This document shows, one piece after another, positions 1-64,000 of a stretch of DNA of 64,000 nt (position 1 is the first letter of the stretch; every line of letters begins with the position of its first letter). The stretch spans positions 50,001 to 114,000 of the forward strand of contig CAMXCT020000883.1 in NCBI GenBank assembly GCA_947184155.2, read 5' to 3'. Both the position numbers and the translations under genes were made by a program. Source of the DNA: Cladocopium goreaui (Eukaryota > Sar > Dinophyceae > Suessiales > Symbiodiniaceae). The notes beneath the pieces were generated by a model that saw nothing but the letters and a program-made list of their open reading frames with translations, had not been told where the DNA came from and ran no database searches.

Positions 1-427
1 TGAGGATTTTTCAGCATGGCTATGGAGTGGTTTTTGAAGGGAAAAGCTGTGGGACATCATGATTTACCCTGTAATTTAACATGGCTATGGATTAAAAAAA
101 CACAATATGGTTGATAGGTCTGCCACGAAGAAAAAGTCATGTCATCTATTGAAAATGGTCAACCTCTGAGGACGAAGGATGAAGGATCGACTGATCCAAA
201 AGTCTTCACTTTTCCGACCGGGACCCCAGGGATAGCGATCTTAGGGACCTTGTGGGTGGCAGTGGTCTCGTCTCGCTGTAAAACATGGAACCAATGGAAC
301 CAATACACTGCCAGAACTCTAAGTCTAAGTCGCTGTTCCAGCTTTGGCCAGTTTGATTCTTCTGCCGTCCAGGGATACGTCAACGGCTTCATTGCCAGTT
401 TGAATCTCAGAGCGCAGGGATTTGCAG

Positions 428-546
428 CTTCTACTCGTTGCGCGTGTCCATGGCAGCTTTGCGTGACGCTTTGGCTGAGGTTGTTGTAGAGGACTTCGAA
501 GAAGCCTTCACCAAGAGATTGCCATTGCCTCGGACACTGCATGGCA
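428..546 (+). CDS. Probable internal exon, unrecognised gene
   Basis: A GC-rich open stretch between an AG at 426-427 and a strong donor A|GTAAGA at 547. It encodes an acidic, helix-like peptide (…SMAALRDALAEVVVED, then FEEAFTKRLPLPRTLHG). The reading frame is open in more than one phase upstream, so the left boundary is uncertain. It may belong to the same gene as the terminal exon at 981-1124. Family not recognised. Confidence 0.4.
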
Positions 547-980
547 GTAAGATTTGGCCCATTGTTTTCTCACAGGGAAGTTGTTTTTTTTCTGGTCTGC
601 AACCGACTTTTCCAATTGGATTTACCATGGATTTTTTGCCAATTTTGATCACCAGAAAGGATTCCAACTATGGAGGCAGACTGGGCTCCTTCGCTTGCGG
701 GACCTTGCCTCTGTGGCCCCGCTGTGTGGGAGCTTGGCGTGTAGGAAAGGCCATGGTTGATGGAGTTGATTTGTTGGGGGATTCTATAATCTAATATAAT
801 CTACAATATTTTTCTATATTTCCATATATTTCCACGCGCGCACACACACAATATATGCACATACATATATATATATAATGTATATGTTGTATATCTGCGC
901 ACGCGCACATGCACGCATAGTTACAGAATGTTACAGATATTTGTGATTGTCTTTCCATTTGTTTGTGCTGCCATTTCCAG

Positions 981-1124
981 CTTCCCCAACAGGCCATCGG
1001 CATGCCTCAGTGCCTCAGGTTGGATTGGGAAAAGCCGGAGCTGCCCAAAATGCTCATGGGCCGTTTGAAGTCGCTTCTGGAAGGCCAGACCGACCCAACA
1101 AAAACCCAACATGCACCGCTGTGA
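981..1124 (+). CDS. Probable terminal exon, unrecognised gene
   Basis: The acceptor TTTCCAG ends at 980 and the frame opens immediately in phase 0: 47 codons to a TGA at 1122-1124. The peptide contains LRLDWEKPELPKMLMGRLK and ends KTQHAPL. Composition is far more protein-like than the surrounding AT-rich DNA. No family recognised. The upstream exon at 428-546 is a plausible partner, but the exon between them, if any, was not found. Confidence 0.45.
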   Translation, partial: LPQQAIGMPQCLRLDWEKPELPKMLMGRLKSLLEGQTDPTKTQHAPL

Positions 1125-1760
1125 CGTTGTCGTTGTGGTCCGCAATCACCGTGGTCTTTGTGGTCACCAGGCAGTTGTGAAGCTTGGTGCAAGGCAGCTG
1201 CTTGCAGCCAGGAGGACGTATGAAAAACGATGAACAACTGGGGAAGTGGGGAAGGTCCGCAAAACTGAGGGCCTGAGGGTGCCCCAAATAGCATTCACAT
1301 GCATTCACTAAAACATACTAAAGTGTGGACTGTATCATCCCCCGCGTCCAGGATGAATTGCTTTGCGCCCGTGTGCTGCTGCGGCGAGCTCTGGGCTGAG
1401 CCTTTCTGCTGATTTCTGGTTTTCAAAGGACGCTGAAGGACACTGAAGGACACTGAAGGCATTTCCTGGAGACCGAAAAATCGCATGGGGTGACGATCCC
1501 TCGATGTTCCAATCAAAGGGGCCACAGACTGCAAGAAGCATCATCTGCGCCCGGATGTGGAAGGTCTATGGTGCATTATCTCTAGACGAGAGACTCCGGT
1601 CGGTGCCACAGAGTGCCGCGATTTTCCATGTGCAGCCAGCAGCTTCAGCTCTGATCATCAGATCATCACAGAATCCATCAGAATCTGTGAGAATCTGTGA
1701 GGATTTGCAGGGATCTCCTACCACCAGAGAAGAAGGACCGGAAGGCCATGGAAGCAGCTG
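1125..1760. other. Non-coding stretch
   Basis: No convincing exon. The only structure seen is a short tandem repeat of GGACACTGAA near 1425-1460. Overlapping open frames here lack clear splice sites or protein-like composition. Confidence 0.5.
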
Positions 1761-1830
1761 CCCAGCTATGCCCAGCTATGCCCAGCTATGCCCAGCTATG
1801 CCCAGCTATGCCCAGCTATGCCCAGCTATG
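1761..1830 (+). repeat. 10-bp tandem repeat CCCAGCTATG
   Basis: Seven perfect copies of CCCAGCTATG, followed by a diverged copy. Confidence 0.95.
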
Positions 1831-2335
1831 CCCAGCCGTCCAGCCAGGCTAGAGTCGAGGTGGATCGGGGTGAGGCCGGGGCCTGGATGCGATGGAGGGA
1901 ATGGAACAAGGGTAGCTAGTGTACTGGGTAGTAGACCTTACTCGTGTCATTTTACGAGAAGTCGTCTCGTAACCGTCGTGCCTATGGGAAGTGCTGTTAG
2001 ACGCCTCATCCCAGATTAGTCATATGTTTTGGGGCATGTTGAGTCTTTGATGCAAATCGCAGTGGCGCGATGCTTTGGACTGGGACTGGGATTCATTTGG
2101 GGAATCCTTATTCCTGCAGGGTCGTTTCTGTAGATTGCCCACTATCATCAAAAAGATCACTAAACGCAAATTAATTTGAAGCCTTTTAATTTGAATCCTT
2201 TTAATGGCGCAAGAAGGAATGCCCTATACAGATGGGGCAAAGGGCTTCAAACTTCAATAACCCTTACTGCGATGATGTGGCTTGTACTCAAGTGCTATGA
2301 CTAGGATGTTTCCCGCAGGTTTTTTTCATCCTGAA

Positions 2336-2401
2336 GGAGAGGAGAGGAGAGGAGAGGAGAGGAGAGGAGAGGAGAGGAGAGGAGAGGAGAGGAGAGGAGA
2401 G
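2336..2401 (+). repeat. GGAGA pentanucleotide repeat
   Basis: Pure (GGAGA)n tract, about 13 copies. Confidence 0.95.
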
Positions 2402-2731
2402 TACATGAGTAGAGTGCCTATAGTAGGTCTCGTTTTGTCTCCCAGAGGTCTCGTTTTAGGTCTCGTTCTTTCCCCCGACGAGATTCTAGACCGATATCAC
2501 AAAGTTTGATTAAACTTTTGGGCATGTTGTGCCATGGTGATTTGCCAATGGTGGGGTGACTTCTGGATTTCGTGGGGTGACTTTATTATTCGCGTTGTGC
2601 CTTGCAGTGGGGTGACTTCATGTCAAAAGGGGTGCGAAAGGTCCAGCACTCGTAGCTCTGAAAAGACAGGTGATTAGTTCCTGTGGGATCCATTGGATAT
2701 TGGATATCCATTGGAGTGTTGTGATCAACAG

Positions 2732-2840
2732 GCTCTGATTTTCGCCATGGATCGTCACCTTCCATGGTCAGGACTTCTTGAAGAACAGCTTCACTGGGCT
2801 CATGAGGCTCAGCGTGGAGGACTGGGATAAGAATGGATGA
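2732..2840 (+). CDS. Coding-like terminal exon, frame ambiguous
   Basis: Two readings are possible. (a) After AACAG at 2731, a frame reads ALIFAMDRHLPWSG then EEQLHWAHEAQRGGLG and stops at about 2830. (b) After GGTCAG at 2771, a frame reads DFLKNSFTGLMRLSVEDW, DKNG and stops at 2838-2840. Both have an AG acceptor and protein-like composition, so at most one is right. Gene not recognised. Confidence 0.3.
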
Positions 2841-2906
2841 AATGATGATGATATTACATGATATTACCCTAAATAAATCATCGTTTTGCATATTTTCCAT
2901 AAATAG

Positions 2907-2984
2907 GAAAAGGATGGAAAAGGATGGAAAAGGATGGAAAAGGATGGAAAAGGATGGAAAAGGATGGAAAAGGATGGAAAAGGA
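2907..2984 (+). repeat. 10-bp tandem repeat GGAAAAGGAT
   Basis: About eight near-perfect copies of AAAAGGATGG. Confidence 0.95.
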
Positions 2985-3163
2985 TGATTAACCTGGAATG
3001 GGGCCATTTCCAGACTCATCCATTTCCATTCTTTGGGAAGTCGGCTCCGCAGAAATCTCAGGAGCTTCGAAATCCTTTAAGCATTTGCTTCAAGAATGAG
3101 GCGCGCCAGCCACCTTCCTTGGTTGCCCATGGCCCATGCCAGTTCACTGTTTCTCCGCGACAG

Positions 3164-3597
3164 ATGTGCATGCATTTCTGATCGATATCCACCCATATGA
3201 TGGCCCAAAGCTGCATGTACTAAGAGTACTAAGCGGCTGGGATGATCTTTCGCTTTCGCCAGCCATGGATTTGATGGAGCCTGGTGGCATCCCTCTAAGC
3301 CTTCACAACCTATGGGTTGCTCTGCTGATGCTGGCGATGTTCGCGTGGTTTCTCCAAGTGCTTTATCGCATCTTCAAGGCCCAGATCATCCACTGGCGCA
3401 TGCGTCGCTCCGAACGCGGACTGTTGCTGGACCGAATGAGCATCTATGCCACGGACTTGCAGCACATCATCCGACAGCATTTCAACCAACTGCTGCGCAT
3501 TCGGCCAAGTGTCCCAGCACGGGAGATTGCTCAGCTCTATGTCTTGGCACATCTTCATCCGGAAAGTCTGAGATCGGAGATTGTGGATGGAGAGTAG
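3164..3597 (+). CDS. Long terminal exon with one membrane segment
   Basis: The longest clean exon in the first 10 kb: acceptor CGACAG ends at 3163 and the frame runs about 144 codons to TAG at 3595-3597. An acidic lead (VHAFLIDIHPYDGP) is followed by a hydrophobic segment of about 20 residues (LWVALLMLAMFAWFLQVLY), then a basic, helical tail (KAQIIHWRMRRSERG; LQHIIRQHFNQLLRI) ending SLRSEIVDGE. It looks like the C-terminal part of a membrane protein with a cytosolic helical tail (inference). Family not recognised. Upstream exons were not identified. Confidence 0.55.
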
Positions 3598-3729
3598 CCT
3601 GGTTTCATTCTTTTCCTGGGATGAAATGGACTTGACTCTCCTATTGTTCCCCACCTGCCAGGTGAGGGTTGTTAGATTTTATGTCAGTTGCCTGCTCCTC
3701 TCCTCCTCTCCTCTCCTCCTCCTCCTGCT

Positions 3730-3929
3730 CAACCACGACCCTCGACGCACAGTGTTCTCTGTCGGACCTCAACCACGACCATCCACGCCCAGTGTTCCCT
3801 GCCGGACCTCAACCACGACCATCCCCGCCCAGTGTTCCCTGCCGGACCTCAACCACGACCATCCACGCCCAGTGTTCCCTGCCGGACCTCAACCGCGAGT
3901 ATCCACGCCAAGTGTTCCCTGCCGGACCT
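3730..3929 (+). repeat. 40-bp minisatellite, five copies
   Basis: Five tandem 40-bp units beginning CAACCACGACC and ending CCGGACCT, the last two or three nearly identical. Because 40 is not a multiple of 3, all three forward frames read the same peptide set, so long open frames here are a by-product of the repeat. Diverged relatives continue at about 4370-4500. Confidence 0.9.
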
Positions 3930-4316
3930 CATGTAGGAAGATATGGGACAAAGAATGTGCAGAAGAAAGTTAGAAAGAATGTCAGACAAGTATGTTATAT
4001 ATTACTTGCAAACTCGCGCGTGTGTGGTAGAGTGACCGGGGCAATGCCACTTCTTACTTTGCAGGTGGCAAAGTTTGAAGCAATCAGTTTGAACAGATGA
4101 CAGAGTCACTGGGGTGGACAGAGACATTTCCACTTCTGTACCTTTGGAGCTGTTTGCAAAGACGCTTGAGACAGGCAACATCTTACAGCAAGTTACTACA
4201 AATTACTTGAAGTGATCTCATGCTGGATTGATGCTTGAGACAGTCAACATCACACAGGGTTTCTGTTGTGTATCACAGCTATGGTGGCATGGTGGATATG
4301 TGACATCGGAACATTT

Positions 4317-4725
4317 GTTAGATTTTATGTCAGCTGGCCTCCTCCTCCGTCTTCTCCTCCTCCTCCTCCTCCGCCGAACCTCAACTGCAAGCTCGTGATC
4401 GCGGCAGCAAGCCCAGGATCAGAGTGGTCCCCGCCGGACCTCAACTGCAAGCGCTAGATCGCAGTGGTCCCCGCCGGACCCGAAGAGCAACCGCTGGATG
4501 AAAGTGAGCCCAGCCAGACCTCGACCACAAAGAATCTCCGAAGATATTTCAGATAGAATGCCAGAAAGAATGTCAGAAGATATGCCAGCTACATGTGCCA
4601 GATAGAATGTCATAAGATATGTCAGATAGAATGCCAAATAGAATGTCAGAATGTATGCCAGATAGAATGTCAGAACATGTGTCAGATAGAATGCCAAATA
4701 GAATGTCAGAATAGATATGTAAGAT
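4317..4725 (+). repeat. Diverged repeat block with AGATAGAATG array
   Basis: The block starts with GTTAGATTTTATGTCAG, which also precedes the 40-bp minisatellite at 3669. It continues with diverged copies of that repeat, then about 10-12 imperfect copies of AGATAGAATGYCAG (4552-4725). The same array occurs on the opposite strand at about 25735-25850. Confidence 0.7.
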
Positions 4726-4956
4726 AGAATTTCGATTGGTGGGGATCACTCGAAGAAAGTAGTTCTTTTTTACCTGTTTTTAAATAATCCCTTCCTCCCA
4801 ACATCAAACACCCCCTGAAACCATGGTGCATATAGGGGATTCACACATTTTTGGGACCATTTATATAGGGGGTGTTATTGATACGAAGGGGGGATGGGAA
4901 TGATTAGTCGTTTTTTATTGGCCCAAATGCACCAGGAAACTTCGACTTTGCTTCAG

Positions 4957-5053
4957 GGTGGACAGCCTGCAGCCCTTTAGGGTCCAGCTCTTCTGGGGTC
5001 GCTGTCACTGTGATGAGCTGATTCAACAGCTGACCCAAGAGGATTCCTCATGA
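4957..5053 (+). CDS. Probable terminal exon, unrecognised gene
   Basis: Acceptor GCTTCAG ends at 4956. The frame enters in phase (one base, then GTG) and reads VDSLQPFRVQLFWGRC, HCDELIQQLTQEDSS to TGA at 5051-5053. Acidic C-terminus. The frame is also open upstream of the acceptor. Family not recognised; it may be the end of a gene whose other exons lie among the repeats upstream. Confidence 0.4.
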
Positions 5054-5291
5054 TTTGCTGAAGATGACATTTTTTCGTTTTTTTTTTTTTGGGGGGGTAT
5101 ATATATATATATATTTTTTTTTTCAATGTCAGCATGTTATATGTTTGGGCATATATTCAATATATATTAATACTATATATGATTATATATGTTCACATTG
5201 TCTCCAGCAATTTAACCGTTTGACATGGAAAATCACCCTCGATTTTTTGGCATATCACCAGTGCAAAATCTTCCCGGAGGGATCCGGAGAG

Positions 5292-5404
5292 TAGCACATA
5301 CAAAAAGCTATTGAAAATGGCACAGTCGAAATAGTGGATTTTCCCATGAAAATAGCATGGTGGATCTTTCCAGTTCGTTTTTTGTAAACGTTTACCAGAG
5401 GGTA
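5292..5404. mobile_element. Hairpin MITE copy, left end decayed
   Basis: The right end TTTACCAGAGGGTA is intact. The interior pairs AAGCTATTGAAAATGGC with GATTTTCCCATGAAAA-type sequence, as in the other copies. The left terminus has lost the CCCTCTGG motif. Belongs to the sub-type with GTAAACGTTTAC next to the end. Confidence 0.7.
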
Positions 5405-5497
5405 TATCCTATGATGTTCCCATTATTCTGTTCACTATTTGTTTTCCTCATGTTCATATGTTTTTTTCCGCATGTTCCCAGGTTTTCCCATATTGTT

Positions 5498-5618
5498 TCC
5501 CAATATTTCCCTATATTTTCCCAATATTTCCTTATATTTTCCCAATATATCCCTATATTCTCCCAATATTTCCCTATATTTTCCCAATATTTCCCTATAT
5601 TTTCCCAATATTTCCCAA
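5498..5618 (+). repeat. 21-bp minisatellite
   Basis: Five to six imperfect copies of CCCAATATTTCCCTATATTTT. Confidence 0.9.
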
Positions 5619-5632
5619 TGTTTGTCCCACTT

Positions 5633-5790
5633 TTTCGGGTGATGACTTTGGACTGGCGCCTGCTGCCGGAACCAGGACTCGCAGGCGCCGTGGACTGGTT
5701 TGGGTCCCGGTGGCGAGGCAACGCCAGCGGGATGTGGGCAAGAGATCACCCTAGGCGGGGAAGAGTCGACCAGAAATCAGGGCAGGGGAT
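5633..5790 (+). CDS. Possible exon, frame uncertain
   Basis: GC-rich island after AT-rich repeat. The best frame reads MTLDWRLLPEPGLAGAVDW, FGSRWRGNASGMWARDHP. A second frame is also open. No decisive splice sites, so only coding potential is claimed. Confidence 0.25.
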
Positions 5791-5835
5791 TGGAATTTAT
5801 GGATGTAATTTTATGTATACCCAATCTAATATGAT

Positions 5836-6020
5836 CTAATATGTATATATATATATATGATATATGTATAATATATATGTATACTATATATATATATGTA
5901 ATATATATATATATATATATGTATATTATGTATAATATATATATATATGTATATAATATATGTATAATATATATATATGTATATTATGTATAATATATAT
6001 ATATATGTATATAATATATG

Positions 6021-6052
<32 letters not shown>

Positions 6053-6260
6053 AATATATATGTATAATATATATGTAAAATATATATGTATAATATATAT
6101 ATGTATACTATATATATATATGTATAATATATATGCATACTATATATATATATATGTCATATATATATATATGTATAATATATATATATATATGTATATA
6201 TAATATATGGATAATATATATATATGTATAATATATATATGTATATATGTGTGTGATATC
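5836..6260. repeat. AT/GTATA microsatellite
   Basis: Degenerate (TATATATGTATAATA)n tract. Open frames rich in Y and I on both strands here are repeat artefacts. Confidence 0.95.
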
Positions 6261-6275
6261 ATCAATCACAATGTA

Positions 6276-6389
6276 TACCCTCGGGTAATGACTAACAGTT
6301 TGCTATTGAACATGGCCCCATAGAAAGAGTTGATTTACCGAACTTCAAGATGGTGATTTTCAATAGCTATGTTAGTCTACCAGAGGGTG
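6276..6389. mobile_element. Hairpin MITE copy
   Basis: Begins TACCCTCGGGTAATG and ends CTACCAGAGGGTGA. Arms contain GCTATTGAACATGGCC and GGTGATTTTCAATAGC, which pair. Termini carry a few substitutions. Confidence 0.75.
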
Positions 6390-6845
6390 ATTATACCCAA
6401 TCTTATATATATATATTATGATATCATTACTCATCATGATAACAATAAGGTAGTGTCCGGGGGAATGAACCCTGAAGTACGGTGAAAGCCTCCAAGCAGC
6501 ATTTATAGATGATTTTCCTAGCTTTTTCAACATCCACTTTTTCACAAATCTCCCAGCTAGCCACGTTTGATTGCTGGAGGGTAGATTGATGTAATTTGCC
6601 TGACTTCGATTCATAGCATCATGAGTCTTTGCTTGAAGGATTCTAGAATCTAGTCTAACTCTTCGAAAGGCCTGGCAGTTGTATGCTTGTAGGAACCAAT
6701 GTTTTACTAGAATTGCTGAGCAGAGCTGAGTCATGAGATGTTTCTTTAAATTGGGCACCAGTGGAGGTGGCTTTTTGGGCTTCCAAGTTACGTGACGTCC
6801 TCATGGGGCAAAGGGCCACCGGTTGCCGCCTAGCCGCCTAGCCAG

Positions 6846-6937
6846 TTGAAGATTTGTCCACCATCAAGACCAGTCTGGATGAAGAAGCCTCAGCTGACAG
6901 GCCAAAAGGGGCCCACGAGTTATTGGATGGGGGCGTC
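6846..6937 (+). CDS. Possible exon upstream of the RING gene
   Basis: After AG at 6844-6845, a frame reads EDLSTIKTSLDEEASADRPK, GAHELLDGG, acidic and protein-like. The donor is unclear. It lies about 400 bp upstream of the RING-finger exons on the same strand and may belong to that gene. Confidence 0.35.
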
Positions 6938-7341
6938 ATGGCATGTCATGGCTGCGTTTCTTCGCCGAAATGGTTGTCTAGTCTACACTCCAAGTCACTT
7001 CCAGTGGACTTGGGATGACTTGGGGCATTCTCCATTCTCCAAATTTCTCCAATATCACCATCATCCCTCGAAGAAACCTCCGAGAAAGCTCGAAGTTTCT
7101 GCCAGGATTCCTTTGGTAATTTGCCTCTGGACAGCTTCCGAAGTGACACAAATGTTGACCTTCGACGCTTGGACCAGCGATTGGAGGTTCCCACAATATC
7201 CTCCTATTCTTTGTTGTATGTCAAGAGTGTGTTTTAGCAAGATGCTTCAAGTCAATCTTTTACATTCTATATGCAAAGCATGTTTTTTTTTCAATATTTG
7301 GTGCCTTCAGATGTTTCGCGTCATGCTTTCATTCCACCAGC

Positions 7342-8002
7342 TTCCCAGCCAAGGCTGAGCTGCAGGCTTCAAGCGTCGAGGTCATGCAGCAGGTGGTGCT
7401 CACCCGTGGCGTCCCTCGAAAACTCATGGGAATCTTTGGCATGGAGGGCGAGGACGTGGCGCCTCGGCCCGGTTTTTTCCAAAATTTTGAAGTCTGTGAC
7501 CCCGAAAAGGCCATGCCTGACACAATCATTCAATATATACATACAGACACACAAACATATATATATATATGTCTATATGTATATGTATAATATACATATC
7601 CCAATACATTGATCTATCCTAACATTACATCAGGTTTCAGAGGATTTTTGCTGGCTTTTCTGACCCAGCTTTCAAGCTCCAGATTTCACCAAAGAGCATT
7701 GCCCTGGAGCACGGTAACCACGTTTATCCATATTTATATCCATGTTTAGGGATTCAATATCCAACCTGGGTCGGAAATATATAACCTATATTATATAGGC
7801 CTATAGTTGTATCATACCACATCCATATTTTGGGATTGAGCATGTAACCAGACCTTTGACCGCCGCCCAGGAATGCATGGTGTGCTTTGATCGGCGCAGG
7901 AATGTGATTGTCCTGCCATGTCGGCACTGTTCTGTATGTCTCCCCTGTTTGCGATCAATGCGCGATGAGAGGTGCCCACTTTGCCGCAACTGGGCTTGGT
8001 GA
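7342..8002 (+). CDS. RING-finger (C3HC4) protein, C-terminal exons
   Basis: Three exons: about 7342-7455, 7641-7708 and 7852-8002. The last encodes a RING domain with ordered ligands ECMVC…LPCRHCSVCLPC…ERCPLCR, followed by NWAW and TGA. The middle exon reads RIFAGFSDPAFKLQISPKSI. The first reads ELQASSVEVMQQVVLTRG, VPRKLMGIFGMEGED. Frame and phase agree if exon 1 ends GAC|GTGGCG and exon 2 ends GA|GCACGG (a GC donor); the nearby G|GTAACC donor would break the frame. A C-terminal RING of this type normally binds an E2 enzyme and acts as an E3 ubiquitin ligase (family knowledge). The N-terminal part of the gene is not resolved. Confidence 0.7.
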
Positions 8003-8136
8003 TCATAATTTATCCCCCATCAATGGCCATCAATGAGTGCTATGTTTACCATCCCCAAATGATAGGTTTATGGGTTTATGGCAGTGATGGTTTTCCATGG
8101 TTTTCCACATGATCCTCTTTTTCATATACGTTTACA

Positions 8137-9709
8137 GTCAGTGCCAGAATTATAGAACGGAGCCAGGAGGACAAAAGTACGGTAAAATACCGTACCTTTG
8201 TCCTCCTCCGGGTTCCGATTCGGAGCGGAGTCGGGAAATTTAATTATAGAACGGGGAGGAGGACAAAGGTACGGTATTTTACCGTACTTTTGTCCTCCTG
8301 GCTCCGTTCTATAATTTCTGGCACTGACATGATATTTACTGCATATTTGTACATATACAATCTAGAAAATGAAGATTTAATGAGGATTTAATGAGGATTT
8401 GATGAGAAAATGAAGATAAAATGCAGATAAAATGACGATTTGATGAGGAAACGAGGATAAAATGAGGATAAAATGAGGATAAAATGAAGATAAAATGAGG
8501 ATTTGATGAGGAAATGATAATAAAACGCGGATAAAATGAGGATAAAATGAGGATTTAATGGGGATTTGATGAGGAAATGAGGATAAAATGAAGATTTAAT
8601 GAGGATTTAATCAGGATTTGATAAGGAAATGAAGATAAAATGATGATAAAATGAGGATTTGATGAGATAACGAGGATAAAATGAGGATAACATGAGGATA
8701 ATGGGAAATGTGGGAAAAATGGGGGAAAACAGAATTATAGAACAACAGCGCTCCGACAAGAATTATAGAACGACGAAAAAAGTTAGGAGTAAATTCAGAT
8801 ACGTTTTTTTTCTACCTTCCGAGGAAAACAGAATTATAGAACAACAGGGTACAGTAAATAACCGTACCTTCGTACTCCTCAACTTCCGTTCTATAATTCT
8901 GTTTTCCCCCATTTTTCCCACATTTACCAGGTGATTTTCTTAGATTTCATGGTGATTTTATAAGATTTCATGGTGATTTTATGGGATTTCATGGTAATTT
9001 TATGGGATTTCACGGTGATTTTCTTAGATTTCATGGTGATTTTATAGGATTTCTGGGACCCCCCGGAAGAGGTTCTATAATTCTACAATTAATTTTTCCG
9101 TTCTATAGTTAATTTTTCCGTTTGACGGAAAAATTAATTATAGAACGGGGCCCGGGAAACATTAATTATAGAACGAAAATGGGAAATGTGGGAAAAATGG
9201 GGGAAAACAGAATTATAGAACAGCAGCGCTCCGACAAGAACTACGAAAAAAGTTAGGAGTAAATTCAGATACGTTTTTTTTTCACACCTTCCGAGGAAAA
9301 CAGAATTATAGAACAACAGGGTACGGTAAATAACCGTACCTTCGTACTCCTCAACTTCCGTTCTATAATTCCGGCACCTACAGTATAAGTAATTTTTCCG
9401 TTCTATAATTAATTTTTCCGTTCTATAGTTAATTTTTCCGTTCGACGGAAAAATTAATTATAGAACGGGGCCCGGGGAAAATTAATTATAGAACGAAAAT
9501 GGGAAATGTGAGAAAAATGGGGAAAACAGAATTATAGAACAACAGCGCTCCGACAAGAATTATAGAACGACGAAAAAAATTAGGAGGAAGATCAGATACA
9601 TTTTTTTTCTCATACCTTCCGAGGAAAACAGAATTATAGAACAACAGGGTACGGTAAATAACCGTACCTTCGTACTCCTCAACTTCCGTTCTATAATTCC
9701 GGCACTGAC
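8137..9709 (+). mobile_element. Palindrome-rich 1.6-kb repeat element, copy 1
   Basis: Ends are inverted copies of GTCAGTGCCRGAATTATAGA. The first 193 bp (8137-8329) are themselves a complete palindrome with both ends present. Then comes a degenerate array of AAAATGAGGAT-like units (about 8370-8700), three copies of a ~210-bp module starting GGGAAATGTGGGAAAAATGG (8702, 9179, 9499), and a short array of TTTTATGGGATTTCATGG (8935-9055). The word GAATTATAGAACGG or its complement recurs throughout, so many small hairpins can form. No transposase frame is present, so a non-autonomous element is inferred. Flanks show at most a 2-bp (CA) duplication. An inverted relative lies at 50578-51952. Confidence 0.8.
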
Positions 9710-9792
9710 CATAAACGTTACCACTTGGACCATGCTCACAGCAGAGGCAACTGGCTCGGTTTTCCCCTCGCCCAGTTGCCCAGTTGCCTCAG

Positions 9793-9970
9793 GATCGACA
9801 TTTTCAGCATATTTGCTGCTGCCTCTGCGGACCGGTCCTCGGCCATTGGAGTGAGAAAAGCGTCGAAAGCGTTGCGTGTGGAGCTTGAAGTGGTGTCACT
9901 TCATCGCACAGCAACACGGTCTTTCAAGAGGATTTGCTTGGATTTGCTTCACAGTTATGCTGTTTCTTAA
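9793..9970 (+). CDS. Possible terminal exon
   Basis: After GCCTCAG a frame reads IDIFSIFAAASADRSSAIG…LRVELEVVSLHRTATRSF…LLHSYAVS and stops at 9968-9970. Composition is protein-like; no family recognised. It lies directly beside the end of the palindrome-rich element. Confidence 0.3.
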
Positions 9971-10059
9971 TGTTTCTTATTTTGCACCAACCTGGGATTC
10001 TCAGCTGTAGCCATTCATAGAAAACAGATGGCCCGATCATCCGATCTGAGTTTCAACAG

Positions 10060-10147
10060 TGTGGGGGGCGCTACTATGGGAACAGAATCTCAGCTGTGCC
10101 AGGTTGCAGAAGACTATGGTGGCCCTCGCCACCCTCTGAGAAACTGA
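10060..10147 (+). CDS. Possible terminal exon
   Basis: After TTTCAACAG the frame reads VGGATMGTESQLCQVAED, YGGPRHPLRN and stops at 10145-10147. Short, unrecognised. Confidence 0.3.
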
Positions 10148-10445
10148 ACTGGATCGTATTGTTTTTGCGCAGGGAAAGTCGGATTTGCAACTGAGAAATT
10201 TCATGACATATTGATATAATATTGATATAATATTGATCAATAACCATGATCAATAGATTCAATCATCACAAAATTCATGTTGATCAAAACGATTGGTATA
10301 ACTCAAGGTCGCAGGTCGCCATCTACACCGAGGTCGCGATTTCTTCTGCATGATTGGCTGCCGCCTTTGTAGCGATTTGCCCGGCATCCCAGCTGGTCGC
10401 AGGGCTGAGCTCAGCTGGTCGGGTCCTCCGTTGTGACTTCGCCAG

Positions 10446-10560
10446 GAAGACGCTCTGGAGGCGATTGCCCACGGGTGCGTTGGTCGCGACCCCAGCTCGG
10501 TGTGGGATTTCGGGTCGCAGCCGATTTTGCTTTTAGACAATGACATGAAAACTATGTTAG
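10446..10560 (+). CDS. Probable internal exon, unrecognised gene
   Basis: Acceptor CGCCAG ends at 10445 and donor TTAG|GTAATC follows 10560. The frame is EDALEAIAHGCVGRDPSSVW, DFGSQPILLLDNDMKTML, ending in phase 1. Upstream of the acceptor the frame is closed by a TGA, which supports the boundary. A second coding-like segment (MIGCRLCSDLPGIPAGRRAE) lies just upstream at about 10325-10430. Function unknown. Confidence 0.45.
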
Positions 10561-10904
10561 GTAATCAAACCATGGTTAAATATGCTAGTTATATAATCAA
10601 ATACTTATAACATCTTATAACCTTATATTCTAACATATTCTAACTAAATAGTTGATAGTTATGGATAATGATGTATCGACAGAAAAAGGGGTAATAATAT
10701 GTAATAATATCCCTTGGGGCGGTTCGCAGTCAGTTTTTTTCTCAGAGTTGACGATTCTAATGGGATAATTGGGGAATAGTTGGGGGGAGGATACCCAATG
10801 GATTCGGTGGTCGTTGCTACCCATTCCATCCTACTAGTAACTTGTTAGTTAATCAGCATGGCACTTAAATAACATGGCCATAAATGGGGTTAGTATACCC
10901 CAAC

Positions 10905-11460
10905 CTCCGACACACACACACATATTAGCAATATGCAATATTGTTTGGCAAGTGATTTCACGCACATATATATATATATACTACACACGTATACACGCAT
11001 ATAATATGTGTATATACATATATATATATATATTTGTATACATACACACACACACATATATATATATATATACACGTATATATTTGCACATTATATATAT
11101 ATATACACATAAGTGTATATATATATATGTTTCTATTTATATGTGTGCATACATTTACATATATATATATATGCATATATATATACATATATATATATAT
11201 ACATAAATACATATGTATATATATACACATATAGATACATATGTATATATATATATGTATAGTATATATACATATATTTATACATATATATATATATACA
11301 TATATATATATGCATATATATATATATATGTATGTACATATTTGTATGTACATATTTGTATGTACATATATGTATGCATGTATTTATATATATGCATGCA
11401 TGCATGTATGTATACATACATATACATACATACACATATATATATATTTCTGTGTGTGCA
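10905..11460. repeat. TATA/CATA microsatellite block
   Basis: Mixed (AC)n, (TATA)n and (TACATA)n tracts. Y/I-rich open frames on both strands are artefacts. Confidence 0.95.
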
Positions 11461-11622
11461 CACTTTCAAACATGTTTACACAAAATCAATTCTACCAACC
11501 AGGGTGCAGTAAAAAAACAACATCGTAACATGGCTCCTATTCCATCCAATTGGCGGCAACAAAAACCCGGTTTCCTCTGGATTTTCTCTTAAGAAAAGCC
11601 CCAAAAAAGCCATGCGTCTTAG

Positions 11623-12672
11623 GCGCCCGTCCCTGATGTGGTGGCCGAGACTTCACCCAAGGACACTCTGGTAGGGCACAAAGTCTGAAAGGGGCTCCAA
11701 GATGATTGGTAGAATTTGGATGAATTTGGTTGTGAAGAAACATGAAACACCAGGAATCTGGTGCTTTTCTGGTGCTTTTCGTGGCTGAGGCCGGCCTTAG
11801 CGAGGTTGAGGGAGCGTACCGAGCCTCAGGGCGCGCTGCAGGTTTGGCTCTGAAGTATCCCAGCGGCACGCAGCGATCGAGTCAGGGGCAGGATGGATAG
11901 ATGGATGGACGGATTCAAAAATTCAAACGGACTTTCTGACGTTTTTTTCCATGGAAAGATCCACCCATTTTTAATAGGTAAACCATGGTAAACCATGGTA
12001 AAGCATCTATTTCTATGGGCCATCGAAAAACCATGGCGTCAAGGGAGTTTTTTTTTTCAGGACTTTCTATGTCCCTTAGAGCGCCAAAAGAAATTCGATC
12101 TTTTGGCGGCCAAGGTATGGCGATGTCCTTGGCGAAGAACTTGCAGGCGAAATTCGAAATGGATCCCATGGATCCGACACAGAATCACTACAGTCAGCTT
12201 CAACCTGTAGTTTTTTTTTCGCAAGGTTTTTCCACGGTTCAATGAAAATTGGCTCAAAATCAGCTGCCAAATTTTTCATAAGCCCCAAGTTTCTCATAAT
12301 ACGCACCAAATAACTATGGTTAAGTACTGGATTGACTCATTTTGGAGCCCCTAACATTTTAAGCTATGGCTCAAGAAGCTAAAAACACAGTGAAGTAATT
12401 TATACATATATATAACACAACATTTAGCCCCTTGGCAATCTAACCTATAGCTACGGAGAATCACCATATTTTTAGTAGTAGATCATGGTAAATATTATCG
12501 ACATTGGCCATTTGACCCATGGGACGTGTCGTGAAGTGACGGGATGGGTAGCCCTGCGGTGCGAGGCTTCTTCATGTATCAAGTTGCTCGCGATGACACG
12601 GTGAGCTTGGAGGAGCTACAGCGGCAGATTGCAGAGTCTGAGGGGAGTTGGGAAGCCAAGCCGGGGAATTGA
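11623..12672 (+). CDS. Unrecognised gene, three linked exons plus likely terminal exon
   Basis: Exons 11623-11670 (APVPDVVAETSPKDTL, ended by GTAGGG), 11754-11880 (ESGAFLVLFVAEAGLSEVEG…LALKYPSGTQRS, ended by GTCAGG) and 12061-12206 (LSMSLRAPKEIRSFGGQG…KNLQAKFEMDPMDPTQNHYS, ended by GTAGTT) join with matching phases (0, 1, 0). The introns are only 83 and 180 nt. A terminal exon at about 12552-12672 (GFFMYQVARDDTVSLEEL, QRQIAESEGSWEAKPGN, TGA) is likely but its phase does not join directly, so one exon between them is probably missing. No domain recognised. The N-terminus is missing; microsatellite DNA precedes it. Confidence 0.55.
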
Positions 12673-13011
12673 TGGGAATTAGAAGAGGTTTAAGCATTAA
12701 ACGGGGTGATAAAAAATGGGATGTTACCGGGATTTGTATTGTACAAAGGTTTAATTGCTGCATGGGAGGTTCAACTATGATATGATTATGTGCATATATA
12801 ATTTATTGATCGACTTTTTACAAACCAATTATATCCAAGTCTGAGTGTCCCCAAGTTACGGCAATTTGAAAGGGAACATGATGAGTGGATCTAGAATGAT
12901 TTAGAGGCACCTCCCTATTCTCAGACAAAGCCATATGCATATGAGATATGACTCTATAATAAGGGGAAACATGATCATACATCATCTATATAAAAACATG
13001 TGTCCTTGGGG
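12673..13011. other. Non-coding stretch
   Basis: AT-rich, no exon or repeat supported. A possible terminal exon follows at about 13012-13123 (LEALGSAEGRFWEDEGFQGW, KFTDFRGS, TGA), but no acceptor was found for it. Confidence 0.4.
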
Positions 13012-13235
13012 AAGTCATATTTTACTGGGAACACCTTGAAGCCTTGGGCTCTGCGGAGGGCAGGTTTTGGGAAGATGAAGGCTTTCAAGGATGGAAATTT
13101 ACAGACTTTCGGGGATCATGATGAACAAGAAACTGGATTTGGAACCAGCAAGAGATTGGGTAGATAAGTAGACATGCTATACATATCTATACATACTATT
13201 CATATAGCAAAGTTTCATATACAAACATTGATTTA

Positions 13236-13366
13236 TCAGACACCCCGAGAGACGAGTAGCACATCCACATTGGTGATCCGACGCAGGTGATGACATTCGC
13301 GCGTCTCGTAAACTCCTGTCGCGGCCTCGAAGAACTCCAGTGTCCAGCCCAGCCATAGGTTACCCA
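13236..13366 (-). CDS. Probable minus-strand terminal exon
   Basis: Read on the minus strand, a frame ending at 13236-13238 gives LGNLWLGWTLEFFEAATGVY, ETRECHHLRRITNVDVLLVS, RGV, stop. Forward frames in the same bases are closed or less protein-like. The acceptor is not clear, since the frame is closed by a TGA about 25 nt further upstream. It would place a gene end convergent or overlapping with the plus-strand cupin gene. Family not recognised. Confidence 0.4.
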
Positions 13367-13575
13367 AGTCCGAAAGATCCGAAAGATCCAATCATATGTG
13401 TAGCGGTTTATAGACACTTCGCGATTTTCGTAGCGCTCTTTTTTCATCTTTTGAGTCGGGTAAAGTAAACTTACCCGACTCATCGGTAGCCTTTTTGCAT
13501 GTTCCCCACTAGCCCTTGGAAAACCACCATGGCTCAAGCTGGTGCCCTTGGGGTTCGCTGAAAATCGGCGCGGGG

Positions 13576-14788
13576 ATGAGAGTGGCATTTTCGACGTGGA
13601 GCTTCCTCCTTCTTCGTCTGCTAGATCGGACCGGGACCGCCATTCCCAGTGAAGATTTGGGAGAACCCAAGCCATGTGCTCCAGGGCAGGATTGCGAAAT
13701 TGATGGCTTTGTGGGCTCAAGAGTGATCTTTGAAGATGAGATGGTGCGGGTTTGGAACTTTACATTGCCGCCAGGTGGGATGACCTCCCTGCATCGCCAT
13801 GACCTGGCAACTTGGCGAAAAAAACATGGGATGCGTTTCTTTCATTTCCGGGTCTCGATGGGTCACAAAAAATCAGCTGGATTTCAAACTGCCACTAGTC
13901 CACAGCTGCCTCCAATGATTTTGCGAGATTTTAAGCGAGATTTTGCTGGTAATTTCATCTGGCGAACATCCAGCTGTTGGTTGACGTCTCATGGCTTCAC
14001 AATGCTTCACATGGGTATGGGTCAACGTGCCGTGCTCTGGTCTTGTGACCAATCGTGTGGGCCTTGTGATCCATACCGTACCCCATAGATATGGGCAAAG
14101 TTGGCAGTGTGCCAGAACCTTCAGACCACACCCATGAAAAACCGTATCTGCATGAGCCACCGACAAATGAACGTTTCATGACTCATGATCAGCATTGTTG
14201 TTATTGTCATCAGTCATTATTGTTCTTGTTGTTATTGTTAGTATTGTCATCACTACTATCATCGTGATTACTATTGCGGCTAGCTAATGATCCAAACTAG
14301 AAGATTGACATCCATTCGTCAGACAAATTACAACTACACGGAAAAACAGTCCCAGTATGCGCATGAGCTGTTGCTACTACTTGCTACTAATTGCCCTGGG
14401 TACATTTAACCCAGCTATGGCAGCTATGGAACATCACCCTTTTCAACAGGTAAATCATCTATAAAGGGGCCATGTTCCATAGCTAATCTTCAACTACCAG
14501 AGGCTAGTTTGGTCTCCAGTTCGGCATCAAAATTCACCATCACCTGAGGACTATCACTTCACTGCAATCACTCCGACACAGCTCGAAGTCTATGACCAGC
14601 ATGGCAAAAGGCTCTTCGACTTTCGCGCGGAGGGCACCATGGGCTTCAAAGTGAAGGGAGAATTTCTAGAGCCAACGGTGGGAACATTGCCTCCAACTCC
14701 GCGGACGCATTCTGCACTGAACATCGGTTCCAATGACTATTATGAAATCTTGACGGAGCAGAAGACTCCACAGAAATCTGAGCTTTGA
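13576..14788 (+). CDS. Secreted cupin-domain protein, two exons
   Basis: A complete gene by frame. Exon 1 is 13576-13806, starting at the ATG that gives a signal-peptide-like N-terminus (MRVAFSTWSFLLLRLL), then VWNFTLPPGGMTSLHRHD with the cupin metal-binding G-x(n)-H-x-H pattern (LHRHD). Exon 2 is 14549-14788, DYHFTAITPTQLEVYD…KRLFDFRAEGTMGFKV…PRTHSALNIGSNDYYEIL, stop at 14786-14788. Both exons are exact multiples of three (77 and 79 codons) and join in phase 0 through a GC donor (CTG|GCAACT) and acceptor CTGAG. A small secreted metal-binding beta-barrel of about 156 residues is inferred; the substrate is unknown. The 742-bp intron carries a decayed hairpin MITE. Confidence 0.7.
14395..14513. 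mobile_element. Decayed hairpin MITE inside cupin intron
   Basis: Remnants of both arms: TTTAACCCAGCTATGG with TGGAACATCACC on the left, and GGCCATGTTCCATAGCTAA with ACTACCAGAGG on the right. Termini are diverged. Confidence 0.55.
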
Positions 14789-15364
14789 TGATTTTGATGC
14801 CAGGTGCCACAGATGACACAGATGTCAGATTTCACATTGGCGATGTATTAAGTCGATGTTGACATCATCATGTAGCATAAAAAAAGAACCACAGGATACA
14901 CTGCGCCAAAATTCTTGCACGCAGGTGCACAGAGGTGGGTGGGGCCAACAGTTGAATTTCTCATTGCGCGTTTTCCAAAGCTTCAGCGTTGGGTCATCTT
15001 GAGTCGTCGTTCCCGCATAGCTGTATAAATCTCAAGGATCCTGAGAATGGACGATAAAGAAAGAACAAACATGGCAAAGAAAGGGTCAAAAGGCAGCAGT
15101 AGCAGGCTCCTGGAAAGCCAGGGCAATTGGGATGTTCCAATTGACTGATTATTGTGGCCCATTTGTGGCTCATCCACCACTGAAATTTTATTGCCTAATT
15201 CCGGCAAAGCGGTTGAATTTCTGTCAATTCAGTTCTTGTTGACGATGGAATCCGCATTTCTGGTTGATGAACATGATGAAATCCCTATCTCGAGTGGCTC
15301 ACCAGGATCTTCCCAACAGATTTTCGTCATGGCTTAGGCCCCTTAAGGGACCCGACTCGGGACT

Positions 15365-15492
15365 CGGGACTCGGGGCTATGTTTTGGTCGCCGCTTTGGG
15401 TCACCCTGCTGCTTCGAGTTTGTCGCACTTCTGGGCACTGGAGAGAGGCTTGGAGACAAGGCGAGGCCGCCACCGTGCTGATGGCGCAATGA
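15365..15492 (+). CDS. Possible terminal exon
   Basis: The frame reads AMFWSPLWVTLLLRVCRT, SGHWREAWRQGEAATVLMAQ and stops near 15490. No clear acceptor, and another forward frame is also open. A further coding-like stretch (ESAFLVDEHDEIPISSG) precedes it at about 15200-15335. Confidence 0.25.
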
Positions 15493-15813
15493 TCAAAACA
15501 TGGGTTGTTTCTAAATCCATTTTCATAGGTCATAAATGGTCATACGGTCATGGGGATCTGCCCATTGTGAGATCTTGTAAGATTTTCATGTTTTGTTCAG
15601 GATTCCCCAGCCCCAATTTCTGCTTGGCCAAATAGTAAACACTAATAATCACTAATATGTCAATTGTGCTTTTCACAATTCTTGGTTTCAAGTTCGAAAT
15701 CATGACATTGGTTGCACATTGGTTGCAAGGGTGGTGTCATGGGGATTCCACCCCCAGTTTGGTCAACTGAAGACTACACAACTTGGGGGGGAACCATGGT
15801 TCCATCGCTTCAG

Positions 15814-15854
15814 GCAAGCATTTGCCCGTGGATCCGGCGCATTTTGGCGTCATG
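15814..15854 (+). CDS. Probable small internal exon
   Basis: CTTCAG|GC then KHLPVDPAHFGVM and donor ATG|GTGAGG. Both splice sites are good; 41 nt. Likely part of the same gene as the terminal exon at 16372-16495, with a missing exon between because their phases do not match. Confidence 0.4.
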
Positions 15855-16371
15855 GTGAGGTCGTCAATGGTCGTCATATGTCGGTCGTCATGAATGTCGT
15901 CGTCGTACAGTAGTTAATGTGGTGTACCTTGAGATAGTTGGCACTCGAATTATGGTTTTGAATCCTGTTGTATCAAGATTTGTCAGAGTTCAAGTGCAAG
16001 CCACTCCCTGTCTGAAAATAGGCTACAAAAATGATCAACTTCTGCATGCTCTGAAAATTTCTAGCTGTAGGGCAAACCGTTGGAAGCGCCGGAAAAAGCC
16101 AATGGATAAGCCAATGGATAATGGATCAGTTTCATTCATTGAATACCCATGAAATGACGATTTTTGGGGGATAGGGGGTATGCATTTTCCGACGCACCCA
16201 TATATAGCTACCTGGATTCAAAAATCCCACAAGAATAGCGGTGGGACCCACAGATGTCCAAAAATCTTTCGCCAAAGTCGATCAACGTCTCTTCATGTCT
16301 ATTCCATTTGTTTTTTTTTATATATGTTTTTATATGTTTTGGAGCAGCTGGTGATGGTGATGGGTCTTTAG

Positions 16372-16495
16372 CATGGTCAAAACTTATGCCATGCCAACTG
16401 GGATGATGGCCGCTTGGCCCGAGGAACCTGCATCCGTCCAAGAAAATGGCGCACCGAAACAGCCGTACGGCTGGAGGCCGAGCCGCCTCAGATGA
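16372..16495 (+). CDS. Probable terminal exon, unrecognised gene
   Basis: Acceptor TCTTTAG ends at 16371. The frame reads MVKTYAMPTGMMAAWPEEP, ASVQENGAPKQPYGWRPSRL, R and stops at 16493-16495. Proline-rich, probably a disordered C-terminal tail. Family not recognised. Confidence 0.45.
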
Positions 16496-16796
16496 CAATG
16501 TCAGCAGCGCAGCAGCTGGAATCCACGAAAATCCCGATATAGCCTATATCTAATCTATCTACAAAATGGAGGCTTTAATGATGTTTAACATCCAATGGGA
16601 TATATGGGATTGAATGATGGTTTAATGATGTTTAACATCTATCTAACCTATCTAATTTAATGAATGTTTAATGCAAAATCATGGGAACATAACATCCATT
16701 AACATCCACTATAAATGGAGTTCAATAGCTGGGAAATGCTGGGAAGATCGAATCAGACAATTTGGGGAGTTTTCCAGCCATGGAGCTGATGACCAG

Positions 16797-17668
16797 GCGG
16801 TACCATAGGGCTACCTCTAGAGATGGGCTGGGATGCCTCCAGACTCTTTGCGGATGAAGTCAACATTGTCAGCGGCTCAGCCAAGCTTGTTTTCCTGGAT
16901 GTTCATCCCAGCAGATTTATGGAACATTCTACCCTCTGGTAATTTAACATAGCTATTGAAAATGGCCATTTATAGTGGATTTTCCCATTAATAGCATGGT
17001 GATTTTCCATAGTTATGTTAAATTACCAGAGGGTAGGTGCTGATCCATGCCCATATTCTTGGAATATCTTGGAGCAATTGGTTCAACCACCAGGTTTTGC
17101 TGTTTTTTTTCCGCCAGGACTATCAGCACTATTCCACGGGGAAGTTCTGCAACAACGGTGGCAAAGTCCCGTTCTTGGTCGAAGGCAGAGATTTTTCACC
17201 AGCGTGGCTCGATATGGCGCCCACACCCAGGAACTGGATGGCCAGTGCGATGGCGCCACTTCGAGGGTTTTTTGAATGGTTGATGATTGTGTTTTTGATG
17301 GTCACATCAAGGCCAAAGGTGATGGATTTTGCATGGGATCTTGGATGTGGGAAAAAATATTCACCGGACACCCCTTGATTTCCGCGTCGCGAAGTTCCAA
17401 CGAAGCCAATGACTTTGACCAAAACGGACCGGAAACCCCCAAAGAGATCCAAAGAGATATCTCTGAACATCTCGGGACTCTCACAATCTGCGGAGGCCTT
17501 TTTGACCCGGAGGAGTGCATTCTGCGCTGCACCAAAGCACAGAATTGCGCCTTTGCCACGATGTATCGCAATGGCTGGTGCCAACTGGGAAGCAAATGTG
17601 TGGAAGAAGCGGAGGCGGGTGATAGCTCCGCCATGACCTACGCCAAGGTGTGGGATGTTATGGACTGA
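16797..17668 (+). CDS. PAN/apple-like cysteine-rich protein, partial
   Basis: Three exon candidates: 16797 to about 16929 (GTIGLPLEMGWDASRLFADE, VNIVSGSAKLVFLDVHPS), 17118 to about 17265 (acceptor CCGCCAG; DYQHYSTGKFCNNGGKVPFL, VEGRDFSPAWLDMAP), and about 17402-17668 (EIQRDISEHLGTLTICGGLF, DPEECILRCTKAQNCAFATM, YRNGWCQLGSKC…AMTYAKVWDVMD, stop). The last shows the spacing of PAN/apple modules (C-x3-C-x5-C…C-x5-C with aromatic YAKV at the end), a fold that binds protein or carbohydrate and is usually extracellular (family knowledge). Exact junctions are unresolved: the frame changes between the second and third exons, so an intron is required around 17270-17400. Confidence 0.5.
16930..17035. 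mobile_element. Hairpin MITE copy in the PAN-like gene
   Basis: 106 bp, perfect termini TACCCTCTGGTAATTTAACA and TGTTAAATTACCAGAGGGTA. The arms are nearly fully complementary (GCTATTGAAAATGGCC…GATTTTCCATAGTTATG). Flanked by TA on both sides. Lies between the first and second exon candidates of the PAN-like gene. Confidence 0.9.
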
Positions 17669-18068
17669 AGCTGGTCGCATGTGATGGAAATTTGGGTGGA
17701 TGGATTCTTACCGAATTTTCATGAATTTTCGACTACAATTGGGATGAGAATCTCAATTGACTCAATTTGACTCATACATTTTGGATGGCTTGCAGCTAGC
17801 CACGAATGAAATCGCCACGCAAGAATCGGAGATTTTTGAGATGAGACCGGGGGTTCCTTGGAGGTAAACAGACCGCAGAAATGATGGACCCAAACAGGGC
17901 AGTGAACGGAGGATAGGTTTCCTCCTAAAACAGTTTGTCACAACTAGTCAGATAGTCATGATTAGTTATGTTTGATCATGTTTGGGGTTCCATTTTTGAT
18001 TTGGGTATCATTGTGTGCCTAAGGTCATTTTTCTGTCAAGGCTTCGTTTCCATCCTCCCTGCCCGTAG

Positions 18069-18130
18069 GTGCATGTGAAGTCACTTTGTCGAGATGGGCA
18101 GTGTCGGGCGCTGAGGAATCATAATCATAG
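18069..18130 (+). CDS. Possible small exon
   Basis: CCCGTAG|VHVKSLCRDGQCRALRNHNH|GTCAGT: an acceptor, an open frame and a donor in the right order. A second coding-like, cysteine-rich stretch (CEAKVPWKDESAKRAGECC, AMLCAS) follows at about 18310-18405. They may be parts of a second PAN-like module, but this is weak. Confidence 0.25.
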
Positions 18131-18822
18131 GTCAGTTTTTCTTTGTTCCAAAACGATCGACCAAAACATGGTCATTTGGAGAATATGGAAAAAAATGGGT
18201 ATATTCTCCCACATCTCCAAACAATATGGTCTCCCAAATTTAGGAACATATCCCAATTCTGATGTCCCGAACCATGGGAATATCACTTTGGGATACCTCG
18301 AACATCCTCTTGTGAAGCGAAGGTCCCTTGGAAAGATGAGTCTGCGAAGCGCGCGGGGGAATGTTGTGCGATGTTGTGCGCAAGCCGCACATCGTGAAAA
18401 TGCGGTGCGGTGAAAAAGTGGCGTGCAGTCATCATGATGAATGGAACACAACGCAATGCAATGAGAATACCAAACCCATTAACAGCGTCACGATAGGACA
18501 TAGCTGTTGCAGCCCAACATGACAGAACTATGTAAGGTGTGATACTTTCAAGATTGCAAGTGGGAGAGAACGCAGCATTTTTTCCCCACAGTGTTTTGCA
18601 AACAACATCAGCATTTAAGTGGCTATATATTATTATTTTGAACTATGTCACTATGTCTCAATTCATCTCAATTCTAACTGGCCAAATTTCTGAAGACAAA
18701 AGCCCACGTGATTTTTTTGGGGTGTTCCATGGGTTTCCTAAGTTTTGGGGGTACCCCAATATGGATGGTTTATCATAGAAATTCCTATGGAATCCTATGG
18801 ACATTCCTTGGCTTTTACCGAG

Positions 18823-18934
18823 GGAATGCCACGTCTCCGAGTCGGGCATCAAAGGGCTGAAGCTCACACGAACCATCACCGGCACAGCCACGGAGGTGCC
18901 AACCGCAGCGCGTTTTGGATACTGGGCCAGCAGG
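18823..18934 (+). CDS. Probable internal exon, unrecognised gene
   Basis: After TTACCGAG the frame reads ECHVSESGIKGLKLTRTITG, TATEVPTAARFGYWASR and ends at donor AGG|GTTGAT in phase 0. Clearly protein-like compared with its surroundings. Family not recognised. A hairpin MITE starts 83 bp downstream, in what would be the next intron. Confidence 0.45.
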
Positions 18935-19016
18935 GTTGATGAATGGATTGGTTTTTCAAGATGTTCAAGGAAACTCCTGGGAAAATCCAAAAATCTTGAC
19001 CGGAAACCATGGTTTG

Positions 19017-19125
19017 TACCCTCTGGTTATTTAACATAGCCATGGGAAATGGCCCATTTATAGATGGCTTACCTATAAAAAATGGTGATTTTCCATGGCA
19101 AACTGTTAGTCATAACCAGATGGTA
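19017..19125. mobile_element. Hairpin MITE copy, GGTTATTTAAC sub-type
   Basis: Starts TACCCTCTGGTTATTTAACA and ends CATAACCAGATGGTA, TA on both sides. Arms: CCATGGGAAATGGCCC and GATTTTCCATGG. Confidence 0.85.
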
Positions 19126-19395
19126 CATGTTTTTACCATCGGTTTGTGGGGATTCCTATGGTGCATTTTCCCAGCAATCCAATGAGTTGAGGATTGGTAA
19201 CACCCAATTTACGAATGGGGAGTCCCAACATAGTAGTGCTTCCCCTTGTGAATGACACCCAATTCGTAAACGAAGGGTTTATGAATCTGGGGGTCACAAA
19301 AATTCACCCAGAGTGAGTCAGAATCAGCATTGAAGCAGCATAATCAGGCAAAGCGTCAGTATCAATGGAGTGATCCGAGGATGGGTCCCATTCAG

Positions 19396-19580
19396 AAATC
19401 TCAGAACACCTCTGCCCCGGATTCCTTCCTTCAGCTGCGTGGTTCAAGCGCCCTGTGGTTCATGCGGGCGGCCCCAGCCTTGAAGCTTTTCCGGCTCACG
19501 AGCCTTCGTTGTGACATGCACTTTGGCAGCAAAGAGTCGAGGGCCCTGAAGGGCCTGGAGTTGTTCTTTTGGGGCTATAG
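19396..19580 (+). CDS. Probable internal exon, unrecognised gene
   Basis: Acceptor CCATTCAG, then KSQNTSAPDSFLQLRGSSAL, WFMRAAPALKLFRLTSLRCD, MHFGSKESRALKGLELFFWG, YR and donor ATAG|GTGTGG. The middle part has regularly spaced basic residues in a hydrophobic helix, loosely reminiscent of an ion-channel voltage sensor, but this is not enough for a call. A 10-bp satellite begins about 20 bp downstream. Confidence 0.45.
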
Positions 19581-19602
19581 GTGTGGTCATCATGCACATA
19601 CT

Positions 19603-21375
19603 GATACATACTAATACATACTAATACAATCTAATACAATCTAATACAATCTAATACATACTAATACATACTAATACATACTAATACAATCTAATACATA
19701 CTAATACATACTAATACAATCTAATACATACTAATACATACTAATACATACTAATACAATCTAATACATACTAATACATACTAATACATACTAATACAAT
19801 CTAATACAATCTAATACAATCTAATACACACTAATACATACTAATACATACTAATACAATCTAATACATACTAATACATACTAATACATACTAATACAAT
19901 CTAATACAATCTAATACAATCTAATACATACTAATACATACTAATACATACTAATACAATCTAATACATACTAATACATACTAATACATACTAATACAAT
20001 CTAATACAATCTAATACATACTAATACATACTAATACATACTAATACTAATACATACTAATACATACTAATACATACTAATACATACTAATACATACTAA
20101 TACTAATACTAATACATACTAATACATACTAATACATACTAATACATACTAATACATACTAATACTAATACTAATACATACTAATACATACTAATACATA
20201 CTAATACATACTAATACATACTAATACATACTAATACTAATACATATCTAATACAATACTAATACATACTAATACATACTAATACATACTAATACATACT
20301 AATACATCTAATACAATCTAATACATACAATACATAATACATACTAATACATACTAATACATACTAATACATACTAATACATACTAATACATACTAATAA
20401 TACATACATAATACATACTAATACATACTAATACATACTAATACATACTAATACATACTAATACATACTAATACATACTAATACATACTAATACAATCTA
20501 ATACATACTAATACATACTAATACATACTAATACAATCTGATACAATCTAATACAATCTAATACATACTAATACATACTAATACATACTAATACATACTA
20601 ATACATACTAATACATACTAATACATACTAATACATACTAATACATACTAATACATACTAATACATACTAATACAATCTAATACATACTAATACATACTA
20701 ATACATACTAATACATACTAATACATACTAATACATACTAATACAATCTAATACATACTAATACATACTAATACATACTAATACAATCATACTAATACTA
20801 ATACATACTAATACATACTAATACATACTAATACATACTAATACATACTAATACATACGAATACATACTAATACATACTACATACATACATAATACATAC
20901 GAATACATACTAATACATACTAATACACATACTAATACATACTAATACATACTAATACATACTAATACATACTAATACATACGAATACATACGAATACAT
21001 ACTAATACATACTAATACATACTAATACATACTAATACATACTAATACATACGAATACATACGAATACATACGAATACATACTAATACATACTAATACAT
21101 ACTAATACATACTAATACATACTAATACATACTAATACATACTAATACATACTAATACATACTAATACATACTAATACATACTAATACATACTAATACAT
21201 ACTAATACATACTAATACATACTAATACATACTAATACATACTAATACATACTAATACATACTAATACATACTAATACATACTAATACATACTAATACAT
21301 ACTAATACATACTAATACATACTAATACATACTAATACATACTAATACATACTAATACATACTAATACATACTAA
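19603..21375 (+). repeat. 10-bp satellite CTAATACATA, about 1.8 kb
   Basis: About 175 copies of CTAATACATA. In the left part (to about 20040) a variant CTAATACAAT alternates with it in blocks such as three-plus-three or three-plus-one. From about 20860 to 21080 a CGAATACATA variant appears. The right 300 bp is a nearly pure CTAATACATA run. Confidence 0.98.
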
Positions 21376-21527
21376 TTATTAATACATAGTATATGTGTAT
21401 ATCTATATATATATATATACATACGCATACTTACGCATAATAGACGTATGCATATACATATTCACATATGTATATATATATATATATCTATTATAATTAT
21501 TATATCAGTGATATTCAGTGTTTATAG

Positions 21528-21642
21528 TTCGAACTTCTCCATGCCACACCGCGGTGAGGTTGGACATGGACGATCCCCTTGGCCTTGGTTATGGGGACGA
21601 GATTGGGATTCGACGACGAGGAGGACCTCCCACGGATGGGGG
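21528..21642 (+). CDS. Possible exon upstream of the CobW gene
   Basis: After TTTATAG the frame reads RTSPCHTAVRLDMDDPLGLG, YGDEIGIRRRGGPPTDGGG. Good composition but no clear donor. Could encode the N-terminal region of the CobW-family protein that follows. Confidence 0.3.
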
Positions 21643-21852
21643 GGGTTCATCACCTATAACGGATTTATAACGGTTATAACGGTCATGTGTAGATGGGATA
21701 AACATGGATAAACATGGATGATAAACCACTTAGATACTTGTTGCCTAGTTGTTGAATCTTCGTATTACTTGCTTTTGACTTGCCATAGAGGCCACACTGC
21801 GTGGGGAATTTTTCACTCCAACTGGAAACGTCATGAAACGTCAGGACGGCAG

Positions 21853-24800
21853 AAGCTACCTCCGCCAAAGGTGCCAGTGTCAATCCTGTGCGGATTCCTG
21901 GGTGCCTTGGCTCGACCCAGCACGTCACGCTGCACGTCACGCTGAAAGTCAACGCTTCACGGTGACGCCCTGGCTGTCAGGTGCGGGGAAGACCACCATG
22001 GTGCAGCACATCCTGAAGAATCGCGAAGGGCTCAAGGCCGTGGTTTTTCCCGAGCAATTCCTAGGGAAACTCATGGAAAACCCATGGAAAACCCATGGAC
22101 TTCCAATGATTTTCATAGCCATGTTGGATCATGTTGGATTGCTGGAGGGTCTTCATGCAGGTCGGGGTGGTGGTTAATGATGTTGCGGAAGTGAACATCG
22201 ATTCAGAGGCGAGCCGAAGATCCCGGTTTTTGTGCATTGATGCAGGATGATGCAGCACTGCGAGAATGCTAACATTTGGTAACTTGTACCGCTTATTGAA
22301 AATCAAAATGGCCCTGTAGCGCACTGTTTTATGGATTATATCGGTGGAATACAGAGTGTAATGTCCTAAGTGCAGTGTGCTGTAATTTGGTATGCAGTAT
22401 GCATGCAGTCTCACTGTTCACACGGCGTAGGCCCATTTTTTGGAGGCTCTGTGTTTGTAACACCATTCAAGTGGTAGACAACCCTAGTTGTTGGGGTATC
22501 TATACGGGATATGCCATACATCTGAAGAAGGTGCCGTCACTCATCCAAGGAGTAGCCACGGATCTTTCCATCTCGGCAGGTTTTGAAGTTTGAAGATGCG
22601 GACGGCATTGTTGGGCTGCAAAATGGCTGCGCCTGCTGCTCTGGAAGGCTTCTTTCGGCCTGGTCATGCAGTTCATTCACGTAGCCGACAATGGGGTATA
22701 CTGGAGGACTGTACGATCCAAGGACAACTTCTGTTACCATTTGGTAATGTGGCAATGGAAAATCCCGTACAAGTCGGGGGTTCAATGGGAAAATCCAGGA
22801 ACTATCTGGTGGATTTTCCAGCAACTCACTTTTTATTCCTGGAGGGTACATGTGACCTACATACTTTTTTTTTGAAATCATTTGCATACATAGACCCTAC
22901 AGATGTCATGTAGCTCTGAATTCCATGTGCAGGGCAGATCTGTTCGCACGACTGCAAGAGCTGGTGGAGAGCAGTGGCATCACCAAAGTGGAGAAACCTT
23001 GGGACAGGCAGCGCATGGGTGGCCTGGGAGAAACTGGGAGATGCCACTGGCCATGGCAGCATCCAGACCAGGGGAGACCCATTTTATGGGTCGAGGCTTT
23101 TGGGGCCTTTTGGGCTGATTTTTGAGCACAGAATTTGGCATCATATTATCGGATCTTTATATATATATATATACACAGCCCGGTTTTTTGATGGTTTGCC
23201 CACTGGTTTGTTTCAGCAATAACATGTTTTTCTGCCTTTAGAATCTTTAGTGCTGGTTGACGAATGTCTCAAGTGCGGGATCACCATTCTGCTGCTTGAA
23301 TTCTGCAGTGGTGTGTCCAGAGTCTAGTATTATCATGTATTATCTCGTCAGGTCATATCCGGATGGGTGGCCATAAATATTTACTTATAATATATTTATA
23401 AACATGTTTTCCATATCAGGATGGGATTTTACTTTTTTAATTGTGGCCATAAATGTACTTTTTAAATAAAATATACATATCCCATCCTGGCTTGATTGAA
23501 ACCGCCAATTCAATGTGCTTAGAATCTGGCTTATTCTGGCCTATTTTCCAGAACATCCATTACTTGGGCAATCTGTAGGGAATAGTTACCATAGGTACCT
23601 TTTTTTGGGGGTTCCTTAAGCAAATTCCTTTATGCCAGTCATTGGTAGCTTCACCCGAGCCTCGCGCCAGGTTAGTCGTGGAATGCTCTGGCGTCGCGGA
23701 GCCTGAGAGCATTGCTGCGGAACTCGAGGAGCCGATCTGAGGGAAGAAGCAAATGGGGCGCCCCATTGATCACTAGTAAAGGGATTGATCAGTGGCTTAT
23801 ATCTTACCATAGTTGTAGGGATTATAGATGATTATATACATTTTATATCCCCAAAAAAATGGAGGTTTAAGTCTCATATGTAATTAGTTGATCCATTCAT
23901 AACCCTGGGTGTAGGACACCCCCAAGCATACCCTCCAACAAACATAGCCAATTCGAGTGGGAAAATGATCCACTGGAACTGGAAACTGCAAATTTGATCA
24001 CTTTTTTTTGCAGCACGCTGTGGTAGTTCAACCTGGGAACAAAAAAAGTCACTATTCGTATCCGATCAAATTCCAATGTTGCTGGCAAAGAATTCGGTCT
24101 CACAATGTCGGAAACAGAGGTTTACTGGGCCATAGAGGATTTCTTGGTTTTAAAAGTAGCCATGATAGAGAAACGTTATTTTTTGGACTTGGAACCAGTC
24201 TGTGAGAATGCTTCAGGGCTCCAGTTTTGACATGTTTTGAATTGTTTTGACCTTGGATTCTGCATGGCAGGACAGGGGAAGAAATGGTGATGCACTGATG
24301 AAGAGACTTTTCCTGGCTGGCATTATCTGTGTGGTCGATGCTTCCGCCTTCTGGGAGATGTACAACTCAGGCAGTTTTTCTATGGCAGCAGTTGTGCCCT
24401 CCAGATGGAATCATCTTGAATCCATTAATCACCATTCAATATGGGTATGGATCAATACCTATTAATACCATTTTTAGGGGAATGAACATCCATTGACCAG
24501 CTATTTTGATGTTCACCAGGGGTACAAGGTTTTGACACACTGCCATATCTTGAAACATCTTGAATCTAAATCAGTCTAAAACAAATTTCCAGGATTTATT
24601 TCCAAGATTTTCCGGGACGTTTGGCTCAGACTTGCCCAGCCGCTGATTCGAAACGACTCACGACCGAATTTGAAGTCGCCTTTCTTCAGCGCTGTAACCC
24701 CATCCCTCCACCAACCTCGAAACAACTTGTTTTGATTAATTGTATATTTATATAATTCTGTATCATTTTACACCATTATATATAATTAATTATATAATAT

Positions 24801-27800
24801 ATAAATATGTATATACATATATTTACATACATATAAGATGACTATGAGTAAATTTTCTGAGGTGTTCATCATTGTCAGAAGGGATCGTATATGATCATTT
24901 TGCATGCTGTTCAGGGCTCACTTTATTTTTTGAGATGCCATGAGCTGCTGATTCACCTTGGTTTCTGAAGGAGGTGGGGATACACCCAGAACTTGGACGA
25001 TGGAGTGACCCGATTTTAGCTGTCAGCGCAGCTCTGCACTGAGAACTTGGATGAACTTGGCAAAGGCAGAGTTTTCGCGTCTGGGACACTGTGGCTTTCG
25101 TGAAGGAGCAAGAGACATGGCAATGGTGACATGACGTTTTTCCGAAGGGTGAGCATGGCGCCGGCTGCTGGTGCTGGTCCAGCTGGGGGAAGTCATGGCT
25201 CTTCCCGAGCTGGCGAAATTGAATCCCTGCACCGGCGTGGAGCATGAAGAAGTCAGATCACAGTTATTCACTCTATGGCACTAAGCATGGCATCAGGCGA
25301 GCTGTGGCATCTCAAATCTCATGATCTGGGGGAAAGATGCTGAAGTTCAAGGACTTCCCGGCTGTTTTATCAGATTTATAAGCGCCCAAGTCCTCTGGAG
25401 GAAGCAGTCATTGAAGATGTTAAAAGAACTTGTTGAATACTTTTGACCAATTTAATGTGTGAGGTAATGATTGGTTCCCTGCAGCGCCCTGCATATGGCT
25501 TTCACCAGCGAGAGTCGAAAAAGTGGCCGACAGACGATGCACAGCGCCCGTTCCTCCCTTTGCACAGCGCCTTCGGATGTCAGGCGACCAGGGTGATACA
25601 GAGCGCAAACCCTTGTCAGCATTGCTGGTGAGCCAACTGGAGTCTTCTGACACTGCGACTCGCCTTCAAAGATCAGTTGAAAATCACTTTACTTGGAGTG
25701 ATCCCCAGCCTGACATGTTGTTTTGACATTTTTTTTGGCATTCTATCTGACATATATTCTGATAATATTTCTGGCATTCTATCTTTCTGACATTCTATCT
25801 GGCATTTTTCTGGCATTCTATCTGACATAGATTCTGGCATTCTATCTGCCCTCACCTGGCAAGCGGGGAATAACACAGAGAAAAAGTCGACGAAGTTCTG
25901 CATGCGGATGGATAGTGATTGTGCACAATAACAAGGTTTAGTAAGAAATGCGTTTCGGTAACAATAGTAGTGAAATGTACTGTAGCAATATATAATACAT
26001 GAATACATGATAATACATGTAACATCTGAGTATACACATCATTATGTACACATTATACGTTGATATACGTTGTGTGCGTAATAAGATTTGTTGAGGCTGA
26101 TCATGCTTGAGCGTGCACTGGCACCATTTCCTGTTTTTTTTTTGGGGGGGGGCATCAGCCCTCAGCCCACATCCGCCACTCGGAGAGGTCATCATCAACA
26201 AGACGGACTTGGTCCCTGGCTTGCAATCAGCAGCAACTCAGTCGCCCGCCATACCCTCTGGTAAACGTTTACATAACTATATGGAAAATCACCACTTTAA
26301 TATAGGTAAATATAGGTAAATCAACTATTTCTACGGGCCATTTTTCAATAGCTTTTTGTATGTTTACCAGAGGGTAGCCATCCACATTTTCCCGGCATCC
26401 CTTGCCTGGCTTGAGGTGAGCAGTGAAGAATTGACCAGAGTCTCGGAACTGCTGAAGGCATTGAGTCCCAATGCCCGCCAATTTCAGGCCACACGTGGGC
26501 AACTCCCCTTGAGGCCTGGTGCGGTTTGATTTGGCCTTTGGAGCCGAAAAAATATGAAATAATAGCCGTACTTGCTTGGGTTTGGCAAGACCCAAACATC
26601 CAACCATTATATATTATATATGTAATTTATATATATATATATAATATATATATAATTAAATTATATTTATATATATATATAATGAAATTATATATATATA
26701 ATTATATATATATATATATCCATTGATCATCATTTTCCCATCTTTCACCTTTAATTTAAAGGCCCTACTGTTGGGGATCCCATTTCCCGGCAGGACACTG
26801 TTGCCTGCAGAGCCCATCGACCTCGAAATGCCGGCGTATGTCCCCACCTTGCCCAATCGACACAGTGCAGCAGTGCGTAGTGCTGAAGGCGGATTTTTCA
26901 TGGATGCCATGGTGGTGAATCCCATCTATAGTCTATATCCATCTATCATCATCTATCATCATAGAAACCTGTTGTTTTTTCAGGGGTTTCTTCAAACCAC
27001 TCTTTTTTCATCAACCAATGGGAATTTGGGACATCTGGGATGATGGCTGTTGTTTTGGCGTCTCGTTTTTCGGCCATGACTCCATTTGACACAGGAAGCC
27101 ATGCGTCCAATGCCCGGCACCCGGCTGGTCGGCTGGTCGGTGCTGGTCGTGCCAGGTTTCACTGACTGTTTCAGATTTGCTATGGAAAATCATAAGTTTT
27201 GATAGCTAAATCATTGATATCATTGAACTAACTGGTTCATTTTCCCTAGCTATGTTACTGCAAATGACCTGAGGCTATTTGATCTATTTCATCTGTTTGA
27301 CACCTGACATCTCAATATATCTCAAGCCTGATCCTGCCGATTGAGGGCCACCATCATGATCATGCGCACAATGGGGAGGAGTGTAGCACCTGCACCGGTG
27401 CCCGCCATGAACGCTTTGGCATCTCCAGCGGCTTTGACATGATTTGGTGGCTGGGGATGGGTTGGGGATGGATTGGGGGTTTATTGGGGGGGGGCATGGT
27501 TACCCTCTGGTAATGTCAAAATAGCTATTGAAAATGGCCATAGAAATAGTGGATTTACCCATTGAAAATGGTGATTTTCCATAGTTTTTTGTATGTTTAC
27601 CAGAGGGTAAGAACCATGTGCTTCCATGTTCTTCTCAACATTCTAGCTTTGCGACTCAGGTTTCGTGTACCGTTGCCACGATCGCAGCTTCCACCCAGAG
27701 AGGTTGGCGACGATTATTCGAAGCTCAGCTTGGGAGAGCATGGTGAGAGCGAAGGCTTCATGTCCAAAGGCACTTGACTACTTTCGGTAGAGAAAACTTT

Positions 27801-30800
27801 TTCAAGAAGGTCTTGCAGAGTCTTGCATTACATGCTGTTCCAGTTAAAACTATGCTGTTCCATTTTCACCACTTTTTCATCGAAGTGGTAAAACAGTCCC
27901 CGGATTTCATGTCTCATGAGTTTTCATATTTTTCATCATCCTTTTTCAGCAAGTTTCAATGGATTGTACCATCACTATCAATCACTTATTTTTGCCACCG
28001 GCATCCACCATGTGACTTCAGGAAGATTACCAGTGGTGAGTGCCAGCATTGGCTTTGTAGATCCTCAGGCCCTGCATCGTTGGTTTTTAATGGTTTTTGG
28101 GATGGGATGTATCGATTGGATAAAAAATTAGGGCTGATATATATATATATTTATATAAATAGAATTCCATATCATATTATGCTGCTATATTTTGGCTCAG
28201 GGTTGGTATTCTTGTTTGGCAGTGATCATTTTTGACGGCCAGAGGTAAGTGAGCCCATTGATGATCCGCTCTTTGCTGGCGTTCTACGATCAAAAGGTTT
28301 TGCTGCTCGTTCGCAGATTCAGTGTTGGACCATGCTGGTTGCAGGCCATGGTTTGGGAAAACATATCCTCAAAACATGATCAACATCGAGGCTCTTCATA
28401 GGAGGCCTGTCATTGTCCTGTGTTTGATTCTGTGAGTTGAACTTCATGAGGACTCAAAGATTTGGCTGCAGTCTTTGGAACCTGAAATTCCGGCCCCCCA
28501 AAGGGGAAGAAACTGGAAGAAGATTACGGCATCAAATATGAATGAGACCCGCCAGACCCGCCATTCACAAATCCTCAAGGTATCTAAAACATTCTAAAAC
28601 GTGGCCCTAAAACTTGGGGCATCTCAAGTTCGACGACCGGCGGAGATCGGCGGTGTTGTTTTCCTAAGGTTCGCAGCCTTGGTTCTGATCGAAGCTTCTA
28701 CTGGTCGTGGCTTGGACGAGCTAGTCACACAGGCACAGACACACACACACACACACCGATACATATATTATATGTGATCATAAGGATGCACAATTCTTTG
28801 TCTCTGTTGTCTCTGCACTGCATATATATATACATATGTGTGTATGTATCTGTGTGTGCGTGTTTGAATATATATATATATACATATTCTATAATGTATA
28901 TATATATATATATATCCATCTATCTATCTGTCTATCTGTCTGTCTGTCTGTCTGTCTATCTGTCTGTCTATCTGTCTGTCTATCTGTCTATCTGTATGTC
29001 TATCTGTATGTCTATCTGTATGTCTATCTGTATGTCTATCTGTATGTCTATCTGTATGTCTATCTGTATGTCTATCTGTATGTCTATCTGTATGTCTATG
29101 TCTATCTCTATCTCTAGCTATCTATCTATCTATCTATCTCTATCTATCTATCTACCTATCTATCTATCTATCTATCTATCTATGAAACTTTGAACGCAAA
29201 TCTGCGCAAACAGTGCGCAAATCTTGTAAACATGCCAGATTGGCACATTTGGATCAAACGTTCAGAAATCAAGTGGCGCAAGAACTTTTGGTTGTCATTT
29301 AGACATGGGTAATTAAGATTGCCTGTGGAACTACGTTGAGTGTCAGGTCAATAAATTCTGTTCCATGAATTAGAGACACCAACATGTTTTGCAACTTTTT
29401 GCTACATATGCACACACAGAATATATTGTTCCTGCTCATCCGCCCCACTATTCAGGCATGGTCCCACCGACCTGCCCCTAATGACAAAAATACATGCAAC
29501 TTTTCCGTCGTATTGTAAACATTGCAGTGTTTTGATCCCCAAATGCTCCAAACCACAAACAACATGTACGCAAAAAAAAACGCAAAAGTACGCAAATAAT
29601 CCGCAAAAATACGCAAAAACCCACAAAAGTAAGCAATTTGCAATTTCTGCACTTTTTGTTTTGAACAATGGACATAATTCCACACAATTTCTGTTTTGGT
29701 GGGCTTATCAACCAAAGCTTTCAATGCACAATACGCGCAATACAGGGAGCAAAGGCTCATATTATAATCTCGACTTGGTGATAAAAGTATGATCAGATTG
29801 GGACTCGAATTTGCATGCATGTCACAATGCATCAATCATTGCTGTGTGACGCTATGATATGACATGATATGACATTTTTAGCCCAAGTTCAGTGGTATAA
29901 TGACATGGTGTGGAAAAGCCTGTTCAATTTTGTTTTGGAACGTTCAGTTTTGGCGGGGAACGGTCAAAACGGCCCAAACGTGCAATAGTCAACGTATAAA
30001 TATTATGGAACTTTTGAAGGTCCAGGTATCTATATTTATTTATGTTTCCAAGAACCGGGGTCTAAAATATTGTCATGTAAATTTTACATGGAGCGTTCAC
30101 TGCAGGTGTTATTTTTGGGTGGGATTTGGCTTGGAAAACGGTAGGGGCTTTCAAGAAACGATACCCGATGCCCCCTTTTAGTTCCTGTTCTGGATTGACA
30201 GGAATTGATTCTGACCAAAACAAGGCTTCTAACAATCAGTCTTCCATGTTGCAATGTTGGGTCACCACTTGCTAAGTTGGGAGATCCTCCAATCAGGGTT
30301 TGGAGACAGCTGCAGACTTTGCCGCAGGCGGAGGATCATTCTCATCCCGACTTGAAGTGTTTTGGAGGGATCCATGGTGAGTCCCTATTTTCGGTGCTTG
30401 AACCATATACCCTCTGGTAATTTAACATAGCTATTGAACATGACCATTTATAGTGGATTTTCCCAGTAAAAATTGTGATTTTCCATAGTTATGTTAGTTT
30501 ACCCGAGGGTATTCATCATTGTTCAGCCCCAGAATTGGATCATTTTTCCCGGACAAGCCAGGCTGAAAACCCTGTCATTTTTGGTATCCGAAGGATTTCC
30601 AGTGGAATTTTCCCAGGCACGCGGGGCGACGGGTGGAGGTCTTCCCAGCCTCGGCGTCTTCCAAGGGACAGGAAGTGGTTTCTTGGCTGCGGCCATGGAC
30701 AAAGGATAGGAACTGAGACATCAAACATCTGGAAAACATGATGAAACCTATGGACCTATGGGAAATGTGGAAGCTTGTAGAAACATGTGGAGAACATGTG

Positions 30801-31529
30801 CATCATCGTTTGGGATCGTTTGAGATTGTTTGTACCAATTCTTGGTATGATCTATGAACATAGGGAGGGTCTGGAAATCTGCCGCTCTGCACTTGTGACG
30901 GAAACAATCTTATGATATCTTATGTAGTTACCCTCTGGTTATTTAACAGTTCGCCATGGTATAGATGGCCCTAATCGAAATAGATGGTTTACCTATTACA
31001 AATGGCGATTTATGTGATTTTCCATGGCTATAAATAACCAGATGGTATATAAATATATTTATATTTATATAAATATATAGCAACATGACTCAAATTTGAG
31101 ATACCAGGTACCTTTGGTACTTCCCAAGCTATACCGTTGGTGGACTGCATCGGATCATACCGGATCTATTCATCGATGATTTTTTAAAACGGGCCGCCAC
31201 TATGGCGGATACTGGATGTATATCATATTGGCGATCTATATCACCATTTCAGCAATAAAAAAACAAGGTCAAAGCCCCTAGTTTTGATGGATTTTGATGA
31301 CGTTTAATATAGTCGAACAATTTTTGGATGGTCGGACCACCATTCTTGGTAACTTGTGGTTCAACGGATGATAACCCCCAGTTTTGTTGGTTATCTTCCC
31401 TTCTTTTAGTAACTTAGTGGTGAGAGTCTCGCTTCTCAGGTCTTCATCGGCACCAATCTCGATCGAGCCAAAATCACTGCAGCCTTGGATGCCTCCCTGG
31501 CTACCGACGCCGAAGCCGCCAAGTTGTGA
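21853..31529 (+). CDS. CobW/P47K (COG0523) family GTPase, at least 17 exons
   Basis: Exons joined by frame and family pattern: 21853-21901, 21981-22036, 22161-22208, 22580-22647, 22933-23007, 23671-23728, 24271-24384, 25027-25125, 25183-25251, 25592-25654, 26188-26211, 26416-26518, 26811-26914, 27095-27139 (weak), 27346-27430, 27660-27742, 28254-28296, and last 31440-31529 with TGA. Motifs in order: Walker A CGFLGAGKTT (split by an intron), VVVNDVAEVNID, metal motif NGCACC, Walker B-like VVECSGVAEP, FLAGIICVVDA, guanine-specificity NKTDL, then a His/Cys loop HHHDHAHNGEECSTC, the C-terminal domain pieces FVYRCHDRSFHPERL and FAGVLRSKGF, and VFIGTNLDRAKI. Known role of the family: GTP-dependent metallochaperones (zinc, cobalt or related). 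At least eight introns appear to use GC donors. One or more exons between 28296 and 31440, and the N-terminus, were not found. Compartment not inferable. Confidence 0.8.
25735..25860 (-). repeat. AGATAGAATGCCAG array, reverse copy
   Basis: Complement of the array at 4552-4725, about eight imperfect units, inside a CobW intron. Confidence 0.7.
26252..26376. mobile_element. Hairpin MITE copy in CobW intron, GTAAACGTTTAC sub-type
   Basis: Starts TACCCTCTGGTAAACGTTTA and ends TATGTTTACCAGAGGGTA, with TA at both ends. Lies wholly inside the intron 26212-26415, between the NKTDL exon and the next; 40 bp of unrelated sequence separate it from each exon, so it is inserted in, not identical with, the intron. 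Confidence 0.9.
26625..26722. repeat. AT microsatellite
   Basis: (TATATATA/AATTATA)n inside a CobW intron. Confidence 0.9.
27501..27609. mobile_element. Hairpin MITE copy in CobW intron
   Basis: Starts TACCCTCTGGTAATGTCA and ends GTATGTTTACCAGAGGGTA. Inside intron 27431-27659, between the exons ending FGISS and starting FVYRC. Confidence 0.9.
28735..28912. repeat. CA and TATA microsatellites
   Basis: (CA)n near 28740, then TATATA and TGTG tracts. In the long unresolved CobW intron region. Confidence 0.9.
28915..29182 (+). repeat. TATC/TGTC microsatellite with TATCTGTATGTC higher-order unit
   Basis: (TCTA/TCTG)n flanks about ten copies of the 12-bp unit TATCTGTATGTC. Since 12 is a multiple of 3, one frame reads a monotonous IC/MS pattern, an artefact. 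Confidence 0.95.
29183..30200. other. Unresolved intronic or intergenic stretch
   Basis: No exon supported. It holds a loose array of ACGCAAAA words at about 29565-29640. Confidence 0.4.
30275..30374 (+). CDS. Possible exon inside the CobW 3' region
   Basis: The frame reads PIRVWRQLQTLPQAEDHSHP, DLKCFGGIH and ends at a strong donor ATG|GTGAGT. It may be one of the missing CobW exons or a different gene. The left boundary is unclear. Confidence 0.35.
30408..30511. mobile_element. Hairpin MITE copy
   Basis: Starts TACCCTCTGGTAATTTAACA, ends TTACCCGAGGGTA, flanked by TA. Starts about 34 bp after the GTGAGT donor of the preceding exon candidate. Confidence 0.9.
30560..30709 (+). CDS. Possible terminal exon
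   Basis: One frame reads LVSEGFPVEFSQARGATGGG, LPSLGVFQGTGSGFLAAAMD, KG and stops at 30707-30709. A second frame is also open. Glycine-rich, unrecognised. It sits between CobW exons, so if coding it needs a different explanation or belongs to that gene in another frame. Confidence 0.25.
   Translation, partial: RLKTLSFLVSEGFPVEFSQARGATGGGLPSLGVFQGTGSGFLAAAMDKG
30929..31047. mobile_element. Hairpin MITE copy, GGTTATTTAAC sub-type
   Basis: Starts TACCCTCTGGTTATTTAACA and ends AATAACCAGATGGTA. TA at both ends. Upstream of the last CobW exon. Confidence 0.85.
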
Positions 31530-31759
31530 AGAAAAAAGCGGCGCTTTTACGCTGCGAAATTGAGATGCAAACGCTCAGGGTAAACTCCTTAAAAGGCTAA
31601 TTATGTACTGTGTACACGTAGAGTATCATATAGCATCAGACACTACATACAAGTATCATCGGCACACACACATATATATATAATTATAATCGTCATTAAT
31701 CATAGAGATATATATATATATATATCATAGATAATATAGATATACCATGAAATATATGG

Positions 31760-31863
31760 TACCCTCTGGTAATTTAACGTAGCTATTGAAAATCACCATT
31801 TTTAATGGGAAAATCCACTATAAATGGTAATTTTCAATAGCTATGTTAAATTACCAGAGGGTA
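31760..31863. mobile_element. Hairpin MITE copy, near-perfect palindrome
   Basis: 104 bp. Starts TACCCTCTGGTAATTTAACG, ends GTTAAATTACCAGAGGGTA. The centre ACCATTTTTAATGGGAAAAT pairs with its complement, so the whole element folds into one long hairpin. Ends 25 bp before the first HECT exon. Confidence 0.95.
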
Positions 31864-31888
31864 GATGCATATCATGTAACCATCGAAG

Positions 31889-32427
31889 GTGGAGCTGGTG
31901 CCTGGGGGCCACAACCTGGAGGTCACCGAAGAGAACAAGGCCTTTTTTTCCAGCTGAAAGCTCCATGGAAAGCTGCGCAGTGGTCCTGGGTGAGATAAGG
32001 TCAATGATTTTCTTTGCCTTGTCACATCAACAAGTTGGGGCGATTTAATCCATTTTAATCATCCATGTTGGGGCGAATAAAAAATCCCTATGATCATCTA
32101 TGATCCCTGAGCCTGGGGTTATTGGATTACCAATCCTAAATGATCAGCTTTGATGTTTTAACGTACAAATTGATCATTTTCTTCAGTCTTGAAGTTCCCA
32201 CAAAACTCTTGCCAGTGTGAGCACAGCGGTTAGTGCTGATTCGCAGGCAGATTGGTTACGGCTGGGGGCCCTTTTGCATTCCTTTTGCTTGGTGCTGTTT
32301 CATGACAGAGTCAGAAGAGGCCTGGTCTTTCCATGTCAATTTGAACGTGAATTTGGTCTTGAGGCTACACTTGCATGACAAGCTGTACAGATCCATGCAG
32401 AAAGCCGCAGATTCCTTTCGCCAGGGG
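31889..32427 (+). CDS. HECT-domain ubiquitin ligase, two exons of the N-lobe
   Basis: Exon 31889-31939 (acceptor CGAAG, VELVPGGHNLEVTEENK, GC donor AAG|GCCTTT) matches the conserved HECT stretch P-G-G-x-x-x-x-V-T-x-x-N-K. Exon 32320-32427 (acceptor AGAAGAG; VNLNVNLVLRLHLHDKLYRS, MQKAADSFRQG, GC donor) fits the following helix region, where HECT proteins have R-L…Q-x-x-A-F-x-x-G. The two join in phase 0. HECT enzymes transfer ubiquitin through a cysteine in the C-lobe (family knowledge); no C-lobe cysteine exon was identified, and repeats and a transposase remnant follow. It may be a gene with very long introns or a fragment. Confidence 0.5.
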
Positions 32428-33077
32428 GCCGGGGCCTCAGACGCAAACCCAAAGGCATGATCATTTTCCAACTAGAATTACCATATGTTTAGATGTTGGG
32501 GGTAGATCCACCGTTTTTTTTGACACAGATTGAAATGTGTGTATGAGGACATCTGTGGATCGAATCAAAAAAGCTTTCCCACTTGAGATTTTTTTGATCT
32601 GATTTTCCCACAGGCTGAAAGGACTTTTCCAAAAATCATTCCCAGATTTTGGCCCTAAAATCGCTGTTGAACTGCCTCGAATTTCTCACTTTTTTCCGCC
32701 CCATCGAATCCCAGATCCTGGACATTTGGGGCGGGAGCCGGCGCACCTGTCCATTGCTGGTGCGACATCCGATCGCAGGGCGTTTTTGGGACAGATCAGC
32801 CAGCTCTATGTGTATTTGTACATGTATATATATATATATATGATTATATATGAACATCGATGTAAAAACATCCCGGCGGGTGGGAAACCGCGCTAGCGGT
32901 TGAACACTTTTTGAAAAGAAACTCTTCTGGCGCTGTGGCGCCGTACACATTTTATGATGAACACTACCTTAAATTTTCCCGGGGAAAATTGAATGACTTT
33001 GAATGAATGTCGTGGTATTTACAGGGTTTTGTGGTTGTGGCGGGCTGGAAGCCTTTTCCTTGTTTTTCGCTGGCGTG

Positions 33078-33415
33078 TCACTTCTCCAAGCGTTTGCTCA
33101 GAGCGCGGCCTGTGAGACTGAGGAAGTCAGTGGAATTTCCATGGTGCCATCGCCATTGCCAAATCCTTATTCCTTGAAGCAATTGAGGGTTCACAGCACC
33201 ACCTTTACGTGTGCTCCAAGAGGATGATACTGCACCTTTGGAAATTTTCCACATTCCATCGATGCCACCGGTGTGCACTAGCAAGTTTCCCCAGTGCTTG
33301 TCTTGGTGATGCAGAAGATGCCCTTACTATGATTGCAAGCTTCATGAAGCAGATTGTGTTCAGAGGTCAGTTTAGGGTAGCATGGGGCACCGTCTGTCAC
33401 CAAGATGCTTTTGCG
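33078..33415 (-). pseudogene. ISXO2-like (IS1595-type) transposase remnant, frameshifted
   Basis: On the minus strand: RKSILVTDGAPCYPKL, then HEACNHSKGIF, then after a one-base frame change VHTGGIDGMWKISKGAVSSS and LLQGIRIWQWRWHH. This order (D-G…N-H-S…H-T-x-x-I-[DE]-x-x-W…W-Q-W-R) is that of the DDE catalytic region of ISXO2-like transposases, widespread in eukaryotic mobile elements. The final catalytic position is D rather than the usual E or N, the frame is broken near 33280, and the N-terminal half is replaced by an 87-bp minisatellite. A dead transposon copy is inferred. Confidence 0.6.
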
Positions 33416-33419
33416 ACCA

Positions 33420-33690
33420 GTGACGTAGCAGCAGTGACGTAGCAGCAGCGTAGCATCCACGTATGTACGCAAGGTACATGAACCTTAATATCCCACCCCA
33501 CCCCACCCAACCCCTGACCAGTGACGTAGCAGCAGCGTAGCATCCACGTGTGTACGCAAGGTACATGAACGTTAATATCCCACCCCACCCCACCCAACCC
33601 CTGACCAGTGACGTACCAGCAGCGTAGCATCCACGTGTGTACGCAAGGTACATGAACGTTAATATCCCACCCCACCCCACCCAACCCACA
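33420..33690 (-). repeat. 87-88-bp minisatellite, three copies
   Basis: Units contain GTGACGTAGCAGCAGCGTAG, CATCCACGTGTGTACGCAAG and CCCACCCCACCCCACCCAAC. Two adjacent spacings are 88 and 87 bp. 87 bp is 29 codons, so the minus strand reads a repeated 29-residue peptide that is probably a by-product. Confidence 0.9.
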
Positions 33691-33837
33691 TATTCAAAAC
33701 GTAGCACGTCTACACGCGCGGTTTTCCACCCGCTAGCAAAAACATGATGTATGCATAGTACTGCACAGATATACATACACATCTATATAGTATTAGCCAG
33801 CTATAGATGCATGTACAAAATGGACAAGGGACGTACT

Positions 33838-34800
33838 ATATATATATATATTATAAATATAATTATATTATAAATATATCTTATAAATATATATTACAAA
33901 TATATACTATATATATTAAATAGATATATATATATATATTTAATATATATATATAACGTATATTTATAATATATATATAACATATATTTATAATATATAA
34001 ATATATATATTTATAATATATATAATATATATATATTTATAATATATATATATATATTTATAATATATGTATATTTATAATATATATATACATATATTTA
34101 ATATATATAACATATATTTATAGTATATATATAATATGATATAAATTTATAATGTATGTTTAATACGTATATATATATATGATATATTTATAACATAATT
34201 CTAGTTATAATATATATATATAATACCTATATACATACATATATATACATATTTATAACACACATATATATATATATATATGTATATGTATATATGTGTA
34301 TATATACATATTTATAACACACACATATATATATATATATATGTGTATGTATATATGTGTATATATACATACATATATATTTAATATATATATAGTATAC
34401 ATATATTTATAGTATATGTATATTTATATTATACACTATGCATATATATGCATAATATATTTCTAAAGGTATTTTTAATATATATATTCATAATCATAGT
34501 ATATATTATATATATGTAATATATAGAAATAATATATATATATATAATATATATATAGATAATGATATATATTTATAACAATATATAAAACCATATATAT
34601 TTAGTAATGTATATATATATTGATAACAATATGTATAATACTATATATATATATACATATATTAATATATATATATATATATAAATGTTATACTATGTCA
34701 TATAATATGTATAATATATTATCATATATGATATATTTAATATATGATATACATTTGATTATATACATATATATATATATATACATATACATGATATAGA
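33838..34800. repeat. AT microsatellite, about 1 kb
   Basis: (TATATA/TTATAATA)n with a few (CACA)n islands. No coding content. Confidence 0.97.
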
Positions 34801-35109
34801 TGTACGTGTGTGTGCCAGGTTCTTCTGACTCCTGCGGAGCCGGTGCCCTAGTAGCCTAGGGTATCGGGGTACCCGAATGAAAAAGCGATGTTCACAGAGC
34901 TGTACATCTTAACAGCAACAGAAAACATGCAACATCATGGAATCATATACAATTGATAATGTATAATATGTATATTCCAAAAACATATATATATATATTT
35001 AATTACAACTATACAGTTTATACATCACCAACTCTTATAATACATGGAATAAGGTATACTGTACATATAATTAAATATACATTACAATATACAACTACAT
35101 ATCAAAGGG

Positions 35110-37645
35110 CTACGCCCTCTGCCGCCGACCCCTGGACACTGGAGGTTCATGTCTGTGGGAAACTGAGTGACCAACGGAGGCTGGTGCAGGTGCGCAATCT
35201 TGTTTCGTCGCTTGCTTTTTTGTTCTGTCCCATGGCAACAGAACATCTAAAATGTATGCAAGCAAAGGAAGTTTCGAAGTCAAACTTCTTACAAGAGGGA
35301 CAGATGGAAAAGCAGAGATGGGAGGAGTCAGAGAAGAGCAGAGAAGAAGCAAGAAGATCAGACATTTCTCCTGCCTTCTTGCCCGCCTCACGTTGCTTGC
35401 TGCAGGTACAAGAAACTAGCTGTCTTTTTCTGATGCTTTTGCAAGACACTAGCTCTCCTTTTGCATTTGCCGCTGCTTTCTCCTGCCTTCTTGCTCGCCT
35501 CACGTTGCTCTCTGCAGCTACGAGAAACTAGCTGACTAGCTGTCTTTTTCTGTTGCTTTTGCCGCTCCTTTCTCCTGACCTTCAAAAACGAGCTTCAAAC
35601 CTTCAATTTGCTTCCCTTCCTGCACTGCTGGCTGCCAGCTTATAGCCTTCTTCTTGCGCAGCTCTCGCAGGGCTAAAACACCATGGCAGTGAAGGACGGA
35701 TCGGGCCCGCGGACCGTAGCCAAGACTGCCAAACGTCACTTACTGAACCGGCTAGAAACATCTAGAAACTAGCTCCAAACCTTGACTTTGCCTGCCCTTC
35801 TGCACTGCCAACTGCCAACTTAATCGTGTCCTCCTGCAGCTATAGCTTTCGTTCTGCACAGCAAACTAGCTCCAAACCTTGGCTTTGCCTGCCCTTCTGC
35901 ACTACCAACTGCCAACTTGCTCGTGTCATCCCGTGTCCTCCTGCAGCTGGCTTTCGTTCTGCACTGCAAACGCTCCAAACCGTGACTTTACCTGCCCTTC
36001 TGCGCTGCCAACTGCCAACTTGCTCGTGTCCTCCTGCAGCTGGCTTTCGTTCTGCACAGCTCCGGTCCAAGGACCCCCCCGCTGGGCCGCTGCTTTCTCC
36101 TGCCTTCTTGCTCGCCTCACGTTGCTTTCTAGCTGTCTTTTTCTGATGCTTTTGCCGCTACTTTCTCCTGACCTTCAAAAACGAGCTTCAAACCTTCAAT
36201 TTGCTTGCCTTCCTGCACTGCTGGCTGCCAGCTTGTAGCCTTCTTCTTGCGCAGCTCTCGCAGGGCTAAAACACCGTGGCAGTGAAGGACGGATCGGGCG
36301 CGCGGCCCGTAGCCCAGACTGCCAAACGTCACTTTCTGAACCGGCTCGAAACATCTAGAAACTAGCTCCAAACCTTGACTTTGCCTGCCCTTCTGCATTG
36401 CCAACTGCCAACTTGCTCGTGTCCTCCTGCAGCTATAGCTTTTGTTCTGCACAGCAAACTAGCTCCAAACCTTGACTTTGCCTGCCCTTCTGCGCTGCCA
36501 ACTGCCAACTTGCTCGTGTCCTCCTGCAGCTGGCTTTCGTTCTGCACAGCTCCGGTCCAAGGACCCTCCCGCTGGGCCGCTGCTTTCTCCTGCCTTCTTG
36601 CCCGCCTCGCGTTGCTTTCTGCGGCTACAAGAAACTGGCTGTTTGTTTCTGATGCTTTTGTAAGACCACTAGCTACTATTTTACTATATTTTACTCTTGC
36701 CGCTGCTTTCTCCTGCCTTCTTGCTCGCCTCACGTTGCTTTCTGCAGCTACGAGGAGCTAGCTGACTAGCTGTCTTTTTCTGTTGCTTTTACCGCTACTT
36801 TCTCCTGACCTTCAAAAACGAGCTTCAAACCTTCAATTTGCTTGCCTTCCTGCACTGCTGGCTCGCAGCTTGTAGCCTTCTTCTTGCGCAGCTCTCGCAG
36901 GGCTAAAAAACCATGGCAGTGAAGGACGGATCGGGCCCGCGGCCCGTAGCCCAGACTGCCAAACGTCACTTTCTGAACCGACTAGAAACATCTAGAAACT
37001 AGCTCCAAACCTTGACTTTGCCTGCCCTTCTGCACTGCCAACTGCCAACTTGCTCGTGTCGTCCTGCAGCTGGCTTTCGTTCTGCACAGCTCCGGTCCAA
37101 GGACCCTCCCGCTGGGCCGCTGCTTTCTCCTGCCTTCTTGCCCGCCTCACGTTGCTTTCTGCTTCAAACCTTCAATTTGCCTGCCTTCCTGCACTGCTGG
37201 CTGTCAGCTTGTAGCCTTCTTCTTGCGCAGCTCTCGCAGGGCTAAAACATCATGGCAGTGAAGGACGGATCGGGCGCGCGGCCCGTAGCCCAGACTGCCA
37301 AATGTCACTATAGCTCCAAACCTTGACTTTGCTTGCCCTTCTGCACTGCCAACTGCCAACTTAATCGTGTCCTCCTGCAGCTATAGCTTTCGTTCTGCAC
37401 AGCAAACTAGCTCCAAACCTTGGCTTTGCCTGCCCTTCTGCACTACCAACTGCCAACTTGCTCGTGTCATCTCGTGTCCTCCTGCAGCTGGCTTTCGTTC
37501 TGCACAGCTCCGGTCCAAGGACCCTCCCGCTGCGCCGCTGCTTTCTCCTGCCTTCTTGCCCGCCTCACGTTGCTTTCTGCTTCAAACCTTCAATTTGCTT
37601 GCCTTTCTGCACTGCTGGCTGCCAGCTTGTAGCCTTCTTCTTGCG
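35110..37645. repeat. GC-rich tandem array with ~500-bp composite units
   Basis: Blocks recur in order: TTTCTCCTGCCTTCTTGC, CTTCAAACCTTCAATTTGC, CTTCTTCTTGCGCAGCTCTC, GCAGTGAAGGACGGATCGGG, CCAGACTGCCAAACGTCAC, GCACTGCCAACTGCCAACTT, GCTCGTGTCCTCCTGCAGCT, TTCTGCACAGCTCCGGTCC. Complete units lie at about 35460-36110, 36110-36720 and 36720-37160, with shorter partial units between. Many open frames on both strands (Leu/Pro/Cys-rich forward, Arg/Gln/Lys-rich reverse) are shared by all units and have no splice or start context; I regard them as repeat by-products. Confidence 0.8.
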
Positions 37646-39355
37646 CGAGCTTGACATTGGAGACGAGGTTCCAGAGTCAACATGGAAGGTTTTGAAGAAA
37701 CGCCGTCTCCTACCAGGAGCGCTCACCTCTTTTGATGATTTTGCAAATTTATTCCAAAGCTTAGCAGATGTGAACGTTGAGTTCCAGGGTCAACCCGCTG
37801 AGCCGGTTTCCAACTTTGATACAATCTTGCATGTGGTTCAGAAGTACCAAGATAACATTGGGGCCCTCTATCCCCGATTTTCGAAACACATGGTGCGTTT
37901 GGCCAGCTGACATGTCGATCCGGGAGCATGCCTTGATGCTGTGGATCATAGAAGGCTCCGATTTCTTGAGGTTTCATGAAGGTGATTGCTACATGCTACA
38001 CCCTTGTGGTGCCTTTCAGAGGTACAAGGGGGTGCCACCTGACTCCAGCAGAATCAGTAGTCTACTTTTAGAGCTGGAAGGCATGTTTCGGCGCTTTCCC
38101 GAAGATTCACCTCGCGACCACGAGCGGCTTCTCCAGGTCATCAACCAGCAATGGCAAGAGGCTGGGGAAAATGAAGAGCTGCTCAAGACGAGGTGCATCA
38201 AGGCTGCAGTAAGCAATGTGGGGGAAAGCTTAGTGAAGCAGCGGGGTGGAGATGACGCTGATATGGATGGAGATGTGAAAAATTGGCGAGTTTATGCAGC
38301 ACGTGTTGTGCTCCAGTTGAAGGTACGGCTTGCGCGGGAACTCACAGAGGAAAAACTTCTGCATTACATGGTGGAATGGTGCGAGACTCCAAAGAGAACC
38401 GCATCCGCATGCTGCTTCGAACATTGTTGCGTTGAGTATTGCGACGAGGGTGTAGCTCGCCAGGCCTGGCTACTGTGAAAGTTGCATGCATTTTGGAAAC
38501 AGAGATTAGCTTTTCGGATGTTGAAGCACCTCTATAGGCAGACATTAGAGAACTTGAAATTTGAAGGTGTCTTCCCCAGAAATTGAAGCCCCTGTGAGGT
38601 CGCAAGGGCTAACATCAAGGACGTGTACACCTTCATTCCACATAAGCTCAAAGGGGTTGTGCAACCAGACATTGTCGAAAGGCTGCAGAAGTTCTACCGG
38701 CAAATGTTTTGGTGCAACCTTCCTATCTTTAAGTGTTGCCAAGCAGCGCAGGCTTTGGCGAAAAGAGGGTACAATGTCGTGCGGATCTTCATTGGCCTCT
38801 CTTCTGGAGGAGTTGGGCAGTCGCTGTATTCAGCTCATCTGCAGTCGCCGAAAGTTATGAAAAGCAATCGGGTTTGCAATTATTTCCGTCTATAAAGAGA
38901 TTAGTGGAAGACAGTCTTAAAGTAAACTTTGCCTTTGAACTTGAGAATGCCATAGGCGATGTACGGAGCCAACTTTGCGTACTTCGATCCGAACATCGGG
39001 TGGAACGAAGACGAGATGAGAAAGCAGATTGAGCAGCTGAATGGTTGCTTTGTGCTGACAGGTAGGACGCGCATACGTCATGCGTGTCACAGCTAAATTC
39101 TCTGTCGTGACTACAAGTAGACAGCAGTGCGTGAGACAATAGCTAACAAAATTTAAAAACCGTTGGGTTGAAAGAAAGCTCATCTTTCGATGTTAAAGAC
39201 ATGATGTCAATCTGTGGCCGTAGGACAAGAGGCACCGGGCACCAACAAGCGGCTCAGAGAGGATCTCTATAAAAAGTTTATGGGCGCCGAAGGCATTTCG
39301 GGTCGCAAGCCGTACGGCCTTCGTACCCGCATGATAGAATGTCGTGGATGCAGCT
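37646..39355 (+). pseudogene. Frameshifted helicase-like gene fragment inside the array
   Basis: A 1.7-kb insert of different composition interrupts the array after TTCTTCTTGCGC; the array resumes at GCAGCTCTCGCAGGG. It encodes, in shifting frames, DEVPESTWKVLKKRRLLPGA, FDTILHVVQKYQDNIGALYP, MSIREHALMLWIIEGSDFLR, SSRISSLLLELEGMFRRFPE, FIPHKLKGVVQPDIVERLQK, a P-loop-like VVRIFIGLSSGGVGQSLYSA, NFAYFDPNIGWNEDEMRKQI, EQLNGCFVLTG and NKRLREDLYKKFMGAEGISG. The order (N-terminal region, P-loop, Y-D-P-N, acidic stretch) resembles superfamily-3/D5-type helicases of mobile elements, but in the P-loop the usual K-S is Q-S. Frame breaks occur near 37910 and between 38400 and 38620; a GT-AG intron may lie at 39061-39224. 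Both ends of the gene are missing. Confidence 0.5.
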
Positions 39356-40530
39356 CTCGCAGGGCTAAAACACCACGGCAGTGAAGGACGGATCGGGCGC
39401 GCGGCCGGTAGCCCAGACTGCCAAACGTCACTTTCTGAACCGATTAGAAACTAGCTCCAAACCTTGACTTTGCCTGCCCTTCTGCACTGCCAACTGCCAA
39501 CTTAATCGTGTCCTCCTGCAGCTATAGCTTTCGTTCTGCACAGAAAACTACCTCCAAACCTTGACTCTGCCTGCCCTTATGCGCTGCCAACTGCCAACTT
39601 GCTCGTGTCCTCCTGCAGCTGGCTTTCGTTCTGCACAGCTCCGGTCCAAGGACCCTCCCGCTGGGCCGCTGCTTTCTCCTGCCTTCTTGCCCGCCTCACG
39701 TTGCTTTCTGCTTCAAACCTTCAATTTGATCAATTTGCTTGCCTTCCTGCACTGCTGGCTGCCAGCTTGTAGCCTTCTTCTTGCGCAGCTCTCGCACGGC
39801 TAAAACATCATGGCAGTGAAGGACGGATCTGGCGCGCGGCCCGTAGCCCAGACTGCGAAACGCCACTTTCTGAACCGACTAGAAGCTAGCTCCAAACCTT
39901 GACTTTGCCTGCCCTTCTGCACTGCCAACTGCCAACTTGCTCGTGTCCTCCTGCAGCTGGCTTTCGTTGTGCACAGCAAACTTGCTTCAAACCTTGGCTT
40001 TGCCTGCCCTTCTGCACTACCAACTGCCAACTTGCTCGTGTCATCTCGTGTCCTCCTGCAGCTGGCTTTCGTTCTGCACAGCTCCGGTCCAAGGACCCTC
40101 CTCCTGGGCCGCTGCTTTCTCCTGCCTTCTTGCCCGCCTCACGTTGCTTTCTGCGGCTACAAGAAACTAGCTGACTAGCTGTGACTAGCTGTCTTTTTCT
40201 GTTGCTTTTGCCGCTGCTTTCTCCTGCCTTCTTGCTCTTGCTTCTGGCCCTTCTTGCTTTCCCTTCGCGCGCTTGCTGCCTGATTTTGTTTGATCCGTCA
40301 ACTCTTGCTCTCATCATTTCTTGCCCCCGGCTGATGGTAATGAGTCTTCTCTGATGCTTTTGCAAGACACTAGCTGTCCTTTTACTTTTGCCGCTGCTTT
40401 CTCCTGCCTTCTTGCTCTTGCTTCTGGCCCTTCTTGCTTTCCCTTCGTGCGCTTGCTGCCTGATTTTGTTTGATCCCTCGACTCTTGCTCTCATCATTTC
40501 TTGCCCCTGGCTGATGGTAATGTCTTCTCT
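39356..40530. repeat. Continuation of the GC-rich tandem array
   Basis: The same blocks as 35110-37645 resume. At the right end a 135-bp stretch (TTGCTCTTGCTTCTGGCCC … GGCTGATGGTAATG) occurs twice, 181 bp apart (about 40209 and 40390). A further relative with GAAGGACGGATC lies at 40606. Confidence 0.8.
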
Positions 40531-41172
40531 GGCGCGGTCCCCCTTGCCGTCGGCGGGGTCGGCTCGGAAAACGCGTGCCTCGCAGAGCCTTACCCTGAAG
40601 CCCTTGAAGGACGGATCAAGCTCCGCTGGGAGACTCCAGTGCCTAACGTCGCTTTCTGCACAGAGAAGAAGTGAGCTTCAAATGCAGCTGCCAGGCTCTG
40701 GTGCATGTGCCCGTGCAAGTGTCGAATGCTGGCCTCATGGCTTGTGTCATGCCCCTCTTCTCTGACGCGCTCCCCCTGCTGTCGGCTGGGGTCGGCGGAT
40801 TATATGGAAGATAATTCCACAATATTACATACACAGCATGCACAATAGGTTACTTATCAAATCAGTTTTAGTCATGGCTTGGCTGTTCCGGGGCCAAGGT
40901 TGGTCCGGATATGGGCGGGCAGTGGGGTGAGCGATGCGGATGTGCGACGCTGGACAGAGGCCATCTACATCTACGGTAAACCCCTGTTGGTTGATGATTA
41001 GTTCGGGGATTAATATTGGGGATTACAATAATCCAAGAGAGGAATCCCAAAAAAAACAACCAGGATTACATGGAATGATAGATGGATTTTGAGCACTGCT
41101 CATGTACATGAATTACATGCACGTGCACATCATAATCACATCACATAGCATTGCCTTGCCATCCATTCGCGT

Positions 41173-41346
41173 GCTTTGCATTGCATTGCATTGCATTGCG
41201 TTGCGTTGCGTTGCGTTGCGTTGCGTTGCATACATACTTCCATTCCATTCCATTCCATTCCGTTTCATTCCATTCCATTCCATTCCATTCCGTTTCATTC
41301 CATTCCATTCCATTCGATTCCATTCCATTCCATTCCATTCCGTTTC
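41173..41346 (+). repeat. Pentanucleotide repeats TTGCA/TTGCG and CATTC
   Basis: (TTGCA)n turning into (TTGCG)n at 41173-41232, then (CATTC)n with interspersed CGTTT to 41346. Confidence 0.97.
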
Positions 41347-41429
41347 ATTTATTTCATTTGTTTAATTTCCTACATTTGTCATCATTTGTATATGCAATGG
41401 CACATCTATTCGCTACGCGCCGGCCGCAG

Positions 41430-41861
41430 GTTGCTACTGTGAGCCATGAGGTGCAGACGCAAGCAGGCGGGGCTTGTTGCCTGGAAGCCGTCAAGCGGAA
41501 CTGTTTTCGCTGGTTTCAGGCTTCAGATGGAAAAAATGTGTTTTTTAATTGGGAAAATGGATCAATTGTTGTTTTTTATTGGGAAAATGGACCGGTCAAT
41601 GTATTTAAAATGGGGATTGGGTTGCAGATGAACTGGGATATACTGGGCGATACAATTGTTCGCATCTCCAATTTGGATGTTTGAAATAGGGAATTTATCG
41701 GGTAGCCAGGCGCCATTTTCTGGTTTGACCTGGCAGGCTGGTTGTGGGAAATCTTGGAGGAATCGGACGAGGCGAGGAAAATCTTGGCAGGCTGTGAGCC
41801 AGGTCAGGAACACAACTTTTGGCAGCAATTTACCGCCATTCTTGCCATTTTTTTCAATTAA
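41430..41861 (+). CDS. Two-exon 3' gene end, unrecognised
   Basis: Exon 41430-41508 (acceptor GGCCGCAG; VATVSHEVQTQAGGACCLEA, VKRNCF) and terminal exon 41710-41861 (acceptor GTAGCCAG; AIFWFDLAGWLWEILEESDE, ARKILAGCEPGQEHNFWQQF, then a stop at 41859-41861). They join in frame if the first ends at a GC donor (TTTTC|GCTGGT). Tryptophan-rich acidic helix. The W-[LF]-W-E-[IV]-L-E-E-S pattern vaguely recalls HECT C-lobes, but that is not claimed. Confidence 0.5.
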
Positions 41862-42224
41862 CGGGAAAACATAAAGTACAGTAACCAAAGGGGTTCAAAA
41901 TAAATTATCGGCTATTAATGGCTATTATAGGTACGTGATAGCCATATTGAACATGCCATATTGTAGGTTATTATTGGTACACTTATAGGTACATTTATTA
42001 TCAAAGGAAGTTGGGAAGCAATACTTCCGAGTTACGAATGACTTTTACTTGATGCAATTGACTATGATGAAGGGTGGTAGATCACAGAACAATACATAAT
42101 CTAACAATACATAACAAAAGAATAAGAAGCTATGGAATTGACCTTGATGATGGGTGGTAGATCACATAATAGATCACATAAGAATACATAACAAAAGCAT
42201 AAGAAGCTCTATGACACAGGGTGG

Positions 42225-42510
42225 TAACGAAGGGATGTGATTACGATGGGAAGTGGTGATGAAGGGGAATGGTGACGAAGGGAGGTGGGGACGATGGGAA
42301 GTGTTGAGAAAGGGAAGTGGTGACGAAGGGAAGTGGTGATGAAGGGGAGTGGTGACGAAGGGAGGTGGGGACGATGGGAAGTGGTGATGAAGGGGAGTGG
42401 TGACGAAGGGAAGTGATAATGAAGGGGAAGTGTTGAGGAAGGGAAGTGGTGACGAAGGGAAGTGATAATGAAGGGGAGTGGTGAGGAAGGGAGGTGTGGA
42501 CGATGGGAAG
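42225..42510 (+). repeat. Purine-rich minisatellite
   Basis: Imperfect copies of GAAGTGGTGACGAAGG and GAAGGGGAGTGGTGAC, period 15-16 nt or doubled. The + strand is almost free of C. Confidence 0.9.
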
Positions 42511-42559
42511 TCGTGATGTAGTTCTTGAAGCTGTGTGCATAGTTCTATTCGGTTCTTGA

Positions 42560-45500
42560 ATCTCTGGTTGCAGATTGCATTGTAATGGCTGCATGAATGT
42601 TGCATGGGCTATGTTTTGGGGAGGAAGCCGGAGCACGAAACCTTGTGTTTTTCCGTGTAAAGTGGCTGCAGCCGGCGATGAAAGGTACCTCGTCTGTGCG
42701 ACGGGTGCGGCTGGGGTCGTTTCTGTCGCGAATTGTTCCTCCTATGTGTTTTGCAACGAGTGGTTGTTCCTGTGTGCGTAGTTCTATGCGTTTCTTGAAG
42801 CTGTGGTGGCAGATTGCATTGGAATGGCTGCATGATTGTTGTCATTTGGTGTTGCCACGTTCGTAGATAGGTGCAGGTTTGCTACGGGATGCTGCGAAAC
42901 GCAGTGTAATGGCTGCATGAATGTTGCATGGGCTATGTTGTGGGGAGGAAGCCGGAGCACGAAACCTTCTGTTTTTCCGTGTAAAGTGGCTGCAGCCGGC
43001 GATGAAAGGTACCTCGTCTGTGCGGCGGGTGCAGCTGCGGTCGTTTCTATGTGTTTTGCAACGAGTGGTTGTTCCTGTGTGCGAAGTTCTATGCGTTTCT
43101 TGAAGCTGTGGTGGCAGATCGCATTGGAATGGCTGCATGATTGTTGTCATTTGGTGTTGCCACGTCCGTAGATAGGTGCAGGTTTTCTACGGGATGCTGC
43201 GAAACGCAGTGTAATGGCTGCATGAATGTTGCATGGGCCATGTTGTGGGGAGGAAGCCGGAGCACGAAACCTTGTGTTTTTCCGTGTAAAGTGGCTGCAG
43301 CCGGCGATGAAAGGTACCTCGTCTGTGTGGCGGGTGCGGCTGCGGCCGTTTCTGTCGCGAATTGTTCCTCCTATGTGTTTTGCAACGAGTGGTTGTTCCT
43401 GTGTGCGTAGTTCTATGCGTTTCTTGAAGCTGTGGTGGCAGATCGCATTGGAATGGCTGCATGATTGTTGTCATTTGGTGTTGCCACGTCCGTAGATAGG
43501 TGCAGGTTTTCTACGGGATGCTGCGAAACGCATTGTAGTGGCTGCGTCAAGGTTGCTTGGTGCAGCGGCTGCATGCATAATACTATTGTCTTTTGCAGCT
43601 GAAGATCCTTAATCGTATTGGAATGGCTGCATCAAGGCTGCGAAAGTGATTTGTCAGCAGATATTCTCAATTTTGGCGCTAATAATTGTCCTTTTAAAAT
43701 TTCTTTTAAAAAGTGCTTCAAAATCGTCTTTTTGTCGCTTTGGCGTCGAGATCTCGGTTTTGGAGCTGCAATTTCGGATGCCATTGCACGTAGTTCTATT
43801 GTGCTTTGCAACTCAGTCTCTGCAGATCGCATTGTAGTGGCTGCGTCAAGGTTGCTTGGTGCAGCGGCTGCATGCGTAATACTATTGTCTTTTGCAGCTG
43901 AAGATCGTAAATCGTATTGGAATGGCTGCATCAAGGCTGCGAAAGTGAATTGTCAGCAGATTTTCTCAATTTTGGCGCTAATAATTTTCCTTTTAAAATT
44001 CCTTTTAAAAAGTGCTTCAAAATCGTCTTTTTGTCGCTTTGGCGTCGAGATCTGGTTTTGGAGCTGCAATTTCCGACGCCGTTGCACGTAGTTCTATTGT
44101 GTTTTGCAACTCAGTCTCTGCAGATCGCATTGCAGTGGCTGCGTCAAGGTTGCTTGGTGCAGCGGCTGCATGCGTAATACTATTGTCTTTTGCAGCTGAA
44201 GATTCTGAAGATCGTAAATCGTATTGGAATGGCTGCATCAAGGCTGCGAAAGTGATTTGTCAGCAGATTTTCTCAATTTTGGCGCTAATAATTGTCCTTT
44301 TAAAATTCCTTTTAAAAAGTGCTTCAAAATCGTCTTTTTGTCGCTTTGGCGTCGAGATCTCGGTTTTGGAGCTGCAATTTCGGATGCCATTGCACGTAGT
44401 TCTATTGTGCTTTGCAACTCAGTCTNNNNNNNNNNNNNNNNNNNNNNNNNNNNNNNNNNNNNNNNNNNNNNNNNNNNNNNNNNNNNNNNNNNNNNNNNNN
44501 NNNNNNNNNNNNNNNNNNNNNNNNNAAGGTACCTCGTCTGTGCGGCGGGTGCGGCTGGGGGCGTTTCATGCGCGAATTGTTCCTCCTATGTGTTTTGCAA
44601 CGAGGGGTTGTTCCTGTGTGCGTAGTTCTATGCGGTTCTTGAATCTCTGGTTGCATGATCGCATTGGAATGGCTGCATGAATGTTGCATGGGTTATGTTT
44701 TGGGGAGGAAGCCGGAGCACGAAACCTTGTGTTTTTCCGTGTAAAGTGGCTGCAGCCGGCGATGAAAGGTACCTCGTCTGTGCGGCGGTTGCGGCTGCGG
44801 GTCGTTTCTGTCGCGAATTGTTCCTCCTATGTGTTTTGCAACGAGTGGTTGTTCCTGTGTGCGTAGTTCTATGCGTTTCTTCAATCTCTGGTGGCATTGT
44901 AATGGCTGCATTGGAATGGTTGCATGATTGTTGCCATTTGGTGTTGCCATGCGCGTAGAGAGACGGGTTAGCGACGTGATGCTTCGAAACGCATTATAAT
45001 GGCTGCATCCAGGCTGCGATAGTGATTTGTCAGCAGATTTTCGCAATTTTGGCGCAAGTAATTTTCCTTTAAATAATTCTTTTAAAAAGTGCTTCAAAAT
45101 CGTCTTTTTTCTGCTTTGGCGTCGACATCCGGTTTTGGAGCTGCAATCTCCGACACCGTTGCGGGTAGTTCTAGTGTGTTTTGCAACTCAGTCTCTGCAG
45201 ATCGCATTGTAGTGGCTGCGTCAAGGTTGCTCGGTGCCTCGGCTGCATGCGTAATACTATTGTCTTTTGCAGCTGAACATCGTAAATCGTATTGGAGTGG
45301 CTGCATCAAGGCTGCGAAAGTGATTTGTCAGTTGATTTTTGCAATTTTGGCGCTAGTAATTTTCATTTTAAAAGTCCTTTTAAAAAGTGTTTCAAAATCG
45401 TCTTTTTTCGCGTTGGCGCCGAGATCCGGTTTTGGAGCTGCAATTTCCGACGCTGTTGCACCTTTTGCGCTTTGCAACTCAGTCTCTGGAGTCTGTTTTC
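42560..45500 (+). repeat. Composite satellite: two ~300-bp monomer types
   Basis: Type A (contains GGGGAGGAAGCCGGAGCACG, GTGTAAAGTGGCTGCAGCCG, GATGAAAGGTACCTCGTCTG) occurs at about 42588, 42905 and 43210 and again at 44526-44990. Type B (contains GCGAAAGTGATTTGTCAGCA, TTTTGGCGCTAATAATT, AAAGTGCTTCAAAATCGTC, TTGCAACTCAGTCTCTGCAG) occurs at about 43620, 43921, 44228, 44998 and 45298. Both types begin with a shared AATGGCTGCATSAA word. Spacings are 299-324 bp. Long open frames exist in several phases but degrade between copies, so they are probably not genes. Confidence 0.85.
44426..44525. other. Assembly gap, 100 N
   Basis: One run of 100 N inside the satellite, at a switch from type B to type A monomers. 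The true size is unknown. Confidence 1.
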
Positions 45501-45624
45501 CATTGATGTCTAGGAACAAGTTATCGAACTCTTGATAAGAAAACAACGGGGGCGATGTGTTGCTAAAGGAACCATTTATAGAAAAAGGCTTCTGTATGGA
45601 CGTTGCTCAATCTTAGGGTTAGAC

Positions 45625-45942
45625 ATGAATGAAACAACTATGTTGGCATGGCGGATGGAAGAATGTGATGAGTTCTATTTTTGCAGTAGTGTCATCTATG
45701 TGGCGATGGCGCAGCACCAAGTGCTGGATTCGTTGGCAGCGCTGCTGCGCAATGCCTCCATGAGGACCCCCTTCGATCAGATTGACATTTGCATTGCAGG
45801 CATGACAGATCTTTGTGCACCAGAGTTCGATGACAGATTCGATGCTCGATTGCCAGTGCGAGAGGCTGCAAAGCACTTGGTCCGTGCAAGTTCAAATGCA
45901 CGCACGGGCTTGGCTGGCGCACGGCGCATGCAAGTTCTATAG
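45625..45942 (+). CDS. Open reading frame after the satellite, unrecognised
   Basis: An uninterrupted frame from ATG at 45625 (open from 45532) to TAG at 45940-45942, about 105 codons: MNETTMLAWRMEECDEFYFC, SSVIYVAMAQHQVLDSLAAL, LRNASMRTPFDQIDICIAGM, then EFDDRFDARLPVREAAKHLV and a basic tail. Reads like an alpha/beta domain segment. It may be the last exon of a gene interrupted by the satellite. No family recognised. Confidence 0.4.
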   Translation: MNETTMLAWRMEECDEFYFCSSVIYVAMAQHQVLDSLAALLRNASMRTPFDQIDICIAGMTDLCAPEFDDRFDARLPVREAAKHLVRASSNARTGLAGARRMQVL

Positions 45943-46360
45943 ATCAGAAAGATCTCATATATATATCTTTAAGGCAACTTCCGCCCCGCCTCGTGCGGGT
46001 ACTACTGGTAGGTCAATTCTTTCCAATTTCTTTACCCAATTTCCGTTGTACCTGGCCCTGACCGATGGAGACCGATGGAGGCCTACCGCGCCAAAGTTCT
46101 AAAGTTCACGACAGGCGCGGTTTGTGAGGTGACTGGAAGATGTGTTTTTTTTTCATGTTTTTCCATGGAACATGGAAACTGACCTGAAGTGGCACAAAAA
46201 GGGCACTTAAATGGCACTTAAATGGCACTTAAGGCAAAAATGCTGCAGTTTGATGACTTAGGTGACTTTTCATGGAAGACTGACGTGTTCGGGCATTCTT
46301 TATGGCGCCCCACTTGGTGATAATCCCAATCTGCTCCAAGTTTCCCCCGGTTTGGCACAG

Positions 46361-46837
46361 GCCCGTGCCGCTGGGAGATTACCTCTCAATACCTCTCATA
46401 GCATCGCTAGGTGTGCATCGAATTGGCTACGTTGGCATCCAATCCTTTGAGGCCCGGTGAAGCTATAGAACTGTTTCTCCGAAATGGATGGGATGTCCCA
46501 TTTCTGGCTCCGTTGTATATTTGCACACATACACATCTTTTTATATCCCATAGGATCCATGTATGCCATATATGGTAATATTTACCATCAATATACCCCA
46601 GTCATGTTAGCATATATACCAGCACCATGGATCCTTAGGTCCTATGGGTATGATTATGTATATGTCCATGATAAGACATGGATTCCCCATGGTGTTTGTT
46701 TCTCATGTTGCATCGTTTACAGCTGGGCCCCCAGGGCCGTTGTTCAACACGGGGCGCCTGAGGTTCAACCGGCGGATGGACAAGATGAATCGTTGCCTCG
46801 GGCCATGACTTGCCATGGCCCTGGAAACAAAACCTGA
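46361..46837 (+). CDS. Two-exon 3' gene end, unrecognised
   Basis: Exon 46361-46456 (acceptor GGCACAG; PVPLGDYLSIPLIASLGVHR, IGYVGIQSFEA, donor CG|GTGAAG) and terminal exon 46723-46837 (acceptor TTTACAG; WAPRAVVQHGAPEVQPADGQ, DESLPRAMTCHGPGNKT, stop) join in frame. No family recognised. The preceding exon was not found; 46000-46110 also looks coding (FPLYLALTDGDRWRPTAPKF). Confidence 0.4.
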
Positions 46838-47500
46838 CGGGAGGATGATGGCGGATGGAAAGGTGCTATCTGGCAATATATGGCAATATTAAATCATTAA
46901 TATCCACCGTGGTACCCTTTGGTAATTTACTATTGAAGATATTGAAGCCATGGCGGCCATGGCCAAGAAATTTAGTAGTTATTTGAATACGAAATTTGAA
47001 TGCTGATTTGGAACCACAGTAGTTTTCATACTGCGTTTTATGTTTTGCCTGACCCCAGGTCCAGACCCTTGCTGTATCTGGGGTTGAGAATTCACATACT
47101 GTAGGCCATAGGATTTCAACATGCCAACCAGAAGATCATTTATGATCATTTATGTCATAAAAAGATCACCAAGACTACTAGTCACTACCAAGACCAAGAC
47201 ACTTTAATTAAGGCTAATGCGGCTAATGTGTCGCTTGTGTACCACTCCCAACGTTGATCAACATTGCAGGTCCGGCGCTGGCTTCAGCAGCATTTTACCA
47301 TGACAATATTCTGACGCCATGAGAGCCCGAAGGTATCCCAAAGCTGAGACTTCAGTATTCAATGCTTGATTCAATGTCTGATTCAATGCTTGATTCAATG
47401 CTTGATCAGGTTTGATCCATGTGTACACATCGCTTTTTTCCATCCCTTCAGCGCCATGTTTGATCCATGAGTCCCGAGCCTCGCTTTGATTGACGTCCAG
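46838..47500. other. Stretch without a supported gene
   Basis: Contains a fragment of the hairpin MITE left end (TACCCTTTGGTAATTTAC, 46914-46931) and a short tandem TTGATTCAATG repeat at about 47365-47405. A short coding-like piece (VRRWLQQHFTMTIF) follows an AG at 47270. Confidence 0.5.
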
Positions 47501-48738
47501 AAAGGCGGTGAAATGAGGCCCGCTGGCGAGGCTTCAATCGTGGTGGACTGTTTGGGGCGTAAGTTGCGGGGCCTGGTGAAGGTCCAACCCTTCGCTGGCG
47601 AAGGCGGCGAAGGTCCCCCGCAGTTCGCCAAGGAGCGGGTGCAGGTTGAAGCTGCGGATGACTTGTTGCCCTTGATCACTGGCACCAAAAAGTTGTACAT
47701 GACTGGAGCACCGGCTGGAGATGAGGAGATTATCTGCAGGGAACGAACTTTGGTGGCTCAGTGGTTGCAGAGAAAGTTGCAGCCCCAATTTGAAACTCCC
47801 ATTGAGGTCACCAGTGCGAGCGCCTCGCATCACGGCAAAGTCCTGGCGCGATTTGCTGGGTCAGAAGAGCCATCCAAGAGCTGGCAGCGATTTTACAGCA
47901 CTTTTCATATTGATCATAAGCAAAACACCGCTTCCATGGAGGAAGGGGTGCAAGTGAATGTGTGGTTGAACCTGTCGGAGCAACCCATCTCAGATTTCAA
48001 CCTGGGTTTTCTTCAGCGTGCGGGATGCATCATGGCAGGTGGAGAGTTGCCATTGCTGACGCAGGAGGATTTGGAAGAGGTGACCATTCGCTACCAGGCA
48101 GAACTCACCAAGGATCAGGTGCGGATCTTGATGTTTTATTTTGGTGTATCCTGGATATATGAACATGTTTTCCAATGCAGGTTCATTGAATGATATTCTA
48201 CGATATTCATGGATGGTTTTTGTCCTGATATGTCCGGATGCGAAATCGCAAGTAATGTCACATAGGGCTGATGTAGGCCTCGCAGATCATGCAAATGATG
48301 CGAAGTTACTTCGATGCTTTCAATAGACCCTGTGAGGCCTTGATCTTTCAGTCCACTGGTGCGCAATCCGTGGTGCACGGCTGCTTTCGCTTCCAGGATG
48401 TGGATCAATTGACCCACGCCCCTCGTTACTCCTTGGAGTTTCGCTTGCTCCTGCGACAGCTGCGAGTTTCGCTGCCGGAACCTTGCAGAGGCCACAACGG
48501 CCACAACGGCCACAACCACAGTTGAGACCTTGGAGACCTTGGAGACCTTGGATTCTGCTGCCAGGTGGAAGCTGTGATGTGAGGCCGGCCTGGGAGATCC
48601 TGGGAGACAATTCCTCAACGCGGCGCCGTGGCGCTGAAGAACACTGCTCTGAGGGATGGCCATGTGCACGTGACCCAGCTGCTAGAGGCGGCCCAGGAAT
48701 CAGGGATAGCAGCAACATCGATCATCTCAGATGTCTGA
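47501..48738 (+). CDS. Three-exon gene end, unrecognised conserved-looking protein
   Basis: Exons 47501-48118 (acceptor GACGTCCAG, donor CAG|GTGCGG), 48286 to about 48484 and 48584-48738 (TGA). The first is the longest exon in the window: KGGEMRPAGEASIVVDCLGR, LITGTKKLYMTGAPAGDEEI, ICRERTLVAQWLQRKLQPQF, FAGSEEPSKSWQRFYSTFHI, DHKQNTASMEEGVQVNVWLN, ELPLLTQEDLEEVTIRYQAE. The second reads IMQMMRSYFDAFNRPCEALI, FQSTGAQSVVHGCFRFQDVD, LRQLRVSLPEPC. The third reads TIPQRGAVALKNTALRDGHV, HVTQLLEAAQESGIAATSII, SDV. Exon 1 to 2 is phase 0. Exon 2 to 3 works with a GC donor. F-H-I-D-H followed by V-N-V-W-L-N-L loosely recalls iron/2-oxoglutarate oxygenases, but I do not claim the family. Confidence 0.6.
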
Positions 48739-48871
48739 GGGGACTATAGGGACTGTGACATGCCAAGATATGCCAAGACTCTGGCGAAGGAAAGAGACGC
48801 GCCATGGTTGTGAGGGCTTTTTCCATATCGCTCAGCATGAACCGCTTAAGGAATTAGATCCGGAAAAAAGA

Positions 48872-49073
48872 GGTCTGCAAGCATGGCAACGCAGCAGAGC
48901 TGCAACATGCTGCAACGAAGTTCACTAAGGTGCAAACATGTTGCAGATGCCGCGCTATTCTTCCAAAGACTGCTTAGCAAAGCAGTTGCGCAAGGCGAGG
49001 CTGGTGATTGCCATATGTTGCCATAGACTGGGCTGCAGCCGGCATGGCTGTCCATATCTGTATACAGACGCTG
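48872..49073 (+). CDS. Possible exon pair separated by 17 nt
   Basis: After AAAAGAG a frame reads VCKHGNAAELQHAATKFTK. From 48947 another reads MPRYSSKDCLAKQLRKARLV, IAICCHRLGCSRHGCPYLYT and ends at donor GCAG|GTAATT. Between them, 48930-48946 begins GT and ends AG and is only 17 nt. The first frame, if not spliced, stops shortly. Either reading may be wrong. Confidence 0.3.
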
Positions 49074-49286
49074 CAGGTAATTGTACTTATTGTGATGCCT
49101 TTCGGCATCATGCCATATGGGGTTGTCTCAAGATTTGGGACATTTTGGACCCCAAATCCATCCAAATCCTCTGGTTTGTCGATGGTTTGTCCTCATTGCA
49201 GTGAAATTTCTGGGGTGTCCCCCTTGCTTCGTGCAGATTCGTGCAGGCCACTGAGCTTTGTGATGGCTTTCAGATCCTGTAGGTCC

Positions 49287-49403
49287 GTAGGTCAGGATGC
49301 CTCTAGGGACTCTAGGGCTCCGCCTTTTCCTGTGCATAAACCGACAGCTGGTTGCGCGACCAGCTGCCCAGAATCGATCTGGGGCCGATTTAAAGAGCTT
49401 TGA
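49287..49403 (+). CDS. Possible terminal exon
   Basis: After GTCCGTAG a frame reads GQDASRDSRAPPFPVHKPTA, GCATSCPESIWGRFKEL and stops at 49401-49403. No family recognised. Confidence 0.3.
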   Translation, partial: VGQDASRDSRAPPFPVHKPTAGCATSCPESIWGRFKEL

Positions 49404-49519
49404 GGGAGGAACTGTAGGCCTCCATGTTTATCCAATTTTTGTGATGGTTGAAGATCATTAAAGATATTTGAAGATCATTGAAGGCAGTTCATAAGAGGTT
49501 CCTTCCATGCAGACGTGCC

Positions 49520-49829
49520 GGCAGAGTGAAATTTGAGACTCTGGCGACCTGCAATGACATGACAAAAACGAGTTGAAACGACTGGATCGATGGATTTTAG
49601 ATACAGCGGGTGCTGAATTTTCATGGGCCTTGTCAGTTTTTAAATCGATCTCAGCAACTACAGTAGCACCTAAGAATATTGTACTAGGATCCCTTGCAGT
49701 TCTGTGTTTAATCAGTACAAACCTTGCGCCATGTATCAGTTCTCTGTGGCGAGAACTTTCAGCAACAGTGAATCCAGACTGTTGCCCCACTGTTGCCTCA
49801 TACTCGCCAGCTCTATTCTTGTGTTTCAA
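49520..49829 (-). CDS. Possible minus-strand coding segment
   Basis: The minus strand reads GEYEATVGQQSGFTVAESSR, HRELIHGARFVLIKHRTARD, PSTIFLGATVVAEIDLKTDK and AHENSAPAVSKIHRSSRFNS. Hydrophilic and well balanced, more protein-like than the leucine/cysteine-rich forward frame over the same bases. Could be an exon or a decayed mobile-element reading frame. Boundaries unknown. Confidence 0.35.
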
Positions 49830-50039
49830 AAAGATGGCTGCCCCTGCGACTGTTTGCTGTGGTTATGAGCATTCGCCGCTGCTGCTCAATCTTATTTACA
49901 CCTGTTTGTTGCCAACATAAGCGCCGATTGCAGATTGCAGTGTCCACTTTGGTCATTTCCATCCTGAATTTCGTTGCCATCCAATGGGTGATGAACGAAG
50001 AATCTATGGACAGAAGATCATGACTGATGAGGATTCAAC

Positions 50040-50577
50040 CATTTTGTTTGAGTTGTCCACCCTATGACTGGGATGATCCAAATTTGACCAGCATATTTTC
50101 GGTTTTTTTTTGGAGGGCCTAGCCACCAGATGATCTTGTTGGATTGGTGGATCCATGTTTCGTTTGAGCTCAAGCTGATTGACTGGCCGCCTGATTCTCC
50201 CGCGAAAAGGACGGGGACCTTCCCCTTTCCGTAGAGTAAAATGGGAAACCCAACATGAATAGATGCAATAAGTGTGCAATGTACAAAACCGGGGTATTTT
50301 AGATATTTTCAAACTAGGAGGATGGGATTTTTCTATGGATTGTTCAACCATCTTTTGGATGGTCTTTCACAGATATTTTGGAGGTTGGAGGTCTCTTGGG
50401 ACCACCAGGCCATTTTGAATCGTGGCATATCGTGGCACTGCATGTCTCTTAGCCGATTCTCGCAGAAATTGAATGATGATACAATGTGGGGCCCCCGAAT
50501 GATAGCTAAGTTGGTGAACATAACTCCAATAACTATGGTTTACGGCTTACAATACTTACAACTACAGTTAATGGGGT
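50040..50577. other. Stretch without a supported gene
   Basis: No exon or repeat supported before the palindrome-rich element. Confidence 0.4.
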
Positions 50578-51952
50578 GACGAATTATAGAACGGAAGTTG
50601 AGGAGGACGAAGGTACGGTTATTTACCGTACCCTGTTGTTCTATAATTCTGTTTTCCTCGGAAGGTATGAAAAAAAAATGTATCTGATCTTCCTCCTATT
50701 TTTTTTCGTCGTTCTATAATTCTTGTCGGAGCGCTGTTGTTCTATAATTCTGTTTTCCCCCATTTTTCTCACATTTCCCATTTTCGTTCTATAATTATGT
50801 TTCCCGGGCCCCGTTCTATAATTAATTTTTCCGTCGAACGGAAAAATTAATTATAGAACGGAAAAATCAATTATAGAATTATAGAACCTCTTCCGGGGTC
50901 CCAGAAATCCTATAAAATCACCATGAAATCTAAGAAAATCACCGTGAAATCCCATAAAATTACCATGAAATCCCATAAAATTACCATGAAATCTTATAAA
51001 ATCACCATGAAATCTAAGAAAATCACCTGGTAAATGTGGGAAAAATGGGGGAACACAGAATTATAGAACGGAAGTTGAGGAGTACGAAGGTACGGTTATT
51101 TACCGTACCCTGTTGTTCTATAATTCTGTTTTCCTCGGAAGGTAGAAAAAAAACGTATCTGAATTTACTCCTAGCTTTTCTCGTCGTTCTATAATTCTTG
51201 TCGGAGCGCTATTGTTCTATAATTCTGTTTCCCCCCATTTTTCCCACATTTCCCATTATCCTCATGTTACAGCATCCTCATTTTATCCTCGTTTCCTCAT
51301 CAAATCCTCATTTTATCATCATTTTATCTTCATTTCCTTATCAAATCCTCATTAAATCCTCATTAAATCTGCATTTTATCCTCATTTCCTCATCAAATCC
51401 CCATTAAATCCTCATTTTATCCGCGTTTTATTATCATTTCCTCATCAAATCCTCATTTTATCTTCATTTTATCTTCATTTTATCTTCATTTTCTCATCAA
51501 ATCCTCATTAAATCCTGATTAAATCCTCATTTTATGTTCATTTTATCTTTATTTTATCATCATTTCCTCATCAAATCCTCATTTTATCTTCATTTTCCTC
51601 ATTTTATCCTCATTTTATCCTCGTTTCCTCATCAAATCTTCATTTTATCTGCATTTTATCTTCATTTCCTCATCAAATCCTCATTAAATCCTCATTAAAT
51701 CTTCATTTTATAGATTGTATATGATATACTGTATATGTACAAATATGCAGTAAATATCATGTCAGTGCCAGAAATTATAGAACGGAGCCAGGAGGACAAA
51801 AGTACTGTAAAATACCGTACCTTTGTCCTCCTCCCCGTTCTATAATTAAATTTCCCGACTCCGCTCCGAATCGGAACCCGGAGGAGGACAAAGGTACGGT
51901 ATTTTACCGTACTTTTGTCCTCCTGGCTCCGTTCTATAATTCTGGCACTGAC
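50578..51952 (-). mobile_element. Palindrome-rich repeat element, copy 2 (inverted)
   Basis: Same architecture as 8137-9709 but reversed. The 192-bp end palindrome is at 51761-51952, ending TTCTGGCACTGAC. The AAAATGAGGAT-like array (as its complement, ATTTTATCCTC) is at about 51250-51710, followed by two ~210-bp modules and the TTTTATGGGATTTCATGG array (complement) at about 50905-51025. The left end lacks the CAGTGCC tip (GTGACGAATTATAGAACGG), so it is truncated or diverged. One module fewer than copy 1. Confidence 0.8.
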
Positions 51953-52476
51953 TGCAAACTAAAACCACTCATAGCCGGGGGGCACCACATTGTGGGCTGC
52001 TCCATTTTGCATTTTTGGACCAGACCACTCTGTTGATGTTCGAACTTGTCGTATTTGGTTTTGAAGAGCCCATCCGCCCTACAGTAGCTACTCGACACCC
52101 ACTTGGAACGTCTGGTTTGAGCACTGGATTTGCTGGTTCTTGAGTTTTGTCAACGGGGTGATTTCTTCAAAACCACCAAATTTGATGATTTATGATCAGT
52201 TTTCCATATCATTTGGTGGCCAAAACTGGGGTGTTCCCAAGGTTCGAGGCACACCTACATATATGATCGACTGTGGCATCAGTGATGATGTTTGGTTGGT
52301 GGTTTCATTCGTTTCGTTCATTTACGCCCATGTGTGTGCATATATAGTCCATATATAGATAGATCTTCCAATTTTTAATCCTTGTTTGGCAATCTAAGAC
52401 GGAAATGATCCACCTCCTGTTTTCCCAGTAAAAATGGTTGTTTTCGACTGCCAGATTTGATGAAAAGAGGAGCATT

Positions 52477-52540
52477 CAAACATATTCAAACATATTCAAA
52501 CATATTCAAACATATCCAAACATATTCAAACATATTCAAT
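52477..52540 (+). repeat. ACATATTCAA tandem repeat
   Basis: Six to seven copies of a 10-bp unit CATATTCAAA. Confidence 0.9.
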
Positions 52541-52564
52541 CGGACTGTTATATTTTCATGCCCC

Positions 52565-52736
52565 CATTAGCCAGCAGCTTCCGAATGTGTGTCCGCTACA
52601 TTTTCTGCAGGAGAAATGTTGTCTTCCATCGTGCGACGTTTGCCGGTGCAGGTCTCTCAACGGAAAATGTGGGTGGCTGTCAACGCCCTCCCCGGCGGTC
52701 AGTTGGAGAAAAAGAGAGTATCCTGTTTATGAAGCT
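52565..52736 (+). CDS. Coding-like island, frame ambiguous
   Basis: All three forward frames are open. The most protein-like is SECVSATFSAGEMLSSIVRR, LPVQVSQRKMWVAVNALPGG, QLEKKRVSCL, stop at about 52736. A cysteine-rich alternative (EKCCLPSCDVCRCRSLNGKC) lies between CTGCAG and donor GCG|GTCAGT. Confidence 0.3.
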
Positions 52737-53014
52737 ATCAAATATGGGAACCAAGTATATAGCCTATAGTAACCCATGGTAACCCCAAGAATCGGTAGAT
52801 GATGGTATAGGCAAGCATCCAACATAGAGGATTCACGATCAGTCCAACATGTTGTAACAATATTTCTGGATATTTCTGTGATATGAGGCAACACTATTTC
52901 TGGGATACAAGGCAATGCAACAATATTTCTGGGATATGAGGCACCTTTAGGTTTTGACCCACTGCTATCTACCAAGACACTCTTGAAATTGGCGTCCAGC
53001 GGACACGACTACAG

Positions 53015-53530
53015 AGTGTGAGAGAGAGAGAGAGAGAGCAAGAAAGGAGGAAGAACATATTTGAAGGATAGGGCTGGACAATTTACCACTGCTAAATTCT
53101 ACTGCTTGGTGAAACAACAATTTTGGACACCCCACCTGTATATCTGGCGCTTCATTCTAAATATATCCTGGTCGGTGGTTCACCCAGCACTCAACAAGAC
53201 GTGTGACTTTCGGTGACTAAGAAGCCACTCAGAAGCTCATGCATTCGAAACATCAGTTGGAATTTTCAGATGCAATCCAGTAAAGTCTATGCAACAGACT
53301 GTGTTGGGAAAGGGGCATCTGAATGTCATCATCCCAAATGACAGCACAGACATCTATATTGGATTATACCTAGATAGCAAATGATAGTAATGTAACTGAT
53401 TGCAATTCATTCATAGGTTTTAGTAAATATAACAGCAATCAAAAGAAGAACACATGTTTCTTAGTAGGACTTACAAAGATATTATAGCAACATAAGAAAA
53501 GAACATGTTTGACATGACATGAGTCGTGTA
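53015..53530. other. Stretch without a supported gene
   Basis: A (GA)n run at 53019-53038; nothing else supported. Confidence 0.4.
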
Positions 53531-53534
53531 TTCT

Positions 53535-53690
53535 TGCTGGATGGACGCCGAAGTTCTGGAAGTCCAGCACCATTGGGACCATGCTGCCGCCGCGTCTGCC
53601 GGCTGCTGCACGATCACCGTCATCCTCCGCCCTGCGAGGCAGTGGAGGCAGTGGAGGCATTGGAGGCAGCGTGGGATTTCATGGGGACAT
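53535..53690 (+). CDS. Coding-like island, frame ambiguous
   Basis: GC-rich. One frame reads MDAEVLEVQHHWDHAAAASA, GCCTITVILRPAR, another LLHDHRHPPPCEAVEAVEAL. It ends in a short GCAGTGGAG repeat. Not assignable. Confidence 0.2.
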
Positions 53691-54137
53691 GTAATGACAT
53701 GTACAAGTTTTCCATATTTTTTTTTTCAAACAACTTTTAGGTTTATGAATCGTTAAATGGGGACAAATTTGGATCAGTTGACCAGCTGAAAATCGGGATG
53801 CGGGGACCAACAAAAAACCGACAAACAGTTGATATCAGGGGTATGGATAGCCCCTACAGATTCCCAACAGTTTGAACACTGATTTCCAATCCGTTGGAAT
53901 TGTGGGCGTGAAATTCTCAGAACCGATCTGCTTGGGGAGGGGAACTGGGATGATGTTTTCTGTCGGACGAAACAGTCAGCTGAGCAGTGGCTGCGGTCTA
54001 CCCCTGTTGGTTGATGATTACGGGGGTCATACTACTATCTTGGGGTTGTCAGTACGGGAACCTCCATCAATACAGCAGTAAAATTAATGACATCTCAGGA
54101 TTTGAACACAGCTTAGTTGCTCTCAGTTTCTGCCCAG

Positions 54138-57100
54138 GTGCTCCGAAGGCTCGCACTTCAGCCAGGACGCCTCAAGTCCAGCCGACGGAGTCAGGTGGCT
54201 GCGATGGCCATGGCCAGGTGACGGAGGTCATGGAGACTGAGTTGGATCAAATCCAGTCAGAGATCACGCGGCTGCAGGCGGAGAATGCCTCTCTGAGGCA
54301 GTTGCTGAAAGCAAGGCCTAGGTCGTGGAAAGCTCTTCTGGAGGAGTTACCCAATGGATATGATGTGGCACCGGACCATTTGCAGATCCAGTGCTTAAAG
54401 GAAGAACTCTGCAACACAGTGGAGCGGAGACGCAGGCTGGAGCACGCGGTGCGGGCGCGACACCAGGGCTTGCAGCGGGCGATGTGTTCTGAAGGAAGGG
54501 CGCCTGGGCTTGAGCTGTCGACGTGTTTGCATAGGGTTTTCTTATTGTCCCTCTTGGGAAAGATGATCCCAGGCGGCCGAAACCAAGTGCTTGTGTGTGC
54601 CCTTCCAGCTATTTTCAGTGTGGCGGAGCTTTGCTTTCGCGCACGAAACGGCAGAATTAGGTGTAACACTAGGTCACTAGGTAGTCGTGCTTGAAGAAAC
54701 AAGGTAGGTATTATATATAAGATCAAATACTTTAAGATGCAGGAAAGTAAGCGGCGTTGGAAAACGAGGTCAGTGATCAAAACGAGGTCAGGAATGGAAA
54801 CCAAGCTAGAGTCCGCTTCGTGCTTGTAGTAACCCCAAATCATTTCTGTTGCTCACATATGTCTCCATCAGCGGTTTTGTGGATTTGTCCAAAAGGTCCC
54901 AACCAACTATCCCAAACCAGTGCCCAGTGACATCTAGTGAATCTAGTGACATGTTACTAGTATGAAGCAAAAGCGGAAAACGATGGGCAAAATTGGGCAA
55001 ATGACCCAAGGAATCCCTGCAGCAAGCGCTGGCAGATGGAGCTGCTATGGTGGAAGCGGAGCGCTTACAGGAGCAAAGTGGCCATGAGGCCGGCCGCAGC
55101 CAATCCAGGGGCCGTCGGCCCAGCCCTGGTGGGCACCATGGGGTTCCTCAACCGCGAAGATCGTGGCGTCTTGGCGGCCCTGGTTGATGGTGTCTATGAG
55201 AGCCATCGGGCCATCGGGCCATACGGCTAAATCATGATGGTTAATGTTAATGATGGTTAATTCATGAAAAGCTATGGTTAAAATTAGTGGTTCCACACTG
55301 TGATCTTCATGAATTTTCCTGGCTCTGCGAGTCTGTGCGGCTTGGCCTTGCCACTCCAAACAGGACAGCTTCTGAAGTGCTTGATGTGGAGCAGCTCGTC
55401 TTTGACACCGCCATGTCCTTGATGGCCGTTGATGGCTGGGCACAGCAATTGGCTGCGCGTTTGCGTGTGGCCTCCAGAGACCTCCTGCGCCATGCGCGGG
55501 ACCTACCCGAAAGTAAAGTCTCCACTGCTGCTCTGCGCAGGAAACTGCGGCGACACCAGGTCTTTCATCAGACGGCAGTGGTTGGTGCAGAAATGCAGGA
55601 GACAGGGCCTGTTGCTCAGGCGGCTGATGGCGGCTGGCATTTGTTTGTGTGGGTGGATGTGATGTTCCTTTCCAATCCGTTTTGTTTGCTCGAGATTCAA
55701 CTTGTAGATGGCAGATATTTCAGAGATGAAAGTTCGAAACATGTGAGCATCACAGCTCCCTGGAATTGTGCTCGCATTTCTGCATGGGTGATTTGATCAG
55801 ATGGCATCAGCAGCGATTGTTTTCAGTACTTTAGGATGCTCATCTACATCACCATATTTGTCTGGTTGTTGGTTTCAAAATGTTTTATTTTCCATAATAT
55901 GTGGGATAATCCTTCCCATTGACTTTCATATTTATCAAGATGGTTAAATCCACCAACCAGTTGTAAGTAGTGCAGTGCATGCTCTTTTTGATGGACACAT
56001 TCCTCCTTCCCGTAGAGTGGGGAAATATGGGATAGCCAGATGTAATCAGAATTAATCAGATCAATCATCGAAGCAAGATATGGGATAATCAGATGTTATC
56101 AGATGATATATCGCAACCCCCCCATCAGGGTAGGAAAGTAATTTATCACAATTCTCTTGGATGGGAATTTGTTTTTCATTTTTTTTTGGGAGTTACTATG
56201 ATCATCTATTCCGTCCAGTAAACAAACGCGGCAATTGAAACTCACCCGCTTGCAGATGTTGCCACTTTTGAATTAGCGGAGGGTATTATAGTTTCGATTC
56301 GTGATTTTCGGTGAAATGTTGATAACTCACATGGAATATGAATCAATATGATGGATATTGATGGATCATGTTAGAGTTTCCTAATGATCATCTATTAAAA
56401 TGGGTGATTTTCCCTCCTAGAAACCTCCATTTATAGCTGAAATCTCAAACTAACACGCCAGGCTCCGGTGGAACTGCCCAACGCCGTGTTGAAAGCCTTG
56501 GGGGAAGCCTTGGAGGTTTCGGTTCGGGGATGGATGGGTTTTTCCCCTGGTTTTTCCCAGCTGTGTTTGCTCCATTGGAGGATGGTTAAAAAATGTTAAA
56601 AATCGATGATTACCGAATATTGAGGGTTTAGGGTGATATAAAAAACCACATGGTTTGAGTTTGATGTTTTTTTTTTTGCATTGGGTTCGATGATATTTTC
56701 CATTAAGGATCGTTTTCCCCATTCTAATCTATAGTAAGATGATTTTTTTCCAGCTGAAAGGCTGAAGCCTTCATATTGATGGAAATTTTCCAGCCACGGC
56801 AATGATGATGACACGTTTCGGGTAGGGAAAATAGGGGTAACATGGGGTAACTATAATTAGAAATCCATGGGGTTTATAGTAGTTATAGTAGTAGTCATAG
56901 CATGTATAGGCATAGGGTTCCTATACTTATAGTTAACCCAATTACTATAGCCGTAATGAGTTCCTATAATTCGGTTTATAATCGTGGGCAGTGATAGGAG
57001 AACTATACCATAATTATAATATTATGAGAACATGGATGATTTACCATCGGGATCCGTTGGGTAATTTTTGTTAACTGGAAGCCATGGCCCAGGAATATTT

Positions 57101-58164
57101 CGATGATTTTACCTGCCAATTTAATGGTGACTTTCCATGGATTCCATAACGATTTCAAAATTTTCAAATTGCAAGAGGGTATCTGCTTGCAACCAGTTAA
57201 ACATGATTGATGGACATTTGATATGACTAACCACTGGGCAAGTGACATGTCCATCCCATCATATTTCCAGGTATGCCGATGGCACCCTGCAACAATCTGA
57301 CAGTTTCCATGGTATTGACCCGCCCAATAGAATCAAATAGACATATAATTTATCATCTTCAAACAGATAGAGAATTGTGATTTATTGCATGTTATACCAT
57401 GTTATACCTTTCTTTTTTTGGTACTATATTTCAAGAGATACTTCAACAAAAACAAGGGCTGCCATGGCCACATGATCCGGATGAATTAGATCTCGGGAAT
57501 CGTAATCCATAGCTGGGCCGTATGATATCAGCGATTTTGTCAGGTTTGTGAAGAATCAGAATTCAGATTCATATGGCTTTATCATCAATCAATGATCAAA
57601 AATCCTCCATTCACAATAATCTATAGAATCTATAGATCAGTTTCCCATTCAAACCTCTAACAAAAAGGGGCATTTCTGGATGATATCCGCATCATCATCA
57701 GCATCAATTAATAATCTGAGACTTTGGGATAAATTTAGAGACTACCATGATCTCCAATCACTCCCATCCATCATCCTTCCATAGTTGGTGAACTCCTCCA
57801 ATTCCTCACGATCAACCCCATTTATGAGCTTTAGTCTGCCCTCCGGGAATCATAACGTAGCAATCGAACCTCCCTCATTTATAATACCCTCTGGTAAACG
57901 TTTACATAATTATGGAAAATCACCATGTTTAAGGGGAAAACTCACTATTTCTATGGCCATTTTCAATAGCTTTTTGTATGTTTTACCAGAGGGTATAATA
58001 TTTATAGATGATTTTCCCAGCTAGAAACCGCCATTTTTGGGGGATTTCCCGGCCAGCCAAACTCTGCCGTCCCGCGAGAGGCGGCCAAGAGCGAGCGTGC
58101 AGCGAGGCAGGAAGTGGAGACGTTGGTGGCAAGGTCTCTGGAGCTTTTGGCACCATGTCTTTGA
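54138..58164 (+). CDS. Coiled-coil protein gene, several exons
   Basis: Exon 54138 to about 54500 (acceptor CTGCCCAG) encodes a coiled coil, VMETELDQIQSEITRLQAEN, ASLRQLLKA, then LKEELCNTVERRRRLEHAVR. Further exons: 55023-55080 (QALADGAAMVEAERLQEQS), about 55100-55175 (PGAVGPALVGTMGFLNREDR), 55332-55559 (acceptor CTGCGAG; EVLDVEQLVFDTAMSLMAVD, GWAQQLAARLRVASRDLLRH, SKVSTAALRRKLRRHQ, donor CAG|GTCTTT), 56462-56515 (APVELPNAVLKALGEALE, both splice sites good) and terminal 58057-58164 (PNSAVPREAAKSERAARQEV, ETLVARSLELLAPCL, stop). The last three join in phase 0. The piece at 55023-55175 is frameshifted unless a 19-nt stretch is removed. Helical throughout; family unknown. It may be more than one gene. 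Confidence 0.5.
56516..57884. other. Probable long intron
   Basis: No exon seen. Contains a decayed hairpin element at about 57035-57181 (GGGTAATTTTTGTTAACTGG … GCAAGAGGGTA). Confidence 0.4.
57885..57995. mobile_element. Hairpin MITE copy, GTAAACGTTTAC sub-type
   Basis: Starts TACCCTCTGGTAAACGTTTA and ends GTTTTACCAGAGGGTA. TA on both sides. Ends 61 bp before the terminal exon at 58057, inside the inferred intron. Confidence 0.9.
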
Positions 58165-58975
58165 ACTCCAGATGAACTCCTCCAAATCGGAGATCATCTG
58201 AGATCATATAGAGAAATCATCCGAAAAATCTAGAATTCGAGATATATGGTGATAATCATAGGCTTTCAAAAAAATACGGGAACCATCAAATCCATTCATA
58301 TTCCCCAGTGAAAATTGTGATTTTTGGGTACACCCCGTTTTCAGACGCACTTATTTTGAAGCTGCCAATTGAGCAGCGGCTGCGAAACCACGGTTGGTGT
58401 TTAAGCTTAATTCGGGGGTGGTAATATATATATATATATATTTGCGATATTATCATGAATCATAATTATCCACGAGCTGGGAACCCCTATTGACATCTGT
58501 TAACCATTGTTAACCAACGAGGTGAGCTGCCAATCTAGCTTGATGCCCTGCAAATACATTGGAACATTCTGGAATCATTCTCAGTTTTTGAGAACAAAGC
58601 TGACTATGCCGAAGGACACGACAACGATAGCACTAGAGATCCCAAGCATTTCATGTCGTCATGAGTGGTCGGATACACACGTATGCGGGTATAGATATGT
58701 ATTCAGGTGCATCTTTACATGCATGTGTGGTTTCTTGCTGTGTCTAGACTATTTGTCCATTTATCATCATTTATCCATCTATCCATTCATCCATCTACCC
58801 TCTAGTAATTGCGATACTTAAGGCCAAAGATACGGACCTCTGGTAATCCAACAGTTTGCTATGGAAAATGGACCATTTCGCTCGAGGATTTCCATGATTT
58901 CCCGACTATGCCGAGGCAGATTGGGCAACAACCCTTTGGGCTGCCAGAGCCGCTTGGTGGATGTGACGTTGTATC
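58165..58975. other. Stretch without a supported gene
   Basis: A TATATA run near 58425-58445 and a short CATCTATCCATT repeat near 58760-58800. No exon supported. Confidence 0.4.
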
Positions 58976-59090
58976 TACCATCTGGTTATTTAACATAGCC
59001 ATGGAAAATGGCCCATTTATAGATGGTTTACCTGGGTTTATCTATTAAGAATGGTGATTTTCCATGGCTATGTTAAATAACCACAGGGTA
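58976..59090. mobile_element. Hairpin MITE copy, GGTTATTTAAC sub-type
   Basis: Starts TACCATCTGGTTATTTAACA and ends GTTAAATAACCACAGGGTA. A decayed half-copy (CCTCTGGTAATCCAACAGTT) lies at about 58838-58910. Confidence 0.85.
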
Positions 59091-59269
59091 AATGTTCATG
59101 AATGTTCATGATTTTTTTTTATAGGTTTTCCACTCAAAGATATGGGTGATATATGAAGGTTTCCACAAATGCGAGGGTACCCCAAAATGGATGGTTTTAT
59201 CATGGAAGAATCCATGAAACTCCTATTAAGATGGATGAGTTGGGGGTACCACTATTTTAGGACACCTTT

Positions 59270-60030
59270 ATAATTACATACATATATATATATATAAACG
59301 TATATATATATATATATACATAATTACATATATATATAAACGTATATATATATACATAATTACATATATATATATAAACGTATATATATATATACATACA
59401 TAATTATATATATATAGATATATATAAACGTATATATATATACATAATTACATATATATATAAACGTATATATATATATACATACATAATTACATATATA
59501 TATATATAAACGTATATATATATATATACATAATTACATATATATATATATTAACGTATATATATATACATAATTACATATATATATAAACGTATATATA
59601 TATATATACATATATATATACATAAACATATATATAAACGTATATATATATACACATAATTACATATATATATATAAACGTATATATATATACATAATTA
59701 CATATATATATAAACGTATATATATATATACATAATTACATATATATACATATATAAACGTATATATATATATATACATACATAATTACATATATATATA
59801 TATAAACGTATATATATATACACATAATTACATATATATATATATAAACGTATAAACGTATATATATATACATAATTACATATATATATATATAAACGTA
59901 TATATATATATACATAATTACATATATATATATATAAACGTATATATATATACATAATTACATATATATATATAAACGTATATATATATATATACATAAT
60001 TACACACACATATATATATATATATATCAG
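59270..60030. repeat. AT minisatellite, unit CATAATTACA plus ATAAACGT
   Basis: About 18 imperfect units of roughly 35-45 bp, each with CATAATTACA and ATAAACGTATA separated by (TA)n. Confidence 0.95.
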
Positions 60031-60689
60031 TTGTCATGTTGATCAGTTTTTTTACTTCTTGCCATTTCATTTTAAGCGACGGTGAGCCAAGGCTGGTGTC
60101 GAGAAAGCGGATGGAAAAAGACACACTTGGGCCGTTGGGATTAATGGTGCTTTAATGGTGCTTTAACCATGAAAAATGGTGGTTTAATGGTGGTTTAACC
60201 AAAGAAAATGAGGATTTTAACGGGATTTCTATATGATTAATGTGGGTAAAACAAGAAAGCACCCATTTGGGAATGGTTGGAAGTCCACCTATTTATGGTG
60301 ATTTGGGGCATAGTTTATTATTGTTTTACTCACATAAATGGGTAATAACCATGGTAATGATATGTATTGTAGTTGATAACCAGCATAAGTTGGGATATGG
60401 TAGCTATATTATATGGTTATATTAGGAAAATCCATTTGGAACTGCACCTTTCACGTATTAAATTGAGTTTCCCCAACCACATGATTCAGAATGAATTATG
60501 CTTCATGCTGCCACCATGACTAGGTTGGTAAAGGACATCTTTCTATTTCGATGTTTCAATCTTACAAAAAGAAGATTCCATCATAAAATACAGGTGCTCC
60601 TTAAAAAAAAAAGCGTTAAAATAACAATTCTTCTTGGTTTTATAGTTTGGAACACCCCATATGTTGCCTGGTCGATTCCACCTCGCTAG

Positions 60690-61525
60690 GCCACGCTCCG
60701 TCCAGCCGTGCGCTTCCATTGCCAGGTGATTTTTGGGGGGTTTGGGTGGTGCCCCCCAGTGAATGATGTTGATTTATAATCCCCTTTAGCGAAAAAGCAG
60801 TGTTCTCCATAAAGCCTAGTTATTGGACTAACAAACCAACTTCGTCAACTATGGGGCCCCATCCTGTGTATTTTTCGGGGATGGAGGGTTTTAAAGAAGG
60901 AACAAATCTGCACTGTTGGAGATGTTTTGTCAATATCAATTCACAGCTAGATTTCTACAATCTAAATAGTAGCAACGACATATTCATCAGCTGTTTCCCC
61001 AGCATTAATATCCTATTTAATATATCATTACTGTATATATCATTAATATCTCATTCCCCTCACATACCCCATTGGTTCTATCATACTAATATCTGATTTC
61101 AACCATCTAAACATAGTACCAACGACATATTACTCATTTGATGATCATCATAGTATCTTCAGTGCACATCCCCATCATTTCACCACTTTCACCATATCCT
61201 ACTAATACACATTTAATTTGTAATATCCCAATACTAAAATCCCACAAATTTCTCCATCATATTATCAGGAAAACTTGCTTGCCTGCGGCAAGCCCGCTGG
61301 CCATAGAGAGGTGGCCCCAAGGGAGTTTGATGTGCACTCTAGGTGGAAGCCGGAGAGAGAAGCATAAGAGAAGAGAAGAGAAGAGGAGAGGAGAGGAGAG
61401 GAGAGGGAGAAGGAGAAGGAGAAGGAGAAGGAGGAGGAGGAGAAGGAGAAGGAGAAGGAGGAGAAGGAGAAGGAGAAGGAGGAGAAGGAGAAGGAGAAGG
61501 AGAAGGAGAAGGAGACGAAGAAGGA

Positions 61526-61556
<31 letters not shown>

Positions 61557-62895
61557 GGGAGACAAAGACAGAGCCGTAAAACGGAAGTAGCTTGTGTAGC
61601 AAGTGCTTGCCGTAACAACCTATTGACAGTATACCGACCCCACAAAGTAGCGCCAGGTACTATGTACGAGCCTCCAGCTTGACAGCAGACCACTGCATGG
61701 AAGGGGACAGGGTGGAAGCGGAGAGAGGTTGCCCCAAGGGAGGTTGATGCGCACGCTAGGTGGAAGCCGGAGAAGAAGAAGAAGAAGAAGAAGACAGAGC
61801 CGTAGATCAGAAGCAGCTTGACTAGCAAGTGCTTACTGCAACAACCTATTCACCGCATACCAAATCAGTACAGGTCGATCAGTTTAGTACCGTGTACATC
61901 CTGTGACTAGCACCGGTAGACAGTTTCGCCAGCTACCGTCAATACCGGTTTAGTACGACGACGACGACGACTCCCACTCCCACTCCCACTCCCACTCCCA
62001 CTCCCACTCCTACTCCCACTCCTTCCTTCTTCTCCAATTAAGTCGGTGTCGTAGTCGTAGTATGTCGTAGTCGTATACGTAGTCGTAGTCGCAGCTGTCG
62101 TCGGAGGAGGAGTAGTAGGAGTAGTAGCAGCAGGAACAGCAACACTTACACTGACACGCTGGCAGGACTATCACATTAATACCCCATTGGCATCACATTT
62201 CCCCACCATACCTCCATGATCCCACCCTATTCCCATAAGCTTCCCATAGAATAAAGGGCTTTCGCATGGTAGGAATATCACAGCAATATGTTCATGATAG
62301 TCAATATCCCCATCACCATCATGGCCAATATCTCCATCACTATCCCCATTACAGAACTATTTTCATTGGGATCATGGTCAATATCCCCCATCACCTCACC
62401 ATTTTCACCCAGTTTATATGTCAACCCTGGATTAATAAACCCCTAGATTGTTTAATTGGGAGGGTACCATTTACCCTCTGGTAAATAAACATAGACCCTG
62501 AAAATCACCAATTTTTAATGGAAAGTAGTCTTCCAACCCCGATGACTGCCAGGGTCGAACTGTTAATTTACCAGAAGGCCTCTGGTAACCTAACATAGCT
62601 ATGGAAAATCACCATTTTTCATGGGAAAATCCACTATTTCGACTGGGTCATTTTCAATAGCTATTTTGACATTACCAGAGGGTAAATCCCATTAATATCC
62701 CATTAAACCACAATAAAACCCCATTAAATCCAACCATTTATGTTAAATTACCAGAGGGTACCATTTAAGCATCACGACTCACCATTTTCACCCTTCGGGC
62801 ACCGTGGCTCGATCGCCTTCTGCTAGGTGCCCTGCGGAATCTTCACCGATGAGCTCCGCGTGCAGGCCATGATGGAGGACGGCGTCAACTGCCCG
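60690..62895 (+). CDS. sodN: Nickel superoxide dismutase (Ni-SOD), two N-terminal exons
   Basis: Exon 60690-60725 (acceptor CTCGCTAG; ATLRPAVRFHCQ; donor CAG|GTGATT) and exon 62827-62895 (acceptor TGCTAG; VPCGIFTDELRVQAMMEDGV, NCP; donor CCG|GTAAAA) join in phase 0 to give HCQVPCGIF. This is the nickel hook H-C-x-x-P-C-G-x-[YF] that defines Ni-SOD: His1, Cys2 and Cys6 bind nickel once the leader is cut off before His. The usual Tyr9 is Phe here. The residues before His (TLRPAVRF) would be the end of a removable leader. Ni-SOD converts superoxide to peroxide and oxygen. The start and the 3' exons were not found; the rest lies upstream in unseen exons or beyond the window. The 2.1-kb intron is full of microsatellites and a tandem MITE pair. 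Confidence 0.65.
61296..61840 (+). repeat. Duplicated block around GCCCCAAGGGAG
   Basis: GCCCCAAGGGAGTTTGATG…CTAGGTGGAAGCCGGAGA (61313-61355) recurs at 61731-61771, each followed by a GA-rich run, then CAGAGCCGTA and TAGCAAGTGCTT. Confidence 0.8.
61360..61565 (+). repeat. GGAGAA microsatellite
   Basis: (GAGAGG)n, (GGAGAA)n and (GAAGAA)n inside the Ni-SOD intron. Arg/Glu- and Ser/Pro/Leu-rich open frames are artefacts. Confidence 0.97.
61957..62135 (+). repeat. GACGAC, CTCCCA and GTCGTA microsatellites
   Basis: Short runs of GAC, CTCCCA (about nine copies), and GTAGTCGTA. Confidence 0.95.
62472..62684. mobile_element. Two hairpin MITE copies in tandem
   Basis: Copy one starts TACCCTCTGGTAAATAAACA and ends AATTTACCAGAAGGCC. 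Copy two begins within the last bases (GGCCTCTGGTAACCTAACA) and ends ACATTACCAGAGGGTA. A lone right end (GTTAAATTACCAGAGGGTA) follows at 62742-62760. All lie in the Ni-SOD intron. Confidence 0.85.
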
Positions 62896-63950
62896 GTAAA
62901 AATCGAACGAAAGATGGGAAACTCATAGGAAAATGATGGGGAAAACCCATGAAAACCAATCGTTTTACCATTTTTAATGGGATAGTGATGAGATAATGAT
63001 GGGAACATAAGCATCATTCAACTAGAAAATAGGGATTTAACCATGCATTAATGGGATAATTGATGGGATAATGATGGGAATATAAGCATGATGGAGGATC
63101 AATGGGAATCTTGATGGTGACAAGAATGGGGATAGTACCTACCGGTGTCATCAAACAAGGCTAGCTGGGAAGTCCCCATGAAAAATGGAGGTTTCTAGCT
63201 GGGGAAATCATCGAAGTAAATGGTGGGTGTTCCATTAGATTACTGGAGGGTATATAGGTGACAAATAACGATTGGTTACTCTAGATGTGATCACTTCAGT
63301 AGGGTTCTTAACACTCGAAAACATGGGATGATATCGGGATATAAAAGATGGTTGATTGGTGACAGTTTGTCTGAGAACTAGGGGAGTTACATCTTAAAGC
63401 GTGATAGTCATAGTTGATCATACTAGAGCGTTTTAGCATGTTTTAGCCATCAAACAAACCGGGATAGAATTGATACACGGTGGTTGGTTGATGTTCTTTT
63501 TTTCCTTCGAGGGTTGGACCCTTTTTATGAGCGGGGAATCCCCTTTAACCAACCCTTATTTGGCGAAAAGATTTGGCTCAAACATCAGGCGATCGTAAAC
63601 TAGTTGCCTAGTCATGGGCTGGTATTTAGATGTATATGAGTATGATCAAAGTTTCCAACTAGTAAAGCAGCAGCTTCCAAACAGTTTCATATTGGCTAAT
63701 TACATTTGGCTATTTCCAGCCTAACTGAGCTTAACTAAGCTTCAGATTGGGAAACTAGTATCCAGATATATCCAGATTGTCTCCAATATTGCATTTGAAA
63801 GGGGTTCGATCATAATTTCCCCTCTTTATTTACTTATTTTCCGACATGTATGATACAAAGATGCCACCCTGAACTCCCCCCCATGGAAATCTCCCATCAA
63901 TACAACCAATGAGGGTTTGTTGAAAAACGCGGGTGCACACACACACATAA
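62896..63950. other. Stretch without a supported gene
   Basis: Probably Ni-SOD intron. Contains a decayed hairpin element at about 63170-63252 (GTCCCCATGAAAAATGGAGG … ATTACTGGAGGGTA). No exon recognised. Confidence 0.4.
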
Positions 63951-64000
63951 ACCATATCTATATCTATATCTATATCTATAAATCTATATATCTATATATC
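63950..64000 (+). repeat. TATCTA microsatellite, cut by window end
   Basis: (TATATC)n reaching the window edge. Confidence 0.95.

Follow-up and report, generated by a model that had tools for sequence, protein, structure and literature searches.

A family of short palindromic TA-flanked elements, probably Tc1/mariner-type MITEs carried as intron passengers

The window, a stretch of DNA of 64,000 nucleotides that was analysed as a whole, contains a family of short palindromic elements that is very probably a non-autonomous DNA transposon (MITE) of the Tc1/mariner kind, which uses TA as its target and is carried along as a passenger in introns. The family is new, and it belongs to a kind that is already known, the short palindromic TA-target MITE. 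Given that the copies within readable introns are passengers and that splicing at the element's own ends would produce a frameshift, the family appears to be an ordinary mobile element and not one that makes introns. The separation of passenger MITEs from intron-making ones is of importance, since dinoflagellates have been reported to gain introns through transposons.

Members and anatomy of the family

The window was scanned for both family termini (CCCTCTGGTAA and TTACCAGAGGG) and for element-sized pairs of these, and a profile was built from the 12 full copies. The first-pass annotation had listed at least twelve copies, and on the basis of the scan and the profile all 14 listed coordinates do hold a family member: 12 copies with both ends and two degraded ones that lack an intact left end (5296-5404 and 14422-14505). 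The copies recovered were the following, with their profile scores:

6276..6389, + strand, full copy with TA at the left and TG at the right, 81.1 bits
16930..17035, + strand, full copy, near-perfect hairpin with TAG at the right, 87.7 bits
19017..19125, + strand, full copy of the GGTTA subfamily, 78.2 bits
26252..26376, - strand, full copy within the inferred CobW intron 26212-26415, 72.7 bits
27501..27609, + strand, full copy within the inferred CobW intron 27431-27659, 89.2 bits
30408..30511, + strand, full copy with the acceptor AG mutated to CG, 87.4 bits
30929..31047, + strand, full copy of the GGTTA subfamily, 63.9 bits
31760..31863, - strand, full copy with the most perfect hairpin (-64.6 kcal/mol, z -15.8), 89.0 bits
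57885..57995, - strand, full copy, apparently inserted into an older, degraded member (weak signal), 82.4 bits
58976..59090, + strand, full copy of the GGTTA subfamily, acceptor AG lost (CCAC), 78.8 bits
62472..62578, - strand, full copy, though diverged, fused to the one that follows, 66.7 bits (26.9 in the leave-one-out run)
62578..62684, - strand, full copy, fused to the previous, 97.0 bits
5296..5404, + strand, degraded copy with the left end lost, 41.0 bits
14422..14505, - strand, degraded copy within the inferred cupin intron 13801-14548, 48.1 bits
12429..12514, - strand, remnant, 22.0 bits
22736..22848, - strand, remnant within the inferred CobW intron 22648-22932, 20.3 bits
27176..27276, - strand, remnant, 25.2 bits
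58837..58893, + strand, remnant, 20.6 bits
62737..62760, + strand, lone right end beside the fused pair, terminus exact, 11.8 bits

Designated by the first base after the TA, the full copies are 6278, 16932, 19019, 26254, 27503, 30410, 30931, 31762, 57887, 58978, 62474 and 62578. In a leave-one-out analysis with the profile all 12 were recovered, the weakest being 62474 at 26.9 bits and the next reaching 48.5; the best score within 60 dinucleotide-shuffled windows was 10.2 bits. Likewise, the 11-base terminus matched the window 26 times with at most one mismatch, against a mean of 0.76 and a maximum of 4 in 100 shuffles. Besides the four older remnants at 20 to 25 bits, the profile found four places at 11 to 14 bits. 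Pairwise identities range from 68 to 94% among 11 copies, with 62474 as the outlier (56 to 62%). Seven full copies lie one way and five the other way, as is expected of a passenger without intron polarity.

An exact-pattern search of prokaryote and viral contig collections retrieved no copies there, which says little considering that the collections hold prokaryotes and viruses only and that only exact patterns were used. Literature matches to the exact terminus string included none on transposons or dinoflagellates, as judged by title, and searches on MITEs in connection with Symbiodinium/Symbiodini- and on introners returned no paper on the family, as judged by title or the start of the abstract.

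Between the TA dinucleotides the full copies measure 100 to 121 bp (n=12), and all 12 display the characteristics of a MITE: they are short and non-coding, have inverted terminal repeats (TIRs) and form a set of several copies of similar length. In three of the 12 (19019, 30931 and 58978) GGTAA is replaced by GGTTA, which divides the family into two TIR subfamilies. The flanking TA that had been claimed for the elements is present in most cases (left in 11/12, right in 10/12 and on both sides in 9/12); the exceptions are 6278, which has TG at its right, and the fused pair 62474/62578, in which the shared TA is absent. When the sequence of this pair was read by eye against two intact ends, GTAC appeared to be missing; one TA was counted as missing, with 2 nt of target assumed. 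An older family member seems to have received the copy at 57885: against the profile, the flanks of this copy score 11.7 bits when joined, and 4.7 and 3.1 bits when apart, which is a weak signal; the scores for one TA and two TAs in this nested case (11.7 versus 11.1 bits) are too close to tell apart. Comparison of the joined flanks with the window in search of empty sites yielded only low-complexity matches across the junction, and given that no clean empty site emerged, we infer from the flanks that TA is the duplicated target. Finally, the full copies have identities of 0.63 to 0.88 with their own reverse complements, and all 12 are predicted to fold into hairpins of -34.6 to -64.6 kcal/mol, with z values of -4.0 to -15.8 relative to shuffles.

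Transposon type and mobility

The elements had been described before as Tc1/mariner-type or Stowaway-like. The first description agrees with the inverted ends at TA, but membership of Stowaway does not hold, as the conserved terminal motif CTCCCT occurs in 0/24 ends. The target of piggyBac elements is TTAA, and this sequence was found on both sides in 0/12 copies; PIF/Harbinger elements of the Tourist type duplicate a 3-bp target, and equal 3-base flanks were likewise found in 0/12. The latter two results also argue against a TA-target MITE from a superfamily other than Tc1/mariner. Such an origin would be in line with the failure to find a transposase and with the fact that the Tc1/mariner assignment derives entirely from the TA and the TIRs, but we consider it unlikely. 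The search for a transposase covered 49 distinct ORF stretches, being part of the ORFs in the window, and none was found against Pfam.

The mover of the Tc1/mariner-like MITE is probably a Tc1/mariner-type transposase that is encoded elsewhere. Such an enzyme would bind the CCCTCTGGTAA ends, excise the element and then insert it at a TA. Copies would persist where the harm is small, in such genomes mostly in spacer DNA and in introns, and those within an intron would be removed from the transcript when that intron is spliced. The GT and AG close to the element ends would then represent a by-product of the TIR sequence and not a working pair of splice sites.

The hairpins could in addition act as a source of double-stranded or small RNA, being transcribed with the host intron and diced, and thereby silence the family or its transposon. 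The folding observed for all full copies and the location of some of these in inferred introns would suit such a role. However, the pairing follows from the palindrome as such and no Rfam family reached the gathering score in the window, which makes the role quite improbable; it would be compatible with a MITE identity, as the two are not mutually exclusive.

Host introns and the placement of copies

Introns were inferred from protein similarity, without RNA, and splice sites were picked by eye such that the protein continues in frame. Four introns that hold an element could be described in this manner:

13801-14548, cupin intron, GA-AG, element 594 and 43 nt from the splice sites
22648-22932, CobW intron, GC-AG, element 87 and 84 nt from the splice sites
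26212-26415, CobW intron, GT-AG, element 40 and 39 nt from the splice sites
27431-27659, CobW intron, GC-AG, element 70 and 50 nt from the splice sites

The element (a full copy in two cases, a degraded copy and a remnant in the others) is internal in all four, with distances of 39 to 594 nt to the splice sites. Without it, the introns measure 639 nt (cupin) and 173, 81 and 122 nt (CobW, in coordinate order). The evidence for the CobW-like gene is good: its joined exons score 105.7 bits (2.7e-30; cut-off 20.7) against Pfam cobW, the match extending over positions 1-176 of the 180 in the profile, and the reading matches E. coli YjiA in the PDB at 2e-13, in the N-terminal part only (residues 2-107 of 226). 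For the cupin, a PDB match of 9e-4 spans the exon junction. Because the 81-nt remainder of intron 26212-26415 is stop-free and a multiple of three, the frame alone cannot prove this intron; when the 81 nt are retained, however, this part scores 20.7 instead of 30.0 bits against cobW, which argues that the intron existed apart from the element. At intron 27431-27659 the upstream exon was read by eye, and the downstream exon scores 18.1 bits against CobW_C, below the cut-off of 22, with the match starting just past the junction.

The first-pass annotation had regarded two CobW copies as passengers in larger introns, which we can confirm for the full copies 26254 and 27503. It had also placed at least seven copies inside introns, a number that has to be reduced, as exons on both sides are supported only for CobW (26254, 27503 and the remnant 22736) and cupin (14422). 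Among the other proposed hosts, PAN (14.0 bits, cut-off 21.4) and the coiled-coil gene (16.3, cut-off 28.7) scored below the Pfam thresholds. No Pfam match was obtained for HECT in 37774-38475, a region that was guessed as the place of the gene had not been given, or for the Ni-SOD-like exon 62827-62925, and a comparison of Ni-SOD with the PDB returned nothing either.

GC and GA donors are described as common in Symbiodiniaceae (PMC11453091), and the GC content of the window (43.1%) is close to the 45.8% reported in one group of Symbiodiniaceae (PMC11114475). Together, these features fit a dinoflagellate, although they fall short of proof. A search of the window for spliced-leader relics gave one site with 2 mismatches and no support.

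Considering that introns are reported to constitute on average 92% of the gene in one Symbiodiniaceae species (PMC11114475), a position within an intron is to be expected by default. The claimed preference for introns found no support in the comparisons: the stop-free span across restored sites has a median of 81 codons, compared with 54 for random TA sites (P 0.08), and relative to GC-matched TA sites the restored sites showed no greater openness (P 0.27). The GC content around copies is above that of all TA sites (P 0.004), an excess that vanishes once TA sites lying in simple repeats are removed from the comparison (P 0.27). For the distribution of the 12 copies along the window, uniformity is not rejected (KS P 0.43). 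No full copies are present from ~32 to 57.8 kb (binomial 0.002, for an interval chosen after seeing the gap).

Splice-like ends and comparison with known systems

It had been suggested that a copy landing in an exon could in principle be spliced out at its own ends (CTG/GTAA and CCAG/AG). A family of this type would create new introns in the way of an introner. The presence of GT and AG at matching places in 10/12 copies is suggestive of such behavior, and such elements have been documented in dinoflagellates. However, the proposed splice would leave 13 nt (CCCTCTG plus AGGG plus the extra TA), or 11 nt with CAGAG as the acceptor, and either is a frameshift; this applies to the 10 of 12 copies that retain both GT and AG. 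Moreover, the donor and the acceptor are a single TIR motif read on two strands: as the reverse complement of CTGGT is ACCAG, a CTGGTAA in the left TIR brings a TTACCAG at the right, and the motif had in effect been counted twice. GTRA is present at the left end in 6.2% of random 11-base TIRs, and 1.0% combine it with YAG at the right. GTTA replaces GTAA in 3/12 copies and the AG is absent in 2/12. The element ends coincide with intron ends in none of the four resolved copies (with splice sites inferred without RNA), and the openness of the restored sites, no greater than that of GC-matched TA sites, weighs in the same direction. In the four inferred introns the base after the AG is G, whereas after the proposed element acceptor it is A, which is a weak point as the splice sites were picked by eye. 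Symbiodinium introners are described as having 4-bp target duplications, and most introner families as preserving mRNA length, some adding or removing whole codons (PMC9860276). An introner is therefore a very improbable explanation of the family.

A frame-keeping product is possible at TAG targets only. In an exon TAG, the donor CTG/GTAA may pair with an acceptor in the duplicated target (AGGGTAG/), which would add 6 nt in frame, other insertions being lost or becoming intron passengers. With the fused pair taken as a single site, 11 sites were examined, and 3 of these (16932, 26254 and 31762) have TAG at the right on the + strand. The open stretch at 16932 spans 116 codons in the restored site and 140 in the +6 product, lengths that are unexceptional relative to random TA sites (75th percentile 98, 90th 143), and the AG is followed by G, matching the four inferred introns. 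Considering that no Pfam match was found around 16932 and that 26254 sits in an intron of its own, this scheme of a conditional introner is extremely improbable; if true, it would represent a new route by which a TA-target MITE creates introns. More generally, splice-like TIR ends are by themselves weak evidence, since a single motif supplies both signals, and the scar length provides a quick filter for introner candidates.

The introners described for Symbiodinium microadriaticum (PMC9860276) are also short TIR elements in genes of a related kind of host, but they show a 4-bp duplication and a target-derived donor and form the intron themselves, whereas the probable target here is TA and the elements lie within larger introns. 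Similarly, the introner elements of Amoebophrya (PMC7789003) are short, with inverted repeats and hairpins, but are described with these repeats at the splice boundaries and with direct repeats of 3-5 nt, whereas the elements here are intron-internal. BogoMITE of the ciliate Blepharisma (PMC9942856) is a MITE of the Tc1/mariner superfamily that is also tolerated in many copies, and is reported to be eliminated from the DNA during development, unlike anything seen for the family here. The DcSto Stowaway elements of carrot (PMC3695323) share the TA target, AT-richness, nested insertions and intronic occurrence, and some DcSto families fold as almost perfect hairpins, like the family here; they differ in their plant host and in the conserved CTCCCT end. 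Submariner_Ps1, a Tc1/mariner MITE of Pandoravirus salinus (PMC4495683), is likewise short, nearly palindromic and non-coding, and is directed to TA, the probable target here too. Its autonomous partner resides elsewhere, a likeness in so far as such a partner is presumed for the family here, and it differs in its size (243 bp) and host, the likeness being drawn from the descriptions of the two. By analogy, the family would work like the Stowaway and Submariner elements.

Direct repeats at the inferred CobW intron and the fused MITE pair

The sequence CCTGGCTTG lies close to both ends of the inferred CobW intron (26212-26415), which hosts a full copy of the TA-flanked MITE; it is the host intron itself whose boundaries carry this direct repeat. 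Further downstream, three elements lie together:

62472..62578 (-), full MITE copy
62578..62684 (-), full MITE copy fused to the former
62737..62760 (+), lone right end

Local rearrangement between copies was perhaps the origin of this region (62460-62775). A direct repeat of 12 bases, GGGTACCATTTA, flanks the fused pair together with the lone right end on both sides.

Other repeats

Tandem repeats with a period of 10 bases form a long array that covers 19466-20055 and continues beyond it (155 overlapping copies reported), and units of 150 to 300 bases are repeated within 35531-40154, several copies showing 90 to 97% likeness.

The Ni-SOD-like ORF

The Ni-SOD-like ORF at 62827-62895 gave no matches in Pfam and PDB, and a search for its upstream exon found none. 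The ORF reads VPCGIFTDELRVQAMMEDGVNCP, which resembles the metal hook of Ni-SOD.
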